Source of the DNA: Gari tellinella
Taxonomy: Eukaryota > Mollusca > Bivalvia > Cardiida > Psammobiidae
Reading direction: 5' to 3'
DNA length: 64,000 nt
Assembly (NCBI GenBank): GCA_922989275.2
Contig: OV277866.1
Span: forward strand, 51,637,246 to 51,701,245
This document shows, in pieces, positions 1-64,000 of the stretch. The notes beneath the pieces are model-generated. The model was not told the origin of the DNA. It saw only the letters and a list, made by a program, of their open reading frames with translations, and did not search any database. Every line of letters starts with the position of its first letter. Positions within the stretch are counted from its first letter, which is position 1. The position numbers and the translations under genes were made by a program.

Positions 1-590
1 AGAACCTACGTAACTTGCAAACTATCTATTGGATTTTGCTAACGGCGTAGACCCCGACAAACAGGTTTACATACATGTAGTCTTTTGCAAAATCTACGTC
101 TTTGTGTAGCTACACGTATTGTTAAATGACTCGGTCAAATTGCATTCAGTTTAGAACTTAATTAGACGTATATAGGTAAACGTTTTTTGTAATGCTCTTC
201 AATATATTATATCAGTGACGAAATACGCATTAGAGTGATATATGTTTGTCTATTTCTATGTTTGTATTTGAATTTGGTATGGGATTGTAAATTTGTTTTA
301 AACAATGAAACGTGTGCTAAGATGCTACTTAGAAGTAAATGAATTTCAAAATGGTTCCTAATGCAGAGAACACGTAAGCATACAGGTATTATATGGGCGT
401 TTTGCTCTGTCTTTTGTTCAAAATGAAGGCGTCAACGTGTTAACAGTGTTCCATGCATTTTTGATAAGTGACCGCTTCAGACAAGTTGGAGTATATCGAG
501 AAAACGAGAAAGAAACGTTCTGTTGATTATTGTTTATCTTTAGTTTAAATTTGTCTTTGATTGCTTTTTTATTTGTAAATTTATTTGATA
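1..590. other. 5' flank of HYKK-A1, duplicated at 27071-27657
   Basis: No gene is seen here. The stretch aligns with 27071-27657 upstream of HYKK-A2, and shorter pieces recur upstream of psi-B1 (about 14505-14600), B2 (about 45840-45940) and A3 (about 57240-57293 and 58738-59080). All copies share a motif around GTCTTTGTGTAGCTA followed by TTTAGAACTTAATTAGACGT. Conservation ahead of every copy shows that the duplicated unit carried its upstream region; promoter function is inference. Confidence 0.6.
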
Positions 591-825
591 TTAAAACTTT
601 CACTCTCAAAGACGTCATAAAGCGCATTTGCAAACAGTTTTGATCCTGATCAGACGCCGCGCAACTCGGCGTCTGATCAGAATCAAAGCTGTTTGCACTC
701 ATTTCTAAATTGCATTAGTCATACTGCCTGCAATCTTACTTTGAAACGATATTTCGGACAATACTATTGAAACAGACGACAATATGGCGATGAAGGGTAC
801 ACTTCTCACAATAATGGGTAAATCA
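591..825. mobile_element. MITE, TTAA-type (class F1), decayed, with core palindrome
   Basis: Aligns with the better preserved copy at 27662-27903 ahead of HYKK-A2, so the insertion predates the A1/A2 duplication. It carries the recurrent core palindrome at about 636-699 (GATCAGACGCCG / CGGCGTCTGATC arms). The left end is a mutated TTAACCCTTT and the right end has lost its TTAA. It lies just upstream of the A1 start codon. Confidence 0.6.
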
Positions 826-894
826 CCTTTCAGCACTGCATGGACCAGAAGTAAACAGCATCGTGCTATCAACGTGTAGTATATAACGGACACA

Positions 895-3800
895 ATGACT
901 GATACAAACAGTAACACCATACAAGTTCAGGACCCTAACACAGAGGTTAAACCGAAAGTGACGATAGACCAGGCCCTTGAAGTGGTTAAGAGAGTATATG
1001 GCTTAAAGGTAAGACAGGTGTACAGGCCATCTGACTTTCTACCACTTCCCAAATACAAGCACATTTACACACCTATACATTAACTTTTTACCGGTCCGTC
1101 TAAAGACACGAAACCTGGCAAAAACTCCTAAATCCACTAAAAAATCATCACTACTACAATTCCTTAATATGTAATCAATTAAAGCCTTTAAATTGTGTTT
1201 TTAAACTTAAATAATTTATGGAGAAAATAAAGAGCAAAAAGAATTCGTAAGAACATAGCTATATACAGTCACTTCCTTTTGGTGCTGGTATCCACACCAG
1301 CACCAAAGGAAGGTAACAGTATATATCTATGTGTTACGTTTTGTAAGAGTTGTTCCACTTAAATTTATAAGCTTTTATTTGATTTGATATTTAGGACTTC
1401 AAGTAGTTTGGGTTGTTTTTAAGTGGTTTGGGTAGGTTTTGGGTCTTTAGACGGAGCCACTGTTTACCATTTTCCCAGTACACGCGGATTTACACATTTT
1501 CATTGACTTTTCATCATTTATCATTTATGTGAACATAAATCTCCTTAAGGTTAAGTATTAGTTATAGTTCATTTTTTGAAAATTATGCAATATAACAGAA
1601 CAGAACAGAACAGAACAGAACAGAACAATCATTTTATTTGACTTGTACACAAGATACATCGTCATACAACTTACATACAAACTGTTACGTCAATCAATAG
1701 GCTTATCCAAACCTAAACCAACATACATGATATACATAATTATTTGTTGTTCTTTGTCTCTGCTGGGAGAGTACAAACTTATAATCATACTATGGATTTA
1801 ATAACGTTCATTAAGTTCTGAAACAAAAATTTCCTGGTCCATGCTTATAAAGCGTTCGATCCCAGTCCGAGATCGCTCACCAGTTCCTAATCCAGTTCCA
1901 AAAGCTCGAGAACGATCCCAAACCAGAGTCAAGCAAATGCTTCTTTAGTAAACAAAGCTAGATTATTTAATATTTTCTTATCATGACTAAGAAATAATTG
2001 GCATAATTTAAACATTGATGGCCTTGAAATATAGATTTTTTATCTAAATATCTGTGTCTTATCTCGTTATATATAGGACAAACACAAATAAAATGATAAA
2101 TATCGTCTATGTCCAAAAGGTCGCAAAAAGTACAAACTCGTTTCTGGGAATTCTATTAACGCCATAACGCCCGGTCTGTATTCTAAGAGAATGAGATGAT
2201 AACCTTAACTTTGTTATATACAGTCTTAGGTTATGGGGTACAACAACTAGATATAGTTCATATGAAAAACTGGGGTTAAAGTGTTTATACTCTTCTAAAA
2301 CGGGACTGTTTTGTATTGACTCATACCATTCCTGGACAAAACAATCAACTACACGTTGTTTGAATCAGGCCGGGAATGTTTTAACAGCGGCTTGATTCAA
2401 ATTATTAAAGACGTCTGAAAAACCATAAATATCAAGCAAATGTTTAACCTGCCAAACCCAATTTTTCTTACCCTGTTTAAAGTCTCCCACAGCTAAGTTA
2501 TACAATCTATTTAGATTTATGTTGTCTGTTTGTGTTAACTTGCACCCATATTTAATTAATTTATAAAACAGGTAATAAAAATAGGATAGCGACAGAGTTA
2601 CCCATAAACACCCATGGTGCTTGAATTTTTTGAAATCCTCAAAATGCGTTTGCAAAACTTAAGATGAACCCTCTCAATATCTTTTGATTTAGTAAAACCC
2701 CAAATTTCGGAAGAGTAATTCAAAACGGAACCCACACACGAGTCAAATAATTGGCAAAGCGTTTTTGACTTTAATGGCACTCTATTACAATTTACTAATA
2801 AGGTATACAGTGCGAACTCATTGTTAGCACTGAAATTACCGTTGCACTTGAAGACAGTTCCAAGATAGTTGAATGTATCTACATTTTCAATAGGCAAACC
2901 ATTGTAAGTCCATTTTTCATCTTCACGCAAAGCAATTCGTTTCTAAATACCATGACTTTTATTTTTGCATTATTTACTTCAAGGCCCCATTGTTGACAAT
3001 ATGTATATAACAAATCCAGATATAACCTGGAGCGACCGTAGGGAGCGAACAGGTTTTGTTGTATAATTTCAAACCAAATGAACTATATCTGGTTTACCGT
3101 TTGCCTCAAATATAGCACGCAGGCCAGCTTATGTCAGTTTCCGTTCAACCTACATTACCTATACTTAGTTATGGCTCAACACAAATTACCACTCGTCCGA
3201 GTTTTTCAGCCAATAAAAGGGCTCTATTTTGGATGACGGTGCTTCGCATTTTCAGAAGCCGGCGAGTTCACATTTACACATGACGTCACACAAAAAACTA
3301 GAAAATCGACCGGGAACCCTGTACGCGTGTAGGGCTCGCAGTAGGCATTTCCATTTAGACACAAAACCAAGCACGCGTTCCGACAGTATAGGGCTGAAAA
3401 ATGGCGTGAACGATCATTGTGGACTGGTGTGACATGAAAATGCTCGATCAATGATTTGCTAAAATATGATTCGCCGTAAAAATCAGTCACCAAGTATTAA
3501 GCAGCACATGATCAACCAAGATTCGAGTCCTTTAATCCCCTAATAGAGCCAAGCAATAATTGTTTTAAAGTCTGTTTAGAAAAAAAAAAGTAAAACACAA
3601 GTTACAGGGTGAAAACAATTCAAAACACCATAAATCAAGTGCATTCTTGGTTTTTAAATGACATTGATCTGGACTATGTTGTTAAGTGCGTTATACTATT
3701 ATTGACAAAAATGTCTATGGCACCGAAGGGGTTGACGACGGATGGCTGTTTAACGCAAGAAAGAAACGCTTATAGGAGCCTCTGTATTGCTTGCCTAATG

Positions 3801-6800
3801 CATTGATAAAAAGCAACCGTATTTAAGTACAATATTGAAAATAAACTCCTTCCTTTCGATAAGTTTTATAGTCAAATCTTTGTAAAGCGATTACACAAAA
3901 TAAGACTAGACCCACAGGTCGGCTGCTTAACCCTTTAAACCCAACACTTATACAATGAACAATTCGGGTCTAGTCCATTTTTGTAATAGGACCTCTACGA
4001 TGTAGTTCTACAAACTTTGCTCTGGACAAGTGTAACGGTACATGATAAATGACGAGTGAACTCGTCACCTAGGGTTCAATGAGTTAATGCATGACATGAG
4101 TAATACAGAAATGTCAATTCAGAGTGTTTCATATTAATTTCGTTATGCACTAACTATAGTCGCCTGTGTACAGAACTCTTTGATTTATTCATGCCTCTTC
4201 ATTGAAAAGCCGCAGTACACAGGTTATACATTACAGCGGTTGCTGTATGACGTAATGATGCGCTACGCTCCGCCTTTAGCACGCGGTGTCCCATAACCGG
4301 TTCATTACTTGTTTATTTCTGCTATACCCAATTACAAAACTGAAAAATATGCGATATATTTTTTCATTTCTCGCTGAAATGGAGCCCTTTCATTGACTGG
4401 TAAACTAGGGCAAACGGTAAGGAGTCCTTATGAGATCGAAATTTGTACTCTACGAACATTGATCGGCCATAATCGTCAACTGCCAGTATGTTACAAATCT
4501 TGCTAAAACATGGTTCGGAACAGGTCGGCAGTTCACATTAAGCTGATCGGTCTCTGTTGAGTTTCGATATTAACCGACATTGTTCAGGTCCTCAACCTTA
4601 AGGAGAGTGGTTCTTTACTCTCCAGTCGAGAGCTTTGTTCAGATAACGCACACCTGTATTCAGAGTCTCATTTTGATTTATATCTATTGGCATTCTGGTG
4701 ATATTCTCTTAATCAGTTCATGATCAAATTTATCGTGAGGTTTTTACCTTGTTGCCTTGTTCAATATTGTTGTCTGCAATATTGTTTCAAAATTAGAGTT
4801 AAAACAGTATGACTCAAGGAATTTAAAAACGAATGTCAAACAGTTTGGATCCCGATCAGACGACGCGTTAAGGGATCCAAAGTGTTTACAAATGCGCTTT
4901 ATGACGAAATTGAGAGGGAAAGGGTTAAGAACAAGATTTCTAAGAAAGGGTTAATAGAAAACAAACAGGTCAACACACCGTAAACGTGTAGACTTTCGGA
5001 CTCTACCAATAGTCAAAAGATAACTGCTAGAGTTATAGAGTTGCAATATTTATCGACTCTTTTCTGTTAATTTAGACCAAGACGTTGAAAGCTCTACCTG
5101 GGTATGAAGACTGGAATTACTTCTTTAAAGCCAATGAAGATTACGACAACAAAAACATAACTAACATATCACCAGATGGATACGTGTTAAAGATTTTCAA
5201 TACCTTACATTCATCAAACCCAACTGTTATAGGTACTGTGATTCATTTTTACATTTTCGGTTCATTTCAGCATCATGTTCGCTTATTCTGATACCAAAAG
5301 TTTTATAAGTGTACATAGTTAAATGTCTAACGCATTATTTGGTCTAAAAACATTGTGTCGTCTTTAGATATTCCAAGATTTAATTGAAATCGGACAGCTG
5401 ATAACATGCTGATGTTAAGCGAAATAATATGATTTCTTAAACGCCTATGCCTATTTGTAATTATAATCCAAAAACGTTTTCCATTAAACTATGATATTAT
5501 GATGCAAGCGTTTGTGGACATGTTTAGAGTTAATTTGAAAGACATGGCATTTTAATCAGGTACCAGTTCTTTTATTCAGAGGCACAACACGCTTTGATGA
5601 ACCACGTAATGGAAAAGGGGATGGTCACTCAATCCATTATACAGAACAAGAAAGGCTTAGAGTTTAGTATTGAAGAATTCACGGACAAAAACAATGGTGA
5701 GATTTGTAGTTAAATTCAGTGATTTATCTGGACTCATTTTTAGTGAAGAGGTTAAATTAGTTAAAAATGCTCAGCCATTTACCATTAATGCATTCGCACT
5801 AGTATATACAGTTTTAAAGTCCCTTGGGCAAGGAATCAACAGTTTTATATAGAACACTGTATTTTATTTATTCTTCGGAATCAGATTTATCTATTTACAT
5901 TTAATCAGTACATCTTCGCATGAAAGAGCTTTAAACTCTGAAAATCGGTATATCTTGCATTTGTTTGTGAGTACATAATAGTCTTACAATAATGGGCGCA
6001 AATTGAGCCAAATGCACAGGCTTCGAGAAAGATGTACATCAATGTTTACTGATGCAATGATCTTAAAGGTTTTATTTTGATATTAGATATTTCATTCTTT
6101 AATGGTTATTTATTTCTACAATCCTTTTAAACTTCTCTGGACTTACATTTGGGCATTTCATATTTTAAGAATATCGGTTATTTGAAATTAAAAACAACAA
6201 AAACTTTGCTATTTTTCTACTTTAATTTTGACTTCATTGGTGTTTCAAAGTTATTTTGAGTCATATCAAATAACAGGCAACGTAATATCTATCAAAACGT
6301 GTCCGCATTGATCATGCAGCTCGGTAGTCTTAACAAACATATACTTATTTCACCCTTAATAACGATACAATACATTTTTATCATTTTTAGGAGAAAGCCG
6401 GCAATACGCAGTACGTATTGTAACATTTATTTCTGGACTCATACTCGACCAAACACCACAAGTTGCTGGGACCTTTCGAAACGTTGGGGAGTTTCTGGGA
6501 AAGCTTCAACAAGCAATAACAGTGAGTAAATAAAACCAAAAAAACCATGTTACTATTATAAGATCATTTTCCTTACCTATTGAACATTAGTGACGCGGTG
6601 CATATGAACGTCCTTTACAGTTTACATTTGAAATATCGCGGTCCGTCTAATGACCCTAAACCTGCCGAAACCTCCCCAATCCAATTAAAACCCACACTAC
6701 TACAATTCCTTAATATATAATCTGATAAAGCTTTTAAATGGTGTATTTGAATTTAAATGAAGTATAAAGAAAATTAAGAGCAAAACGAATTTGAACACCA

Positions 6801-9800
6801 CGTAAGAACATAGCTTCATGCAGTTACTTCCCTTTGGTGCTGGTGTAAAAGGAAGTAACTGTATTTACCTATAGTTGCTCCCATTAAATGCCAAAAATTA
6901 TCGTAGATTTGATTTTAATTTAACACTTGTTTTATTATTGTAGCTTAAATGCGTCACTTATAAGCTTTTGATATTTAGCAATTGAAGTAGTTTGGGTTGT
7001 TTTTAAGTGGTTTGGGTAGGTTTAGAGAGGTACGGCGGTCAAACTATTATATATTTTCGTTGAACAAATTGACCAGACAGAAGTGCATGCAATATGTTAG
7101 CTGTAGATTTAGAAAAAAGTCAAACACTGCCTAGATATATATAGACTCACAGTTTCTACTAGAACTCTACGTATCCTAATTTGCAGTCTGAATTTGCGAG
7201 ACTACTTGAGAGAATTTTGATAGGACACTTGGGAACGTTTTAATACCTAATGGTGATCTAAGTATGTCTGATGTACAATCGGCGTAGTAGTACAGTATTT
7301 TTGTGATTAGAAAATGTATAAAATATATGCACAGAACGCCGTACGATATGTACGGAACTCTTTATTTTTCCCGTTTCTGTGAGAAATATCGCAGCATCAA
7401 ATAATTGTTAGAAAATTGAATATATCCATCAGTTTTACTTGTGTCACAATCGAACTCTGAGGGTTTGGTGATGTGTTTCACATTAAAAGTGTCAAATTTA
7501 TAATGTTAAGCTCAAATTATATGTACTTGTTCAATTTGTTTAGATTTGAATTAAATCAAGATCGCCTACTGTCGCATATATATCTACAGGTTTTCATACT
7601 TAGAAATTTGTAAATTATATGTAAGGAAATAATATAATTCTAGAATGCAATAGTTGCAGACAACAAAATGCCATCTATTAATGAAATAATATCAGATTTT
7701 AAGTGTCAATATGGTCAGAATTAGAGGCAAGAACTACAGGAACCCCCTTTTAGAATGAATCTTGGACCCGTCTTACGAAACGTCCTTGGACAAAAACGGT
7801 CGTAAGTCAAAAGAAAAAAGTATACAGCTTAATCCTGTATGGTGACATTTCTTTTTCAAGACAATTCCAAAGAGATGTCACAAGACAGAATTAGATTCAG
7901 AAATGAATATTTACTGAGAATTTTAAAATCTGACATACGACAATATTTGTTGAACAACGTTTCGAAAGACATGCCCCTGGGACCCGTTTCATTAAACTTA
8001 GTCAGCCAGATTACTAGGCTTGAATTTCAATTTGTTTTATCATTTTGACGTTCAAAGAAGCAATGTGTAAATTAGATTTACCAATTTAACCTTTCTTTTA
8101 CACAGGGTTTTCATCATCCGTTTTACGACACTTATAATCACATATGGAACATGTTTGAGACGCCGAAGTTAAGAAATTTTATAGAAGCTGTCAAAGACAA
8201 AGATGACAGGAAGATAGTTGAAGAAGTTATCGATACGTTTGAAAAAGTGATCGTACCAGAGTCTGTCAATTTTAAAAAAGGTAGTTTTAATGATTTTAAC
8301 CCTTATCCTGCTGGTCGCGACTTCACAGGTTTTTGCAAACAGTTTGGATCCAGATCAGACGCCGCGTAACGCGGCGTCTGATCTGAATCCAAACTGTTTG
8401 ACACTCGTCTTTAGGTTTCTTTAATTAAAAAATGTATAAACCTAAATTTAACAAATTTTGCAGACGACAATTTCAAAGCAGACGACTTTGCAGCAGGATA
8501 AGGGTTAAGTAAAATATCTTAGATTTGTTATCAAATTTGTCCATCTTTATGATGAGCCGGTCTATGAAAATACAGTATACCTCTGACAAACGGATGAAAA
8601 TGTTTGGATTGTTCAGAAATGCAAAGATCCTTTAACCTTTATCATGCTGAGTAAATTTTGGCTAACATTTACAATTTACATACAATTTGGATCCAGAACA
8701 GACGCCTCATACAGAGTTTTACCGCAGAGCATATATATATCTGTAGCAAACGACATTCAGCGTAATCATGATAACGATCCTTCTTCATACATTAACCCTT
8801 TCCCTTATAGAAGCGACTTTTAGCACACTCATTTTATTCATCCGCTGAAGAAAATAGTTCCAAATTATACCGTAATGAATATGTGTCATATTAAATACTT
8901 TCCTTATTCTAGCAGTTAATAGCTTAAAGCAGGCTGAAAGTAAAGCAGAATGCGCCTTAGGGCGCATTCTGCTTTACTTTCAACCTGCTTTAAGTAGTCA
9001 CATATCTTCAATTATAGAAACAATGCTATCAGGTAAAGGGTTAAGGAGCCACTTGCACTGTTAGCAATGTACAGTCGAATTTTAATATCTCGAGTTGGTT
9101 TTGTCAATCATACCCGTATTTCAAAGTTCAAACGTGGCTAAGCCACGTTTTAATATGAAATATGGGTATGTTCGACTTAACCGAGCATGGAATAATGCAG
9201 TTCATTTGTCGAACTTTCCGATAATTCGAGTTGAACGAGCTCGAGATATTGAAGTTCGACTGTATATCTCATTTTTGAAGAACTCATTCGAAAGTAGAAT
9301 AAATGTTTGGAACGGAAATTTTGCTTTCAGAAACTTTAAGTTAGCTAGAGTACAGGTTCGAAGGTTATAAAGCATTTGATTGGTCAGATTTGAGTAGTTG
9401 CTGATCAAAAATTAAATATTGACCAATCACAGGCTTGAGATGGATTTTGGACTCAACTCATAAGCTTTAAAACCTTGGGGCCAGTTTTCGGAGTCTACAA
9501 TGTCGAAGTAAAAAATATAGATCCTGATCAGACATCGAGTAACTTACTTGGCGTCGTCTGATCTGTATAAAAAATGTTTGCAAGCGTTGGACAAAGGTAT
9601 TGCATAGATTAATGCTTGCATTGTAAATATACAGGAATGATTCACGGAGATGTCAGTGACCAGAATCTGATAGTACATAAAGTTCCTGTGAAAGAGGGCG
9701 AAGTTGACACAGGTAACCATGATGTCACAGCAATATTGGATTTTGCGGATGCCATTTCTTCCTATGCGGTCGTTGACATTGCAGCATGTATCATGTATCT

Positions 9801-10095
9801 GTCATTGGAATGTCCGGAGGAGAACCAGTTGGACGTTGGTGGTCATTTACTAGCAGGGTATTACAAAACCAACTCTTTAAATGAATCAGAAAAGAAAAAC
9901 CTACGGACTCTAACTTGTGCTAGATTATGTCAGTCACTTGTGTTAGGGGCACATTCGTTTTCCCTACAGCCGGAGAATGAATACCTCTTACTGACATCTA
10001 AACGAGGTTGGCCATTGCTGCGCAAGTTATGGAACACTAGTGATGATGAGTTGTATTGTCGCTGGAATAGTATATTAAAATCATATGGATACTGA
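895..10095 (+). CDS. HYKK: Hydroxylysine kinase-like protein, copy A1 (six exons)
   Basis: Exons 895-1008, 5076-5232, 5580-5696, 6391-6521, 8106-8280 and 9635-10095 (stop included) join in frame with GT-AG introns to 384 residues, close to the usual HYKK length of about 370-385. HYKK enzymes phosphorylate 5-hydroxylysine with GTP in lysine/collagen breakdown. Visible APH-fold features: the GYVLKIFN strand with the nucleotide-site lysine (exon 2), the catalytic loop HGDVSDQNLIV with H, D and N kept, and the metal-binding LDF motif (exon 6), followed by the family-typical VGGHLLAGYY and RLCQSLVLGAHS. Oddities: the DFG-like glycine is alanine (LDFADA), and exon 1 has VVKRVYGLK where other copies have VVWRVYGLK. 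Intron 1 holds a 2.86-kb insertion and intron 5 two MITEs. The reading frame is intact; expression is unknown. Confidence 0.85.
1093..1458. mobile_element. MITE with GGTCCGTCTAAAG ends, intron 1 of A1
   Basis: The left end GGTCCGTCTAAAGAC is matched by the inverted right end GTCTTTAGACGGAGCC, with inverted similarity continuing about 90 bp inward. The centre (1247-1340) is a hairpin around CACTTCCTTTTGGTGCTGG. The same element sits at the orthologous place in A2 (28179-28582), and another copy is at 6640-7037. No coding capacity. Confidence 0.75.
1557..4418. other. 2.86-kb insertion block in intron 1 of A1, absent from A2
   Basis: A1 and A2 introns align up to CTCCTTAAGGTTAA (A1 about 1556; A2 about 28765) and again from AGTCCT..TGTACTCTACG (A1 about 4419; A2 about 28770). 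The intervening sequence is only in A1. It contains a LINE fragment (1590-3012) and, to its right, about 1.4 kb of unassigned non-coding sequence (3014-4418). The right edge GGCAAACGGTA is inverted relative to TACCGTTTGCC at 3097, a possible short terminal repeat pair; I could not define a target duplication. Confidence 0.65.
1590..3012 (-). mobile_element. 3' fragment of a LINE (non-LTR retrotransposon) with pentanucleotide tail
   Basis: Read on the - strand, 2930-2365 encodes the region downstream of the reverse-transcriptase core: DEKWTYNGLPIENVDTFNYL followed by SEIWGFTKSKDIERVHLKFC, typical of animal LINE ORF2 C-termini, then a frameshifted continuation containing KNNW/KKNWVWQVKHLL-like sequence. 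A further frame break lies near 2935 (VMVFRN in another frame). The 3' end is marked by a (TTCTG)n tail at about 1594-1627. The element is 5' truncated, as is usual for LINEs, and non-functional. LINE clade not assigned. Confidence 0.75.
4714..4924. mobile_element. MITE, TTAA-type (class F1), intron 1 of A1
   Basis: Left end CATGATCAAATTTATCG, right end GAAAGGG followed by TTAA (4925-4928). It contains a half-deleted core palindrome at 4837-4890. Its orthologue in A2 is 29074-29292, and related elements are at 15302-15545 and 46454-46687. Confidence 0.65.
6640..7037. mobile_element. MITE with GGTCCGTCTAA ends, intron 4 of A1
   Basis: Same family as 1093-1458: left GGTCCGTCTAA, central hairpin around 6805-6870 (GTTACTTCC..TTTGGTGCTGG), right part TTTGGGTTGTTTTTAAGTGG. 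The right terminus is decayed. In A2 only a short left remnant is visible near 31017. Confidence 0.65.
7767..8000. mobile_element. Decayed MITE of the GGGCCCGTTTCATAA family, intron 4 of A1
   Basis: Contains AACGGTCGTAAGTCAAAA on the left and the internal inverted pair TGACATTTCTTT.. / ..AGATGTCACAAGACAG seen in the better copies at 11460-11689 and 22581-22823. A2 keeps only a fragment near 31060-31108. Confidence 0.5.
8300..8504. mobile_element. MITE, TTAA-type (class F2), with proven empty site
   Basis: 205-bp element with 14-bp perfect inverted ends (CCCTTATCCTGCTG / CAGCAGGATAAGGG) and TTAA on each side (8296-8299, 8505-8508). A2 at the same place has a single TTAA (GATTTTAAG.TAAAATATCTT), so this is an insertion with TTAA duplication, the signature of piggyBac-type transposition. 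It carries an almost perfect core palindrome at 8336-8402 and lies 19 bp after the exon 5 splice donor. Confidence 0.85.
8796..9040. mobile_element. MITE, TTAA-type, with a different (type B) palindrome
   Basis: Flanked by TTAA (8792-8795, 9041-9044). A2 has the empty site with a single TTAA (CATTAAGCAGCTACTTGC near 31788). Ends are CCCTTT..AAAGGG. The interior holds a long palindrome at 8922-8998 built on GCTTTACTTTCAACCTGC arms, unrelated to the core palindrome of the F1/F2 elements. It inserted after the A1/A2 split. Confidence 0.8.
9070..9264. mobile_element. Palindromic MITE with TACAGTCGAA ends, intron 5 of A1
   Basis: Inverted ends TACAGTCGAA / TTCGACTGTA and a central palindrome around AACGTGGCTAAGCCACGTTT. 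A deleted relic is at 31814-31899 in A2, a decayed copy at about 17209-17416 and a good copy at 63405-63602. No coding capacity. Confidence 0.75.
9520..9583. repeat. Core palindrome copy in intron 5 of A1
   Basis: GATCCTGATCAGACATCGAG paired with CGTCGTCTGATCTGTAT, ending in TGTTTGC. Present at the orthologous site in A2 (32045-32108), about 50 bp before exon 6 in both genes. Confidence 0.6.
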
Positions 10096-10364
10096 TATAC
10101 ATTTACAGTGAACTGTTAACTAGTTTGTTTAACATACGTTGGACTTAAAATATGCATTTATTGTATTTATCTTATATATATATACCCCAATTAAATAGCT
10201 ACCCAGCCTATGGGTGACCGTTTACTCTCTTGGTTGTACATGTTTTACGAAGTGCGCTATATATCATTACATTTCATATGGTGCAAGACAACCGTATATG
10301 TTGCTTTTGTAATTTAAATACAAATATCAAATATAGCATGAAAAACGATAACAATTTAATTATA

Positions 10365-11432
10365 TACTCAGTCAAAAAAGAAAGTACCCATCGTATATTT
10401 ATATCTATATAGTAGGAACTGACATGTTTTCTGACTATTTGCTTTATCTGGACTAAAGAAAAATTCCTTAGTGAAATTCTGTGAAATAATCGAAGTCGAC
10501 ACGATATTTTTTTTATTGTACAATATTGAGCGAAATGGCATATAAGGGTCGATTTCTAAAGTGACACTTTCTTTGAGTTCACCAACAAGAAAGGTTAAGT
10601 TTCATTTTGAATGTGGTATAAGCACCCAAATTGGACTGAAAGTATTTAATATTGAGTCATTATCTCACGTGTCAACCATTTTGTTCAATGCATGTCGTGA
10701 ATCAGCGGCCCATGCTGTTGACGTAACGCTATAATAACGCTGTGATAACGGCGCAGGCAAATTGTTCCATTTAACTTGTAACGCTGCTGCCAAGTCATTT
10801 ACCGTGTTGATTGTGTGATTTGTCCGAACACGACATCCTAGTTCGTCCCACGTGTGTTCTATAGGATTTAAATCGGGACTAATCGAGGCCAGTCTAATAT
10901 ACTCAGCCAAAATTAAAGTTGCCCACTTGTTACATTTACTTTACATCTTTTAAGTACTTTAAAGTATCAACTCCAGTTTTGTTTGAGGTTTTAAAGGCCC
11001 ATACGATCAGCAATGTATTCAAGTAAAAACATTCAGGTTAAACGACACATGCAACAAAAATGAAACACTTAAACAGTTTTCTTATTTCAATTCAAAGGGA
11101 GGTAATTTGATATTATAAGACTTTCTAGTATCAATTACGCCGTAAATATTGTCATGAATAAAAATCTAATGTGATTTTATTTTCTTTAAGAAAATGTCCT
11201 ATCTGTTGAATATAAGTACAATTGTTTCTCTTCCATTGAAAAAAAATTCTAAGCAAATATGCTGTTTTCTGTTTTATGGACCTTTTATTTTCAATATAAT
11301 GTGTCAGTTATTTAGCCACAATGATTTCATGTCGTCTGCTACTTTCTATAAAATAAAAGTTAAATACAGTTTATTTATAAGACGCTGATAATTTAGAATA
11401 CAAAAGTGGGTACTTTCTATTTTGGCTGAGTA
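10365..11432 (-). mobile_element. Tc1-like DNA transposon relic behind HYKK-A1
   Basis: Inverted ends TACTCAG.CAAAA.AGAAAG lie at 10365-10390 and 11407-11432, with TA target duplications at 10363-10364 and 11433-11434. The A2 flank (about 32872-32895) lacks the element, giving the empty site. A third, internal copy of the end (about 10895-10915) abuts the transposase fragment, so the element is rearranged or internally deleted. It is non-autonomous in its present state. Confidence 0.8.
10665..10910 (-). pseudogene. C-terminal fragment of a Tc1-family transposase
   Basis: About 80 residues containing SPDLNPIEHTWDELGCRVR followed by a segment like the Tc1 tail (DLAAALQVKWNNLP). In Tc1 transposases SPDLNPIEH carries the third acidic catalytic residue of the DDE triad. 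The upstream two thirds are missing; the fragment begins at an internal copy of the element's end, so no active enzyme is encoded. Confidence 0.8.
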
Positions 11433-11459
11433 TATTTATCAGAGTGACTTAATGTTCTA

Positions 11460-11689
11460 GGACCCGTTTCATAAACTTCGTACAACAAATTCGTCGTAAG
11501 TCAGATTATAAAAGTCTTAATTTCTTTTCATATCTCGATCAAATCCTGTCTTGTGACATCACTTTGGAATTGTCTTGAAAAGAGGACTCCAAAGAAATGT
11601 CACAAGCCCGGATTAAGTAGAAACATCAGAAATTAGATGTATTTTAAAGTTTTGACTTACGACCGTACGAAGTTTTATGAAACGGGTCT
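11460..11689. mobile_element. MITE of the GGGCCCGTTTCATAA family
   Basis: Left end GACCCGTTTCATAAACTTCG is matched by the inverted CGAAGTTTTATGAAACGGGTC on the right, with GGTCGTAAGTCA-type subterminal repeats and a central inverted pair around TGTGACATC / GATGTCACA-like sequence. The orthologous copy 32906-33132 follows A2, so it predates the duplication. Confidence 0.75.
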
Positions 11690-12088
11690 CAGAGCCTATT
11701 TCGTCGCCAAGTTTATAGTGTTTTGTTTGCTCCAAAACTATTGGAAATAGATTCCGTCTCATGCGGGAAAGAATATTATTTTCATGCGGTTCGACAGTAT
11801 AGCATGAATATGTTGTCTTCGCGGTTCTTTTTCATGAAGTCACATGGTTGTGTACTCGTGCGCACGTGATCGTGCACAGGGCGTAGTTGCCTGGCCATTC
11901 TACCGTTCACTGTCACACTGTACAGACGTATTGTTGAAACAGTCATTTGGGAACACGTGGGAAAATGGAAAACGAGAATTACCTTCTTGGTAAAATGGAG
12001 GAGCTGTTGTCTGCTTGTTTGCACAGTCTTTTGAGGACAGGATAAGTGGATCGCAGAATCTGACACGCAAAGTAATGATAATTTCACT

Positions 12089-12744
12089 TTTAAGAAGAAG
12101 GGCAACGAGGAGCAATACAAGGTCAACGTGCAAGTTTTCGGGAGTTTACGTGAGGCAGACGGCCATTTATCCGAGATGGCATGAAGTTCGCAGTCGGACA
12201 AGGCCAGTGCCGCTAGACCCAGTATACAAGAAGGTATTGACACTATTTTACACAGACATAAACTCATCAAATTGGCTGACTCGTCTGAGCTAGGTTGGCG
12301 AGTAGTACAGGAGTACGAGGCTCATCCACTGGCTGAGGACTCAGAGGACGAAAAAAGATCCACAGGGCGCATATGCATGCTGACCGTAAAGTTAAACTTG
12401 AGAGGCGTGCCAGATCAAGGCGTTTCTCTCCGTACAACGTCCAGGGAGCTTTGCAGCAGACGGCAACGTCACCGGGTAACACAGCTTGGAAGGGGTGCAA
12501 ACCCGGGGTCTGTTTTAAGTGCGGACGACCGGGTCATTGGCAAGCCGACTGCGGGACGTCCAGGGTGACGGAGACCATGACGGAGTCTGGCAGGGCTAAT
12601 AATAAGATAAGTAGCATTTTGTCTCATTTTGATATTGACTCGCAATCTTGTAAGAATGTAGCTCCTAAAATGGAGGCTCAGGCGAGCTCACTGTCCCCTG
12701 TTAGTGGAGTGACCATGGAGAACGACAAAAGCATGCAATGTTGA
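12089..12744 (+). pseudogene. Decayed retroelement Gag-like ORF with CCHC zinc knuckle
   Basis: In one frame 12089-12350 reads through GNEEQYKVNVQVFGSLREAD and LHRHKLIKLADSSELGWRVV, ending in an acidic EDSEDEK stretch. After a frameshift near 12350 it continues to 12744, where CFKCGRPGHWQADC is a CX2CX4HX4C zinc knuckle. One in-frame TGA lies at about 12180. The layout (helical segment, charged linker, zinc knuckle) fits a nucleocapsid-type ORF1; similar ORFs occur in DIRS-like tyrosine-recombinase elements of marine invertebrates, but that assignment is from memory of the family and not proven. No recombinase or RT follows. Confidence 0.6.
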
Positions 12745-13611
12745 AGGCACGTGAACCTGTGGGTGACCTGAGGTGAACGGGCCGTGGCGAGTGGTTCTGT
12801 TGAGTTCGCGGTAATGAACGCAGGGCAGGTTTGAACTTTCGGCGTAGTTTAGACAGAGTTACAGTTAGAAACTTTCTTTTAATTTATGAGTTCAAATCGA
12901 GTTTTCAATCATGCATTTACATTTTTCATTGGCACTTTGCATAAACAATGTAGCTACATAATGACAAGCGCGTGTAAAGCTTGATTTTGGGTTTCGATTT
13001 AATAATATTTTGACAGAGTTAGGTCCTATAGACATAGAAAAATTCAAATATTTCACATGTTTTGCTCATTATCTCACATACACATCTTGTAGTGCAGATC
13101 GACATTTATTATTTGTTGCCAGCGGGGTTATTCGCCTAGACACATTTGTGCATCAAATTGATTAGCCGAGTAACACTAAGTTGTTTTTGCAAAAAGCGGT
13201 AATAAATCTATATATTTTTGAAAGTATATACCCGGTAAATATGTGTACGAGAGGTACATCACTTACAATTTGATATAATTTTTCTACCAAGCGAAACATA
13301 TACACATTCGAATGAGTTTTGATTTATTACAGATATAATTCATAAAATGTGTGTTCACCGAAGTGCATTAGGTATGTGAAGTGTGACGGCTAGTTTTACT
13401 ATATTCAAACTGTCGATTATTATAGTTGTATTCACATGTGAAAAACGAAATCAGAGCTTTGGTTTAGATGACGTTATATAATCATTATAGTGCATTGTCC
13501 CTTTTATGTCTCTGTCAAACTATACTTTCTTATTACTCAACAACATTGTTTCTTTGAGACAACCTTGATGAGTAGTCATAGAGTAGGGTTTGGTGAATAA
13601 GGAGTTTAGTA

Positions 13612-14121
13612 TTAGTGTTTTCTGCTGACCTGTCGGAGTTATTTTTAGATTGGAACATTCTAAAACTTTAAAAGGGATGAGTTTTCTCTACATCCAGTTA
13701 GAGATACGGATAGCTGTAATTTTTGTGCGTATTGTACAGTAGAAGGTATATTATTCTTTCCCGTTTGAACGCAAACGCAATGCGCTAAACTGTGGAAATT
13801 TAATTTTAGAATATTTTAATATATTTTTAATCTGAGTAGCAAACAGTTTGGAGCCTGATCAGACGCCGGGTTACCCGGCGTCTGATCTGGCTCAAACCCG
13901 TTTGCAATGGAAATAATAGTTTTAGTATACAATTGCGTTTATTGGGAAAGAATAAGATAGTAGTAAAGTTAGCGCAGCGGTCTCGTGCTGCACGAGGATC
14001 ATACTTAACTCTAGTTGGAAAGTGTACGACTATATAGATCCGATGTTACCCTGTTATCCTTTTACAATAATGAACTATTCTGTTCTAAAAATAACTCCGA
14101 CAGGTCAGAAAAATCGAACAA
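13612..14121. mobile_element. 510-bp TIR element with TA target duplication
   Basis: Flanked by TA at 13610-13611 and 14122-14123. The paired block B2 has the empty site (TTTAGTACATTTATTTA near 45465). A perfect 25-bp inverted repeat starting CTGACCTGTCGG lies at 13625-13649 and 14084-14108. It carries a nested F4 MITE (13736-13962). No transposase; Tc1/mariner-type by its TA target. Confidence 0.8.
13736..13962. mobile_element. MITE class F4 (CAGTGGAG ends) nested in the 510-bp element
   Basis: Subterminal ATTCTTTCCCGTTTGAACGC on the left and GCGTTTATTGGGAAAGAAT on the right. Core palindrome at 13841-13908 of the GGAGCC/CGGGTTACCCG subtype that is particular to F4 elements. Confidence 0.65.
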
Positions 14122-14349
14122 TACATTTATTTAAAACCACTGATTTACCAAGGACTATAGCAATTGTCATTATAATTGCACATGGATATAGCCTCGTGTC
14201 TGTGAACAAGTATAAACTTGGTAGTGAAACGAAAAGTAGTGGATGCTTATAAGGTGATACAGGAACTTCATCACTTGCTTACTGTTTTTTGGATATATGA
14301 AACAGTGTAGACCCCGGGCAAGTGCATTTCATACCATGCCCAGCGCTAA

Positions 14350-14470
14350 TAAGCGTTTAAGTTGAGTCTGAGTTCGTTCTCAAGCATTTGATTGGTCAGA
14401 TTTGAGCCTAGGATCAAATCCGACAAATCAAATGCTTGAGAACTATTCAATACTCAACTCAAACGCTTTA
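14350..14470. repeat. Palindrome, 121 bp
   Basis: Left arm TAAGCGTTTAAGTTGAGT..CAAGCATTTGATTGGTC, right arm its near-perfect inverse, centre near CCTAGG. Duplicated at 45694-45814. A related half is in intron 5 of A1 near 9375-9480. Foldback repeat without coding capacity. Confidence 0.7.
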
Positions 14471-14660
14471 TGAGCATGGGCCCTGCATTAGTTTGCAAGG
14501 TATGCGTCTTTGTGTAGCTAGGTGTAATGTAAAATTACTTTGTAAAGTGGCTTTAGTTTAGAACCTAATCAGACGTATATTGATCTATGTTGCTTGCAAC
14601 GCGGAGGAGACAAGTCAAAATGACTGAAACAAATAGTAATACAATAAAGCTTCAGGACCC

Positions 14661-14843
14661 GTTTTACTAAAATTTTAATTTATATGTTTTATTATCACTT
14701 GCTATAAACAGCAAATAGCCAGATCAGAGGACGCGCTTGATTTGGCTATTTTGCTGTTTGCAAACGTTTATGATCGAAAAATAAGAGTTAAACGATTTTG
14801 ACTTACGCAAAAAATTTGCGTAAGTTGTTTAGTAAAACGGGCC
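14661..14843. mobile_element. MITE disrupting exon 1 of psi-B1
   Basis: Ends GTTTTACTAAA / TTTAGTAAAACGGGCC. The exon sequence CAGGACCC is present on both sides (14653-14660 and 14844-14851) but once in B2, so an 8-bp target duplication is likely, although shared GGCCC end bases leave the exact edge open. A variant palindrome (AGCCAGATCAGA..) is inside at about 14703-14762. Confidence 0.75.
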
Positions 14844-15301
14844 CAGGACCCCAGTATAGAGATAAAACCAAAGGTGACGACAGACCAGGCTCTTGATGTG
14901 GTATGGCGAGTATACGGAGCCATGTATTCATTAGCTCGAATTCTACAGAACATCCCGCGATCCACTCGGCTCAGGGCACCCACGGGTTCATGTGCCTTCA
15001 ACATTACATGCTGTTGTCTCTCTCCTGGTCACTCATCCTTTTGCGCCCTGGGTTCAAAGGGTCGCCACGAGAGCCTCTGTAGAGTTAACGCTTATGAACA
15101 CAGGCCTGATGTACATATAATCCCATGTTTAATTTACGATTTCCCCCCAAACACATTTTTACACCACCATAATTTCTTCTTATAATGGAATAATATTTGA
15201 ATCCTTTCCTGATAAAGAATGTTCAGACTAGTTGTTCGTACCGGCTTTCTGTCTGGTGCGTGCTCAAGCAGGTTAAGAGCGAAGCAGAACTATCTCTTTA
15301 A

Positions 15302-15545
15302 CCTTTCCATGAACAAATATCGTGAGTTTTTACCCGTTCACCGCCATAATGTACATGTAGTCTATTTCAATATTGTTGTCAGCGATATCGTTTCAAAGAT
15401 AGATTCAAGGCGATATAACTGACGTAATTTCCAAACAAGTGGCGTACAGTATTTGATCCTGCTCAGAGGCCGCGTTACGCGACGTCCTGGTCAGGATCAA
15501 AGTTGTTTGCATATGCGCTTTATGACGTCATTGAGAGTGAAAGGG
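15302..15545. mobile_element. MITE, TTAA-type (class F1), intron 1 of psi-B1
   Basis: TTAA at 15298-15301 and 15546-15549. Ends CCTTTCCATGAAC and GAGAGTGAAAGGG. Core palindrome at 15450-15512. Same insertion in B2 at 46454-46687. Confidence 0.75.
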
Positions 15546-16269
15546 TTAATGAGAGTAATTCTTTATTTGCAGATGAAGTGTTAAGTTCAGATTGCTCGAA
15601 CATTTATTGAGAGTCTTAATTTGATTTATATCTATTGACAACCCGGTGATATTTTCTCAGACGATATGCAGATATATCAATTGTGTAATGTTTGCATACG
15701 ACAATGATATAACGTGCTAAAAGTTAACAATTTACCTCAACGAAGCGCCTTTAAAAACATTTATTTTAGTTGTCTACGTAAGAAAATGCTCCGATTTATA
15801 CAGTCATATTAGTCTGTTTTAATAGTAATATTGTCTATATTCAAGCAGATTGTAGATAAAGCAGGATGTAAATAAAGCATTTAGCTTAACGTTCAACCTG
15901 CTTTCAGTGGCCTACTACGTGTATCTTCAATGTCAGAAACATGATTTAGGGTAAGGGTTTTCCTACTTTGAGCAAGCTTTCTAAGAATGGGTAAAGAGAA
16001 TACAGATTCACAAACCGTAAACTTGTAGACCAACAGTCCATCGATAATTTCCCGTTATATATGATATAGTATTTTCTTTTCTGTATATGTAGACCGAAAC
16101 TTGACAAGCTCTGCCTGGGTATGAGGGTTGGAACTTCTTCTTTCAAGCCAATAAAGAGTACGACAACGAAAACATACCTACCATATCACCAGATGGGTAC
16201 GTTTTGAAGATTTTCAATAGCTTACATTCGTCAAACCGAACTACCATAGATACTGTTATTTACAGTATA

Positions 16270-16442
16270 CAGTTATTTCATGTGTGTTTGGGGAACAGTC
16301 GGAACTATTGGCCCGATGTATCAGGGAAGACTTTTGAACTGTTGCCCGAGGCCGAAAGTCCGAGGGCAACAGTTCGAAATGTCTTCCCTGATAACGAGGG
16401 CCAATAGTTTTGACTGTTCCCCTAACACACATGAAATAACTG
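16270..16442. repeat. Long palindrome, 173 bp, at the truncation point of psi-B1
   Basis: Arms of about 83 bp (16270-16352 and 16361-16442) read CAGTTATTTCATGTGTG..GGCAACAGTT in opposite directions with roughly 90 percent identity by eye and a centre near 16356. It starts within a few bases of where block B1 stops matching B2. It could be a foldback MITE or the scar of a rearrangement. Confidence 0.8.
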
Positions 16443-17760
16443 TTTTATTACCTAATATTCTATAGAAATAGAATTTCAAAAAGAACAAATCTAAGCGAAA
16501 ATACAAATAAAATGAAATTATATTAGTCATTTTGAGTGTTTGCACCAAGGAATAACACACTATTTCCAGTCATCATAAATTATTGGACTCTGATAGGCTG
16601 AAACCGCACATGTGACCACTGTGTACGAGACCGTACACATTGCTTTAGCCGGGAAGAACGGGTCACGTGACTAGTTAGATGCTGTTCCCTCGCTCGATTC
16701 GCGTAAACAATCTCTCTTTCTCGGTTTATTAAGCAGTTGTTTTCCAAGCAATCAAAAGAAATCTTAATTAAAAACTGTCTTGATTCGCTCATTATGTGTA
16801 AATGTAATTCAGATATCGATAATATGATAGTTTCTTGCTTGCTTTCCCTGATTACCCCAACCACGTCGTCACCATGATAAACAAACGACGGGACATGAAA
16901 TGAACAACGCAAAGTACAACAGCACTTGTCACTAGTCTATAGTGAAATTGACATTGAATTCAGATTTATTTAGATCAATATGTTTATCGAAATCAACCAA
17001 AATAGGCAGAACTCGATATGCCTAGACACTGACCTACGTGTTCATTTGTTCGTTCCTGATTATTTCCGTTCATTTGTTACAATAAATCGTTACAGCGTTT
17101 CATAAAACGTAAATGTCCTCTGCGAACTATCCGTTCAAAATACCCTGGTTATGAACATTTTAAGAATGTTCACATTTCCAATGTGATGACGTAACCATAT
17201 TAGATACAGTCGATCTTCGATAGGGTCTATCTTGGTTTCATTTCAGTCGAACATATCCGTAATTCAAAGTTAAATGGTGGCTTTGTCACTATTTACACTT
17301 GCAATACGGAATATGTTCGACATAATGCGGTTTAGAAATTATTGCATTAAACTGTAGGAATGTAGATACATTCTACTTATGCGAGTTCCTGATATCGTCG
17401 AAGTTTAACTGTATAACAATTGTACTAAATCATAGAATAGTGAGTTTGACATGTACTGATGTCAATTTCAAGTGTCAACTTTAGGGTCAAGACAGTAAAA
17501 CTTTGTCAGATTATGCATGTTTTCTTTCTTGTATTGGATAGCGAAAAGAATATCACATAGAAACAGTATTTATTTTTTTGATAGATGTAAAAGACATGCA
17601 AAATATTTCATTCTGGTCTATGCGAAGTTAACATTGTAATTCAAAGCGAGGTGTAATAAAAGGGAATCTGACCATCTGACATAAGTCCATAAGTCACTCT
17701 TTAATTACTTTCAATACAAGAGAAAAGTGACTATATCCGAGGCTAGTAGATGGTAGCTGA
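16443..17760. other. Non-coding stretch; only a decayed palindromic MITE seen
   Basis: No exon or recognisable ORF. 17209-17416 is a decayed copy of the TACAGTCGAA palindromic family (CAGTCGATCTTCGAT.. near 17210 and GTCGAAGTTTAACTGTAT near 17400). Nothing else identified. Confidence 0.5.
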
Positions 17761-17763
17761 GGG

Positions 17764-17958
17764 CAGGTTAAAGTAGTGCCTTAAGGCACATTCTGCTTTA
17801 CTTCCAACCTGCTTTAAGTGGTCTTATTTCTCGAAAACTACAAACAGGCACTTTCCAAAGAATACCCTTAGTGTGCTGGAATTGAGTATATACCTCATTT
17901 GCATACAGTGTAGATCCAGATCCTGAGCCCTCTGATCAGGGTCTACACTGTTTGTCAT
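17764..17958. repeat. Two palindromes: type B (17764-17822) and core variant (17900-17958)
   Basis: 17764-17822 pairs GGCAGGTTAAAGTAG..AAGGCACATTCTGC with AACCTGC-containing sequence, like the centre of 8796-9040. 17900-17958 is a compact core palindrome with altered stem (GTGTAGATCC..GGTCTACAC) that keeps the CTGTTTG end. Both appear to be remnants of MITEs. Confidence 0.6.
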
Positions 17959-18104
17959 AATTAAAAATATTTTGAGGACAAACCCATCCAGGGTCAATGT
18001 AAACTGGTCATTAATTACAAATGAAACTGTCCATTTGGAAAGTCTGCATATAAGCATATAAAGGGTTAAGATTGGGCCTATCAGCATATGTTTATTCACT
18101 GCTC

Positions 18105-18437
18105 CCTCCCTACAATGGTCCTGCCAACAACGACTCCTTCCTCACAACGACCCTTGCCACAGTTCCCTAAACAGGACATTTATGTCTAACGCTTGCACTA
18201 CTGTCATATCGTCTGCTGAAATTGTCGTCTGCTGTTGTTTCTCAAGTTACGTATAAGAGTACATTTTGATAAAATTAGTGACAACACCTTGAATCCAGAT
18301 CAGATGCCGCGTTACGCGGCGTTTGATCATGATTCAAGCTGTTTTCAAATGTAAGTCAATTCTTAATTTTTGCTCCTTATAACGACTCCCACACTCTGTG
18401 TCTCCCATTGGGTGTCGTTGTAGAGAGGAAACCAAGG
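18105..18437 (-). mobile_element. MITE class F3 (CCTTGGTT ends) with core palindrome
   Basis: Reverse-oriented relative of 50755-51110. The right end reads inward as CCTTGGTTTCCTCTCTACAA, and both copies share ACGACACCCAATG and GAGTCGTTATA blocks. The core palindrome is at 18285-18345 (ATCCAGATCAGATGCCGCG arm). Confidence 0.65.
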
Positions 18438-18774
18438 TCAGTGTATGACGCCTTCTATTTATACAGTCCTTAATGACAAATTAGTGATCATGATCATGTG
18501 GCTGATATGTCGCTGAAAAAAGGACGTTAACCGTTAAAGTCCCATTGTGTTTTCAGACCTTTTCTTAATGTCTGAAATACAATAACGGTTAATAATAATG
18601 TTTGAACATTTTATGGGCCAAACTGATCTATGAAATGATGAAGACGGACCTAAACCACCAAAAGGGGCGATTTAAAATCATAACAAACCGAAAATAGAAC
18701 GTCTGACATAAACATTACCACACGGCTTAGTATCACGTGATACAGCCGGAATCAACTTCAAAGGGTGCAACCGT

Positions 18775-20760
18775 ATCTACCTCCGCCCGTCCCTCCATCA
18801 GTCAGACTATCACACTTTTTTGTCCGCTCTCTAACTCGAATATTTTTATCCGATCTTCCACAAACTTGCTGAAAATGTTCATTGATATAAAATCAAGGTT
18901 AAGTTTGATTACTACTAAAACCGCATAAGGTATTTTTGAGTTATTGCCCGTTAATTAATAAAGAATGACTGTTTCAGTTTTTTGCACTCTAAAACAAACA
19001 GTTTTAATCGGATATTCACCAAACATGCTGAAAATATTTATTCATATAAAATTAAGGTCTAGTTTGATTATAACTAAAATCGCATGTGCAATATCTGAAT
19101 TTTTGCTCTTTATGTATTAAAAACGATTGTTTTCAGCAAGTTTTGCTCTCTAACACAAATACGTTTTATTGGATCTTCACTAAACTTGCTGAAAATGTTT
19201 ATTGATATAAAATCAAGGTTTAGTTTGATTACTACTAAAATCGCATAAGGAATATCTGAGTTACTGCCTGTTTATTAATAAAAAATGACTGTTTCAGTCA
19301 TTTTTGCGCTCTAACACATACAGTTTTTATCGGATATTCACTAAACTGCCTGAAAACGTTTAATTATATAATATTTAGGTCTAGTTTGATTATTACAAAA
19401 ATAGCACGTGGCATATCTGAGTTTTTGCCCTTTATGTATTAGAAATGACTGTTTTCAGCAAGTTTTGCTCTTTAACACAAATACCTTTTTTTTAATCTTC
19501 ACCAAATTGCTGAAAGTTTTCATTTATATAAAATCAAGGTTAAGTTTGAATCCTACTAAAATCGCATAAGGCATGTCGGAGTAATAGCCCTTTAATTATT
19601 AAAAAATGGCTGTTTCAGCCTTTTTTGCTCTCTAACACAAAGAGTTTTCATCGGATCTTCACCAAACTTGCTGAAATTCTTTATTTATATAAAATCTAGG
19701 TCTACAAATACGTTTTATTGGATCCTCACCAAACTTGCTGAAAATGATTATTTATATAAAATCAAGGTTTAGTTTGATTACTACTAAAATCGCATAAGGA
19801 ATGTCTGAGTTATTGCCTGTTTATTAATAAAAAATAACTGTTTCAGTCATTTTTGCACTCTAACACATACAGTTTTTATCAGATACTCACTTAACTTCCT
19901 GAAAACGTTTAATTATATAGAATTTAGGTCTAGTTTGATTATTACAAAAATCGCATGTGGCATATCTGAGCTTTTGCCCTTTATGTATTAAAAATGACTG
20001 TTTTCAGCAAGTTTTGCTCTCTAACATAAATACCTTTTTTTGAATCTTCACCAAACTTGCTGAAAGTTTTCATTTATATAAAATCAAGGTTAAGTTTGAA
20101 TCCTACTAAAGTCGCATAAGGCATGTCGGAGTAATAGCCCTTTAATTATTAAAAAATGGCTGTTTCAGCTTTTTTTGCTCTCTAACACAAAGAGTTTTCA
20201 TCGGATCTTCACCAAACTTGCTTAAAGTCTTTATTTATATAAAATCTAGGTCCAGTTTGATTATTACTAAAATCCCATAAGGATTATCTTAGGTATTTCA
20301 CCATTTTTTGCTCTCTAACACAAATTGATTTTCACCAAACTTGCTGAACATGTTTATTTATATAAAATCAAGGTTTGGTTTGAATACTACTAAAATCGCA
20401 AAAGGTATGTCAGAGTTGTTGCCCTTTAAGTATTAAAAATGAATGTTTCAGCATTTTTTGCTTTCTAACACATACAGTTTTTATCAGATATTCACCAAAC
20501 TTGTTGAAAATGTTCATTAATATACAATCTAGGTCAATCATCTTAACTACCAAAATCGCACAAGGCATTGTTAGAGTTATTGCCCTTGAATGACTAAAAA
20601 TTGACTACTTCAGGCTTCTCAGCTTTCTGACTCAAACAGTTTTAATTGGATCTTCACCAAATTTGCTGAAAATAATATTTGTATAAAATCTTGGTCCAGT
20701 TCTATAAATACCCAAATCGCCGAAGGCATGTTGCAGTTATGGTTCTTCAATTTTTAATAT
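18775..20760 (+). repeat. ~160-bp satellite array with higher-order structure
   Basis: About a dozen degenerate monomers, each with CTCTCTAACACAAA, CTTCACCAAACTTGCTGAAA, TATATAAAATCAAGG and ATGACTGTTTCAG. Landmark TTGCTGAAAA positions advance by about 160 bp (18867, 19028, 19189, 19349, 19508), with one short step (19669 to 19737). The segment from 19189 is repeated from 19737, giving a higher-order unit of about 548 bp. Preceded by CTCCGCCCGTCCCTCC, a lead-in often seen in such invertebrate repeats. Short ORFs inside are products of the repeat. Confidence 0.85.
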
Positions 20761-20944
20761 TTGACTATTTATATATTTATATCCTTATTTTATGCCCTGT
20801 CCACTCTGTAAAAGGACCAGTTTTATGCTTCATCTTAGCTGTGTTGGTAATAAGTTAAGTAATAAATGACCACTCCATTTCTCCTTTACTTCTTGAAGGA
20901 TTTTCATTCAACTGTATTCGATTTTTTTCTTGACCTAGATTTAA

Positions 20945-21195
20945 TACCAATTCACATTGTCAGCAAGTTTGGTGAATATCCAATAAAAGTGTTTGTGTTA
21001 GAGAGCAGAAAATGCTGAAACAGTGATGTTTTAATCATTTAAGGACAATAACTCATGCCTCATGCGATTTTGCTAGTTATTAAACCTGACCTAGGTTCTA
21101 TACTAATAAACATTTTTAGCAAGTTTAGTGAAGATCCAAAAAAATGTGTTTGAGTTAGAGAGCGGACAAGGCTGAAACAGTCATTTTCAGCAAGC
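20945..21195 (-). repeat. Inverted monomers of the same satellite
   Basis: About one and a half monomers in opposite orientation (AGCAAGTTTGGTGAAT.., GTGTTAGAGAGCAGAAAA, CTGAAACAGTCATTT). With the main array they form a large inverted arrangement around a ~180-bp unrelated spacer (20761-20944). Confidence 0.75.
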
Positions 21196-21280
21196 TTCGT
21201 AAAGATTCTCCGTATATTTCTTTACATGCTTATCCACCGTGAATATTTTGTACACATTTTGACTGGATCTCATAGTTTAA

Positions 21281-21484
21281 CCCTGTGCCTACTGGTCGTA
21301 ACTTTACGGAGTTTACAAACTGTTTGAATATAGAAAGACGCCGCGTAACGCGGCGTCTCATCTGGATCCAAACTGTTTGACACTAGTCTTATGGGTTGTT
21401 TAATTCAAACAATGCATAAATCTAAACTGAACAAATTGTGCAGACGACAATGTCAAAGCAGACGTCTGTGCAGCAGAATAAGAG
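21281..21484. mobile_element. MITE, TTAA-type (class F2)
   Basis: TTAA at 21277-21280 and 21485-21488. Ends CCCTGTGCCTACTGG and CAGCAGAATAAGAG. Core palindrome at 21316-21382. Clearly the same family as 8300-8504. Confidence 0.75.
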
Positions 21485-21488
21485 TTAA

Positions 21489-22580
21489 CCGCTTCATTTT
21501 CAGCGCTCCGGATAAGCGGGAGTAATCTGAACTAATCCAAAATTTTCTCACTCATTTCAGCACCGAATGCTATGGTGTTACTACTGATTAAACCGTCTCT
21601 TCGAGACAATTTTAATGAGTATGACACCATTGGGTTTAAAAGCAGAACAAAATATTTAAGTTTTCGAAAAACTTCCGTTATCTGGAGCCATGTATTTACA
21701 GAGTTGTCCTTCTTTCCATTCACAAGGGAGGCTTTATAAATTGTGCCGCACATAAAAAATATAAATCAAAATCAAAAAGTGAATTTCTTAGATAAAGTCG
21801 TTTTTTGTGAAAGAATCACGTCCCACGTAGTTCAAATGAGACCCCAAACAACCGTTTTGTGCAGGTTTCTCAAAAGCACAATGCGGCCTTAAACAATCTC
21901 TATTTCTCGCGACAAATAAACGGTAAACACTTGAAATTGCATTAGAAGGGGAAGTATGTGAAACCTGGCAAAAACTCTAATAAGGCTTAGGGAAGTCCCA
22001 GGACTTCGTTCAAAGTGAATATTAGCTTGAACCCGAGACCACAGAGACGAGCCGACTGCTCTTTTGTATCATTAGTATATTATATGAAGGGACCTATAGT
22101 TTCAAAAGAAGTATTATAACATATGCTTGTTTTACCATTTTCTGAGTACATTTATTCACAAATAAAACTTTTATTGTGTAAAGTTTGATAATTGTTTTAT
22201 AAATATGTTTTGATAGAGTGAGTGTTTTTATTGAAATTGAGCCAAAATAATTAAGAAAAATGCAAATATATATGAAAACTATCCACTTTGCATCATACGT
22301 TTAGTAAGCACCACGTTTTAACTGTTTTAATGTCTGTTTGTGTCAATTATTAGATCTACTTTATGTTATATCAATCAGAAAGCCAAAAGATACATGCTGA
22401 CTCTTTGCCGAGAAGGGCCACATTATATATTTCAAGTGCCAATAGACTAAACCGTACATGTACCCCTTTAACGCAATTGTGGACGGTCGGACGACGGACA
22501 AACGGACGGACGCCGAACGAAAGGCGATTCTTAAAACTCACCTTGAGCCTTTGGCTAAGATAAGCTTAAATCTTTCACCA
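21489..22580. other. Non-coding stretch, no gene recognised
   Basis: No exon-like or repeat-family match that I recognise, apart from a short ACGGACGGACGCC-type simple stretch near 22490-22515, a typical edge of invertebrate interspersed repeats. The possible ORFs are short and do not resemble known proteins. Confidence 0.4.
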
Positions 22581-22823
22581 GGGGCCCGTTTCATAAAACT
22601 TCGTACGACAAAAATGGTCGTAAGTCAAAACTTTAAAATGCATTTAATTTCTGAGTTCTCTATCTAATCCTATCTTGTTACATATCTTTGGTACCGTCTT
22701 TTCAAGACAATTCCAACAGATGTCACAAGACAGGATTAGATGGAGAAATAAATAATGATTAAGACTTTTATAATCTGACTAACGACAACATTTTGTCGTA
22801 CGAAGTTTTATGAAACGAGCCCC
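22581..22823. mobile_element. MITE of the GGGCCCGTTTCATAA family, copy 1 of a tandem pair
   Basis: Inverted ends GGGGCCCGTTTCATAAAAC / GTTTTATGAAACGAGCCCC, subterminal GGTCGTAAGTCAAAAC, and the internal inverted ACATC.CTTTGG / AGATGTCACAAGACAGG. The right flank (AGAATACATTAGGCAACTGA) recurs after the next copy. Confidence 0.8.
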
Positions 22824-22954
22824 AGAATACATTAGGCAACTGAGATGTGACTGCAAGCGTTACAATATCGAAACTGTCGATACATGTACTTACTTTTATT
22901 TAGTAATTCACAGGTGAAGTAGAAATCGCTAAGGTAAGCTAAAACTTTTCAACA

Positions 22955-23197
22955 GGGGCCCGTTTCATAAAACTTCGTACGACAAAAATGGTCGTAAGTC
23001 AAAACTTTAAAATGCATTCAATTTCTGAGTTCTCTATCTAATCCTATCTTGTTACATCTCTTTAGAGTTGTCTTTTCAAGACGATTCCTAACAGATGTCA
23101 CAAGACAGGATTATATGGAGAAATAAATAATGATTGAGACTTTTATAATCTTACTAACGTCAACATTTGTCGTACGAAGTTTTATGAAACGGGCCCC
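22955..23197. mobile_element. MITE of the GGGCCCGTTTCATAA family, copy 2 of a tandem pair
   Basis: Nearly identical to 22581-22823, including the flanking AGAATACATTAGGCAACTGA and GTGTGACTGC.AGCGTTACAATAT. The repeat unit is therefore MITE plus flank (about 375 bp), showing local tandem duplication rather than two independent insertions. Confidence 0.8.
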
Positions 23198-23567
23198 AGA
23201 ATACATTAGGCAACTGAAGTGTGACTGCTAGCGTTACAATATTAAAACTGTCGATGCTTGTTTTTATTTTCACAGGTGAAGAAGAACTGCAGGTAAGAGA
23301 TTGGTTATGTTACTCATCAGCATCGGCAGATGAACACGACCTTTATGAGAAGCTATGACGCAGAGTTTGGTGAATATATAAGGAGTTTAATACATGTTTT
23401 GAAAAACTCTTTTTTTACGGTGGACGATATCAATTTTCATTATTTTCATGGATATAGTAAACATGTATAATTAGCTTGGCAGGGATACGAAAGGAAATGG
23501 AGAGTTATAGAGTAATTAATATAATATGGAATAGGCAAAGCCTATAAGCGAGCACTGCTAAACCACG

Positions 23568-23687
23568 GGACCGTCACAATAGAAGTCTGAACCCCAAAAG
23601 AAAAAAAATGTATAGACACTAGATATATAGACGTTGTATACATTTTTTTCTTCTTTTGGGGTTCAGACTTCTATTGTGACGGTCCCC
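23568..23687. repeat. Palindrome, 120 bp
   Basis: GGACCGTCACAATAGAAGTC..CCCCAAAAGAAAAAAAATGTATA is followed, after a ~20-bp AT loop, by its near-perfect inverse ending at GACGGTCC. Foldback repeat of unknown family. Confidence 0.75.
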
Positions 23688-23965
23688 AGTGTGCTAAACC
23701 ATCTTCAGAAAACAAAGAATGAAGATTGTAACAAAATAGTATACCAAATAAATACGATTAGCCTGTTTACCTGTGTTTTCGCCACCCTTAGCTATATTTT
23801 TCGCAAATGCGCTTTCTGATGTAATATTTCTTACTTTTTCACGGATCTAATTCTGGACTGAACTTTCAATAACACGAATATATACAAATAAAACTTGTGA
23901 AATAAATACAAATGTAAATTACTGTACCATTTTTGAACGAGGTCATTGCTCTGGATCACCGGGAT

Positions 23966-24361
23966 GCTTTCTTGTCAATTCGCCACCTCTGATTGGTCGT
24001 TCGATAATTAGGTCAATGTAGGCTCTGGCAGTATGTTATAGTTTGTTTCATGAAATTTGAACATTGTTTAATGATTTTGAAATATTTAATTTTTTAAAAG
24101 TAAATAATATCTTTTACAACTTTACAATAAAAAAAGTAACAACGGGCATATAGAGTTAAAATTACCAACATGTCCTTTGATTTGAAACTTTTTATGAATT
24201 ATTGTTATTTTACCTGTTTCTTTCGCATTTTCTGCGCTTGAAATCTTCTGTTGTTAAACTGGCCCAGTATTCGGATATCCTCTGTAGTTTTCGGACATCC
24301 TCGGTAGCCTGCTATGACGGAATTCCAAGTTTTGCTTAGGTGGCGAATTGACAAGAAAGTG
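23966..24361. repeat. ~396-bp interval bounded by a perfect 22-bp inverted repeat
   Basis: CTTTCTTGTCAATTCGCCAC(CT) near 23967-23988 and its exact inverse near 24338-24359. The interior is AT-rich and non-coding. It looks like a small TIR element; no target duplication was identified. Confidence 0.55.
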
Positions 24362-24593
24362 GCGAAATGACAAGAAGCAAGGATATGCGTAAATACATGT
24401 TTTATATATCTACTTAAGATAATAAAATTTAACAATAATTTAGCTACATGTAATGTATTATGAAATAAGCAAGTGCAGCTGTACATTTGGAGCAAATTAA
24501 GACTATGTTTCCATTAATGGTTGCTCCATTAGACTAACCTTTGAACAGAATGACACTTACCCAAACCCTATTCCTACTGAATGAGGGTCAAAT

Positions 24594-24975
24594 TCATTTA
24601 AGAAAGGCTATGGTGGAATTAGCCTTTTTGGTTATTTTATTAATGTTGAAACCCCCTCTCAGGTCTTGTGATATTGTCACGCATAGGTAAGGGTTCTCCT
24701 GGACCTGCTTTAGGATTTGGTTGTCTAGGGTGTAGAAATGACTGGATCTGTTATTGACACTCATGAGGTAGCACTTCTTGGCATTGAAACGCATACCCTA
24801 TGTCGAGGCCCAGGCCTCCAGCCCACTCAAGTCCCTCTGTAGCACGTCATGATCCTCCTGACTCCAGATTGTTCTGTACAGAAGGCAGTCATCTGCAAAC
24901 AGCCAGACTTGCAATTTAACGGAGTCAAGTAGGTCATTGATGTGACAGAGGCACAGGAGAAATTTAAAGTGATTT
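24594..24975 (-). pseudogene. LINE reverse-transcriptase fragment
   Basis: The - strand frame from 24970 down to 24594 encodes CHINDLLDSVKLQVWLFADD, with FADD as the RT catalytic motif, then LYRTIWSQEDHDVLQRDL, GMRFNAKKCYLMS and NKITKKANSTIAFL. This order is standard for Jockey/CR1-like LINE RTs. One in-frame TAG (about 24799-24801) and truncation on both sides make it a relic, unrelated in sequence to the LINE at 1590-3012. Confidence 0.8.
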
Positions 24976-26990
24976 GATTCGGGGATCTATCCATTGAAAT
25001 AAACTGGCAGTTTATTTTGTCGTTATATTTTCTTTGGTGAGTCTGTGTTTGTTTTTGTTGTTTGTTTTATTTAGATGATCTAAGAATTAGATGTATGTAC
25101 ATGTTCATACTTGTTTTTATCTTCATTCTTGTAAATTTCAAGAAATATTATTCTGAATTGAATTTATTTGAAAGCCAGAATTAATTTCAATCAGGTGTAA
25201 CTAAGGATGTATGTACTTCATAGTCTACTAGCTAAGACCAAATGTGGTATTGGTCACATTTACACTGTGTTTGAGAATATGATAAAGGTGATTAAACAAG
25301 TGGAACAGTCACAAAAACTGCCTTTAAGGTCAAATTTAACAGACTTATATATTCTGATCGGTCAATAATTCTGTGATTGTATGAATATTTTGCTTTGAAG
25401 GGAGATATAGAGAAAATTGGACACTTAAATTTGAGTTTAATGAGATACCATTTGATTTTTTCAGATTTAATGGCTCTAGAAAAGTGGATGTACATTATCA
25501 AGATAGACAGTGATGTGCTTGATGGAAAAGAATCAATTTTGGCCATGCACCAGAGTGACCAAAAAATTTACTGACTCTTAATTACCATCACTACCAGTTT
25601 GCGGCACAGATCTTATATACTTATATAGATATCTAATAGTTACTTCGTTGTTTGTAAACTGCATTTTGTGTAAGCGAAATAAAAATATTTATTTGCAAAT
25701 TCTATTGTTTTATTTTCTCCCAATGTCAAATGAAATCTATTTAAAACTGGAACGTATTTTTGAGAAAAGCAGATGTCTCCCCTGGTTTCCCCTATCCCGA
25801 ATAATTTATGTCAAAATCTATTTTAATAATTGATCATGTGACCTTTGACCTCAAATGCAACCCCATTCATCCCCTCATCATAAGCAACCAGTGCACCAAA
25901 AAATGGACATTAGAACAAAAGTTATTGTCCGTATACCAAAGAAAAATCTAAATTCTATTTTTAGTAAAAGATCATGTGACCTTTGACCTCAAATGCAATC
26001 CACTGCATCCACTTGTCATAAGCAACCAGTACACCAAAAATGGACATGATTTCTCTATAAGAAAACAAGTTATTGTCCGGAAACCAAAGCGTGACAGACA
26101 GACTGACAGGCATAAGTTTGGGAGCCATTTATATAATAGCATGTGTCAAAGATGTAAATCAAATAAGAAGTTATCTGTATGAGTAACTAAAATAAACGAT
26201 GGCCAAATATTGAACATAAAAAAGATGTAACTGGCTAAGAAGTGTACCATAAATAAATACTGTAGGTTTTTGCCAATAATTTACTCTCACTTAGTGACTC
26301 TTGAATATTCTTTTTTGAGCCTGATTAGGGTTAACACTGTACATGAACAGAATTCAAGTCGATATCCATGTTAAAAAAACTTTCTGATGTGTAAATTTGA
26401 CATGATAAAGAAAAAAAAAGTAAAACTGCGCCGAAACAACCGAGGTCGAACCTACAATGGACCGAAAAGATCCGGAATCTATAAATAGAACGTAAATATT
26501 TTATGAGAGATTGGTTTTGAAACAATGGTGAAAGCACGAAATAATACATTCCGTTGTTAACGGGACAAAAAAACGTAGAGTTTTTATGACGGAAAGATAT
26601 CTCTCATAACTAACGAGTACGGCCACGGAACCTTTCGTTATTCGACTGGAGAACGAAGGCGTTCCGATCGTCCGGTGATGGAGCGCAGGTTTTATACACC
26701 GCCACATCCGGTAATCGGAATACTCTTTTGGAGGTAAATAAATCGAAAGACAGCTTCCGGGTGACAGGCGAGATTGAATTGCAACACTGGTCAACTGTAT
26801 TTCAAGTAAAAAGAGTGTTAGAGTAAACGTGTAAAAATCTTTAAATAAGATACAGAACCAGTCCTTGAAAATATTTTAGCAAGTAGATCCGCCGGAAGAA
26901 AAATATTTTAGCTAGTAGATCCGCCGGAAAACGGAATGTGACAGCTGAAAATCAATTCAATGTACAGGTAAAAAGCAAGTGAAATTAGTT
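24976..26990. other. Gene-poor AT-rich stretch with a short tandem repeat
   Basis: No exon recognised. 25833-26090 holds two degenerate copies of a ~130-bp unit (GATCATGTGACCTTTGACCT.. ..AAAAGTTATTGTCCG), an interspersed repeat type common in molluscs, ending in GACAGACAGACTGACAGG. 26872-26932 is a direct duplication of a ~32-bp unit ending TAGATCCGCCGGAA. Otherwise nothing identified. Confidence 0.5.
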
Positions 26991-27028
26991 TGAAAATGAC
27001 CCCCTTACCATAAATGCTTCGCTTTTCG

Positions 27029-27059
27029 CGAAAATGGCCCGGAGGGCCATTTTCGCGAG
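27029..27059. repeat. Short GC-rich perfect hairpin at the edge of block A2
   Basis: CGCGAAAATGGCCC, a 3-base loop, then GGGCCATTTTCGCG, all within AT-rich DNA and about 12 bp before block A2 begins to match block A1. Confidence 0.6.
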
Positions 27060-27661
27060 CGTGCTCGCTATAAAAACTACGTCACATGCAAACGAACTAT
27101 TTGATATTTCGAACGGCGTAGACCCAAACGAACTGTTTTTCATCCATGTAGTATTTTGCAAGATCTGCGTATTTGTGTAGCTACATGTAATGTAAATCGA
27201 CTCGGTCAAATGGCATTCAGTTTATAACTTAATTAGACGTTTATTGGTCTACATGATTTGCAATGCTCGTCAATTTATTTTATCAGTGACACAATACACG
27301 TTAGAGTGATGTATGATTATCTATTTCTACGTTTATTTTTGAATTTGGTATTGATTACAAATTGGATTTAAACAGTGAAACTTGTGTAACGATGCCACTA
27401 AGAAGTAGATGAATTTCAGAAGGGAGTATATGCAGAACAAACGCAAAGTAAACAGTTATAACAGAAGTGTTCTGCTTTATTGTTTGTCTTGAAGTAAAGT
27501 GTCAATGTGTTAACAACGTTCCCTGCATCTTTGATAAGCGATCATCTTAGACAAATTAGAGTATACCGAGAACACGAAGAAGAAGCGTTCTGTTGATTGT
27601 TTATCTTTAGTTAAAATTTGTCATTGATTGATTGTTTATTTGAAAATTGATTTGATATTAA

Positions 27662-27903
27662 CCCTTTAACTCTCAATGACGTCATAAAACGCATTTGCAA
27701 CCAGTTTTGATACTGATCAGACGCCGCGTAACGCGGCGTCTGATCAGTGTAAAAACTGTTTGCCACTCTTTTCGAATTTTCAGTATTAGTCATACTGCCT
27801 GAAATCTTACTTTGAAACGATATTGCGGACAGCAATATTGAAGCAGACGACAATATGGCGATGGAGATGTATAAATCTTACGATAAATTTGATCATGAAA
27901 GGG
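27662..27903. mobile_element. MITE, TTAA-type (class F1), upstream of HYKK-A2
   Basis: TTAA at 27658-27661, left end CCCTTTAACTCTCAATGACG, right end CATGAAAGGG then TAA. Core palindrome at 27697-27763 with an 11-bp perfect GATCAGACGCC arm. It sits about 75 bp upstream of the start codon, as in A1. Confidence 0.75.
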
Positions 27904-27979
27904 TAAATCACTTTTCAGCACTGCATGAACCAGAAGTAAACAACATCGTGCTATCAACGTGTAGTATCTACGGGACACA

Positions 27980-30900
27980 ATGAATGATACAAACAGTAAC
28001 ACCATACAACTTCAGGACCCTAACACAGAGATTAAACCGAAAGTGACGATAGACCAGGCCCTTGAAGTGGTTTGGAGAGTATATGGCTTAAAGGTAAGAC
28101 AGGTGTACTGGCCATCTGACTTCCTACGATTTCCAAAATACAAGCACATTTGACACACCTATACAATAACTTTTAACCGGTCCGTCAAAAGACTCGAAAC
28201 CTGACCAAACCTCCCAAACCCTCTTAAAGCCCAAACTACTATAATTCCTAAATATGTAATCAAATAAATTTTTAAATTTAATTAATTTATAAAGACAATA
28301 GGAATTCGTAAGGAATTCGTAAGAACATAGCTATATACAGTCACTTCCTTTTGGTGCTGATGTGAACTGTATATATCTATGTTCTTACGTTTCGTACGAG
28401 TTGTTCCCCTTAAATGAAAAAAAAACCCAGCGTAGATTTAATTTTATTCAATTTTTATTTTCTTCATTATTTTAACTTAAACTCGCTATTTGTAAGCTTT
28501 ATTTGATTTGATATTCAGGAATTCAAGTAGTTTTAGTTTGTTTTTTAGGGGATTGGGTAGGTTTTGGTCTTTGGACGGAGCCACTGTTAACCATTTCCCC
28601 AGTTCAAGCGGATTTACACATTTTCATTGACTTTTCATCATTTATCATTTATCATGTTTACCATGTCTGGTACCTGATACAGACTTTTTGGAATATGTTT
28701 GTATCTGTTCTCTGCCGGCTGGCTGTAAAGGCAGTTTGAACGTGAACAGAAATCTCCTTAAGGTTAAAGAGTCCTAATTGGATCTGATCAAAATATGTAC
28801 TCTACGTACAGCGATCGGCCATTCTCGTCAACTGCCGGTATGTTACAAATCTTGCTAAAGCATGGTTCGGGACAAGTCGGCAGTTCACGAGAAAGGCCGA
28901 TCGGCCTTCGTTGAGTTTCGATATTGAACGACATTGTCCATGTCTCATTAGGGGTCCTCAACCTTGAGGGGAGTGGTTCTATCCAATCGAGAGCTTTATT
29001 CAGATAACGCACACTTGTATTCAGAGTCTCATTTTGATTTATATCTATTGGCACTCTTGTGATATTCTCTTAATCATTTCATGATCAAATTTATCGTGAG
29101 GACTTTCACCGTCATAGTGTTGCCTGCTTCAATACTGTTGTCTGCAATGTTGTTTCAAAATTAGAGTTAAGGAAGTATGACTGAAGGAATTTAAAAACGA
29201 ATGTCAAACAGTTTGGATCCTGATCAGACGATGCGTTAAGGGATCCAAAGTGTTTACAAATGCGCTTTATGACGTAATTGAGAGTGAAAGGGTTAAGAAC
29301 AAGATTTCTAAGAAAGGGTTAATAGAAAACAAATAGGTTAACACACCGTAAATGTGTAGACTTTCGGAATTTACCAATAGTCAAAAGATAACTGCAAGAG
29401 TTAAAGATTTGCAATATTTATCGACTCTTTTCTGTCAATTTAGACCAAGACTTTGAACGCTCTACCTGGGTATGAAGACTGGAATTATTTCTTTCAAGCC
29501 AATGAAGAGTACGACAACAAAAACGTACATACTATATCACCAGATGGATACGTGTTAAAGGTTTTCAATAGCTTACATTCATCAAACCCCAAAGTTATAG
29601 GTATTGTGTTTCATTTTTCATATTTCGGTTCATTTCAGCATCATGTTAGATTACTCTGATGCCAATAGCTTTACAAGTGTACATAGTTAAACTTTTTACG
29701 CATTATTTGGTCCATAAACATTGTGTCGTTTTCGGCTATTCAAGATTTAAAGGAAATGGGACAGCTGATTACATGCTGATTTTTAGCGAAATAATATGAT
29801 TGCTTAAACGCGTAAGCCTTTTGTTAATATAATCCAAGAAAACGTTTTACATTAAACTGTGATATTATGATGCTTTTTTCAAAATGTTTAGAGTGAATTT
29901 GCAAGACATTGCATTTTAATCAGGTACAAGTTCTTTTATTCAGAGGCACAACACGCCTTGCTGAACCACGTAATGGAAAAGGGAGTGGTCACTCAATCCA
30001 TTATACAGAATAAGAAAGGCTCAGAGTTTAGTATTGAAGAATTCACGGGAAAAAAAAACAATGGTGAGAAATGCAGTTAAATTAAGTAATATATGTGGAC
30101 TTATTTTTAATGAAGAGGTTAAATTCGTAAAATAATGCTCATTCTTTTACCATTGATGCATTCAGACTAGTATATACAGTTTTAAAGTCCCTTGGGTAAG
30201 GAATTAACAGTTTTATATAGAACACTGTATTTTATTTTTCTTCGAAATCAGATTTGTCTATTTACATTTAATCAGTACATCTTCGCATGAAAAAGCTTTA
30301 AAATCTGAAAAACGGTATAGCTTGTATTTGTTTATGAATGCATGATAGTCTTACAATAATGGGCACAAATTGAGCCAAATGCACAGGGTTTGAGAAAGAT
30401 GTACTTCAATGTTTACTGATGCAATGATCTTAAAGGTTTTATTTTGATATTTAATAGTCCATACTTTGATGGTTTTTTATTTCTACAATCCGTTTACTCT
30501 TCTCTGGACTTACATTTAGGAATTTAATATTTTAAGAATATCGATTATTTGAAATTAAAAACAACAAATGCGTTGCTATTTCCCAGCTAAAATAGCAACT
30601 TCATTGGTGTTTCAAACGTATTTTAAGTCATATCAAATAACAGGCAACGTAATATCTATCAAAAACGAGTCCGCATTGTTCATGCAGGTCGGCAGTATTA
30701 ACAAACATATACACATATACTTATTTCACTCGTAGTAACGATACAATACATTTTTTATCATTTTTAGGAGAAAGTCGGCAATACGCAGTACGCATTGTAA
30801 CATATGTTTCTGGACTCATACTCGACCAAACACCACAAGTTGCTGGTACCTTTAGGAACGTTGGGGAGTTTGTAGGAAAGCTTGAACAAGCAATACAAGT

Positions 30901-32622
30901 GAGTAAATGAAATAAAATAAACCATTATAAACTATATTAAATCGTTTTCTTTACCTATTGAACGTTGATGACGCGGCAAATATGCACGTCCTTTATAACA
31001 GTTCACATTTGACAGATCGGCCCGTCTAAAGAATTAGAAATTTAATTTGTCTTAAAGTGGTGCCCTACGACCGTTTTAGACGTACACAGTTTTATAAAAT
31101 GGGCCCCTGGATTATAGGTTTACATGACTCGAAATGGTAAAATGTAGACTAGGATTGACTTGCAATTGGTATTGTACTTTTGCGTTCAAGGAAGCAATAT
31201 GTAAATTAAGTATACCTATATAACCTTTCTTTTACACAGGGTTTTCATCATCCGTTTTACGACACTTATAATCACATATGGAACATGTTTGAGACGCCGA
31301 AGTTAAGAAGTTTTATAGAAGCTGTCAAAGACAAAGATGACAGGAAGATGGTTGAAGAATGTATCTATACGTTTGAGAAAGTGATCGTACCAGAGTCCGC
31401 CCATTTTAAAAAAGGTATTTTCAGAGATTTTAAGTTAAAATATCTTGAATTTTTTATCAACTTTGTCCATCTTTATTATGAGCCGGTCTATGAAAATACA
31501 GAATACCACAGACAAACGACTTTTCCCGGACTGATGAAAATGCAGTGATCCTTTAACCCTTACCATGCTAAGTATAATGTGGCTAACATTTACAATTTAC
31601 ATACAATTTGGATCCAGATCAGACGCCGCATATCAAGGCATCTGATCTGAATCAAGCTGTTTGCCACTCATATTAAAGTTTTCTTAATTAAAAAAACCGC
31701 ATTACAGAGATTTACCGCAGATCATATACGGTATATCTGTAGCAAACGACATTCGGCATAATCATGATAACGAACCTTTTTCATACATTAAGCAGCTACT
31801 TGCACTGTTAGCTATGTACAGTCGAACTTCAATATCTCGAAGGTGTCAAACAATCCCGTTTTTCAAAGCTAAAACGTGGTTAGCTAGAGTAATGGTTCGA
31901 ATATTAAAAAGCATTTAATTGGTCAGATTTGAGTATTTGCTGAGCAAATATTAAAAGCTTACCAATCATATTCTTGAGAACGATTTTAAAGCTTCAAACA
32001 TTAGGGCCAGTTTTCGGGAGTCTACAATGTCGAAGTCAAAAATATAGATCCTGATCAGACATCGAGTAACTTACTAGGCGGCGTCTGATCTGGATAAAAA
32101 ATGTTTGCAAAAGTTGTGCAAAGGTATTTCATAGATTAATGCTTGCATTATAAATATACAGGAATGATTCACGGAGATGTCAGCGCCCAAAATCTGATAG
32201 TACATAAAGTTCCTGTGAGAGAGGGCGAAGTTGACACAGGAATACATGATGTCACAGCCATATTGGATTTTGCGGGTGCCATTTCTTCATATACGGTCGT
32301 TGACGTTGCAGGTGGTATTATGTATCTGTCATTCCAATGTCCGGAGGAGAAACAGTTGGACGCTGGTGGCCATTTTCTGGCAGGGTATTACAAAAACAAC
32401 TCTTTAAATGAATCAGAAAAGAAAAGCCTACGGACTCTAATGTGTGCTAGATTATGTCAGTCACTTGTGCTAGGGGCACATTCGTTTTCCCAACAGCCAG
32501 AGAATGAATACCTCTTACTGACATCTAAACGAGGTTGGCCATTGCTGCGCAAGTTATGGAACACTAGTGATGATGAGTTGTATTGTCGATGGAATAGTAT
32601 ATTAAAATCATATGGACAGTGA
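27980..32622 (+). CDS. HYKK: Hydroxylysine kinase-like protein, copy A2 (six exons)
   Basis: Exons 27980-28093, 29444-29600, 29944-30063, 30768-30898, 31240-31414 and 32162-32622 join in frame (GT-AG introns) to 385 residues. Exon 3 has one more codon than A1, in an A-run (GKKNNG against DKNNG). Motifs: GYVLKVFN in exon 2, HGDVSAQNLIV and ILDFAGA in exon 6. The catalytic H, D, N and the metal-binding D of LDF are present, but both positions after the F differ from the DFGD usual in HYKK (A and G). Likely a cytosolic small-molecule kinase of hydroxylysine or a related amine; substrate is inferred from family only. Most compact copy of the array at 4.6 kb. Confidence 0.87.
28179..28582. mobile_element. 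MITE with GGTCCGTC ends, intron 1 of A2
   Basis: Orthologue of 1093-1458: ends GGTCCGTCAAAAGAC / GTCTTTGGACGGAGCC and central hairpin TAAGAACATAGCTATATACA..TATATATCTATGTTCTTA at 28320-28395. Confidence 0.75.
29074..29292. mobile_element. MITE, TTAA-type (class F1), intron 1 of A2
   Basis: TTAA at 29070-29073 and 29293-29296. CATGATCAAATTTATCGTGA at the left, GAGAGTGAAAGGG at the right. The core palindrome (29203-29255) has lost most of one arm, as in A1. Confidence 0.75.
31600..31665. repeat. Core palindrome in intron 5 of A2
   Basis: GGATCCAGATCAGACGCCGC with inverse GGCATCTGATCTGAATC. It belongs to a decayed TTAA-type MITE starting after TTAA 31553-31556. A1 keeps only the left half (8685-8715). 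Confidence 0.65.
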
Positions 32623-32905
32623 TATACATTTACAGTGAACCGTTGACTAGTTTGACTTAAAAACACATTTATTGTACTTATCTTTATATGTATATGTACA
32701 CCCTAATTAAGTAGTTACCCAAACCATGGGTGAACGTTTACTATCTTGATTGTACATGTTTTTACTAAGTGCGCTGTATATCATGACATTTCATATGGTG
32801 CAAGAAAACCGTATTAGTTTCTTTTGTAATTTAAACACAAATGTAAAATATTGCATGGAACACGATACCAATTTAATTGCTATTATCAGAGTGACTTAAG
32901 TTTCT

Positions 32906-33132
32906 GGGGCCCGTTTCATAAAACTTCGTTCGACAAATAGGTCGTTAGTCAGATTATAAAAGTCTCAATTATCATTTATTTCTCTATCTAATTATGTCTT
33001 GTGACATCTCTTTGGAATTGTCTTTAGGAAATGTCACAAGACAGGATAAGATAGAGAAATCAGTAAATAGATGTATTTTAAAGTTTTGACTTACGACCGT
33101 TTTTGCCGTACGAAGATTTATGAAACGGATCC
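32906..33132. mobile_element. MITE of the GGGCCCGTTTCATAA family behind HYKK-A2
   Basis: GGGGCCCGTTTCATAAAAC at the left; inverted TTTATGAAACGGATCC at the right. Orthologue of 11460-11689. Confidence 0.75.
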
Positions 33133-33658
33133 AGAGCCTCTTTAGACGACAAGTTTAGAGTGGCTTGTTTGGTCTAAAACTGTTTGCAATAGACTGCGTT
33201 TCAGGTGGGAAAGAATAGTATTTCCCCGTGGTCATAAAGGTGTAGCTCTTAACCTATCCACTGCCACATTAGTATGCACTTAACATTAGTGCTCTGCTCC
33301 TATGTATCAAATTAAGACTAGTGTTGTTTGATTAAAATGCATAGATACTTTTCATAATAAAACACATATTTATACGAATCTAAACTGTAGGCCAATGCAC
33401 TATGCCGATGCAAATACAGTGTACAGGTTATCCTGAATGGTTACAAATGGCGTTATTACAACAAAAATAGTGATATATGCTTGCATAGTTGTTACCAATA
33501 TTTTACAAGTATTTTTAAATACCTAGTTTGCCACATTTCTAATTCCATTACTATCATTTAGTTCGAATGTATTATACAATGACTACAATAACGTGACCAA
33601 ACTATTCCGCTTTCAATAGGTTAATATATTATAACATTTTATAACAATAATTTATGTT

Positions 33659-33720
33659 ATGGCTCGAACCCGGGACCTTCGGACTACCGTTCCGACGCTC
33701 TACCGACTGAGCTAGCCGGC
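33659..33720 (-). repeat. tRNA-derived SINE head (tRNA-like sequence)
   Basis: On the - strand the sequence reads GCCGGCTAGCTCAGTCGG..GAGC and ends in GGTTCGAGCC, i.e. a pol III box A (33703-33714) and box B (33661-33670) at tRNA spacing. The acceptor and T stems do not pair, so it is a tRNA-derived repeat rather than a working tRNA gene. The rest of 33230-33900 is non-coding and unassigned. Confidence 0.6.
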
Positions 33721-33920
33721 TGACTACAAATTAATCTCCCCAACTGTGATAGGTTCGGTACCGTGACATACTTCCCCACGAAATTGAAATTCGTCCTCGA
33801 ATTACCCTACATGAAAGTAGTTCAATTATGAGTTAGATTATAGTTATATATGTAGGCGCTGTTAAGCTCACCATACATTAACAGTCATGGTCCCTCGTTG
33901 GGCGCCAAATGTCACAGGGG

Positions 33921-34122
33921 GGAGAAAAAGCTTGCAGACAGGTGGGACAAGGAAGTTTATGTAGTCATCAGTCAACCTAACCCAGATGTCCCAGTTTTCC
34001 ATGTGAGGCCTGAGCATAGGAGATGTTCCCCTATGACCCTACACAGAAACCTGTTGCTACCAATCATGGGGCTGCCAGCTTCAGCTCGTGTTGAACCGAA
34101 GAGATCAGTGGCATCACCAGTA
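33921..34122 (+). pseudogene. Inverted fragment of the gypsy integrase C-terminus
   Basis: Encodes KLADRWDKEVYVVISQPNPD, RPEHRRCSP and LPASARVEPKRSVASPV, almost identical to the - strand integrase tail at 34500-34797 but in opposite orientation. It starts just after a GTTGGGCGCCAAATGTCAC string (33897-33915), which on the - strand looks like an LTR end (..TGTGACA) followed by a tRNA-Lys-type primer site (TGGCGCCCAACG). It is a rearrangement product. Confidence 0.75.
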
Positions 34123-34262
34123 CACACTTCAGTTTATATAGTTCTGTTGAGAACTACAGAATTTTTTTTATCTACTGTTATACTGTGTTTATACTGTTAT
34201 TTTATAGCTCACAACTAAAAATTCTGTAGTTCTCAACAGAACTATATAAACTGAAGTGTGTA
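34121..34262. repeat. Palindrome between inverted integrase fragments
   Basis: TACACACTTCAGTTTATATA..AACTACAGAATTTTT on the left and its exact-looking inverse ending GAAGTGTGTA on the right (arms about 47 bp, AT-rich loop about 47 bp). A further partial copy is at 34300-34333. It separates the + and - strand integrase fragments. Confidence 0.8.
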
Positions 34263-34383
34263 CTGCACACTAAAACACTATCAACAGCTGAATTATATTA
34301 CATGTATAAACTAAAGTGTGTACTGCACACTAGAGAACTTTCAATCTGATTTCATTCTTCTAAAATACCTTTATCCTGGAAGT

Positions 34384-35314
34384 CTACCAATGACGTGGAT
34401 GGAATGCAGAAGCATACGGTTTTAACCGCCTTTGGGGTATGACATACTTCTGCACGGGAGGTTTAGGATCCAGAGCAATGGTGTTCACAGATGCCACCGG
34501 AGATGCCACTGGAGATGCCACTGATCTCTTCGGTTCAACACGAGCTGAAGCTGGCAGCCCCATGATTGGTAGCAACAGGTTTCTGTGTAGGATCTTAGGG
34601 GCACATCTCCTATGCTCAGGCCTGACATGGAAAACTGGGACATCTGGGTTAGGTTGACTGATGACTACATAAACTTCCTTGTCCCACCTGTCTGCAAGCT
34701 TGTTCTTACCCTGAAGACCTACTTTTCTCACCAAGACCCTGTCACCAGGTTCCAACTTGGTCTCCCTTACCGAAGGTCGTACCGTCTCATATGACACCGA
34801 GCTTGTTTCCGAGCTTCCTTTGTGGCTGCATCGTAAGCGAATGCCAACCTCTTCTTAAGAGCAACACGGTAGTTGGATCTGTCTCTGTTCGCTGGTCACT
34901 TGTCAGGTTCGATCCCCAGGAACGCGTCAACTGCCAATCGCGGATGCCTCCCGTACATCAGGAAATGAGGGGAGTAACCAGTGCTCTCATGCCGGGTTGC
35001 ATTATAGGCATGCACAAGAGTTGGCACATGGCTCTTCCAGTCTGACTTCTGGTCCTCTTCCAGGGTGCCAAGCAGATTCAATAAGGTCTGGTTGAACCTT
35101 TCAGTCATGCCGTTGCCCTGAGGGTGGTAGGGGGTAGTCCTGGATTTGTCCACGTTAGCAATGGAGCAAAGGTCTTTGATGACAGTACTCTCGAAGTTCC
35201 TTCCCTGGTCACTGTGTAGTCTGCTAGGAATAAATACGAAATACTCAAGCAGGAAACGCAACACAAACAATAGACCCACCTCTCAAGCAGAACACACACA
35301 CAGTCATACCATAA

Positions 35315-35367
<53 letters not shown>

Positions 35368-38300
35368 TCCCATTCCTTCATCTACACACTAAATAGAAAA
35401 CAACACGCAAGACAAACATAAAGCAAAGTGAACATAGGAGCCCGCCTTGGTACGGTCAGTAGAAATCAATAATTAATTATAAATTAATTATTAACTACCA
35501 CTGGGGGGTTTAACCTGGGTTTAGGGGCGCCCAACCTCACACTTATCTCCTATATTCACCTATAAAGAACCCCGTAGTGGACGATAAACTGCTCAAAGAT
35601 GACTTTCGCAGTGGTGTGAGCTGTCTGGTTACGGGTGGGAAAGGCCTGCGCATACCTGGTGAAATGGTCTGTCAGAACAAGTATATTCTCATACCCACCA
35701 GCTGACATCTCCAATGTAAGGTAGTCCATACAGACAACTTCCAAAGGCTATGTTGACTGGATAGGAACCAGTCCTGCAGCTCGAATCTCAGACCGCTTCC
35801 GCCGGATACACCTAGGACAATTCCTCACCCTCTTCTCTATAAAATCTTCCATCCCCGGCCAGAAGAATATGGACTTGATGAGAGCCATGGTCCGTTCTCT
35901 GCCTTGGTGTCCAGCATCATCATGAAGACCCATGAACACAATGTCATTGTATACCTCTGGCAAGACTAACTGGGAAACTGTGTTGCCACTGACGGTGCCT
36001 TTTCTGTATGGGAGTCCATCCTTAACCTGCAGGTTTCCCCATTCTCTTAAATGTCTCCGGACATTCTCTGTTTCCAATGCAGTCTGTCTTCTTGTCAGTT
36101 TATGTCCCGCTCTGATGATCTGAATCACTCTAGCAATAGAAGGATCCTTCTGCTGTTCACCATTGCAGTCTATGTTGCTGAATGGAGTATCCTGTGACTG
36201 TTTCTACTGTTCAGCTTCCTGGGATAAGGCAAGGCATTCAATAGCAGGGTTATCCTGGCAAGTGGCTGTTTGAGACTGCAACAAGGCTTTCAAGATATCC
36301 GGGTAAAGGATATGCTCTTCAGTCTCTGAGGGGTGTTTAGGAAGGCGTGAAAGTCTATCCGCGTCAATGTTCTGTACACCTGAACGATAATGTATCGTGA
36401 AGTTGTATGTGGCAAGTGCAGCTAACCAGCGGTGAGACAGTGCATCAAGTGTGGCAGTGCTGAATGCATAGGTCAGTGGATTGTTGTCTGTCCTGACCTT
36501 GAAGGTCTTTCCTCCATACAAGTAGTCATGGAACTTATCCACCACTGCCCACTTCAAGGCTAAAAACCTAAGTTATGCGCTGGGTAGTTCCTCTCGTTCT
36601 GCCTTAAACCTCTGCTTGCATACGCAATCACTCTCTCTGAGCCATTACTCTTTTGGTAGAGTACAGCACCCAATCCTGAAGAACTTGCGTCAACATGCAG
36701 GATAAATGGCTTCTGGTAATCTGAATATGCAAGTACAGGAGGAGATGTAAGGAGAGCAATCAGACTGTCAAATGCCTTCTGCTGGCTTTCTGTCCAAACC
36801 CATGGTGCTGCCTTCTTCTTGGTGTCTCCCTTCTTATTTGTCGGATGGCCAACAAGCAGATCGTTCAATGGTTTCGCAATTTGTGCAAACCCAGGAACGA
36901 ATCGCCTGTAGTAGCTGGCAAACCCTAGAAAGCTCCGTAGCTCCTTAATAGTTGAGGGAACAGGCCAAGACTTCAGTGCTTCAACCTTAGCTGGGTCGGT
37001 TTCTATACCCTTAGCACTCACCATATGTCCAAGGTACTGTACTTTGGTGCAGAAAAACTCGCATTTGGAAACCTTTAGCTTGAGATCACATTTCTCCATG
37101 CGCTCGAAGACGGCTTTTAACCTTCGGAAGTGTTCGTCCATCGTTTTGGAGAAAATGATCACATCATCTAGGTAGATCAGACACTCTTTCAGATGTAGCT
37201 CTCCCATACAACGCTCCATTAGACGCTGGAAACTAGCTGGCGCGTTGGTGAGCCCAAAAGCCATACGATTGCACTCGTAGATTCCAAGGGGGGGTCCCTG
37301 AAAAGGCTGTCTTGTGCTTGTCCAACTCCTTCATCGCCACCTGCCAGTATCCTGATCTGAGGTCCAACTTTGAGAAATACTTGGATCCTACCAAAGTGTC
37401 AAGGGTTTCCTCTATTCGTGGCAAAGCGTAGGCGTCCTTGACTGTCCTGTTGTTGAGCTTTCTAAAATCAATGCAGAATCTCAAACTTGAATCACGTTTC
37501 CGCACAAGTACAACATTGGATGAGAAGGGGCTATGTGACTCCCGTATGGCAAGGAACTTGGAAGTCCTATCACGCTCTTTCGGGGACAAGGTGTCTGAAG
37601 GAATGGCAATCCCTAACTCCGCCAATGACTTATCAGCATTTCTGGGTACAGCTGCTTCCTTTTCAAATGGGTCCACTTTCCTAATCACATCTACTCCATG
37701 AAGGTCACACAAGAGGCTCATTGGAAGAATAGAGATGGGTCGTGCAGACAAATTGCAGATTCGAACTGGAACCTTGGAAAAGCTTCTGTTTGAAGAGACT
37801 TGAACAAGTCGATGGCAGAGACTAAACTGGTGTACTCTGTCGTTAGGTTCAGTCACAGCCTGCACCATATCGCCATGTTCTCTGACTTTACCCGTTATGG
37901 TCCTTGTCTCAAAGGGTGGACTCTTGAATGGCTTCCGGTTGTTTGCTCTAACTGGTATACATGCAGACTGTGCAGCTAAAAGTACTCCAAAAACAGATTT
38001 CCAAGCACCAGGAGCTTCATCGGCTTTGTCCATGAGACGAAGATGATTCAGTACGTTGGTACCAATTATGGACATGACTGACTGGGAATGAGTTCCATCT
38101 GGTACAACAAGCACTGGAGCACAGACTGGAGGCATATCAGTAGTAGGGATGGCAATGTTCATCACTGCATAGCCAAGGTATGGTACTTTGGCACCGGTCG
38201 CTCCTTTGATCTCTAAACTAAAGTCTTTCAAACTTTCCAGTGTAGGTCTTGGATCCATGTTCATGAAGAAGGACTGGGTAACTGTTGTTATCATGGATCC

Positions 38301-38437
38301 CGAGTCGATCAAACACTTGCATTGATGGTTATTCAGCATGACATCTACATGGTTCGCTAGTCCAACTAAAGGAACAAGAACAGGCTCCTCTTCTACTAGA
38401 CTTCCTAATGACCCTTCTTCTGAGGAAGTCCTTTCTC
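34384..38437 (-). pseudogene. Broken pol gene of the gypsy element (PR-RT-RH-IN)
   Basis: Protease: CLIDSGSMITTV active site and IIGTNVL flap (38340-37900). RT: CIDFRKLNNRT, KLDLRSGYWQV and YLDD (in CLIYLDDVIIF, about 37155). RNase H: HVDASSSGLGAVLY and TDNNPLTY. Integrase: HHCC zinc finger (HDDAGHQG..CPRC, about 35900-35800), then D of CMDYL, D of HSDQGRNFE and E of GMTERFNQ. Lesions: an extra base in a 7-C run (37288-37294), a frame break near 36568, TAG at 36204-36206 and 35748-35750, an insertion (about 35240-35572), and frame breaks around 34800-34895. The final part 34797-34384 is the integrase C-terminal domain. Non-functional. Confidence 0.88.
35240..35572. repeat. ~330-bp insertion in integrase core with (AC)n microsatellite
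   Basis: The integrase frame leaves at HYG (about 35572) and resumes at PSRLHSDQG (about 35245). Between lies foreign sequence including an (AC)n run at 35316-35368 and an AT-rich TTAATTATAAATTAATTA stretch near 35470. It separates the first and second catalytic aspartates. No clear target duplication. Confidence 0.7.
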
Positions 38438-38444
38438 GTTTAAA
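38399..38444 (-). promoter_or_regulatory. -1 ribosomal frameshift signal at the gag-pol junction
   Basis: On the - strand the heptamer T TTA AAC (38444-38438) lies in the gag frame (CCT TTA AAC). It is followed by a 7-nt spacer and a perfect 8-bp stem GACTTCCT (38430-38423) / AGGAAGTC (38406-38399) around a 16-nt loop. Slipping one base back at the heptamer enters exactly the frame that leads into the protease (DSG) without a stop, while gag itself ends 31 nt later at TAG (38407-38405). This matches known -1 signals of retroelements; activity is untested. Confidence 0.75.
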
Positions 38445-39544
38445 GGTTTCTTTGCAGTTTCCTTCTTCTGCTCCTGTCCACCTTCATTATTCCCTTGCTT
38501 CTGTCCAATGTCCTTCTTACCCGCCTTAAGCTCTTTTATCTCTTTCTCCATCCGATCCATTCTGCCACCCAATCCTTTGAGTTGACCGTTCACACCCTCT
38601 AACTGCTTAAGTAGTTTGGACTCTACATAGGTCATGTTCGCACTGGCAGGCTCAGTCACTGCTGGGGGTCCCTCCAACTCCAATTCTATCTTTCTGATCT
38701 CTTTCCCGAGCAGGGTGAAACTATGGATGTTCTCGAACTTGTAGCGAGCTGCATTCCTTAGTTCTCTTTCTCTCAGTCCAGACCATAAGCGGTTCCTCAG
38801 CATCTCATTCTTGGCATCTGGGGAAAGGTGAACATTTGAATTGCTCAGCAGATGCTCCAGTCTTATACTGAAATCAGCAACACTCTCCAGTGGCTCCTGT
38901 CTGGCTGCATAAAACTTCTCTTTCAGTGTCTCGCTTGAAGCAACATTTCCAAAAATGGCTTCCAACTCCACCAAGATGTCTGAAGCTGAAGCACTTTCAC
39001 CTAGGTACAAAAGAGTTGGCCGTGCTTTCCCTTTAAGGCTTTTCGTGATAGCTTCCAGAAGTATATGCTCCGGGTAGACGCAACTCCTCATTAAGCTCTT
39101 CAGGTCAACTCTCCAAACTTCAAACTCTTGTCCTCCCTTGTGCTCTTCTCCTGAGAAAACTGGCAATGTAGGTATACGAGCTGTAGGCGCAGGGAATCTG
39201 TATAAGTCACTACTCCTATATGATGTTGAATGAAAAGTCCTAACAGGAGGAAAAGGTGGTGCACTTGGTAGCTTAAACTCTGGAGGTTGGGGTTTAGGTG
39301 CCTTATTATACCCACCTGGAGGAATATGTGGTCCACTCGATGGCTTATACTCTGGTAGCTGGGGTTTAGGTGCTGTACTATACTCACCTGCAGGAAGATG
39401 CGGTCTAGGCGGCACATCTTCAGCTTGCTGTGTGGTTAAAGGGGTAACATTATATTTACCTGATTGTCGCAGCTGGTCTGCAAAATACTCAAATGCCTGA
39501 CTCTGAATAGGGCTTAAATCTACTGTAAAGTCTTGTAAAGACAT
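38405..39544 (-). CDS. gag: Gag polyprotein of the gypsy element (intact ORF)
   Basis: 379 residues with no break. Residues about 45-105 are proline-rich with repeated APKPQ.PE units. About 120-290 is a Gag capsid-like region (PVFSGEE..EFEVWRVDLKSLM, DFSIRLEHLL, LRNRLWSGLRERELRN), similar in plan to gypsy Gag and PNMA-type proteins. About 300-345 is a predicted coiled coil (LLKQLEGVNGQLKGLGGRMD), and the tail is Lys/Gln-rich. There is no CCHC zinc knuckle, so RNA binding may rest on the basic tail. The ATG at 39544 follows the non-coding leader. Pol is reached by -1 frameshifting near the end. Confidence 0.85.
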   Translation of the reverse strand: MSLQDFTVDLSPIQSQAFEYFADQLRQSGKYNVTPLTTQQAEDVPPRPHLPAGEYSTAPKPQLPEYKPSSGPHIPPGGYNKAPKPQPPEFKLPSAPPFPPVRTFHSTSYRSSDLYRFPAPTARIPTLPVFSGEEHKGGQEFEVWRVDLKSLMRSCVYPEHILLEAITKSLKGKARPTLLYLGESASASDILVELEAIFGNVASSETLKEKFYAARQEPLESVADFSIRLEHLLSNSNVHLSPDAKNEMLRNRLWSGLRERELRNAARYKFENIHSFTLLGKEIRKIELELEGPPAVTEPASANMTYVESKLLKQLEGVNGQLKGLGGRMDRMEKEIKELKAGKKDIGQKQGNNEGGQEQKKETAKKPLNEKGLPQKKGH

Positions 39545-41717
39545 ATTGCCTATCTAAGTAATAACACTATTATACTAGCCAGTTCCCCTCTGAGTATGAT
39601 GCTTAATAAGCAGATACAAAAAGAAAAGCAACGTTCTTTATGAAATTGCTGGTGCTACACGATGCGATAAGTAAGAAGTAAAGTATCACAGATAAGTAAC
39701 TAGTGCTCTAGCAATTATCTGTCATACACATCAAAGCTAGGAAATTCTGAAAATCTCCAGCTCCATGTAACTGTACACAAAGTTATGTCAACTGATGTAT
39801 CAAAAGTTAATAAATCACCAATTCAGAGTTCAAAGTCACTTGCAATACGTTATTCTCTCAATAAACTTTCTCAGTAAACAATAACATCCAACTAGATTCA
39901 AACAACTTTCAGTTAAGACTCCAAAATGTTTGCTACAATTCAATCTCACACTGCTTTCATAAGATCACAATTCAATAAACTTGAATCAATAACTGAACAA
40001 AATATGAGTTTGAACACAAAGTCTTTCTGTATGATTCTAGACAGACAGACAGACAAACAGATACTCCAATGATCTCAAAAGACAATACAACTGCCTCATA
40101 AGCAATCAACTTTGACAATTAAGTATATCAAGTTATCATGTACAAGTTATCTGAGCTGAAAGCAACACTTTTCAACCTGTAAACAAAAACTTCCCCTCTC
40201 CAACCTGAACAATTACAGATAATCTTTAAGACCAAGCTAATTTCACTCCACTGAAAATGGTTCCAATACAATGAAAGATACAGTGTACCCTGTTATAATA
40301 ACAGTTCACGCTTTTTTTTTTTTTAACTTTACTTTAAAGCTTAATTAAAGTAAAGCAATATCAGAAAGTAAAGTAACAGAACATAATTAAACGGTACAAT
40401 ACAGGATGATAGAACATAAGTAAACATGTACGATACAGGGTGATAGAACAGAAGTAAACGTGTACGATACAGGATGATAGAACAGAAGTAAACGTGTACG
40501 ATACAGGATGATAGAACAGAAGCAAACGTGTACGATACAGGATGATAGAACAGAAGTAAACGTGTACGATACAGGATGATAGAACAGAAGTAAACGTGTA
40601 CGATACAGGATGATAGAACAGAAGTAAACATGTACGATACAGGATGATAGAACAGAAGCAAACGTGTACGATACGGGACAAAACAGGATGAAAAAACAGA
40701 CAAAACAGTACGCAACAGGATTATTATAAGACGTACAACTTTACACAGGTGGAAACTATTTATACCCTAAATGACAGGTCTACTCTACTATTCTGAATAG
40801 GATAATCAGGAATGATCAATGAAAATGGAATGTTAGTAATGGTTAATTGTTAATGCTCACCAAAACCAATGCAAACTGTGAAACTGATAGGTGTCAGGTG
40901 CTCAAAGTGCTGGGGTTCACACACATAGTCCATTCCACACACACACCAACATAATACATGATCTATCTGATGCCAAACAATCTGCAAACTAAGGTCACAA
41001 TGTTTAAAATCAGGTAAATCTAAACAAAATATACATATCAAAAATACATTCATAAACCTCTAAATGTTCTTTTCAATAAATATTTGTCACTCAGGTAAAT
41101 CAATGAAATTATTCAAGTCAAAGTCTGATGATGATATAAACACCACTTATTAGTATGTTCTATTTAGGCATCACCTTGATCAATCAATCCTTCAGTCAAT
41201 CACTGGAAAACAACAGTGTTTACAAAGCACACAAAATTGTCTAGCCTAGTCTCTATTAATAGTCACTATGTATGCTGGAAGTAACGCACAGGTGTTCACG
41301 CGTTATAATCTTGCAGTGAAGAATATTAATTAATTAAATGATGGAATTCAGTTCTAGCGGAATCTGGACATGTTGTCAAATATGTAAACACATGGTACAG
41401 TAGCTCTTCAGCCAAACACTAACCAGTCTGTCAACAGTTGAGTTTCTGGTAATTACTTAACAGAATGGCGTGCATAATAATCACGGTATGATTACGTGGC
41501 ATAAACAATGATATGCAACACTAGTTACCACTTTAGAATAGATGTAAAAGTTATCCTCCTCGACGAAACAACAAACCCGCAGACATTGGAAATCCTCTGT
41601 GACGTCATTAAAGCTGTCCCCATAAATAACCAAACGCACGTGGGCTTCCCTGCACTTTTACCGTAGGTTAAACAGAGCAACGTAACATGGAGGCTTCGTT
41701 CGTCCCAATGACCATCG
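39545..41717 (-). other. Long leader of the gypsy element
   Basis: About 2.2 kb between primer site and gag without a coding frame of note. It contains the 34-bp minisatellite at 40394-40676 and an A-run at about 40312-40324 (T-run on +). Such a long leader may include sequence gained later; I see no TIR-bounded insertion in it. Confidence 0.55.
40394..40676 (-). repeat. 34-bp minisatellite, about 8 units
   Basis: Units on + read GTACGATACAGGATGATAGA followed by ACAGAAGTAAACGT, repeated head-to-tail with a few substitutions (AAGCAAAC, AAGTAAACAT). Since 34 is not a multiple of 3, all frames stay open for long stretches and yield repetitive pseudo-proteins that are not genes. Confidence 0.9.
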
Positions 41718-41739
41718 CCCAAATTCACACTGGCCACCA
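41718..41739 (-). promoter_or_regulatory. Putative primer-binding site of the gypsy element
   Basis: Three bases after the LTR end (..CCCGGCGACA) the - strand reads TGGTGGCCAGTGTGAATTTG. TGG at this place is complementary to a tRNA 3' CCA. The matching tRNA was not identified; it is not the common Lys type. Confidence 0.55.
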
Positions 41740-41742
41740 AAA

Positions 41743-42446
41743 TGTCGCCGGGCAAAGATACATAGCTCTGTCTCTGTCCGGGGTTCGACTAAATGGGGTC
41801 TGGCACAAAAGGGACCTTTGTAGCGCCTGAAAATAATTTGCGGCGCATACAATTCAAACTCAAGACGTACGTGAGTAACGATCTGTGTAATTCAAAGTGC
41901 CAATTAATACATAGAAAATACAGAAATATTATGAAAATGCGACGAACATACATGAATAGATGAATGAAATAATAGCTCTTATCAATATGTTAAAGCAATA
42001 AAACAGTCACTTTACCTGAAAATAATTTGCGGCGCATACAATTCAAACTTAAGACGTACGTGAGTAACGATCTGTGTAATTCAAAGTGCGCATGTGCAAG
42101 TTGGTGTGGCTATTTTATACTAAAAGGTTAAGGGTTAGTTGAACTTGAAAGTAAATGATTGGTTAGTAAGTATATGACCATGAATCTAGATATACCTATA
42201 TGAGCATGGGCGGATCTACATGACTATGGGGTGAGCTAAATGAATGTGAGCATGGGCGGATCTACATATGAAAATGAAAGGGTCTACATGAAAATGAAGG
42301 ATCTAAACATGAATGTGAAAGATCTACATGAGAATGACGGATCTAAATGAAGATGAAGGATCTACACATGAGTATGATACATATAAAAGACATATAACAT
42401 AGAAACATGAACACTGACAAACCATGGAACGGCTGACCCCGTGACA
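41743..42446 (-). repeat. LTR of the gypsy element (704 bp, the only one found)
   Basis: Begins TGTCACGGGG (42446) and ends CCCGGCGACA (41743), giving imperfect inverted termini. Inside are a direct ~70-bp duplication (41829-41898 and 42019-42088, GAAAATAATTTGCGGCGCAT..) and a degenerate ~20-bp tandem repeat GGATCTACATGA.AATGA at 42187-42375. A matching 3' LTR is not in the window, so the edges rest on the terminal motif and primer site. Confidence 0.65.
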
Positions 42447-43481
42447 TTTAATTTCAACTCAATACAGCTTAGTAAAGTAGAAACTAGAAGGGTGTTTTCG
42501 GAACACATACTTTACCTGCAAGCAACCATCAGTCTAACAAAAGTTTTAGCTAAGAATAAAATGTTTTAGTATATCAGAAGTTATCTGCCATACAGAAAGT
42601 GTAGAAAAGAAGAATAACTCTAATAGTGTTTATGGTAGAGTTATTTACCATGTACAATACACTTCTACTAAGCAAACGTCTTCCATAAATAAAATCTCAT
42701 CTAAAAGGCATCAGTAGTATAGGTGGTATAGGCAGTAAAATAGAAAATATATGAAAGGAGGATAACTCTTAAAACATTGATGCAAAAATTATGAACTTTG
42801 TACAAGCCACTTTCTCTCATCAATCTCTTTCTACGAGAGTCATTCAAAAGTTCTGTAACTTGGTCATTTTCTTGTAATCTACATTTATGATTTCCATTTT
42901 TGATGCATATTCAAAAAATCTATTTCTTATGGATTCAAAGATGTATCATACAAGTCAGTATTCTTACTTTAAACGGTTTGTATAACGTCACGGATAGTCT
43001 TCTAAAGATGACACTTAAACCATGCATGTTTATAGAGTTTAAACTTACTGTTGCGATGCATTGAAGGGACACACACAGTTGTATGCTTTAATGTTTCAAC
43101 ATTAATGCTTGTCTGATATTACTACAGTTTTATTACAAATACCGGAAACTCACGTCGAGAAAGAAAACTGACGACAATTTTAGTAGCCGATGAGGAAAAA
43201 GTTAAGCGTATTTTATTTGACATACCCTACAGATATTGCATTTAAAATCGAAGGTGTGATCAGCAATTACTGAGTAAAACGTCATGGTGATCTCTTATGA
43301 TAGGCCCACAGTTGAGAAGACGTTCTTCGTCCCGTTTAAACGAATTATATCTAAAACGCAATCCACTAAATTACAGAAAATGACAGTTAAATAACAATAC
43401 TTTCGAGCACCAGATCACTCACCGCGTTACTAACTGTCCGTTCGTGTGTGTGTCTATACAGTATGAGGTTACAAAATATAT
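42447..43481. other. Non-coding stretch, nothing recognised
   Basis: AT-rich, no exon, no TIR pair and no known repeat seen. GAATAACTCTAATAG / GGATAACTCTTAA motifs recur near 42610 and 42760. Confidence 0.4.
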
Positions 43482-43722
43482 ACAGTGGAGAAGACGTTAT
43501 GCTTTCCCAATAAACGCGTTTACATTTAAACTACTATTCCCGCTTCTATTTCCAGTGCAAACAGTTTGGAGCCAGGCGTATGACCAAGCTCTTAACTGTT
43601 TGCCACTCGGATTAAAATAAATGATCTCAATTGTCAACAAGTTGTTATTTTCTCCATTTGAATACATTGCGTTTGCATTTCTTTTGCGTTTAAACGGGAA
43701 AAAATAACGTCTTCTCCACAGT
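43482..43722. mobile_element. MITE class F4 (CAGTGGAGAAGACGTTAT ends)
   Basis: Left ACAGTGGAGAAGACGTTAT and right ATAACGTCTTCTCCACAGT form matched inverted ends next to TA. Subterminal CGTTTAAACGGGAAA. The central palindrome (43556-43605) is partly deleted. Confidence 0.8.
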
Positions 43723-43839
43723 AACATCTCCATTTCCCATCCCGATTGATCTTCTTTTGCAAAAGCAGTTTGAATCTAGCGCAGATGTTGAAGTTGCAAT
43801 CCTACCTTAATCAACATACTGTATGAGAGACTTTTTGTG

Positions 43840-44480
43840 CCCCTCCATGAAGTGACTGGGGCATATAATGTTACCCTTTTCCGTTCTTCACTCCTTCTGT
43901 ATATGTCATTCAGTCTTTTTGTCCTTCCGCCATCATTCAGTTTGCGATCATTTCTCTACTATAGATGCACATATTGATATTTCGCTATAAAGATGTATCA
44001 CGGCAATCCGCATGTCAAGTTTGAATTTGCCTCCTACCGAATAAATGCTGACAGAGTCATGCCCCTTGGACATCGAACAATTTGTGGTTTCCGCTCAGCA
44101 TCTCTGTTAGGCTATGTTACAATGTATTTGAAATTGAAATTTGCAATAAAGGTACATAACGAGGATATGCATGTCAAGTTCGAATATGGATTTAGTTGAA
44201 TAATTGTTGGCGGAGTTATGCTCCTTGCATTTAACAAATTTTAATAAAGCATATAGTTTTCTTTCAAAGTCTCTGTCGATCATTGGTATTTTGAACTGAA
44301 ATTCAGGATAAATGAGTATAACATGGGAATACGCAGGCCAAGTACGAAATTGGTTTGGATTGAATAGTTCTTGGCGGAATTATGTTCATTACACTTTCTA
44401 ATTAGTCATGCTTTCTTCCAAATATCTGGGATTATGCATTGATATTTTGAAATGAAGTTCATTGTAAACCATGGGGATAC
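43840..44480 (+). repeat. Interspersed repeat with degenerate ~150-bp tandem units
   Basis: Units with AT.CGCAGGCCAAGT / CATGTCAAGTTTGAAT, GA.AGAGTTATGCTCCTTG and CTCTGT.G..C.TTGATATTT recur three to four times, after TCCTTCTGTATATGTC..TTTTTGTCCTTCCGCC. This resembles repeats widespread in molluscs. Short ORFs here are not genes. Confidence 0.6.
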
Positions 44481-44486
44481 GCAGGC

Positions 44487-44684
44487 CTGCCCCGCGTTCA
44501 TTACCGCGAAATCAACAGAACATCTCGCCAGGGCACGCTTATCTCAATGCGCAAAAGGTGGAGTGACCACGGAGAACGACAAAAGCATGCAATGTTGCAG
44601 GCACGAGAACCTGTGGGTGACCTGAGGTGAGCGGGTCGTTGCGAGCGGGCTGTTGAGTTCGCGGTAATGAACGCAGGGCAGGTT
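44487..44684. mobile_element. Small TIR element sharing ends with the 12-kb zinc-knuckle element
   Basis: Inverted ends CCTGCCCCGCGTTCATTACC (44487) and GGTAATGAACGCAGGGCAGG (44684). Its interior (GTGACCACGGAGAACGACAA..) matches the 3' part of the Gag-like relic at 12699-12832, including the right end. It therefore looks like an internally deleted derivative of that element. Confidence 0.65.
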
Positions 44685-45693
44685 TGAACTTTCGGCGTAG
44701 TTTAGACAGAGTTACAGTTAGAAACTTTCTTTTAATTTATGAGTTTAAATCAATATTTCAATCATGCATTTACATTTTTCATTTGCACCTTGCATAAACA
44801 ATGTAGCTACATAATGACAAGCGCACGTGAAGCTTGATTTTGGGTTTCGATTGAATTATATTTTGACAGAGTATTTATTAGGTCCTATAGACATAGAAAA
44901 ATTCAAATATATCACATGTTTTGCTCATTATCTCACATACACATCTTGTAGTGCAGATCGACATTTATATTTTGTTGCCAGCGGGGTTATTCGCCTAGAC
45001 ACATTTAGTTGTGCATTAAATTGATTAGCCGAGTAACACTAACTTGTTTTTGCAAAAAGCGGTAATAAATCTAGATATTTTTGAAAGTATATACATGTGT
45101 GTACGAGAGGTACATCACTTACAATTTGATATAATTTTTCTACCAAGCGAAACATATACACATTCGAATGAGTTTTGATTTATTACAGATATAATTCATA
45201 AAATGTGTGTTCACCGAAGTACATTAGGTAGGTGAAGTGTGACGGCTAGTTTTACAATATTCAAACTGTCGATTATTATAGTTGTATTCATAGGTGAAAA
45301 ATGAAATCAGAGCTTTGGTTTAGATGACGTTATATAATCATTATAGTGCATTGTCACTTTTATGTCTCTGTCAAACTATACTTTCTTATTACTTAACAGC
45401 ATTGTTTCTTTGAGACAACCTTGATGAGTAGTCATAGAGTAGGGTTTGGTGAATAAGGAGTTTAGTACATTTATTTAAAACCACTGATTTACCAAGGACT
45501 ATAGCAATTGTCATTATAATTGCACATGGATATAGCCTCGTGTCTGTGAACAAGTATAAACTTGGTAGTGAAACGAAAAGTAGTGGATGCTTATAAGGTG
45601 ATACAGGAACTACATCACTTGCTTACGGTTTTTTGGATATATGAAACAGTGTAGACCCCGGGCAAGTGCATTTCATACCATGCCCAGCGCTAA

Positions 45694-45814
45694 TAAGCGT
45701 TTAAGTTGAGTCTGAGTTCGTTCTCAAGCATTTGATTGGTCAGATTTGAGCCTAGGATCAAATCCGACCAATCAAATGCTTGAGAACTATTCAATACTCA
45801 ACTCAAACGCTTTA
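45694..45814. repeat. Palindrome, 121 bp (copy of 14350-14470)
   Basis: Same TAAGCGTTTAAGTTGAGT arms. About 150 bp upstream of the B2 start codon. Confidence 0.7.
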
Positions 45815-45963
45815 TTAGCATGGGCCCTGCATTAGTTTGCAAGGTATGCGTCTTTGTGTAGCTAGGTGTAATGTAAAATTACTTTGTACAGTGGCTTTAA
45901 TTTAGAACCTAATCAGACGTCTATTGATCTATGTTGCTTGCAACGCGGAGGAGACAAGTCAAA

Positions 45964-48900
45964 ATGACTGATACAAATAGTAATACAATAAAGCTTCAGG
46001 ACCCCAGCATAGAGATAAAACCAAAGGTGACGACAGACCAGGCTCTTGATGTGGTATGGCGAGTATACGGATTAAAGGTAATACAGCCATGTGTTCATTA
46101 GCTCGAATTCTACAGAACATCCCGCGATCCACTCGGCTCAGGGTACCTACAGGTTCATGTGCCTTCAACATTACATGCTTTTGTCTCTCTCCTGGTCACT
46201 CCTCCTTTTGCGCCCTGAGTTCAAAGGGTCGCCACGAGAGGCTCTGTAGAGTTAACGCTAATGAACACAGGCCTGATGTACATATAATCCCATGTTTAAT
46301 TTACGATTTCCCCCCAAACACATTTTTAGACCACCATAATTTCTTCATATAATGGAATATACTTGAATCCTTTTCTGTTAAAGAATGTTCAGACTAGTTT
46401 CTGTCCGGTGCGTGCTCAAGCAGGTTAAGAGCGAAGCAGAACTATCTCCTTAACCTTTCAATGAACAAATATCGTGAGTTTTTACCCGTTCACCGCCATA
46501 ATGTACATGTAGTCTATTTCAATATTGTTGTCTGCGATATCGTTTCAAAGATAGATATAACTGACGTAATTTCCAAACAAGTGGCGTACAGTATTTGATC
46601 CTGCTCAGAGGCCGCGTTACGCGACGTCCTGGTCAGGATCAAAGTTGTTTGCATATGCGCTTTATGACGTCATTGAGGGTGAAAGGGTTAATGAGAGTAA
46701 TTCTTTATTTGCAGATGAAGGGTTAAGTTCAGATTGCTCGAACATTTATTGAGAATCTTAATTTGATTTATATCTATTGACAACCCGGTGATATTTTCTC
46801 AGACTATATGCATATATATCAATTGTATAATGTTTGCATACGACAATGATATAACGTGCTAAAAGTTAACAATTTACCTCAACGAAGCGCCTTTAAAAAC
46901 ATTTATTTTAGTTGTCTACGTAAGAAAATGTTCCGATTTATATAGTCATTAGTATGTTTTAATTCAAGCAGATTGTAGATAAAGCAGGATAAAAATAAAG
47001 CATTTAGCAAAATTTAGAGAACACAGATTCACAAACCGTAAATTTGTAGACCAACAGTCCATCGTTATATGTGATATAATATTTTCTTTTCTGTATAATT
47101 ATGTAGACCGAAACTTTACAAGCTCTGCCTGGGTATGAGGATTGGAACTTCTTCTTTCAAGCCAATAAAGAGTACGACAACGAAAACATACCTACCATAT
47201 CACCAGATGGATACGTTTTGAAGATTTTCAATAGCTTACATTCGTCAAACCGAGCTGTCATAGGTACTGTTATTTACAGTTAATACTATTCGGTTCTAAA
47301 TCATGTGTGCGTATTCTTTTACATGTACCAGTGTACGAGTACATAATACAACTTATTACGCATATTTCTTTTTTCAAATTGTTACGTATTCAGTTATTTC
47401 AATAGTTAAAAGAAATCGGACAGCTGATAATATACATGTACTGATGTGAACCGAAAATAAACGCGTAAACATTTTTGTAAATATATCGAAAGTTATTTTT
47501 ATCCATTACCATTCTAAAATACAATTTAGTATGTTTTAATACGCTCGTACGGTAGAGCTTTTATGCGCGCCATGACATTTTGATAAAGTACCATTTTTAT
47601 GTTTCAGAAGCACAGCACGCTTTGATAAACTACGTTTTGGCAAAAGGAGTAGTCACTCAATCCATCATACACAACAAGAATGGCTCCGAATTTAGTATTG
47701 AAGAATTCACGGACAAAACTAATGGTTAGAAATTCAATTAAATTGTATCGAAATTCTTCTGAAGGTTGCTCGTTTCGAAATAGAAGTCAGATATGGTAAA
47801 TGTATTTCATTAGATTTATTTGACCTTCAAGATATGATGCACGGTGGAAATAGGTCGATGCCAATTTGGACACCGAGTTATTCGGTGTTGATTAGTCTGC
47901 GTAGATAGACATACAGACAAAATCACTTCTAAACCCATACAACAAACTGATGCACTTAAGTCAATGTATTTAATTTTAATCTGAGATTTCAATTGAAGAC
48001 ACCGAGGTTTTACAATGCTTAAATTGCGACTTTAATTGGTATTTCCAAACTCTTGTAAGCCATATCAAGCTACAGGTTATATAATAATTCCAAAACAAGT
48101 AAACATTGTTTATACAGCCTAGTGGTCTTTACAACACACATTGACATATATAATTTACCTGACAGTAGATTAAATTGTTCATCATATGTTTGCAGGTGAA
48201 AATCGACAATACGCAATACGTATCGTAACATTTATACCTGGAACAATACTCGATCAAACACCGCCAGTTGTTGGTACCTATCTGAATGTGGGGGATTTTG
48301 TAGGAAAATTTGAAAAAGCAATAGAAGTGAGTAAATGATATCAAAGCAACCGCTTTACTGGTCTATGAATGTGTTCCGTACCTATTAAACACAAGTAATG
48401 CTATGCATATATATGCATTCTTTACAGCAATGTACCTGTAAATGATTCACGCCATAACGGCGGTAAGTGTATTATATTTTGAGTGTACTTGAAGAGAGAT
48501 TGACTGTAAAATTAAAACAACAGCATGCCCTATTATGTTTTCTGCAAACACAGAAACAATATTTAAAGCATGACATACAGCGAGACTTCAGATTACAAAA
48601 GAGTTCCATCTATGTTCCTTTATATCACTTCCGAACCCTATGTCGTGACTACTCTGAGTGTATCGTGATGTGTACCAAACTTTATGCTACAGTACTGAAC
48701 CTTATTAAATTAAATTGATAATCGCAAGCGAATTGCCATCGAATTGCCATCGAATCGGGCGCTTCAAAAAACAAATCCTACGTTTGAATACTTTAACGCG
48801 AATTTTCAGAAGGGGTTGTGACAAAAATGGAATCGAAAAAATTAACGAAGGCATATTTGCGAACATTTGTGAGATACACCACTCAAGAAAACGTATCCGA

Positions 48901-50651
48901 GGGTAAATTAATTAATCGAATTTTCTATGGGTCTACACCTACAGGAACCCTCTCACCAGAATTGATCTATTTTTCATTATGCACAACCCAAAATAGTCAG
49001 ACATGAACTAGACTTGATTTCCAACTTGCAATGTCCGTTTGGCAGGGAGCAACATGTTAATTAACCTCAGAATATAAGTATTCCAACATAATCTTTCTTT
49101 TACCCAGGGTTTTCGTCATCCGTTTTACGACACGTATAGTAGTATATGGAATATGTTGAAGACACCGATATTAAGGACTTTCATAGAAGTTGTCAAAGAC
49201 GAACATGACAAGAAGATGGTTGAAGAAGTCATCAACGCATTTGAGAAAATTATTGTACCTGAGTTAAGCAATTTTAAAAAAGGTATTTTTAAGGATTCCA
49301 AATTTAACTATCAAATACATTAACATTCTTATCAGTCGGTCTATGAATATAGTTACGACTCTGTCCGGACTATACAGGCAACCAGGCACCGGAATGGCAA
49401 TCGTTAAAACAGGCAATATTTCATAATTCGATGATATTGAATAAGTGTGTTTAAGTATTAGAGTTATTGAACAAGTTGGATTAAGCAATTTGTTGCGAGC
49501 ATTTTGCGACATATCATTTTATCTAACGAGTTCAATAAATTGTTTTAGATTGATTAACATGTTCGATGTTCATGGCAGTTCTACTTCGTTGGGTACTACA
49601 TTATCGTCCGTTGCATAGTTGTTGTCAGCAATGAATTTTTAAAAGTTCCACTGTAAAGCCATTCTAGCTAAAGACACGAGGGCAAAACAGTTTGCATCCT
49701 GACCAGATGCCGCATTTTTCCGTGTCTGATGTTGGTCCTAAATGATTGCATATTCTATTAGAGGTGCAGTATAATGTGTCTTACCACGCCGTAAAAAAGA
49801 TTGTGTACAGCCCATCGTGTTCTGAATAAGTTACACGAAAAAAACCCAACAGTAACGGCTTAGACTATGACGGTTACTTAAGACAGACTTTAGAAACTGC
49901 CGAAAAGTCACATAGATCTATAAGCATTATGTTATTGTGTCCAGCATTCAGAATAATGTACGTCTAAAATATATCATAATTTCTGCTTTCACCATCTTAT
50001 CCTGTCTTGTGACATCTCTGTGGAATTTTCGTTTCAAAACGATTCCAAAGAAATGTCACAAGACAGGACAAGATGGAGAACTAAATACTAATTGAGAGTT
50101 TTAGAATCTACCATACGGCAGTATTTGTGGTACGAGTTTTAATAACATGGCCCCTTGATTTCAACTTTACTATTTAAACAGGAATGATTCACGGAGATAT
50201 CAATGCCCAAAACCTGATAGTACACAAAATTCCTGCGAAAGAGGGCGAAGTTGACACGGGCGTCCATGATGTTACAGCCATATTGGACTTTGGGGATGCA
50301 ACATTTTCATATGTAGTAATTGAAATTGCAACAACCATTACATATCTCTCACTCGAATGCCCGAATGAGAGTCAGTTGGACGTTGGTGGTCATTTTCTTG
50401 CAGGCTATTACAACCACGGCTCTCTGAATAGAGTAGAGATGAAAAGCTTAAGATATCTTGTATGTGCTAGATTATGTCAGTCACTTGTGTTAGGGGCGCA
50501 TTCCTTCTCCCAACAACCAGAGAATGAATACCTCTTACTGACATCTAAACGAGGTTGGCCATTGTTGCGCCAGTTATGGAAAACTAGTGACGATGAGTTG
50601 TATTGTCTCTGGAATAGAATAGTCAAGTCACATGGCACTGTTATACTGTGA
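45964..50651 (+). CDS. HYKK: Hydroxylysine kinase-like protein, copy B2 (six exons)
   Basis: Exons 45964-46077, 47107-47263, 47608-47724, 48196-48326, 49108-49282 and 50182-50651 join in frame with GT-AG introns to 387 residues. This B-type copy keeps the most family-like active site: GYVLKIFN in exon 2, HGDINAQNLIV and ILDFGDA in exon 6, i.e. the full DFGD that the A copies have changed. It has VVWRVYGLK in exon 1 and a three-residue longer C-terminus (SHGTVIL). The exon 3 donor is ATG|GTTAGA, slightly weak. Role by homology: phosphotransfer to hydroxylysine or a related amine, cytosolic or mitochondrial; not shown by sequence alone. Confidence 0.87.
46454..46687. mobile_element. MITE, TTAA-type (class F1), intron 1 of B2
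   Basis: TTAA at 46450-46453 and 46688-46691; core palindrome 46592-46655; same insertion as 15302-15545. Confidence 0.75.
49990..50155. mobile_element. Decayed MITE of the GGGCCCGTTTCATAA family, intron 5 of B2
   Basis: Internal inverted pair TATCCTGTCTTGTGACATC / GATGTCAC-like TGTCACAAGACAGGACAAGA and a degenerate right end AACATGGCCCC. A decayed core palindrome lies upstream at 49688-49750. Confidence 0.55.
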
Positions 50652-50754
50652 ACTCTTGAGTAGTTATTTGAACAAATCATTTACAAAACATTAACTAAAA
50701 ATGCCTAGTTCATGTAGCTATCTTTTATATGTATATGTATACAATATATCTGCA

Positions 50755-51110
50755 ACGACACCCAATGTGAGACAAAAATTATGTGCGTTGTTCGGAGGGA
50801 GTCGTTATAGGCAGAGGATTGGCTTACAGTTGCAAACATCTTGAATCCAGATTAGACGCCGCGTCACGCGGCGTCTAATCTGGATTCAAGCTGTTTGTCA
50901 CTCATCATTATGTTTTTCTCTGTCAAAATGTCCAATGTGCTACTTTGAGAAAAACAGCAGACGACAATTTCAAGCAGACGATATTGCAGAAGTGAAAGTA
51001 TTAGACATATAATTGTCTTGTTTGGGGAACAGCGGCAATGGTCGTTGTAAAGACGGAGTTGTTGTTTGGAGGGAGGGCCGTTGTAGAGAGGGAGTTACTC
51101 AACCAAGGAT
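50755..51110 (+). mobile_element. MITE class F3 with perfect core palindrome
   Basis: Right end CGTTGTAGAGAGGGAGT..AACCAAGG, inverted relative to the CCTTGGTT end of the 18105-18437 copy. Left part AACGACACCCAATGTGAGAC. Core palindrome at 50832-50900 with arms ATCCAGATTAGACGCCGCG / CGCGGCGTCTAATCTGGAT that match perfectly. Confidence 0.7.
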
Positions 51111-51601
51111 GGTAATTTATTTGTCAGAATACAGTGTAAGGTTTCTTTTTAACTGAAACTCAACTGCGTTAATCTTTGTGGCATAAACTAATCCTTTCTG
51201 GATATAAACTAAATTGAAAATTGTTTAATTGTTGTTGGTGTACATTTAAGGCACACAATAAACTCGTCACAGGTTTGGCAATTGAATCCAAACCTTTTTG
51301 CTAAAATATTCACGTGGTCATCGCTAGTGGTCAAAACATGATTGTGTTCTGTTTATGCGTAGAATTGATGTATGTATTAACTGTATGTTAATATTTGATG
51401 GCAATCTGATAGTTTAACATGACAATGAAGCTCATTAATATAATCTTTCGTTATATCGCCTGCTTTGAAAGTGGCGTCTGCAAACTTTAACAAAATAAGA
51501 TTTATACATGTGTTTCATTGAAAAGGTCTTCTGGATAAGTAGGGTGCCAAGCAGTTTGGACCAGGATCAAACGTCGCGATAGGCAAATACAAAATAATGT
51601 G
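51111..51601. other. Non-coding stretch with a half core palindrome
   Basis: No exon seen. One arm of the core palindrome (AGCAGTTTGGACCAGGATCA near 51550) remains without its partner. Otherwise nothing recognised. Confidence 0.4.
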
Positions 51602-52078
51602 GAATTCTATGGCATGTGAAGTGTTGCAAAAAGAAATAATGGTTCAATAAAAAATTATTTATTCTATAAATGAAAATAATTGTTCAACAAAACAATTAGT
51701 TGTTCTATCTGACAAATATGTGTTCAATAAAAAAATAATTTGTGCAATAAATTAAAAAAAATTTTTTTTTTAATCAATATATGTTATTAAACATAAATAT
51801 TTTTATTGAACAAATAAAATACTTTTGCAACACAAGTTACATGGGAAAAATTATTCATTCAATAATTGGAGGCGAAATCGTTCAGCGCTTCAGAGGCTAT
51901 TGACACGACGGTCGAGTCGATAACGTTTCTTATTCGCACAACGGTCGTGCGGATAAGGATTTTTAATGGGCACGGCAGTCGTGCGGATCAGAAAGCTTAT
52001 TCGCACGACGGTCGTTCCTAAACAAGTCGTGCATATATGAAAGCTTATTCGCACGACGGTTGTTCCGATACATGTACT

Positions 52079-52197
52079 ATATATAGTGACCGGGCCCGTG
52101 AATCGAACCCGGGACCTCCCACTTGCAAGGCGAGCGTTATAACCATTGAGCCAAAAGTCCGGACGTTAGGCTCGAGGGCCTAACACTGCCTATATTC
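52079..52197 (-). repeat. tRNA-Ala-like unit 1
   Basis: On the - strand: TGGCTCAATGGTTATAACGC, anticodon-loop-like CTTGCAA (TGC) in CTCGC/GTGGG, and GGTTCGATTC box B. The anticodon arm pairs with wobble; acceptor pairing is poor. Followed by an AGTGTTAGGCCCTCGAGCC tail. It repeats almost identically 278 bp further on. Confidence 0.6.
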
Positions 52198-52356
52198 ACT
52201 ACACTCCTCCCCATCTTAATTTTGAGGTCCTTTTTTTTTTATCCCTTTCGACTTACGGTAGCTACCACGCGTCATTTCTGACGGTGACCCATGTATCGGG
52301 CAAGGACAGTCACCACCAGATGGTGCGGAAAAATCCGTTTGCCGACAACGCCATTA

Positions 52357-52475
52357 TAGTGACCGGGCCCGGGAAACGAACCCGGGACCTCCCGCTTGCA
52401 AGGCGAGCGTTATAACCATTGAGCCAAAAGTCCGGACGTTAGGCTCGAGGGCCTAACACTGCCTATATTCAGTAC
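52357..52475 (-). repeat. tRNA-Ala-like unit 2
   Basis: Same unit as 52079-52197 with a better anticodon stem (CTCGC/GCGGG) and T stem (CCGGG/CCCGG), but TTCGTTT in the T loop. Two units in direct orientation around a 159-bp spacer suggest a SINE dimer or local duplication rather than working tRNA genes. Confidence 0.6.
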
Positions 52476-53864
52476 ATATATCTACCTTTGATACACGAAA
52501 TTCGATGTAAGTTTTGATAAACAGTCAGTCCTGGGCTGAACACATTCAACCCTAACGACGACTTCACTCGTCATTTATAACAGTGTACATGTGAAACGTA
52601 CAATAGACCTATGAAGAATGTGTAGACCTTAATCAGAGGGATCCGAAAAGGGTCCTCTAATCAGGGACTGCAACCGTGAACAATCCTAAATAGGCAAAAT
52701 TGGGCTGACTTAAGTTATGATTGAAAACGTGGACTGTTGTTTTGAATATGAATGACTTGCGAAAACAAATCTGCAAACTCTTTGAACGTTATATTTCAGT
52801 TGCTTTCAATAGAAAAGCCAAGTTTCATTAACAGTTTTATGTATACCAAATGGTCCACTCCAGGCCCGTAGGAACACGGTGGGAAGATACAATAATCTTG
52901 CCAATATTAGTAAAATATACCTAGTTATTTACATAGATATAAGTAGGTAGTTTACGTGTTTTGAATGTGCGAAACGCCCATCAGAACGCATCAGCTAGAG
53001 ACCGTCTAAAAACAAAATTTTCACGGGGGAGCATGCTCCCGGACCCCTAGTAATTACCGAGTTCCTAGGACTGTCTCAGGTTTGTCTGCGGAAGGTCGCA
53101 GTATTGCAAACATTCGGACATTATTCCGCGCCGACGCGGGATGGCTTGTGATCCTCTCTCTAAATGATAGCTAGATGTAAGATATGTGTCTCACATATTG
53201 TCAATATACTCATGTCTTGATGTTTTCATGATGATCGAAACGGCCATGTTCAAATTGTAAAACGAAAGTGCCTAACGGCACGACAGTCGTGCGGATAACA
53301 ATTCGTATATTCACGTCAACTATTCATGTAATCGGACGCAAATTTGTTTCATAAAAGGCAATTTTGTCGTAAATTGACAAAAAAGGTAAATTCACGATAT
53401 CGAAAATTAACGATAGGTGTAGGATAATTCATAACACGGGCCCCAGAGCTGTATCCTTACGAACGTCGTTCCGATAGACACTTACATGTACCTAGACTAG
53501 AGCTGTCAGCCAATGAAAACCGCCCTTACAAAAACCGTTAGTATCCCATAATGCTAATTTAAGACAATATATTTTTTAACATCCGTTGCAAAACGTGAAA
53601 AATATTGATTCGATATTTTTTTTTTTTTTTCTATAAATTCAAATATATATGTTCATTAAAAAAATATTGATTCTGAAAAAAAATATTTTAAAATTTATTG
53701 AATACATATATTTTTTAAGAAAAAAATATTTTGTCAGATAGAAAATTATATTTAAATTATTGAATAAATATTTTTTTCTTGACCATATATTTTTCAGATA
53801 GAATGATAAAGTTTTTATTGAACCATTATTTCTTTTTGCAACACTTCACATGCCATAGAGTTCG

Positions 53865-54110
53865 CAGTGGAGAAAACGTGATTCTTTCCCGTTTAAACGC
53901 AAACGAAACGCAAACGCATTGCAATAAAACATCAAAAGACAACTTTTCGACAATTCTATCTGTTCATGTTAATCTAAGTGGCAAACAGTTTAAAACCTGA
54001 TCAGACGCCGGGTTACCCGGCGTCTGATCTGGCTCCAAACTGTTTGCAATGGAATAATAGTTTTAGTGTAAACGCGTTTATGGGGAAAAAGACTAACGTC
54101 TTCTCCACTG
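53865..54110. mobile_element. MITE class F4
   Basis: Ends CAGTGGAGAAAACGTGATTC and ACGTCTTCTCCACTG. Core palindrome of the CGGGTTACCCG subtype at 53982-54049. It abuts the end of the 2.26-kb element. Confidence 0.8.
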
Positions 54111-54145
54111 TAGCAGTGATGTAGTTCATATGAGGGGACGGTTAA

Positions 54146-54942
54146 CCCTTTCATGATCAAATTTATCGTGAGGTTTCGTTACGCAGAATAGTGGACACGC
54201 AGGTGGCCCACTTGCTCTCAATTTCGAGCATTAAAATAAGAAGGGCATTTTTACATAACTTGTAATAACTTTTTTTTCTGGACAGATATCGTTCCTGTGC
54301 AAACGGCCTGTGTTAGCTTAAACATTTTCCTTTATGATGGAATTGTTTTGAAAAAATATTTTAATAAGATTTTGGTCCTTTTTTAAGTTTAAAAAGACAC
54401 CTCTAAATCACATTAAACAAAGAGTAAAATGCTGAAAATAAGCCTCGACACGGATAATATAACACGACCTTGTGCATTTATACAAATCGATATCAATTCT
54501 GTGCAAACGGGCTCGTATACTTGACTATTTGTTCTTTCTTTTGATATAAATTTAAGAATTGTAAGTTAATGTTAATTTGGTCCTTTTTCAAATTGAAAAT
54601 AAAATTAATATGTTCAAAGAGTCGTCGGGAGTTTCCGTAAATACCGAGCGGTAAGAGCCGAACATTGACGGGCACGCAAACTAGCGTAGGACAGTTTATC
54701 GATAATCTATCGGTGTCCACTATTCTGCCTAACGTTACCCCTTCACCGCCATATTATCGTCTGCCTTAATATTGTTTTCTGTATAATTGTTTCGATGTTA
54801 GATTTAAGTCAGTAGAAATGACGTTATTTCAAAACAAGTGGCAAACGGTTTTGTACCCGATCAGACGCCGCGTTACGCGGCGTCTGATCAGGATCAAAAC
54901 TGTTTGCAAAAGCGCTTTATGACGTCATTAAAATTAAAAGGG
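54146..54942. mobile_element. MITE, TTAA-type (class F1), split by a nested element
   Basis: TTAA at 54142-54145 and 54943-54946; CCCTTTCATGATCAAATTTA at the left and core palindrome 54840-54907 near the right. The F1 sequence breaks off at GAGGTTTC (54178) and resumes at CCCCTTCACCGCC (about 54738). Confidence 0.75.
54179..54734. mobile_element. 556-bp TIR element nested in an F1 MITE
   Basis: Inverted ends GTTACGCAGAATAGTGGACA (54179) and TGTCCACTATTCTGCCTAAC (54734) with one mismatch. Interior AT-rich, non-coding. It postdates the F1 insertion. Confidence 0.7.
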
Positions 54943-54949
54943 TTAATAA

Positions 54950-55475
54950 TATCCAATAAAACGCAGCTTGCCTGGCATGTACAATGAGTGTCGATTCTCG
55001 TCAGCCGCCGATGAATCTGTTTGAAACCTATTACTCAAAAGATACGCCCTTTTACGCTTTCATTTTTTCCATCGCTGAAGAAAACAGTTCCACTTTATGC
55101 AATCGCAAATAGGTTTAGCCGAGGTTCTTATAAAGAAACTCCCGCAACGACCCGGGACCTAACCCAGGTCGCCAGGTTTGCAGGAATGCATTCTAGTACC
55201 TCGTCATAAAAGGGCGCCTGTACAGTAAGGCCGTTGAAGTGATGATTAACCTACCCACTGTGACATATGCATTAGACGAAATATATTCTATATCCTGGCA
55301 GAGGCAATTAAACACAGGCTGAAAGTAAAGCAGAATGTTCCTGGCCACCTGTCTTCAAACCTAGAAAAAGGCTTAAAAAGTACATCTTTTAACTGTTTCT
55401 ACAGTTACAATCTTTAGGAAATCTTCTGAAGCAGACGATGAGAAATGGGTTAAGCGTTTACTAATTTGACCTGCA
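54950..55475. other. Non-coding; decayed type-B TTAA MITE
   Basis: Contains GGCTGAAAGTAAAGCAGAATG (55317-55337) and TCGCTGAAGAAAACAGTTCCA, as in the 8796-9040 element, plus AGCAGACGATGAGAAATGGG before TTAA (about 55450). The structure is too eroded for edges. No exon seen. Confidence 0.45.
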
Positions 55476-55481
55476 CATATA

Positions 55482-55721
55482 CAGTGGAGTATCTGTTATT
55501 CTTTCCCAATAAACGCGTTTACGCTAAAACTATTATTTCCAGTGCAAACAGTTTGGAGCCAGATCAGACGCCGGGTGACCCGGCGTCTGATCAGGCTCCA
55601 AACTGTTTGCCACCAAGATAAACAAGAATTTTCAAAATTGTCCAAAAATTGTTCTTTTCTACGTTTCAGTGCTTTGCGTTTCGTTTGCGTTTAAACGGGA
55701 AAGAATAACAGATCTCCACTG
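55482..55721. mobile_element. MITE class F4, well preserved
   Basis: Ends ACAGTGGAGTATCTGTTATT and AATAACAGATCTCCACTGT. Core palindrome 55545-55612: GGAGCCAGATCAGACGCCGG arm with exact inverse CCGGCGTCTGATCAGGCTCC apart from one base. Confidence 0.82.
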
Positions 55722-56078
55722 TGTCATTTACAGCCGATGATGTAAATCAGATAACACTACGTATCACATAGTGTGATCTCTTATGATAGGCGAACTGGAA
55801 AATCCGTAAATATTTCCCGTTTAAACGAATCTAAACGCAAACGCAATCTACTATTAGGCAGAAAATGACTGATGTACGACGATTCTGACGATTAAAGTTG
55901 AAACTTAACTGAATAACAAATTATTTGGAGCCAGTCTACACGCCGGGTGATTGCTTAAGCACATATGCGTTTATTAGGAAAGAACATATGCTCAACTGCA
56001 CGTTTAATGTATGGTACACTAAATGTACAGAAACTCTTTACATATTAGCTGTCACATGTGATGTTAAATATATATTTA

Positions 56079-56339
56079 TAGTGAAGAAGACGTTATTCTT
56101 TCCAGTTTAACCGCATACGATACGCAAACGCAATGCACTAAACTGTAGACAATAATTTATTATATTTTTTTTTACATTTCTTACAACTTATGTTAATCTT
56201 AGTGGCAAACAGTGTGGAGTATGATCAAACGCCGGGTTTCCCGTCGTCTGATTAGGCCCAAAATGTATGCAATGGAAATATTAGTTTTAGCGTAAACGCG
56301 GTTATTGAGGAGGATAACGTTTTTACTCATTTGCACTGT
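56079..56339. mobile_element. MITE class F4, decayed
   Basis: AGTGAAGAAGACGTTATTCT at the left, AGGATAACGTTTTTACTC at the right; core palindrome 56204-56272 with several mismatches. Confidence 0.65.
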
Positions 56340-57295
56340 ATCTACCATTAATATTTCGCATACCAAAGTACACTCGATGCAAATGATGTTACATTAATAT
56401 CTATGTCGCATCTGTTACATTGTAAAAAATCAAATTAAATTGTACAAAGAAAGTGGTAATGTTGAAGTACACGATGTTCAGGCAGGAAATATGTTGGCTG
56501 TTTTGCAAATGCATGTGTTGTATTGTTTCACCATAAGACGTTATCATTTCCAATTCACCGCAAGTAAGTAAGTAAGTAAATATTTTATTATTGTAGCATG
56601 TGCATAGAATGTTTATTACGAGTTCTACGTGTATTGTTACATCACATATTAAATGTGATCAACATATTTAATTGGTTGTGTAACTGGAAAATTTTCAAGT
56701 TCAGTTCTCGGAATGTTCACTTTGGTTGGAGTTAACACTTTTCAAATAATCGCATTATGTGCTTAAACATTTTTTGTCATCGCAAACAGACTGGAAACAT
56801 ATCGGTTGCCATCTGATCAGAATCCAAACTGTTTGATATTCAGAGTACAATAAAATGTCAACATTTTAAAAAAGTTTTCCTTTTGACATATGAACAATGC
56901 CATGACAAAACCAACATTATTGCATTGCAAACCGTGTAGATAAAGGCCAGTCGCCGTGTCAAAGATGTGGCGACTGGCCCTGGTCTATACCGTTTGACAC
57001 ACACATGAATCTTAAACATTTCATGTAACTGTATTATGTAGACCTACGGTATTTGGCAGTGTAGACCAAACTCAGAGCACTAAATACAGAGCATAGGATG
57101 ACAGCGGTGCTTGGTCTGTACAACGTTGCAATGCAATAAGGTTTGGTTTGTCATGGCGCTTCTCATGTATAGTGTTTCGTTTCGTTCAAATGTACATATT
57201 TAACTTCTTACCAATTGTAAGGTTATTACACAGAATGCACATGTTATCTTTTGCAAAATATGTATGTTTGTATAGCTACATGTACTGTTACATTA
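56340..57295. other. Upstream flank of HYKK-A3 with two palindromes
   Basis: Holds core-palindrome variants at 56783-56843 and 56930-57000; the latter has a wholly different stem (GGCCAGTCGCC / GGCGACTGGCC) but keeps AAACCGTGTAGA..TATACCGTTTGAC ends. 57240-57293 matches the upstream flank of the other HYKK copies. No exon seen. Confidence 0.55.
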
Positions 57296-58735
57296 CGAGG
57301 GCTGTCCCAAAACATCGTAGACTTTCCTTATAAAAGTGTTCGTTAAAACAGCAGAGACAAACGGTCGTCAGTATATATAAACATATGGTTTATGTAAACC
57401 TGTGTGAAGTTTTAACGTGTTATCTTTAAAACTGACCAGCACAGAATATTTTGAAACACCCTACCTGTGTAACCCCGGCGCACACTAGGTAATGTTACGA
57501 CGTCATCGACATAAACGTCATTCCTTTTAAAAATACTTGTAGTGGTGATTGATGCATTTTCGCTGACGCACAACTTCTTAAACAAGCTGATATCTACATG
57601 TAGCTCGCGCAACACTCTCAATGTTTCTTGTTTGAGCTGTACTCAACGTTTTCAATGTTTGTCCGCGTATCTGAGGTTTTAGGTATGAAAATACTGCAAA
57701 ATCTAATTGGTTAGGTCAATGGTATGTGGCGCATGTCTAAGCTTTTGAAAACCCAACACGGCAAGTTCCAAATGTGCATACTGGGTAATGTGGCACGAAG
57801 CGATAAACTGGTGCAATGTGTTGCTTCCTAAGTTGTCAATGAACCCCGGTCACTTCTCTCGTATCGTATTCAGGAGGTCTGTGTGATGGGTGTTTGCTGA
57901 AAAAGTCCTGATCTCTCGCATATCGTCTCAAGAAGAGGGTTGATACCTAGACACATCTTTCTTTTTCTTCTGCACTTAACAAGCGTGGCACCCATATAGC
58001 ACCGACTCTCGACATGTTTAGTTTCTCACGTAAAAGTCAATTTACAGACAATTTGCTGACCCCGACGAGTTCAGCATTCTATCTCACCGCAAGACGTCGA
58101 TCACCATTCATGACGCTCCTCACGTTTTCTACAATGAAACAGTCAATTTCTTCCGGCCGTCCCATCTTTACATTATTTTCTCAACCCCTCCTCCTGAAAA
58201 TCGCGAATGCTATTTGAACTCCAGCAAGCGAGATGCTGATTGATAAATTTCTGATGAGTGTAGTTGTTTTAACGTCTGTTTCGGGATCAAATGCAACTCA
58301 AAACAGTATTCTATGACATTCTGCTGCGCCGCCTTTTCCCCTGACGTCGTAATTTCTGGCGTCTTCAGAACACGGTATCATTCGCCATAACTAGATATCT
58401 TTTTTTTTAAAGGACGCTACGTTAACGAATTTTTTCCAGGATGACGTCATATATAACAACGTCAACATTCATGACGCAATTTTGCGCAAATTCCGATTCA
58501 AAATTTCTTTGTAGGAGGTTGTAAAATGTACCTCTTTAAATTTGGCGTGCGCCGCATAATCTAACCAACAATGAATATATACAAATAAAATAGGGTCAGG
58601 TTTGTTCAGGAACCTTATTATTTCTAATTCAAATGTGAACATGTTTGAAATAGCATTGGTAAAAAAATCAAAGAAATGTTACGTCGGGTTCTTCAAAAAA
58701 AAAAATTAGTCCACGGTGTTTTGGGACAGCCCTCG
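57296..58735 (-). mobile_element. Mariner-type transposon relic in the HYKK-A3 upstream flank
   Basis: Inverted ends CGAGGGCTGTCCCAAAACA (57296) and TGTTTTGGGACAGCCCTCG (58735), flanked by TA at 57294-57295 and 58736-58737. The end sequence and 1.44-kb length are typical of mariner elements. The interior is riddled with stops in all frames; only loose - strand similarity to a transposase end could be guessed. The HYKK flank (..ACTGTTACAT|CTCGGTGAAG) resumes right after it. Confidence 0.85.
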
Positions 58736-58756
58736 TACTCGGTGAAGTAGTATTAA

Positions 58757-58997
58757 CCTTTTATCACCTGAAACTTCCAATAGACAAATGCAGTTAACAA
58801 CAAAGGCTAGTCCATTTAATTATATTTAGGATTGTTTTTAAACATATTGCAAACTGTCAAACAGTGAAGTCCCTGATTAGAGGGCTCCTGCAGGACCCCT
58901 CTAATCAGGGACTTCACTGTTTGCATAAGTCACATGTACCCATCACGGGTACACTTTTGGTAAAGGACGCATATATGCGTCACTAAGGCTAAATGAG
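58757..58997. mobile_element. TTAA-type MITE with a divergent palindrome
   Basis: TTAA at 58753-58756 and 58998-59001. The palindrome at 58850-58925 keeps CAAACAGT/ACTGTTTG ends but has a new stem (GAAGTCCCTGATTAGAGGG and its exact inverse). Confidence 0.7.
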
Positions 58998-59344
58998 TTA
59001 AGTTTAGAACATAATGATGTCTATTGGTCTGCAATATTTGCAATACTCGTCAATCCACTGAGATATAGAATTTCAAATATTTACATAAACAGTTTCAGCT
59101 ATGCGGGTGTGGCTTTTCCTTTCAGGGTGTTAACAGCTTCTTATTTGGATTCATGCATACTAATCAAATGATGCAGCAATTATAATGTAAATATGAGACA
59201 TGAACTGATTTTTTCGGCGCCTAAGCGAAATAAATGACAGAAAATGATGGACAAACTCGTATTTGACACATTTGCAGAAGCCAATTTATGAGCAATCGAC
59301 ATGGTCATGTGAGCTTGATGGAGAAGAGTAATGGATTAACCGTT

Positions 59345-59965
59345 TTTAACCCATTTGTATAGACAAGTTTCCTACCAGAATAAGCGCTTTTAGCAAATGT
59401 ATGGACGGAATTGTCCTTATATAATAATCTCGTTTGACCCATGTATGTAGACAGGTTTCCTTTTAGAGTAACGAATGTTGACACCTTTATACATGACTTT
59501 TTGTATAGACAAATTTCCTACTTAATTTACCGCTGTTGACACAATTGTGTAGACATGGTTCCTTATAGTGTAACTAATGTTGACACACGTATGAAGACAT
59601 GTTTCTTTATAGGGCAAACGGCTGTTGATGTATATATGTAGACAGGTATACGTACAGAGTAATCGCTGTTGACACATGTATGTAGACAAGTTTCCTTACA
59701 TAGTAACCATTATTGACTCATGTATGTAGACATGTCTCATTATACAGTAACCGCTGTTGACATATGAATAAAGACATTATACGTATAGGGTAACCGCTGC
59801 TAGCACATGTTTGTAGATATGTTTAATTAAAGAGTTACCGCTGTAAACACATGCACAGTGTGTGTAGACATATTTCTGTATGCATGTAGAGTATCCGTTG
59901 TTGACAAATGTATGTAGATATACTATAAACGTTAACCTATACAAAAACCTTTGCTGACACATTTA
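59345..59965 (+). repeat. ~45-bp minisatellite upstream of HYKK-A3
   Basis: About 13-14 degenerate units with TGTTGACACATGTATGTAGA, CA.GTTTCCTTATAG and AGTAACCGC. It ends about 120 bp before the A3 start codon. Not present at the other copies. Confidence 0.8.
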
Positions 59966-60086
59966 TATCGTATGGATAAGGTTTTTTTTATTTAATCAGA
60001 TCTTCGACAGTTTGTTTGGCGTTCTACAAAAGATAAATCAAAGTAGACAACATCTTCCTACCAACGTATAGTTTATACAGGACACA

Positions 60087-63000
60087 ATGACTGATTCAAA
60101 TAGTAACACCATACCGCTTCAGGATCCTAACGCAGAAGTGAAACCGAAAGTGACGATAGACCAGGCACTTGAAGTGGTTTGGCGAGTATACGGCTTAAAG
60201 GTAACATATATGTACAGAGCATCTTACATTACATTTACCAATTTTCGTGCCATGACAAAACCTGCCTTATTGCATTAAAACATTCCACAGGCCGAGCACC
60301 GGCTCTGTATCTGAGTTTAGTCTACACTGCCAAATACCGATATAATAAAGATACATCAACTACTTTAGATGCATATCTATTATACTGGTAAGTAAATTCC
60401 GTACTTCTGATTGGCTAACGAGCTGTAGATGTAAACAAAAGGCCAAATAAAAAAGTACCTTTGTTTCCTATTACATGCCAAAAACAAATTAGGGACGGTA
60501 GGTCGGAAAATCTTTTCTTTTATTTTTATAAAAAAACAACAACAAACAAACGAAAAACAACCATAGAATAATACACGTAACTTTCTTATGGATGAGTGTA
60601 TAATTATAGTGATACTAATATATGAAAATAAATTGAAATAATTTTTTGTGCAGAGCCATGTGGTTATTCATAAAAAAAACTCTTATAAATTTCCATTCAA
60701 ATTGTTATTCTATTGGTAGATCCCATTACCAAAATTACCTTAAAATTCTAAAGTAGTATCATTGTTGTTCAATAATGGTGAACCAAATACGCAAAGTACT
60801 GACATATATGATAGATGCAGTTGATTATGTTTCGAAATGTGTTGTATGCATGTAAAATGTGTCAATGAAATGTATTGTTTGCATGTTGAATGTGTCAATT
60901 GCTAATTCACTAGCAGATCATATGTGCAAGGAACGTACTTAATGACCATTTAGAGCAAATTTCACTTCCATATTTGCTAAATCTATTTTAACAATCAATT
61001 TTAAACACTTAAACGTCTATAAATTAGCCTTTGAAACAGTTAAGGTTGTATCCAACCCATAAGCGATTTTTTCAAAGTATCAAACTTTTTTCTGTCATTG
61101 TTTTTTTGGAAGAGCTATTAATGATGAATGAAAAAATGAAAAAAAATATATATGATGGTGTCCTTTATTTTGAGCTACAGCGATTTGAAAAAGGTATGTC
61201 AAATTTGGACTTTTTCTCTCAACGTTTACCCATTCAGAGTACAAGCTTCAGTAAAATCTATTTCAAACAAAACAAACATGGTAATTTGGGTTTTCATTAT
61301 TTAGTTAATGTCTATGGTGGTATTTTCACATATAGAAACCAAATTTAGACAAAGCAGGCACTAGGTTTGAACAATATGGATTCTCGAATATCAAAAATAT
61401 GCTTTTTTATAGGGCATGATTTTATTAGATTTTTTATTTTCTGAAACAAAAAGTAAAAAAGTTTGAAAATGAAATAGTTCTAGTATTAAACTTTTTGTTA
61501 TATTCTACCAAATGAAAGCCAATGCTAAGGCAGTTCAAAATATGAAAAAAAATTGAAAGGTCAGTGTTGAAAATTTTGAATTATTAAAGTAAAACGAGTT
61601 AACTCCCCTTACAAAATTTACAAAAATAGTACCATATCGATGATATTTAGAGCTTTATAAATTTCACATTTGGTGCCTGTTTTTTCTTAAATTAGTTTTT
61701 GTATGAAGAAATACTACCATAGATTGGAAATAAATAACACAAAACCAAATCATCATATTTGTTTTCATTTAAAATGGATTTGATTGAAGCGGGCTGTTTG
61801 AAAAGGACAAAATAAGAGAAAGTGGGTGGGGTATATTTTACATGGCCATGGAGCCAACTGTTGTTAACCAAAATGTACACTTTTTCTATTTTTTCATTCA
61901 TCTTAAATAGCTCTTCAATATAAACTATCATAAAGTGTTTTAATATACTTTGAACATTTCTTAAATTCATGACATTGATACACCCTTAAGTGGAGAATAG
62001 CTTGTATTACGTGCTCCGCAAAAAACATGCGCTGCAAAATTTACCTACATTCTCTGATACATTTTTCGAAAATAAAAAAAAGTTTAAGGTCGGAGGGAAG
62101 TCGGGTTACCGGAAACACAGGTATTTTTTTATTTTGCCTAAGTAACGCTGTGAGCTGACAGGATACGTAGAAATGCAGCTTTTTCATTGGCTGAAATGTC
62201 CCTTAGTCTTGTTTCGCAGAAAATAAGATGACTTCTCGACAGAATTGTGTGCATTCGATCGTACATCCTCCGTTTTAAGTCCATTTCGGCTACGATGCAA
62301 TCGGGGTTTGGATCTTTAAACAGTCTATTTGTTCTGGGAAAGATTGACGCCGACGTCTACGAGCTTGCCCATTTTTCTGTTGAATAGCAACCGTCAGAAA
62401 TGTAACGTCATTTACGTTCAACGGCATCTGTTTTGACGCGATCTGTTACTGTTTTCTCGGTGCTGTACTTGATAAATTCCAAAATATTTCGTTTGAACAG
62501 GAAAATCTTTCCCGTTAAATAAATATTTTATACAGTTTCCTCCCAGGGCACATGATGATTTATTCCCGGCTGGTAAAGTCATGATACCCTCGTCTAACTG
62601 CTCGGTAAACATGATTTTCTTCAGCCGGGAATAAATACTCATGTACCTTGGGAAGAAACTGTATTACTTATTATGTCCACACCTCCACTTTGTCTTCATA
62701 GAAATGACTTTTCATACTTCGATATCTACTCGGTACTGATAATGAGCTAAAGGAATAATGTCCTACATACAATTTGCCGTATTTGTGTTATTTAAAAGCA
62801 GATTGTTTGCCAAGCAGAGACCTCTTTTATAATGGTGTTTCTTTACTTGAAGTTCCATGATGGTTTTATCAGATTGGACGCCGTGTTAATCGGAGTTTGA
62901 TTCTGATCAACACGATTGACACACTCGTGATATGGTCTCGAACGAAAATGCAGATATAGGTCTATACAATCTACGAAAATTGTTCTACACGACATTGATG

Positions 63001-63784
63001 CGAGCTTAAAGTTACACACTGAACAAAGGGTTTAAAACAAACAGTAAAAAGCAGGTTGGCATACCATGAACTTGTTTCATCACATACAATTAAAACACAA
63101 TATGTACATTCGCCCTGTAACTTCATCATATAACCGTATTAAAAATATGGAGTTTAATCTTAAAACTGTTTCCAGCCAGTTAGAAAGAGAGCAGAGTCTG
63201 TGCCAGAGAGATACAGTTCGGTCACGAAACTGACCAAGCCAAGCTATTGTAAGGTGTTTATCATCCATTTAACCTCAGAACACACGTCATTTATTCCCTA
63301 AATAGGTGGAACTACAACCAGTTTTGAATTGATGTCTTTAGATATTGTCATGAGAATTTGTCTTTCGGACTTTTAACTCTGGCATTAATCTCTTGATATA
63401 TTTATGTAAGTCGAACTTCGATATCTCGAACTCGGTTGTGTCGAATGTATTCGTAGTTCAAAGTTAAAACGTGGCTTAGCCACGTTTTAACTTTGAACTA
63501 CGGGTATGTTCGACTGAACCGAACATGAAATTATGTAATTCATGTGTCGAAATATCGGTTAGTTCGAGTTAAGCGAGATCGAGATATCGAAGTTCGACTG
63601 TATGAAATTTCTTTTCTGTCAATTTAGACCAATACTTTGAAAGCTCTACCTGGGTATGAAGACTGGAATTACTTCTTTCAAGCCAATGACGAGTACGACA
63701 ACAAAAACATACCTACCGTATCACCGGATGGATACGTGTTAAAGATTTTCAATAGCTTACATTCATCAAACCCAACTGTTATAG
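60087..63784 (+). CDS. HYKK: Hydroxylysine kinase-like protein, copy A3 (partial; exons 1-2 in window)
   Basis: Exon 1 (60087-60200) gives 38 residues with TIDQALEVVWRVYGLK, and exon 2 (63628-63784) gives the GYEDWNYFFQAND..GYVLKIFN segment. Both have proper GT-AG borders and phase (exon 2 ends in phase 1, as in the other copies). Residues TIDQALEV, NYFF and HSSNP place it in the A subfamily. Exons 3-6 would lie beyond the right edge: the known spacing to exon 3 (about 340 bp) exceeds the 216 bp left. Start codon context GGACACAATG is the same as in A1 and A2. Confidence 0.8.
61040..61985. mobile_element. ~950-bp element with ~300-bp inverted repeat arms, intron 1 of A3
   Basis: The + strand left arm and - strand right arm translate into similar strings (EELLMMNEKMKK against EELFKMNEKIEK; FHYLVNVYGG against LCYLFPIYGS), and the DNA outer ends are TTAAGG..GTATC / GATACACCCTTAA. 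The resemblance reflects inverted repeat arms and is not taken as evidence for a protein gene. Resembles foldback/MITE-like repeats. Confidence 0.65.
62530..62665. repeat. Imperfect palindrome, 136 bp, intron 1 of A3
   Basis: ATACAGTTTCCTCCCAGGGC..TTATTCCCGGCTG on the left and the inverse CAGCCGGGAATAAAT..CTTGGGAAGAAACTGTAT on the right. Family not recognised. Confidence 0.65.
63405..63602. mobile_element. Palindromic MITE with TACAGTCGAACTTCGATATC ends, just before exon 2 of A3
   Basis: Ends GTCGAACTTCGATATCTCGA and its inverse. Centre AAAACGTGGCTTAGCCACGT within a longer palindrome (63449-63503). It ends 25 bp before A3 exon 2, so it may supply part of the branch-point region. Same family as 9070-9264. 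Confidence 0.8.
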
Positions 63785-64000
63785 GTACTGCTATTTATTA
63801 TATGCATTCATATGATATCGAACGTCTCCGTGTGTAGCTACAAAGTAAAATACAACAGTCTGTATCGTCCATCTTGAATTTTCCTGTTTTGTATTTTACT
63901 CCAAATTCATTTTCGAAAAGAGAGTGCCGGAACTACTTTTTTCAAACTGTGTAATCTATTCATATATTTTACTGCAAATATAAAATTATTTTCGATATGA

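Follow-up and report, generated by a model that had tools for sequence, protein, structure and literature searches.

Why should short mobile elements with different ends carry one and the same hairpin, and how do its two arms stay alike while the sequence changes? The question is raised by a stretch of 64,000 nt of Gari tellinella DNA (the window, within which all counts given here hold), where a near mirror-symmetric hairpin of about 65 bases is common to the short mobile elements (MITEs). A profile search of the window found this core at 24 places with E<1e-3; 11 of these are the profile's own seeds and 13 are others, and one more copy, at 43556, has E=0.003, i.e. above the cut-off. The first-pass annotation had reported more than 20 near-perfect hairpins. 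All 12 coordinates that it named carry the core (E 2.5e-24 to 5.9e-13 on the better strand; 10 of the 12 are among the seeds, 15450 and 46592 are not) and the number holds, but "near-perfect" does not, since degradation has affected the copies at 15450, 46592 and 21316 and the centre is missing from several more. Five pairs of copies lie in segmental duplications and are not separate insertions (662/27730, 4867/29230, 9545/32071, 15482/46624 and 8696/31632), so the 24 places correspond to about 19 insertions.

Long palindromes of any family number 20 in the window, 10 of them belonging to the core family, versus none in each of 10 Markov control sequences. The half-site GATCAGACGCC, with up to two mismatches, occurs 47 times against 6.0 expected, and CAAACAGTTTGG occurs 55 times against 9.4 expected. 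The apex measures 0-1 nt in nine of the ten core-family palindromes and 7 nt in the tenth. Predicted folding (DNA parameters) is strong, with z of -13 to -14 in three copies and -6 in the F6 copy. Exact-pattern scans of viral contigs, from which records of the window's own or near genomes were possibly excluded, gave no match to the core, the hairpin read as a 57-residue peptide yielded no candidate in a protein search, and a literature text search with four short core stretches matched papers whose titles concern other subjects. No description of the hairpin module was found in the titles and abstracts of open-licence papers, which does not establish its absence from print; the accessible part of a paper on bivalve transposons (PMC10294476) has no occurrence of 'palindrom' or 'hairpin'.

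The hairpin-bearing elements were grouped by their ends. Families F1 to F3 and their hairpins are as follows.

8296..8508, plus strand: F2 element flanked left and right by TTAA, with CCCTTATCCTGCTGG ends, the type example of the TTAA clan (end matches, alignment)
8336..8400, plus: A-type hairpin of this F2 element, 32-bp arms, 1-nt apex (profile, palindrome list, folding)
8460..8486, plus: two GCAGACGAC boxes between hairpin and right end of this F2 element (counted by eye from the alignment)
21316..21379, plus: A-type hairpin, F2 element, one arm degraded (profile)
31600..31664, plus: A-type hairpin, F2 element, TTAACCCTT at 31553 (profile)
8679..8711, plus: half hairpin lacking the second arm, duplicate of the 31600 copy (duplicate comparison)
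51548..51582, minus: half hairpin beside an F2-like body and boxes (profile)
631..695, plus: A-type hairpin, F1 copy, segmental duplicate of 27698-27762 (profile)
27698..27762, plus: A-type hairpin, F1 element, left end TTAA-CCCTTTAACTCTCAATGACGTCA at 27658 (profile)
54842..54906, minus: A-type hairpin, F1 element (profile)
15450..15511, minus: degraded A-type hairpin, F1 element, mismatches identical to those of duplicate 46592 (profile, duplicate comparison)
46592..46653, minus: duplicate of the 15450 copy (duplicate comparison)
4837..4888, minus: F1 hairpin, one of its arms with a deletion, duplicate at 29205-29256 (duplicate comparison)
29205..29256, minus: duplicate of the 4837 copy (duplicate comparison)
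50833..50897, plus: A-type hairpin, F3 element, AACCAAGG on the right (profile)
18281..18345, minus: A-type hairpin, F3 element, CCTTGGTT end (profile)

The first-pass annotation spoke of at least four unrelated termini. This is too strong: the two TTAA types agree in ends and body, and judged from these sequences F1 and F2 are one TTAA/CCCTT (piggyBac-like) clan. The CCTTGGTT family, F3, has the F2 body and boxes. Similarity to the right of the hairpin, measured against mononucleotide shuffles only and with hairpin borders a few bases off for the copies 15482 and 46624, reaches z=15.8 between F2 and F3 (median 8.6, 6 pairs) and z=8.3 between F1 and F2 (median 2.2, 21 pairs). A complete F2 right terminus inside F3 was also considered; the register agrees with it, but the assignment was dropped because the terminal stretch by itself falls short of significance (p 0.15-0.33). 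Homology continuing outside the core, which the annotation had set against its own reading, is therefore present among F1 to F3, since F1 and F2 have a common TTAA-CCCTT end and 3' body and F3 has the F2 body with its boxes; for F4, F5, F6 and F7, listed below, no consistent body similarity was detected.

55482..55721, plus strand: F4 element, CAGTGGAG ends, hairpin 55545-55609 with GGAGCC and CGGGT arms
53865..54110, minus: F4 element, hairpin 53982-54046
13737..13955, minus: F4 element, second end approximate, hairpin 13840-13904
56079..56315, minus: F4 element, degraded, second end approximate, hairpin 56206-56270
43483..43721, plus: F4 element, both ends present, flanked by TA left and right, hairpin 43558-43602 with the centre lost
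17862..18069, plus: F5 element (CCCTTAGTGTGCTGG), TTAA only at the right end, B-type hairpin 17902-17954 lacking its centre
58858..58923, minus: B-type hairpin, F7 element, TTAACTCATTTAGCC end (palindrome list, folding)
52619..52672, plus: second B-type hairpin copy, F7-like left flank
56890..57166, plus: F6 element, GCCATGAC inverted ends, hairpin 56928-56996 with its own stem
8792..9044, minus: TTAA-CCCTTT element with the sequence-unrelated C-type hairpin 8923-8994 (palindrome list, ends)
9511..9582, minus: degraded core copy, no terminus identified, duplicate at 32038-32109 (profile)
32038..32109, minus: duplicate of the 9511 copy (profile)
49685..49750, minus: degraded core copy, no terminus identified (profile)
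56782..56835, unstranded: degraded core copy, centre lost, no terminus identified (profile)
62868..62917, unstranded: degraded core copy, no terminus identified (profile)

The F2 element at 8296-8508 and the C-type element at 8792-9044 are short and non-coding, with inverted ends and a TTAA target duplication at both ends, and their ends (8296/8508 and 8792/9044) are of the CCC...GGG type of the piggyBac superfamily. In these respects, including the CCCTT-type ends, they resemble piggyBac-type MITEs; they are unlike them, as far as the consulted parts of the literature describe these, in that the palindrome is 65 bp rather than 14-19 bp long and changes its sequence while remaining symmetric, and in that no transposase or autonomous relative was found in the window. 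In most F1 copies and in F5 the TTAACCCTT motif is present at just one end, and the opposite end is degraded or unmatched. F6 has inverted ends without a clear target duplication. F4 was compared with Tc1/mariner, a group marked by CAGT ends and a TA target duplication; TA is present on both sides in one of the three F4 copies with two recognised ends (43483-43721), the others having TA/TG and CG/TA.

The fate of changes in the two arms was followed in a small sample of 16 alignment rows, i.e. 14 insertions of 4 families; the remaining 7 of the 23 rows, one identical duplicate and six of unassigned or other type, were left out. The terminus-defined families differ from each other on both arms at positions 8, 11, 12, 14 and 30, and at position 17 F1 differs, also on both arms, from F2 and less cleanly from F3. 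In other words, 6 family-level positions are paired versus 2 that are asymmetric, whereas the changes private to single copies comprise 63 single-arm versus 3 paired sites (the 63 exclude the two family-level asymmetries, and changes shared by duplicates are counted once). The paired excess at family level is significant (Fisher 1.2e-5, or 1.7e-4 if position 17 is taken as unpaired), and at least five coincident positions would be expected with a probability of about 5e-5, assuming 8 changed positions per arm. Double-change cells number 26 against 13.2 +/- 2.7 in shuffled alignments, and the covariation score is 0.128 against 0.090 +/- 0.009 shuffled and at most 0.048 with the partners slid. 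Two weaker measures were less distinctive: 11 pairs are changed on both sides against 7.6 +/- 1.8 (29 of 500 shuffles reach 11, and one slid version gives 14), and the observed value for further pair types is reached by 110 of 500 shuffles.

The annotation's view that structure is kept while sequence changes is thus borne out by paired changes that are frequent between families and rare within them. The F4 differences that it listed are real: at arm position 14 four of five copies have G in each arm (54014 lacks it on one arm and 56238 on the other), and the difference at arm position 30 is seen on both arms in 4/4 scorable copies. Likewise, the stems at 56928-56996 and 58858-58923 differ in sequence and still pair.

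What keeps the arms alike? Of the six paired family changes, four are transversions; among them are C:G to G:C and A:T to T:A, which cannot be bridged through a G-U intermediate. The mismatches in the copies are 14 of G-U type, 17 of A-C type and 30 others, so the excess of G-U over A-C that was looked for on one strand as a mark of compensatory selection in RNA is not seen. With most of the paired changes transversions and no G-U bias, arm-to-arm copying, one of the two causes named by the annotation, fits better than RNA selection. Identical changes in both arms whatever the substitution type, the pattern of template-switch homogenisation, are what we find at the 6 paired positions, 4 of them transversions, against 2 asymmetric ones. 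Such homogenisation has precedent in the material consulted from PMC8604942 and PMC8794818, where paired changes likewise include kinds unreachable via G-U; that work, in the same material, concerns yeast protein genes and RNA genes, unlike the internal hairpin of a MITE considered here, in which mismatches persist after insertion. Symmetry is not always restored, since F4 has an A/A mismatch at position 17 in 5/5 copies and F2 a one-arm change at position 15 in 2/3 copies.

The segmental duplicates bear on the resident copies. The duplicates 15450/46592 have no difference in 61 bases and retain their mismatches, and a one-arm deletion is common to 4837/29205. Since the two arms of an inserted copy decay separately, and mismatches are still common to both duplicates, symmetry appears to have been kept in the active lineages. 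Between duplicates the core has diverged at 16/284 positions versus 601/5452 in the flanks (window permutation p=0.033; a Fisher value of 0.003 was dropped, since adjacent sites do not vary independently). This is a hint that resident copies, too, are under some constraint or are repaired.

The reading that we prefer, with about an even chance of being right, is that a palindrome of the TTAA/CCCTT clan was carried into elements with other ends, that the arms are homogenised by copying in active lineages and that resident copies decay. The hairpin would be an inherited palindrome near one end of a non-autonomous, piggyBac-like MITE clan. F3 would have received hairpin and body, and F4 and F6 little beyond the core; these two have little in common with F1 to F3 other than the core with a few flanking bases left and right. 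As long as a lineage is active, a change arising in one arm would be transferred to the other, the simplest route being a polymerase that switches template within the palindrome while the element replicates or transposes, and new copies would thus be born nearly symmetric. Once resident, they would rarely if ever be corrected and would decay arm by arm or lose the centre. What we infer here is template switching as the cause, this direction of spread, and a benefit to the element from having a palindrome in that place. In what we consulted of PMC6887750, SINE families with a common domain and MER6, a mariner MITE carrying the SINE V domain, likewise show one internal module with different ends and even in different transposon classes; there, however, it is the sequence that is conserved, whereas in the present elements both arms drift in sequence and the palindrome persists. 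Bacterial REP/REPIN are, as far as our sources describe them, also short dispersed palindromic repeats, but they are bacterial and not modules within inverted-repeat transposons.

The foremost alternative, which we regard as possible but rather unlikely, is selection of the palindrome as a DNA signal for transposition: a symmetric dimer of a transposase domain or host factor would sit on both arms, and the half-sites would change together with protein specificity. It is in line with the left ends of piggyBac and piggyBat, described in the part of PMC11707139 consulted as having a palindrome bound by two C-terminal domains, with strongly differing piggyBat ends. The TTAA elements of the window likewise have their hairpin close to just one end, at a distance (counting TTAA) of about 40 nt for F1, F2 and F5 and of 50 nt for the C-type element. 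The C-type stem is unrelated in sequence, so position and symmetry may be what is kept, and this suggests selection for the palindrome, not only neutral copying. On the other hand, the palindromes described for piggyBac and piggyBat are short, with 19 bp and about 14 bp according to the same part of PMC11707139, vs 65 bp here. F4 and F6 have other ends, so that no single transposase would serve all the elements, and in the TTAA element between 3927 and about 4087 a large hairpin is seen neither by eye nor in the palindrome list.

The hairpin could also be a minute transposon in its own right, one that consists of its two inverted ends alone and has entered several MITEs independently. Its presence in different-ended elements, with F4 and F6 otherwise almost unlike F1 to F3, would agree with this, as would the five core copies without identified element ends (9511 and its duplicate, 49685, 56782 and 62868). 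We nevertheless consider it improbable, as no target duplication around the core is apparent by eye and the flanking bases recur (by eye, consensus NCACT just right of the core in F1 to F4 and CATTTG-like bases left of it in most copies of F1 and F3 to F6), which looks like common descent. Least probable of all is a hairpin acting as RNA, i.e. a small-RNA precursor or transcript structure with compensatory substitutions: strong predicted folding and weak microRNA-family matches would speak for it, but near-perfect palindromes fold by construction, the matches all fall far short of the Rfam gathering score (e.g. 31.3 vs 61 and 31.3 vs 100), the apex is 0-1 nt and the substitution pattern misfits selection on one transcribed strand, so that this selection is not supported.

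Beyond the preferred account of inherited palindrome and arm-to-arm copying, we suggest tentatively, and with low expectation, that several transposon superfamilies here have a near-end palindrome whose symmetry and position are selected and whose sequence is replaceable; such an interchangeable cis-acting hairpin might benefit its element by aiding MITE amplification under any transposase. In RNA genes, paired changes leave the question of copying versus compensation open, according to the portion of PMC8794818 consulted. If the findings hold genome-wide, the many hairpin copies in datable insertions could separate arm-to-arm copying from compensatory selection, and hairpin covariation in repetitive DNA would by itself be no proof of RNA function. 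They would also describe an internal module that is kept for its symmetry, not for its sequence, across transposon families with different ends.

The core, i.e. the near-symmetric palindrome of about 65 bp inside the MITEs, was searched for with a profile built from 11 seed cores and run over the window, whose composition is 36.8% G+C over 64,000 bases. The profile found 24 places at E<1e-3, 13 of them in addition to the seeds, and one further place at E=0.003. All 12 hairpin coordinates of the first-pass annotation were recovered, 10 of them being profile seeds. A plain palindrome finder gave 20 palindromes scoring at least 14, as compared to none in 10 first-order Markov sequences, and 10 of these 20 belong to the core family (nine of the main, A type and one of the B type that is seen in families F5 and F7). 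Self-comparison revealed segmental duplications and many repeats, and together with pairwise alignment it placed five copy pairs in duplicated stretches (662/27730, 4867/29230, 9545/32071, 15482/46624 and 8696/31632, named by a position inside the hairpin), so the places at E<1e-3 represent about 19 insertions. All results on the core and its families come from this one 64-kb window.

The elements were oriented with the conserved right flank after the hairpin. Counting TTAA, the left end lies about 40 nt from the hairpin in F1, F2 and F5, 38 in F6 and 50 in an element with a sequence-unrelated (C-type) hairpin; the distance is ~60 to 90 nt in F3, F4 and F7. By eye, TTG or TG usually directly precedes the hairpin, and a consensus NCACT directly follows it in F1-F4, after which comes an A+T-rich body. 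The A-type hairpin has 32-bp arms, and the apex is 0-1 nt in 9 of the 10 palindromes of the core family. In F1-F3, two GCAGACGAC-like boxes stand ahead of the right end.

The families had been described as having at least four unrelated termini, a number that shrinks on comparison. An intact or degraded TTAA-CCCTT start is found in F1 (CCCTTTCACTCTC), F2 (CCCTTATCCTGCTGG) and F5 (CCCTTAGTGTGCTGG), and F1 and F2 have a 3' body in common (z up to 8.3, with a median of 2.2; p<=0.01 in about 8 of 21 pairs). F3 has the termini CCTTGGTT/AACCAAGG, and its interior matches that of F2 over the whole stretch between the hairpin and the second box, both included (z up to 15.8, 4/6 pairs at p<=0.01; 77% between F2 8333-8496 and F3 50830-50992 in the self-comparison). 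Comparison of right-hand pairs gave no consistent similarity of F4 (CAGTGGAG) to other families outside the core: none of 35 pairs with F1, none of 10 with F3 and two of 15 with F2 reached p<=0.01. TA flanks both sides in one of the three F4 copies with two recognised ends. The right-hand parts of F5, F6 and F7 likewise showed no consistent similarity to other families, only single F2-F7 and F4-F6 pairs being at p<=0.01. Among the hairpins, that of F5 is related to that of F7 (E=7e-4), and both show a weak relation to the A type (p=0.014 for the arms); the F6 hairpin, so far recorded just as a new stem, has a match to the A type at E=0.011. In other words, the four termini reduce to one TTAA clan, F3 with that clan's body, and F4, to which F6 is added; F4 and F6 carry the core alone.

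The arms were compared in 16 rows (14 insertions) of F1-F4, with families assigned from the termini, independently of the hairpin. Between families, both arms differ at positions 8, 11, 12, 14 and 30; at position 17 both arms differ between F1 and F2, and F3 is like F2 in three of its four arms. Asymmetry at the family level is confined to two differences, at position 17 in F4 (5/5 copies) and at position 15 in F2 (2/3 copies). With duplicates merged and these two set aside, there were 63 one-arm changes within families versus three paired sites (15 in 27730, 11 in the 4867/29230 insertion and 21 between the two F3 copies). Paired changes are commoner between families than within them (Fisher 1.2e-5, or 1.7e-4 with position 17 as unpaired). 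A structure count on 22 distinct rows agrees, both in double-change cells (26 vs 13.2 +/- 2.7) and in covariation (0.128 vs 0.090 +/- 0.009). In the same count, the excess of pairs with a double change is weak (11 vs 7.6 +/- 1.8, a value that 29 of 500 shuffles also attain; one slid version has 14 such pairs), as is that of further pair types, matched by 110 of 500. The 4867/29230 insertion, with F1 ends and a G/G pair at position 11 like F2-F4, is a counter-example to a strict link of hairpin type and terminus.

Transversions make up four of the six family-level paired changes, and the mismatches inside copies (14 of G-U type, 17 of A-C type, 30 others) give no sign of one-strand wobble-pair tolerance. 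Copying of mutations from arm to arm should give such a pattern; stepwise RNA compensation should not. Homogenisation of inverted-repeat arms by template switching is described for yeast genes in PMC8604942 and proposed for RNA stems in PMC8794818.

The 15482/46624 duplicates have their hairpin mismatches in common (0 differences in 61 bases), as the 4867/29230 duplicates have a one-arm deletion. In the 8696 copy the second arm is missing, and in its duplicate 31632 it is present. Over the time spanned by these duplications, resident copies are therefore corrected rarely or not at all, and the active source elements must be where symmetry is restored or selected. Between duplicates, 16 of 284 core sites differ versus 601 of 5452 flank sites, and with clustering allowed for (p=0.033) resident copies may still be weakly constrained or repaired, against a simple neutral picture. 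As for the truncated copy, 8679-8730 as compared with 31600-31720 also lacks some sequence past the second arm; the break is close to the apex, and the joint has a short GCAT-like repeat.

In the TTAA-CCCTTT element 8792-9044, a hairpin of 72 bases lies 50 nt (TTAA included) from one end; its arm, when compared with the A type, showed no similarity (p=0.95). No large hairpin was seen, on inspection or by the palindrome finder, in the TTAA element from 3927 to about 4087. With one element for and one against, an unrelated hairpin at a similar place is a lead rather than a result. Further features of the window are as follows:

63409-63599, with further copies at 9067-9265 and 17242-17414: a different repeat family, whose inverted ends are GTCGAACTTCGATATCTCGA; a long palindrome of its own (63432-63522) directly adjoins one end, a second case of similar architecture
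9613-10095, 32140-32622 and 50178-50651: three related open frames, one duplicated gene; the last scores 22.1 bits against the APH phosphotransferase family, just under the cut-off of 23.2, and the domain search gave no family match for the first two
33856-39553, minus strand: frames of a Ty3/gypsy-like retrotransposon that encode reverse transcriptase, RNase H and integrase domains
33923-34121/34508-34706: inverted partial copy of one stretch within the retrotransposon region
34118-34265: perfect inverted repeat, its 49-nt arms set 50 nt apart, adjoining the retrotransposon
18805-21187: array of tandem repeats, period ~160 bases, last part inverted
23567-23686: hairpin at 50 bits to microRNA family MIR1878, under the gathering score of 70
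52082-52203/52355-52476: near-identical direct repeat, 97%; a stretch of the second unit reaches 30.2 bits as a tRNA, where the gathering score is 29, and ARAGORN reports no tRNA there

The palindrome is most probably a trait inherited within the TTAA clan; arm-to-arm copying would keep it symmetric in active lineages, and nesting or recombination would have brought it into other elements. A DNA-level role is not obvious in F4 and F6. Since piggyBac and piggyBat transposases are described as using two C-terminal domains to bind short palindromes near the left end (PMC11707139), such a role is plausible, by analogy, in the TTAA families.
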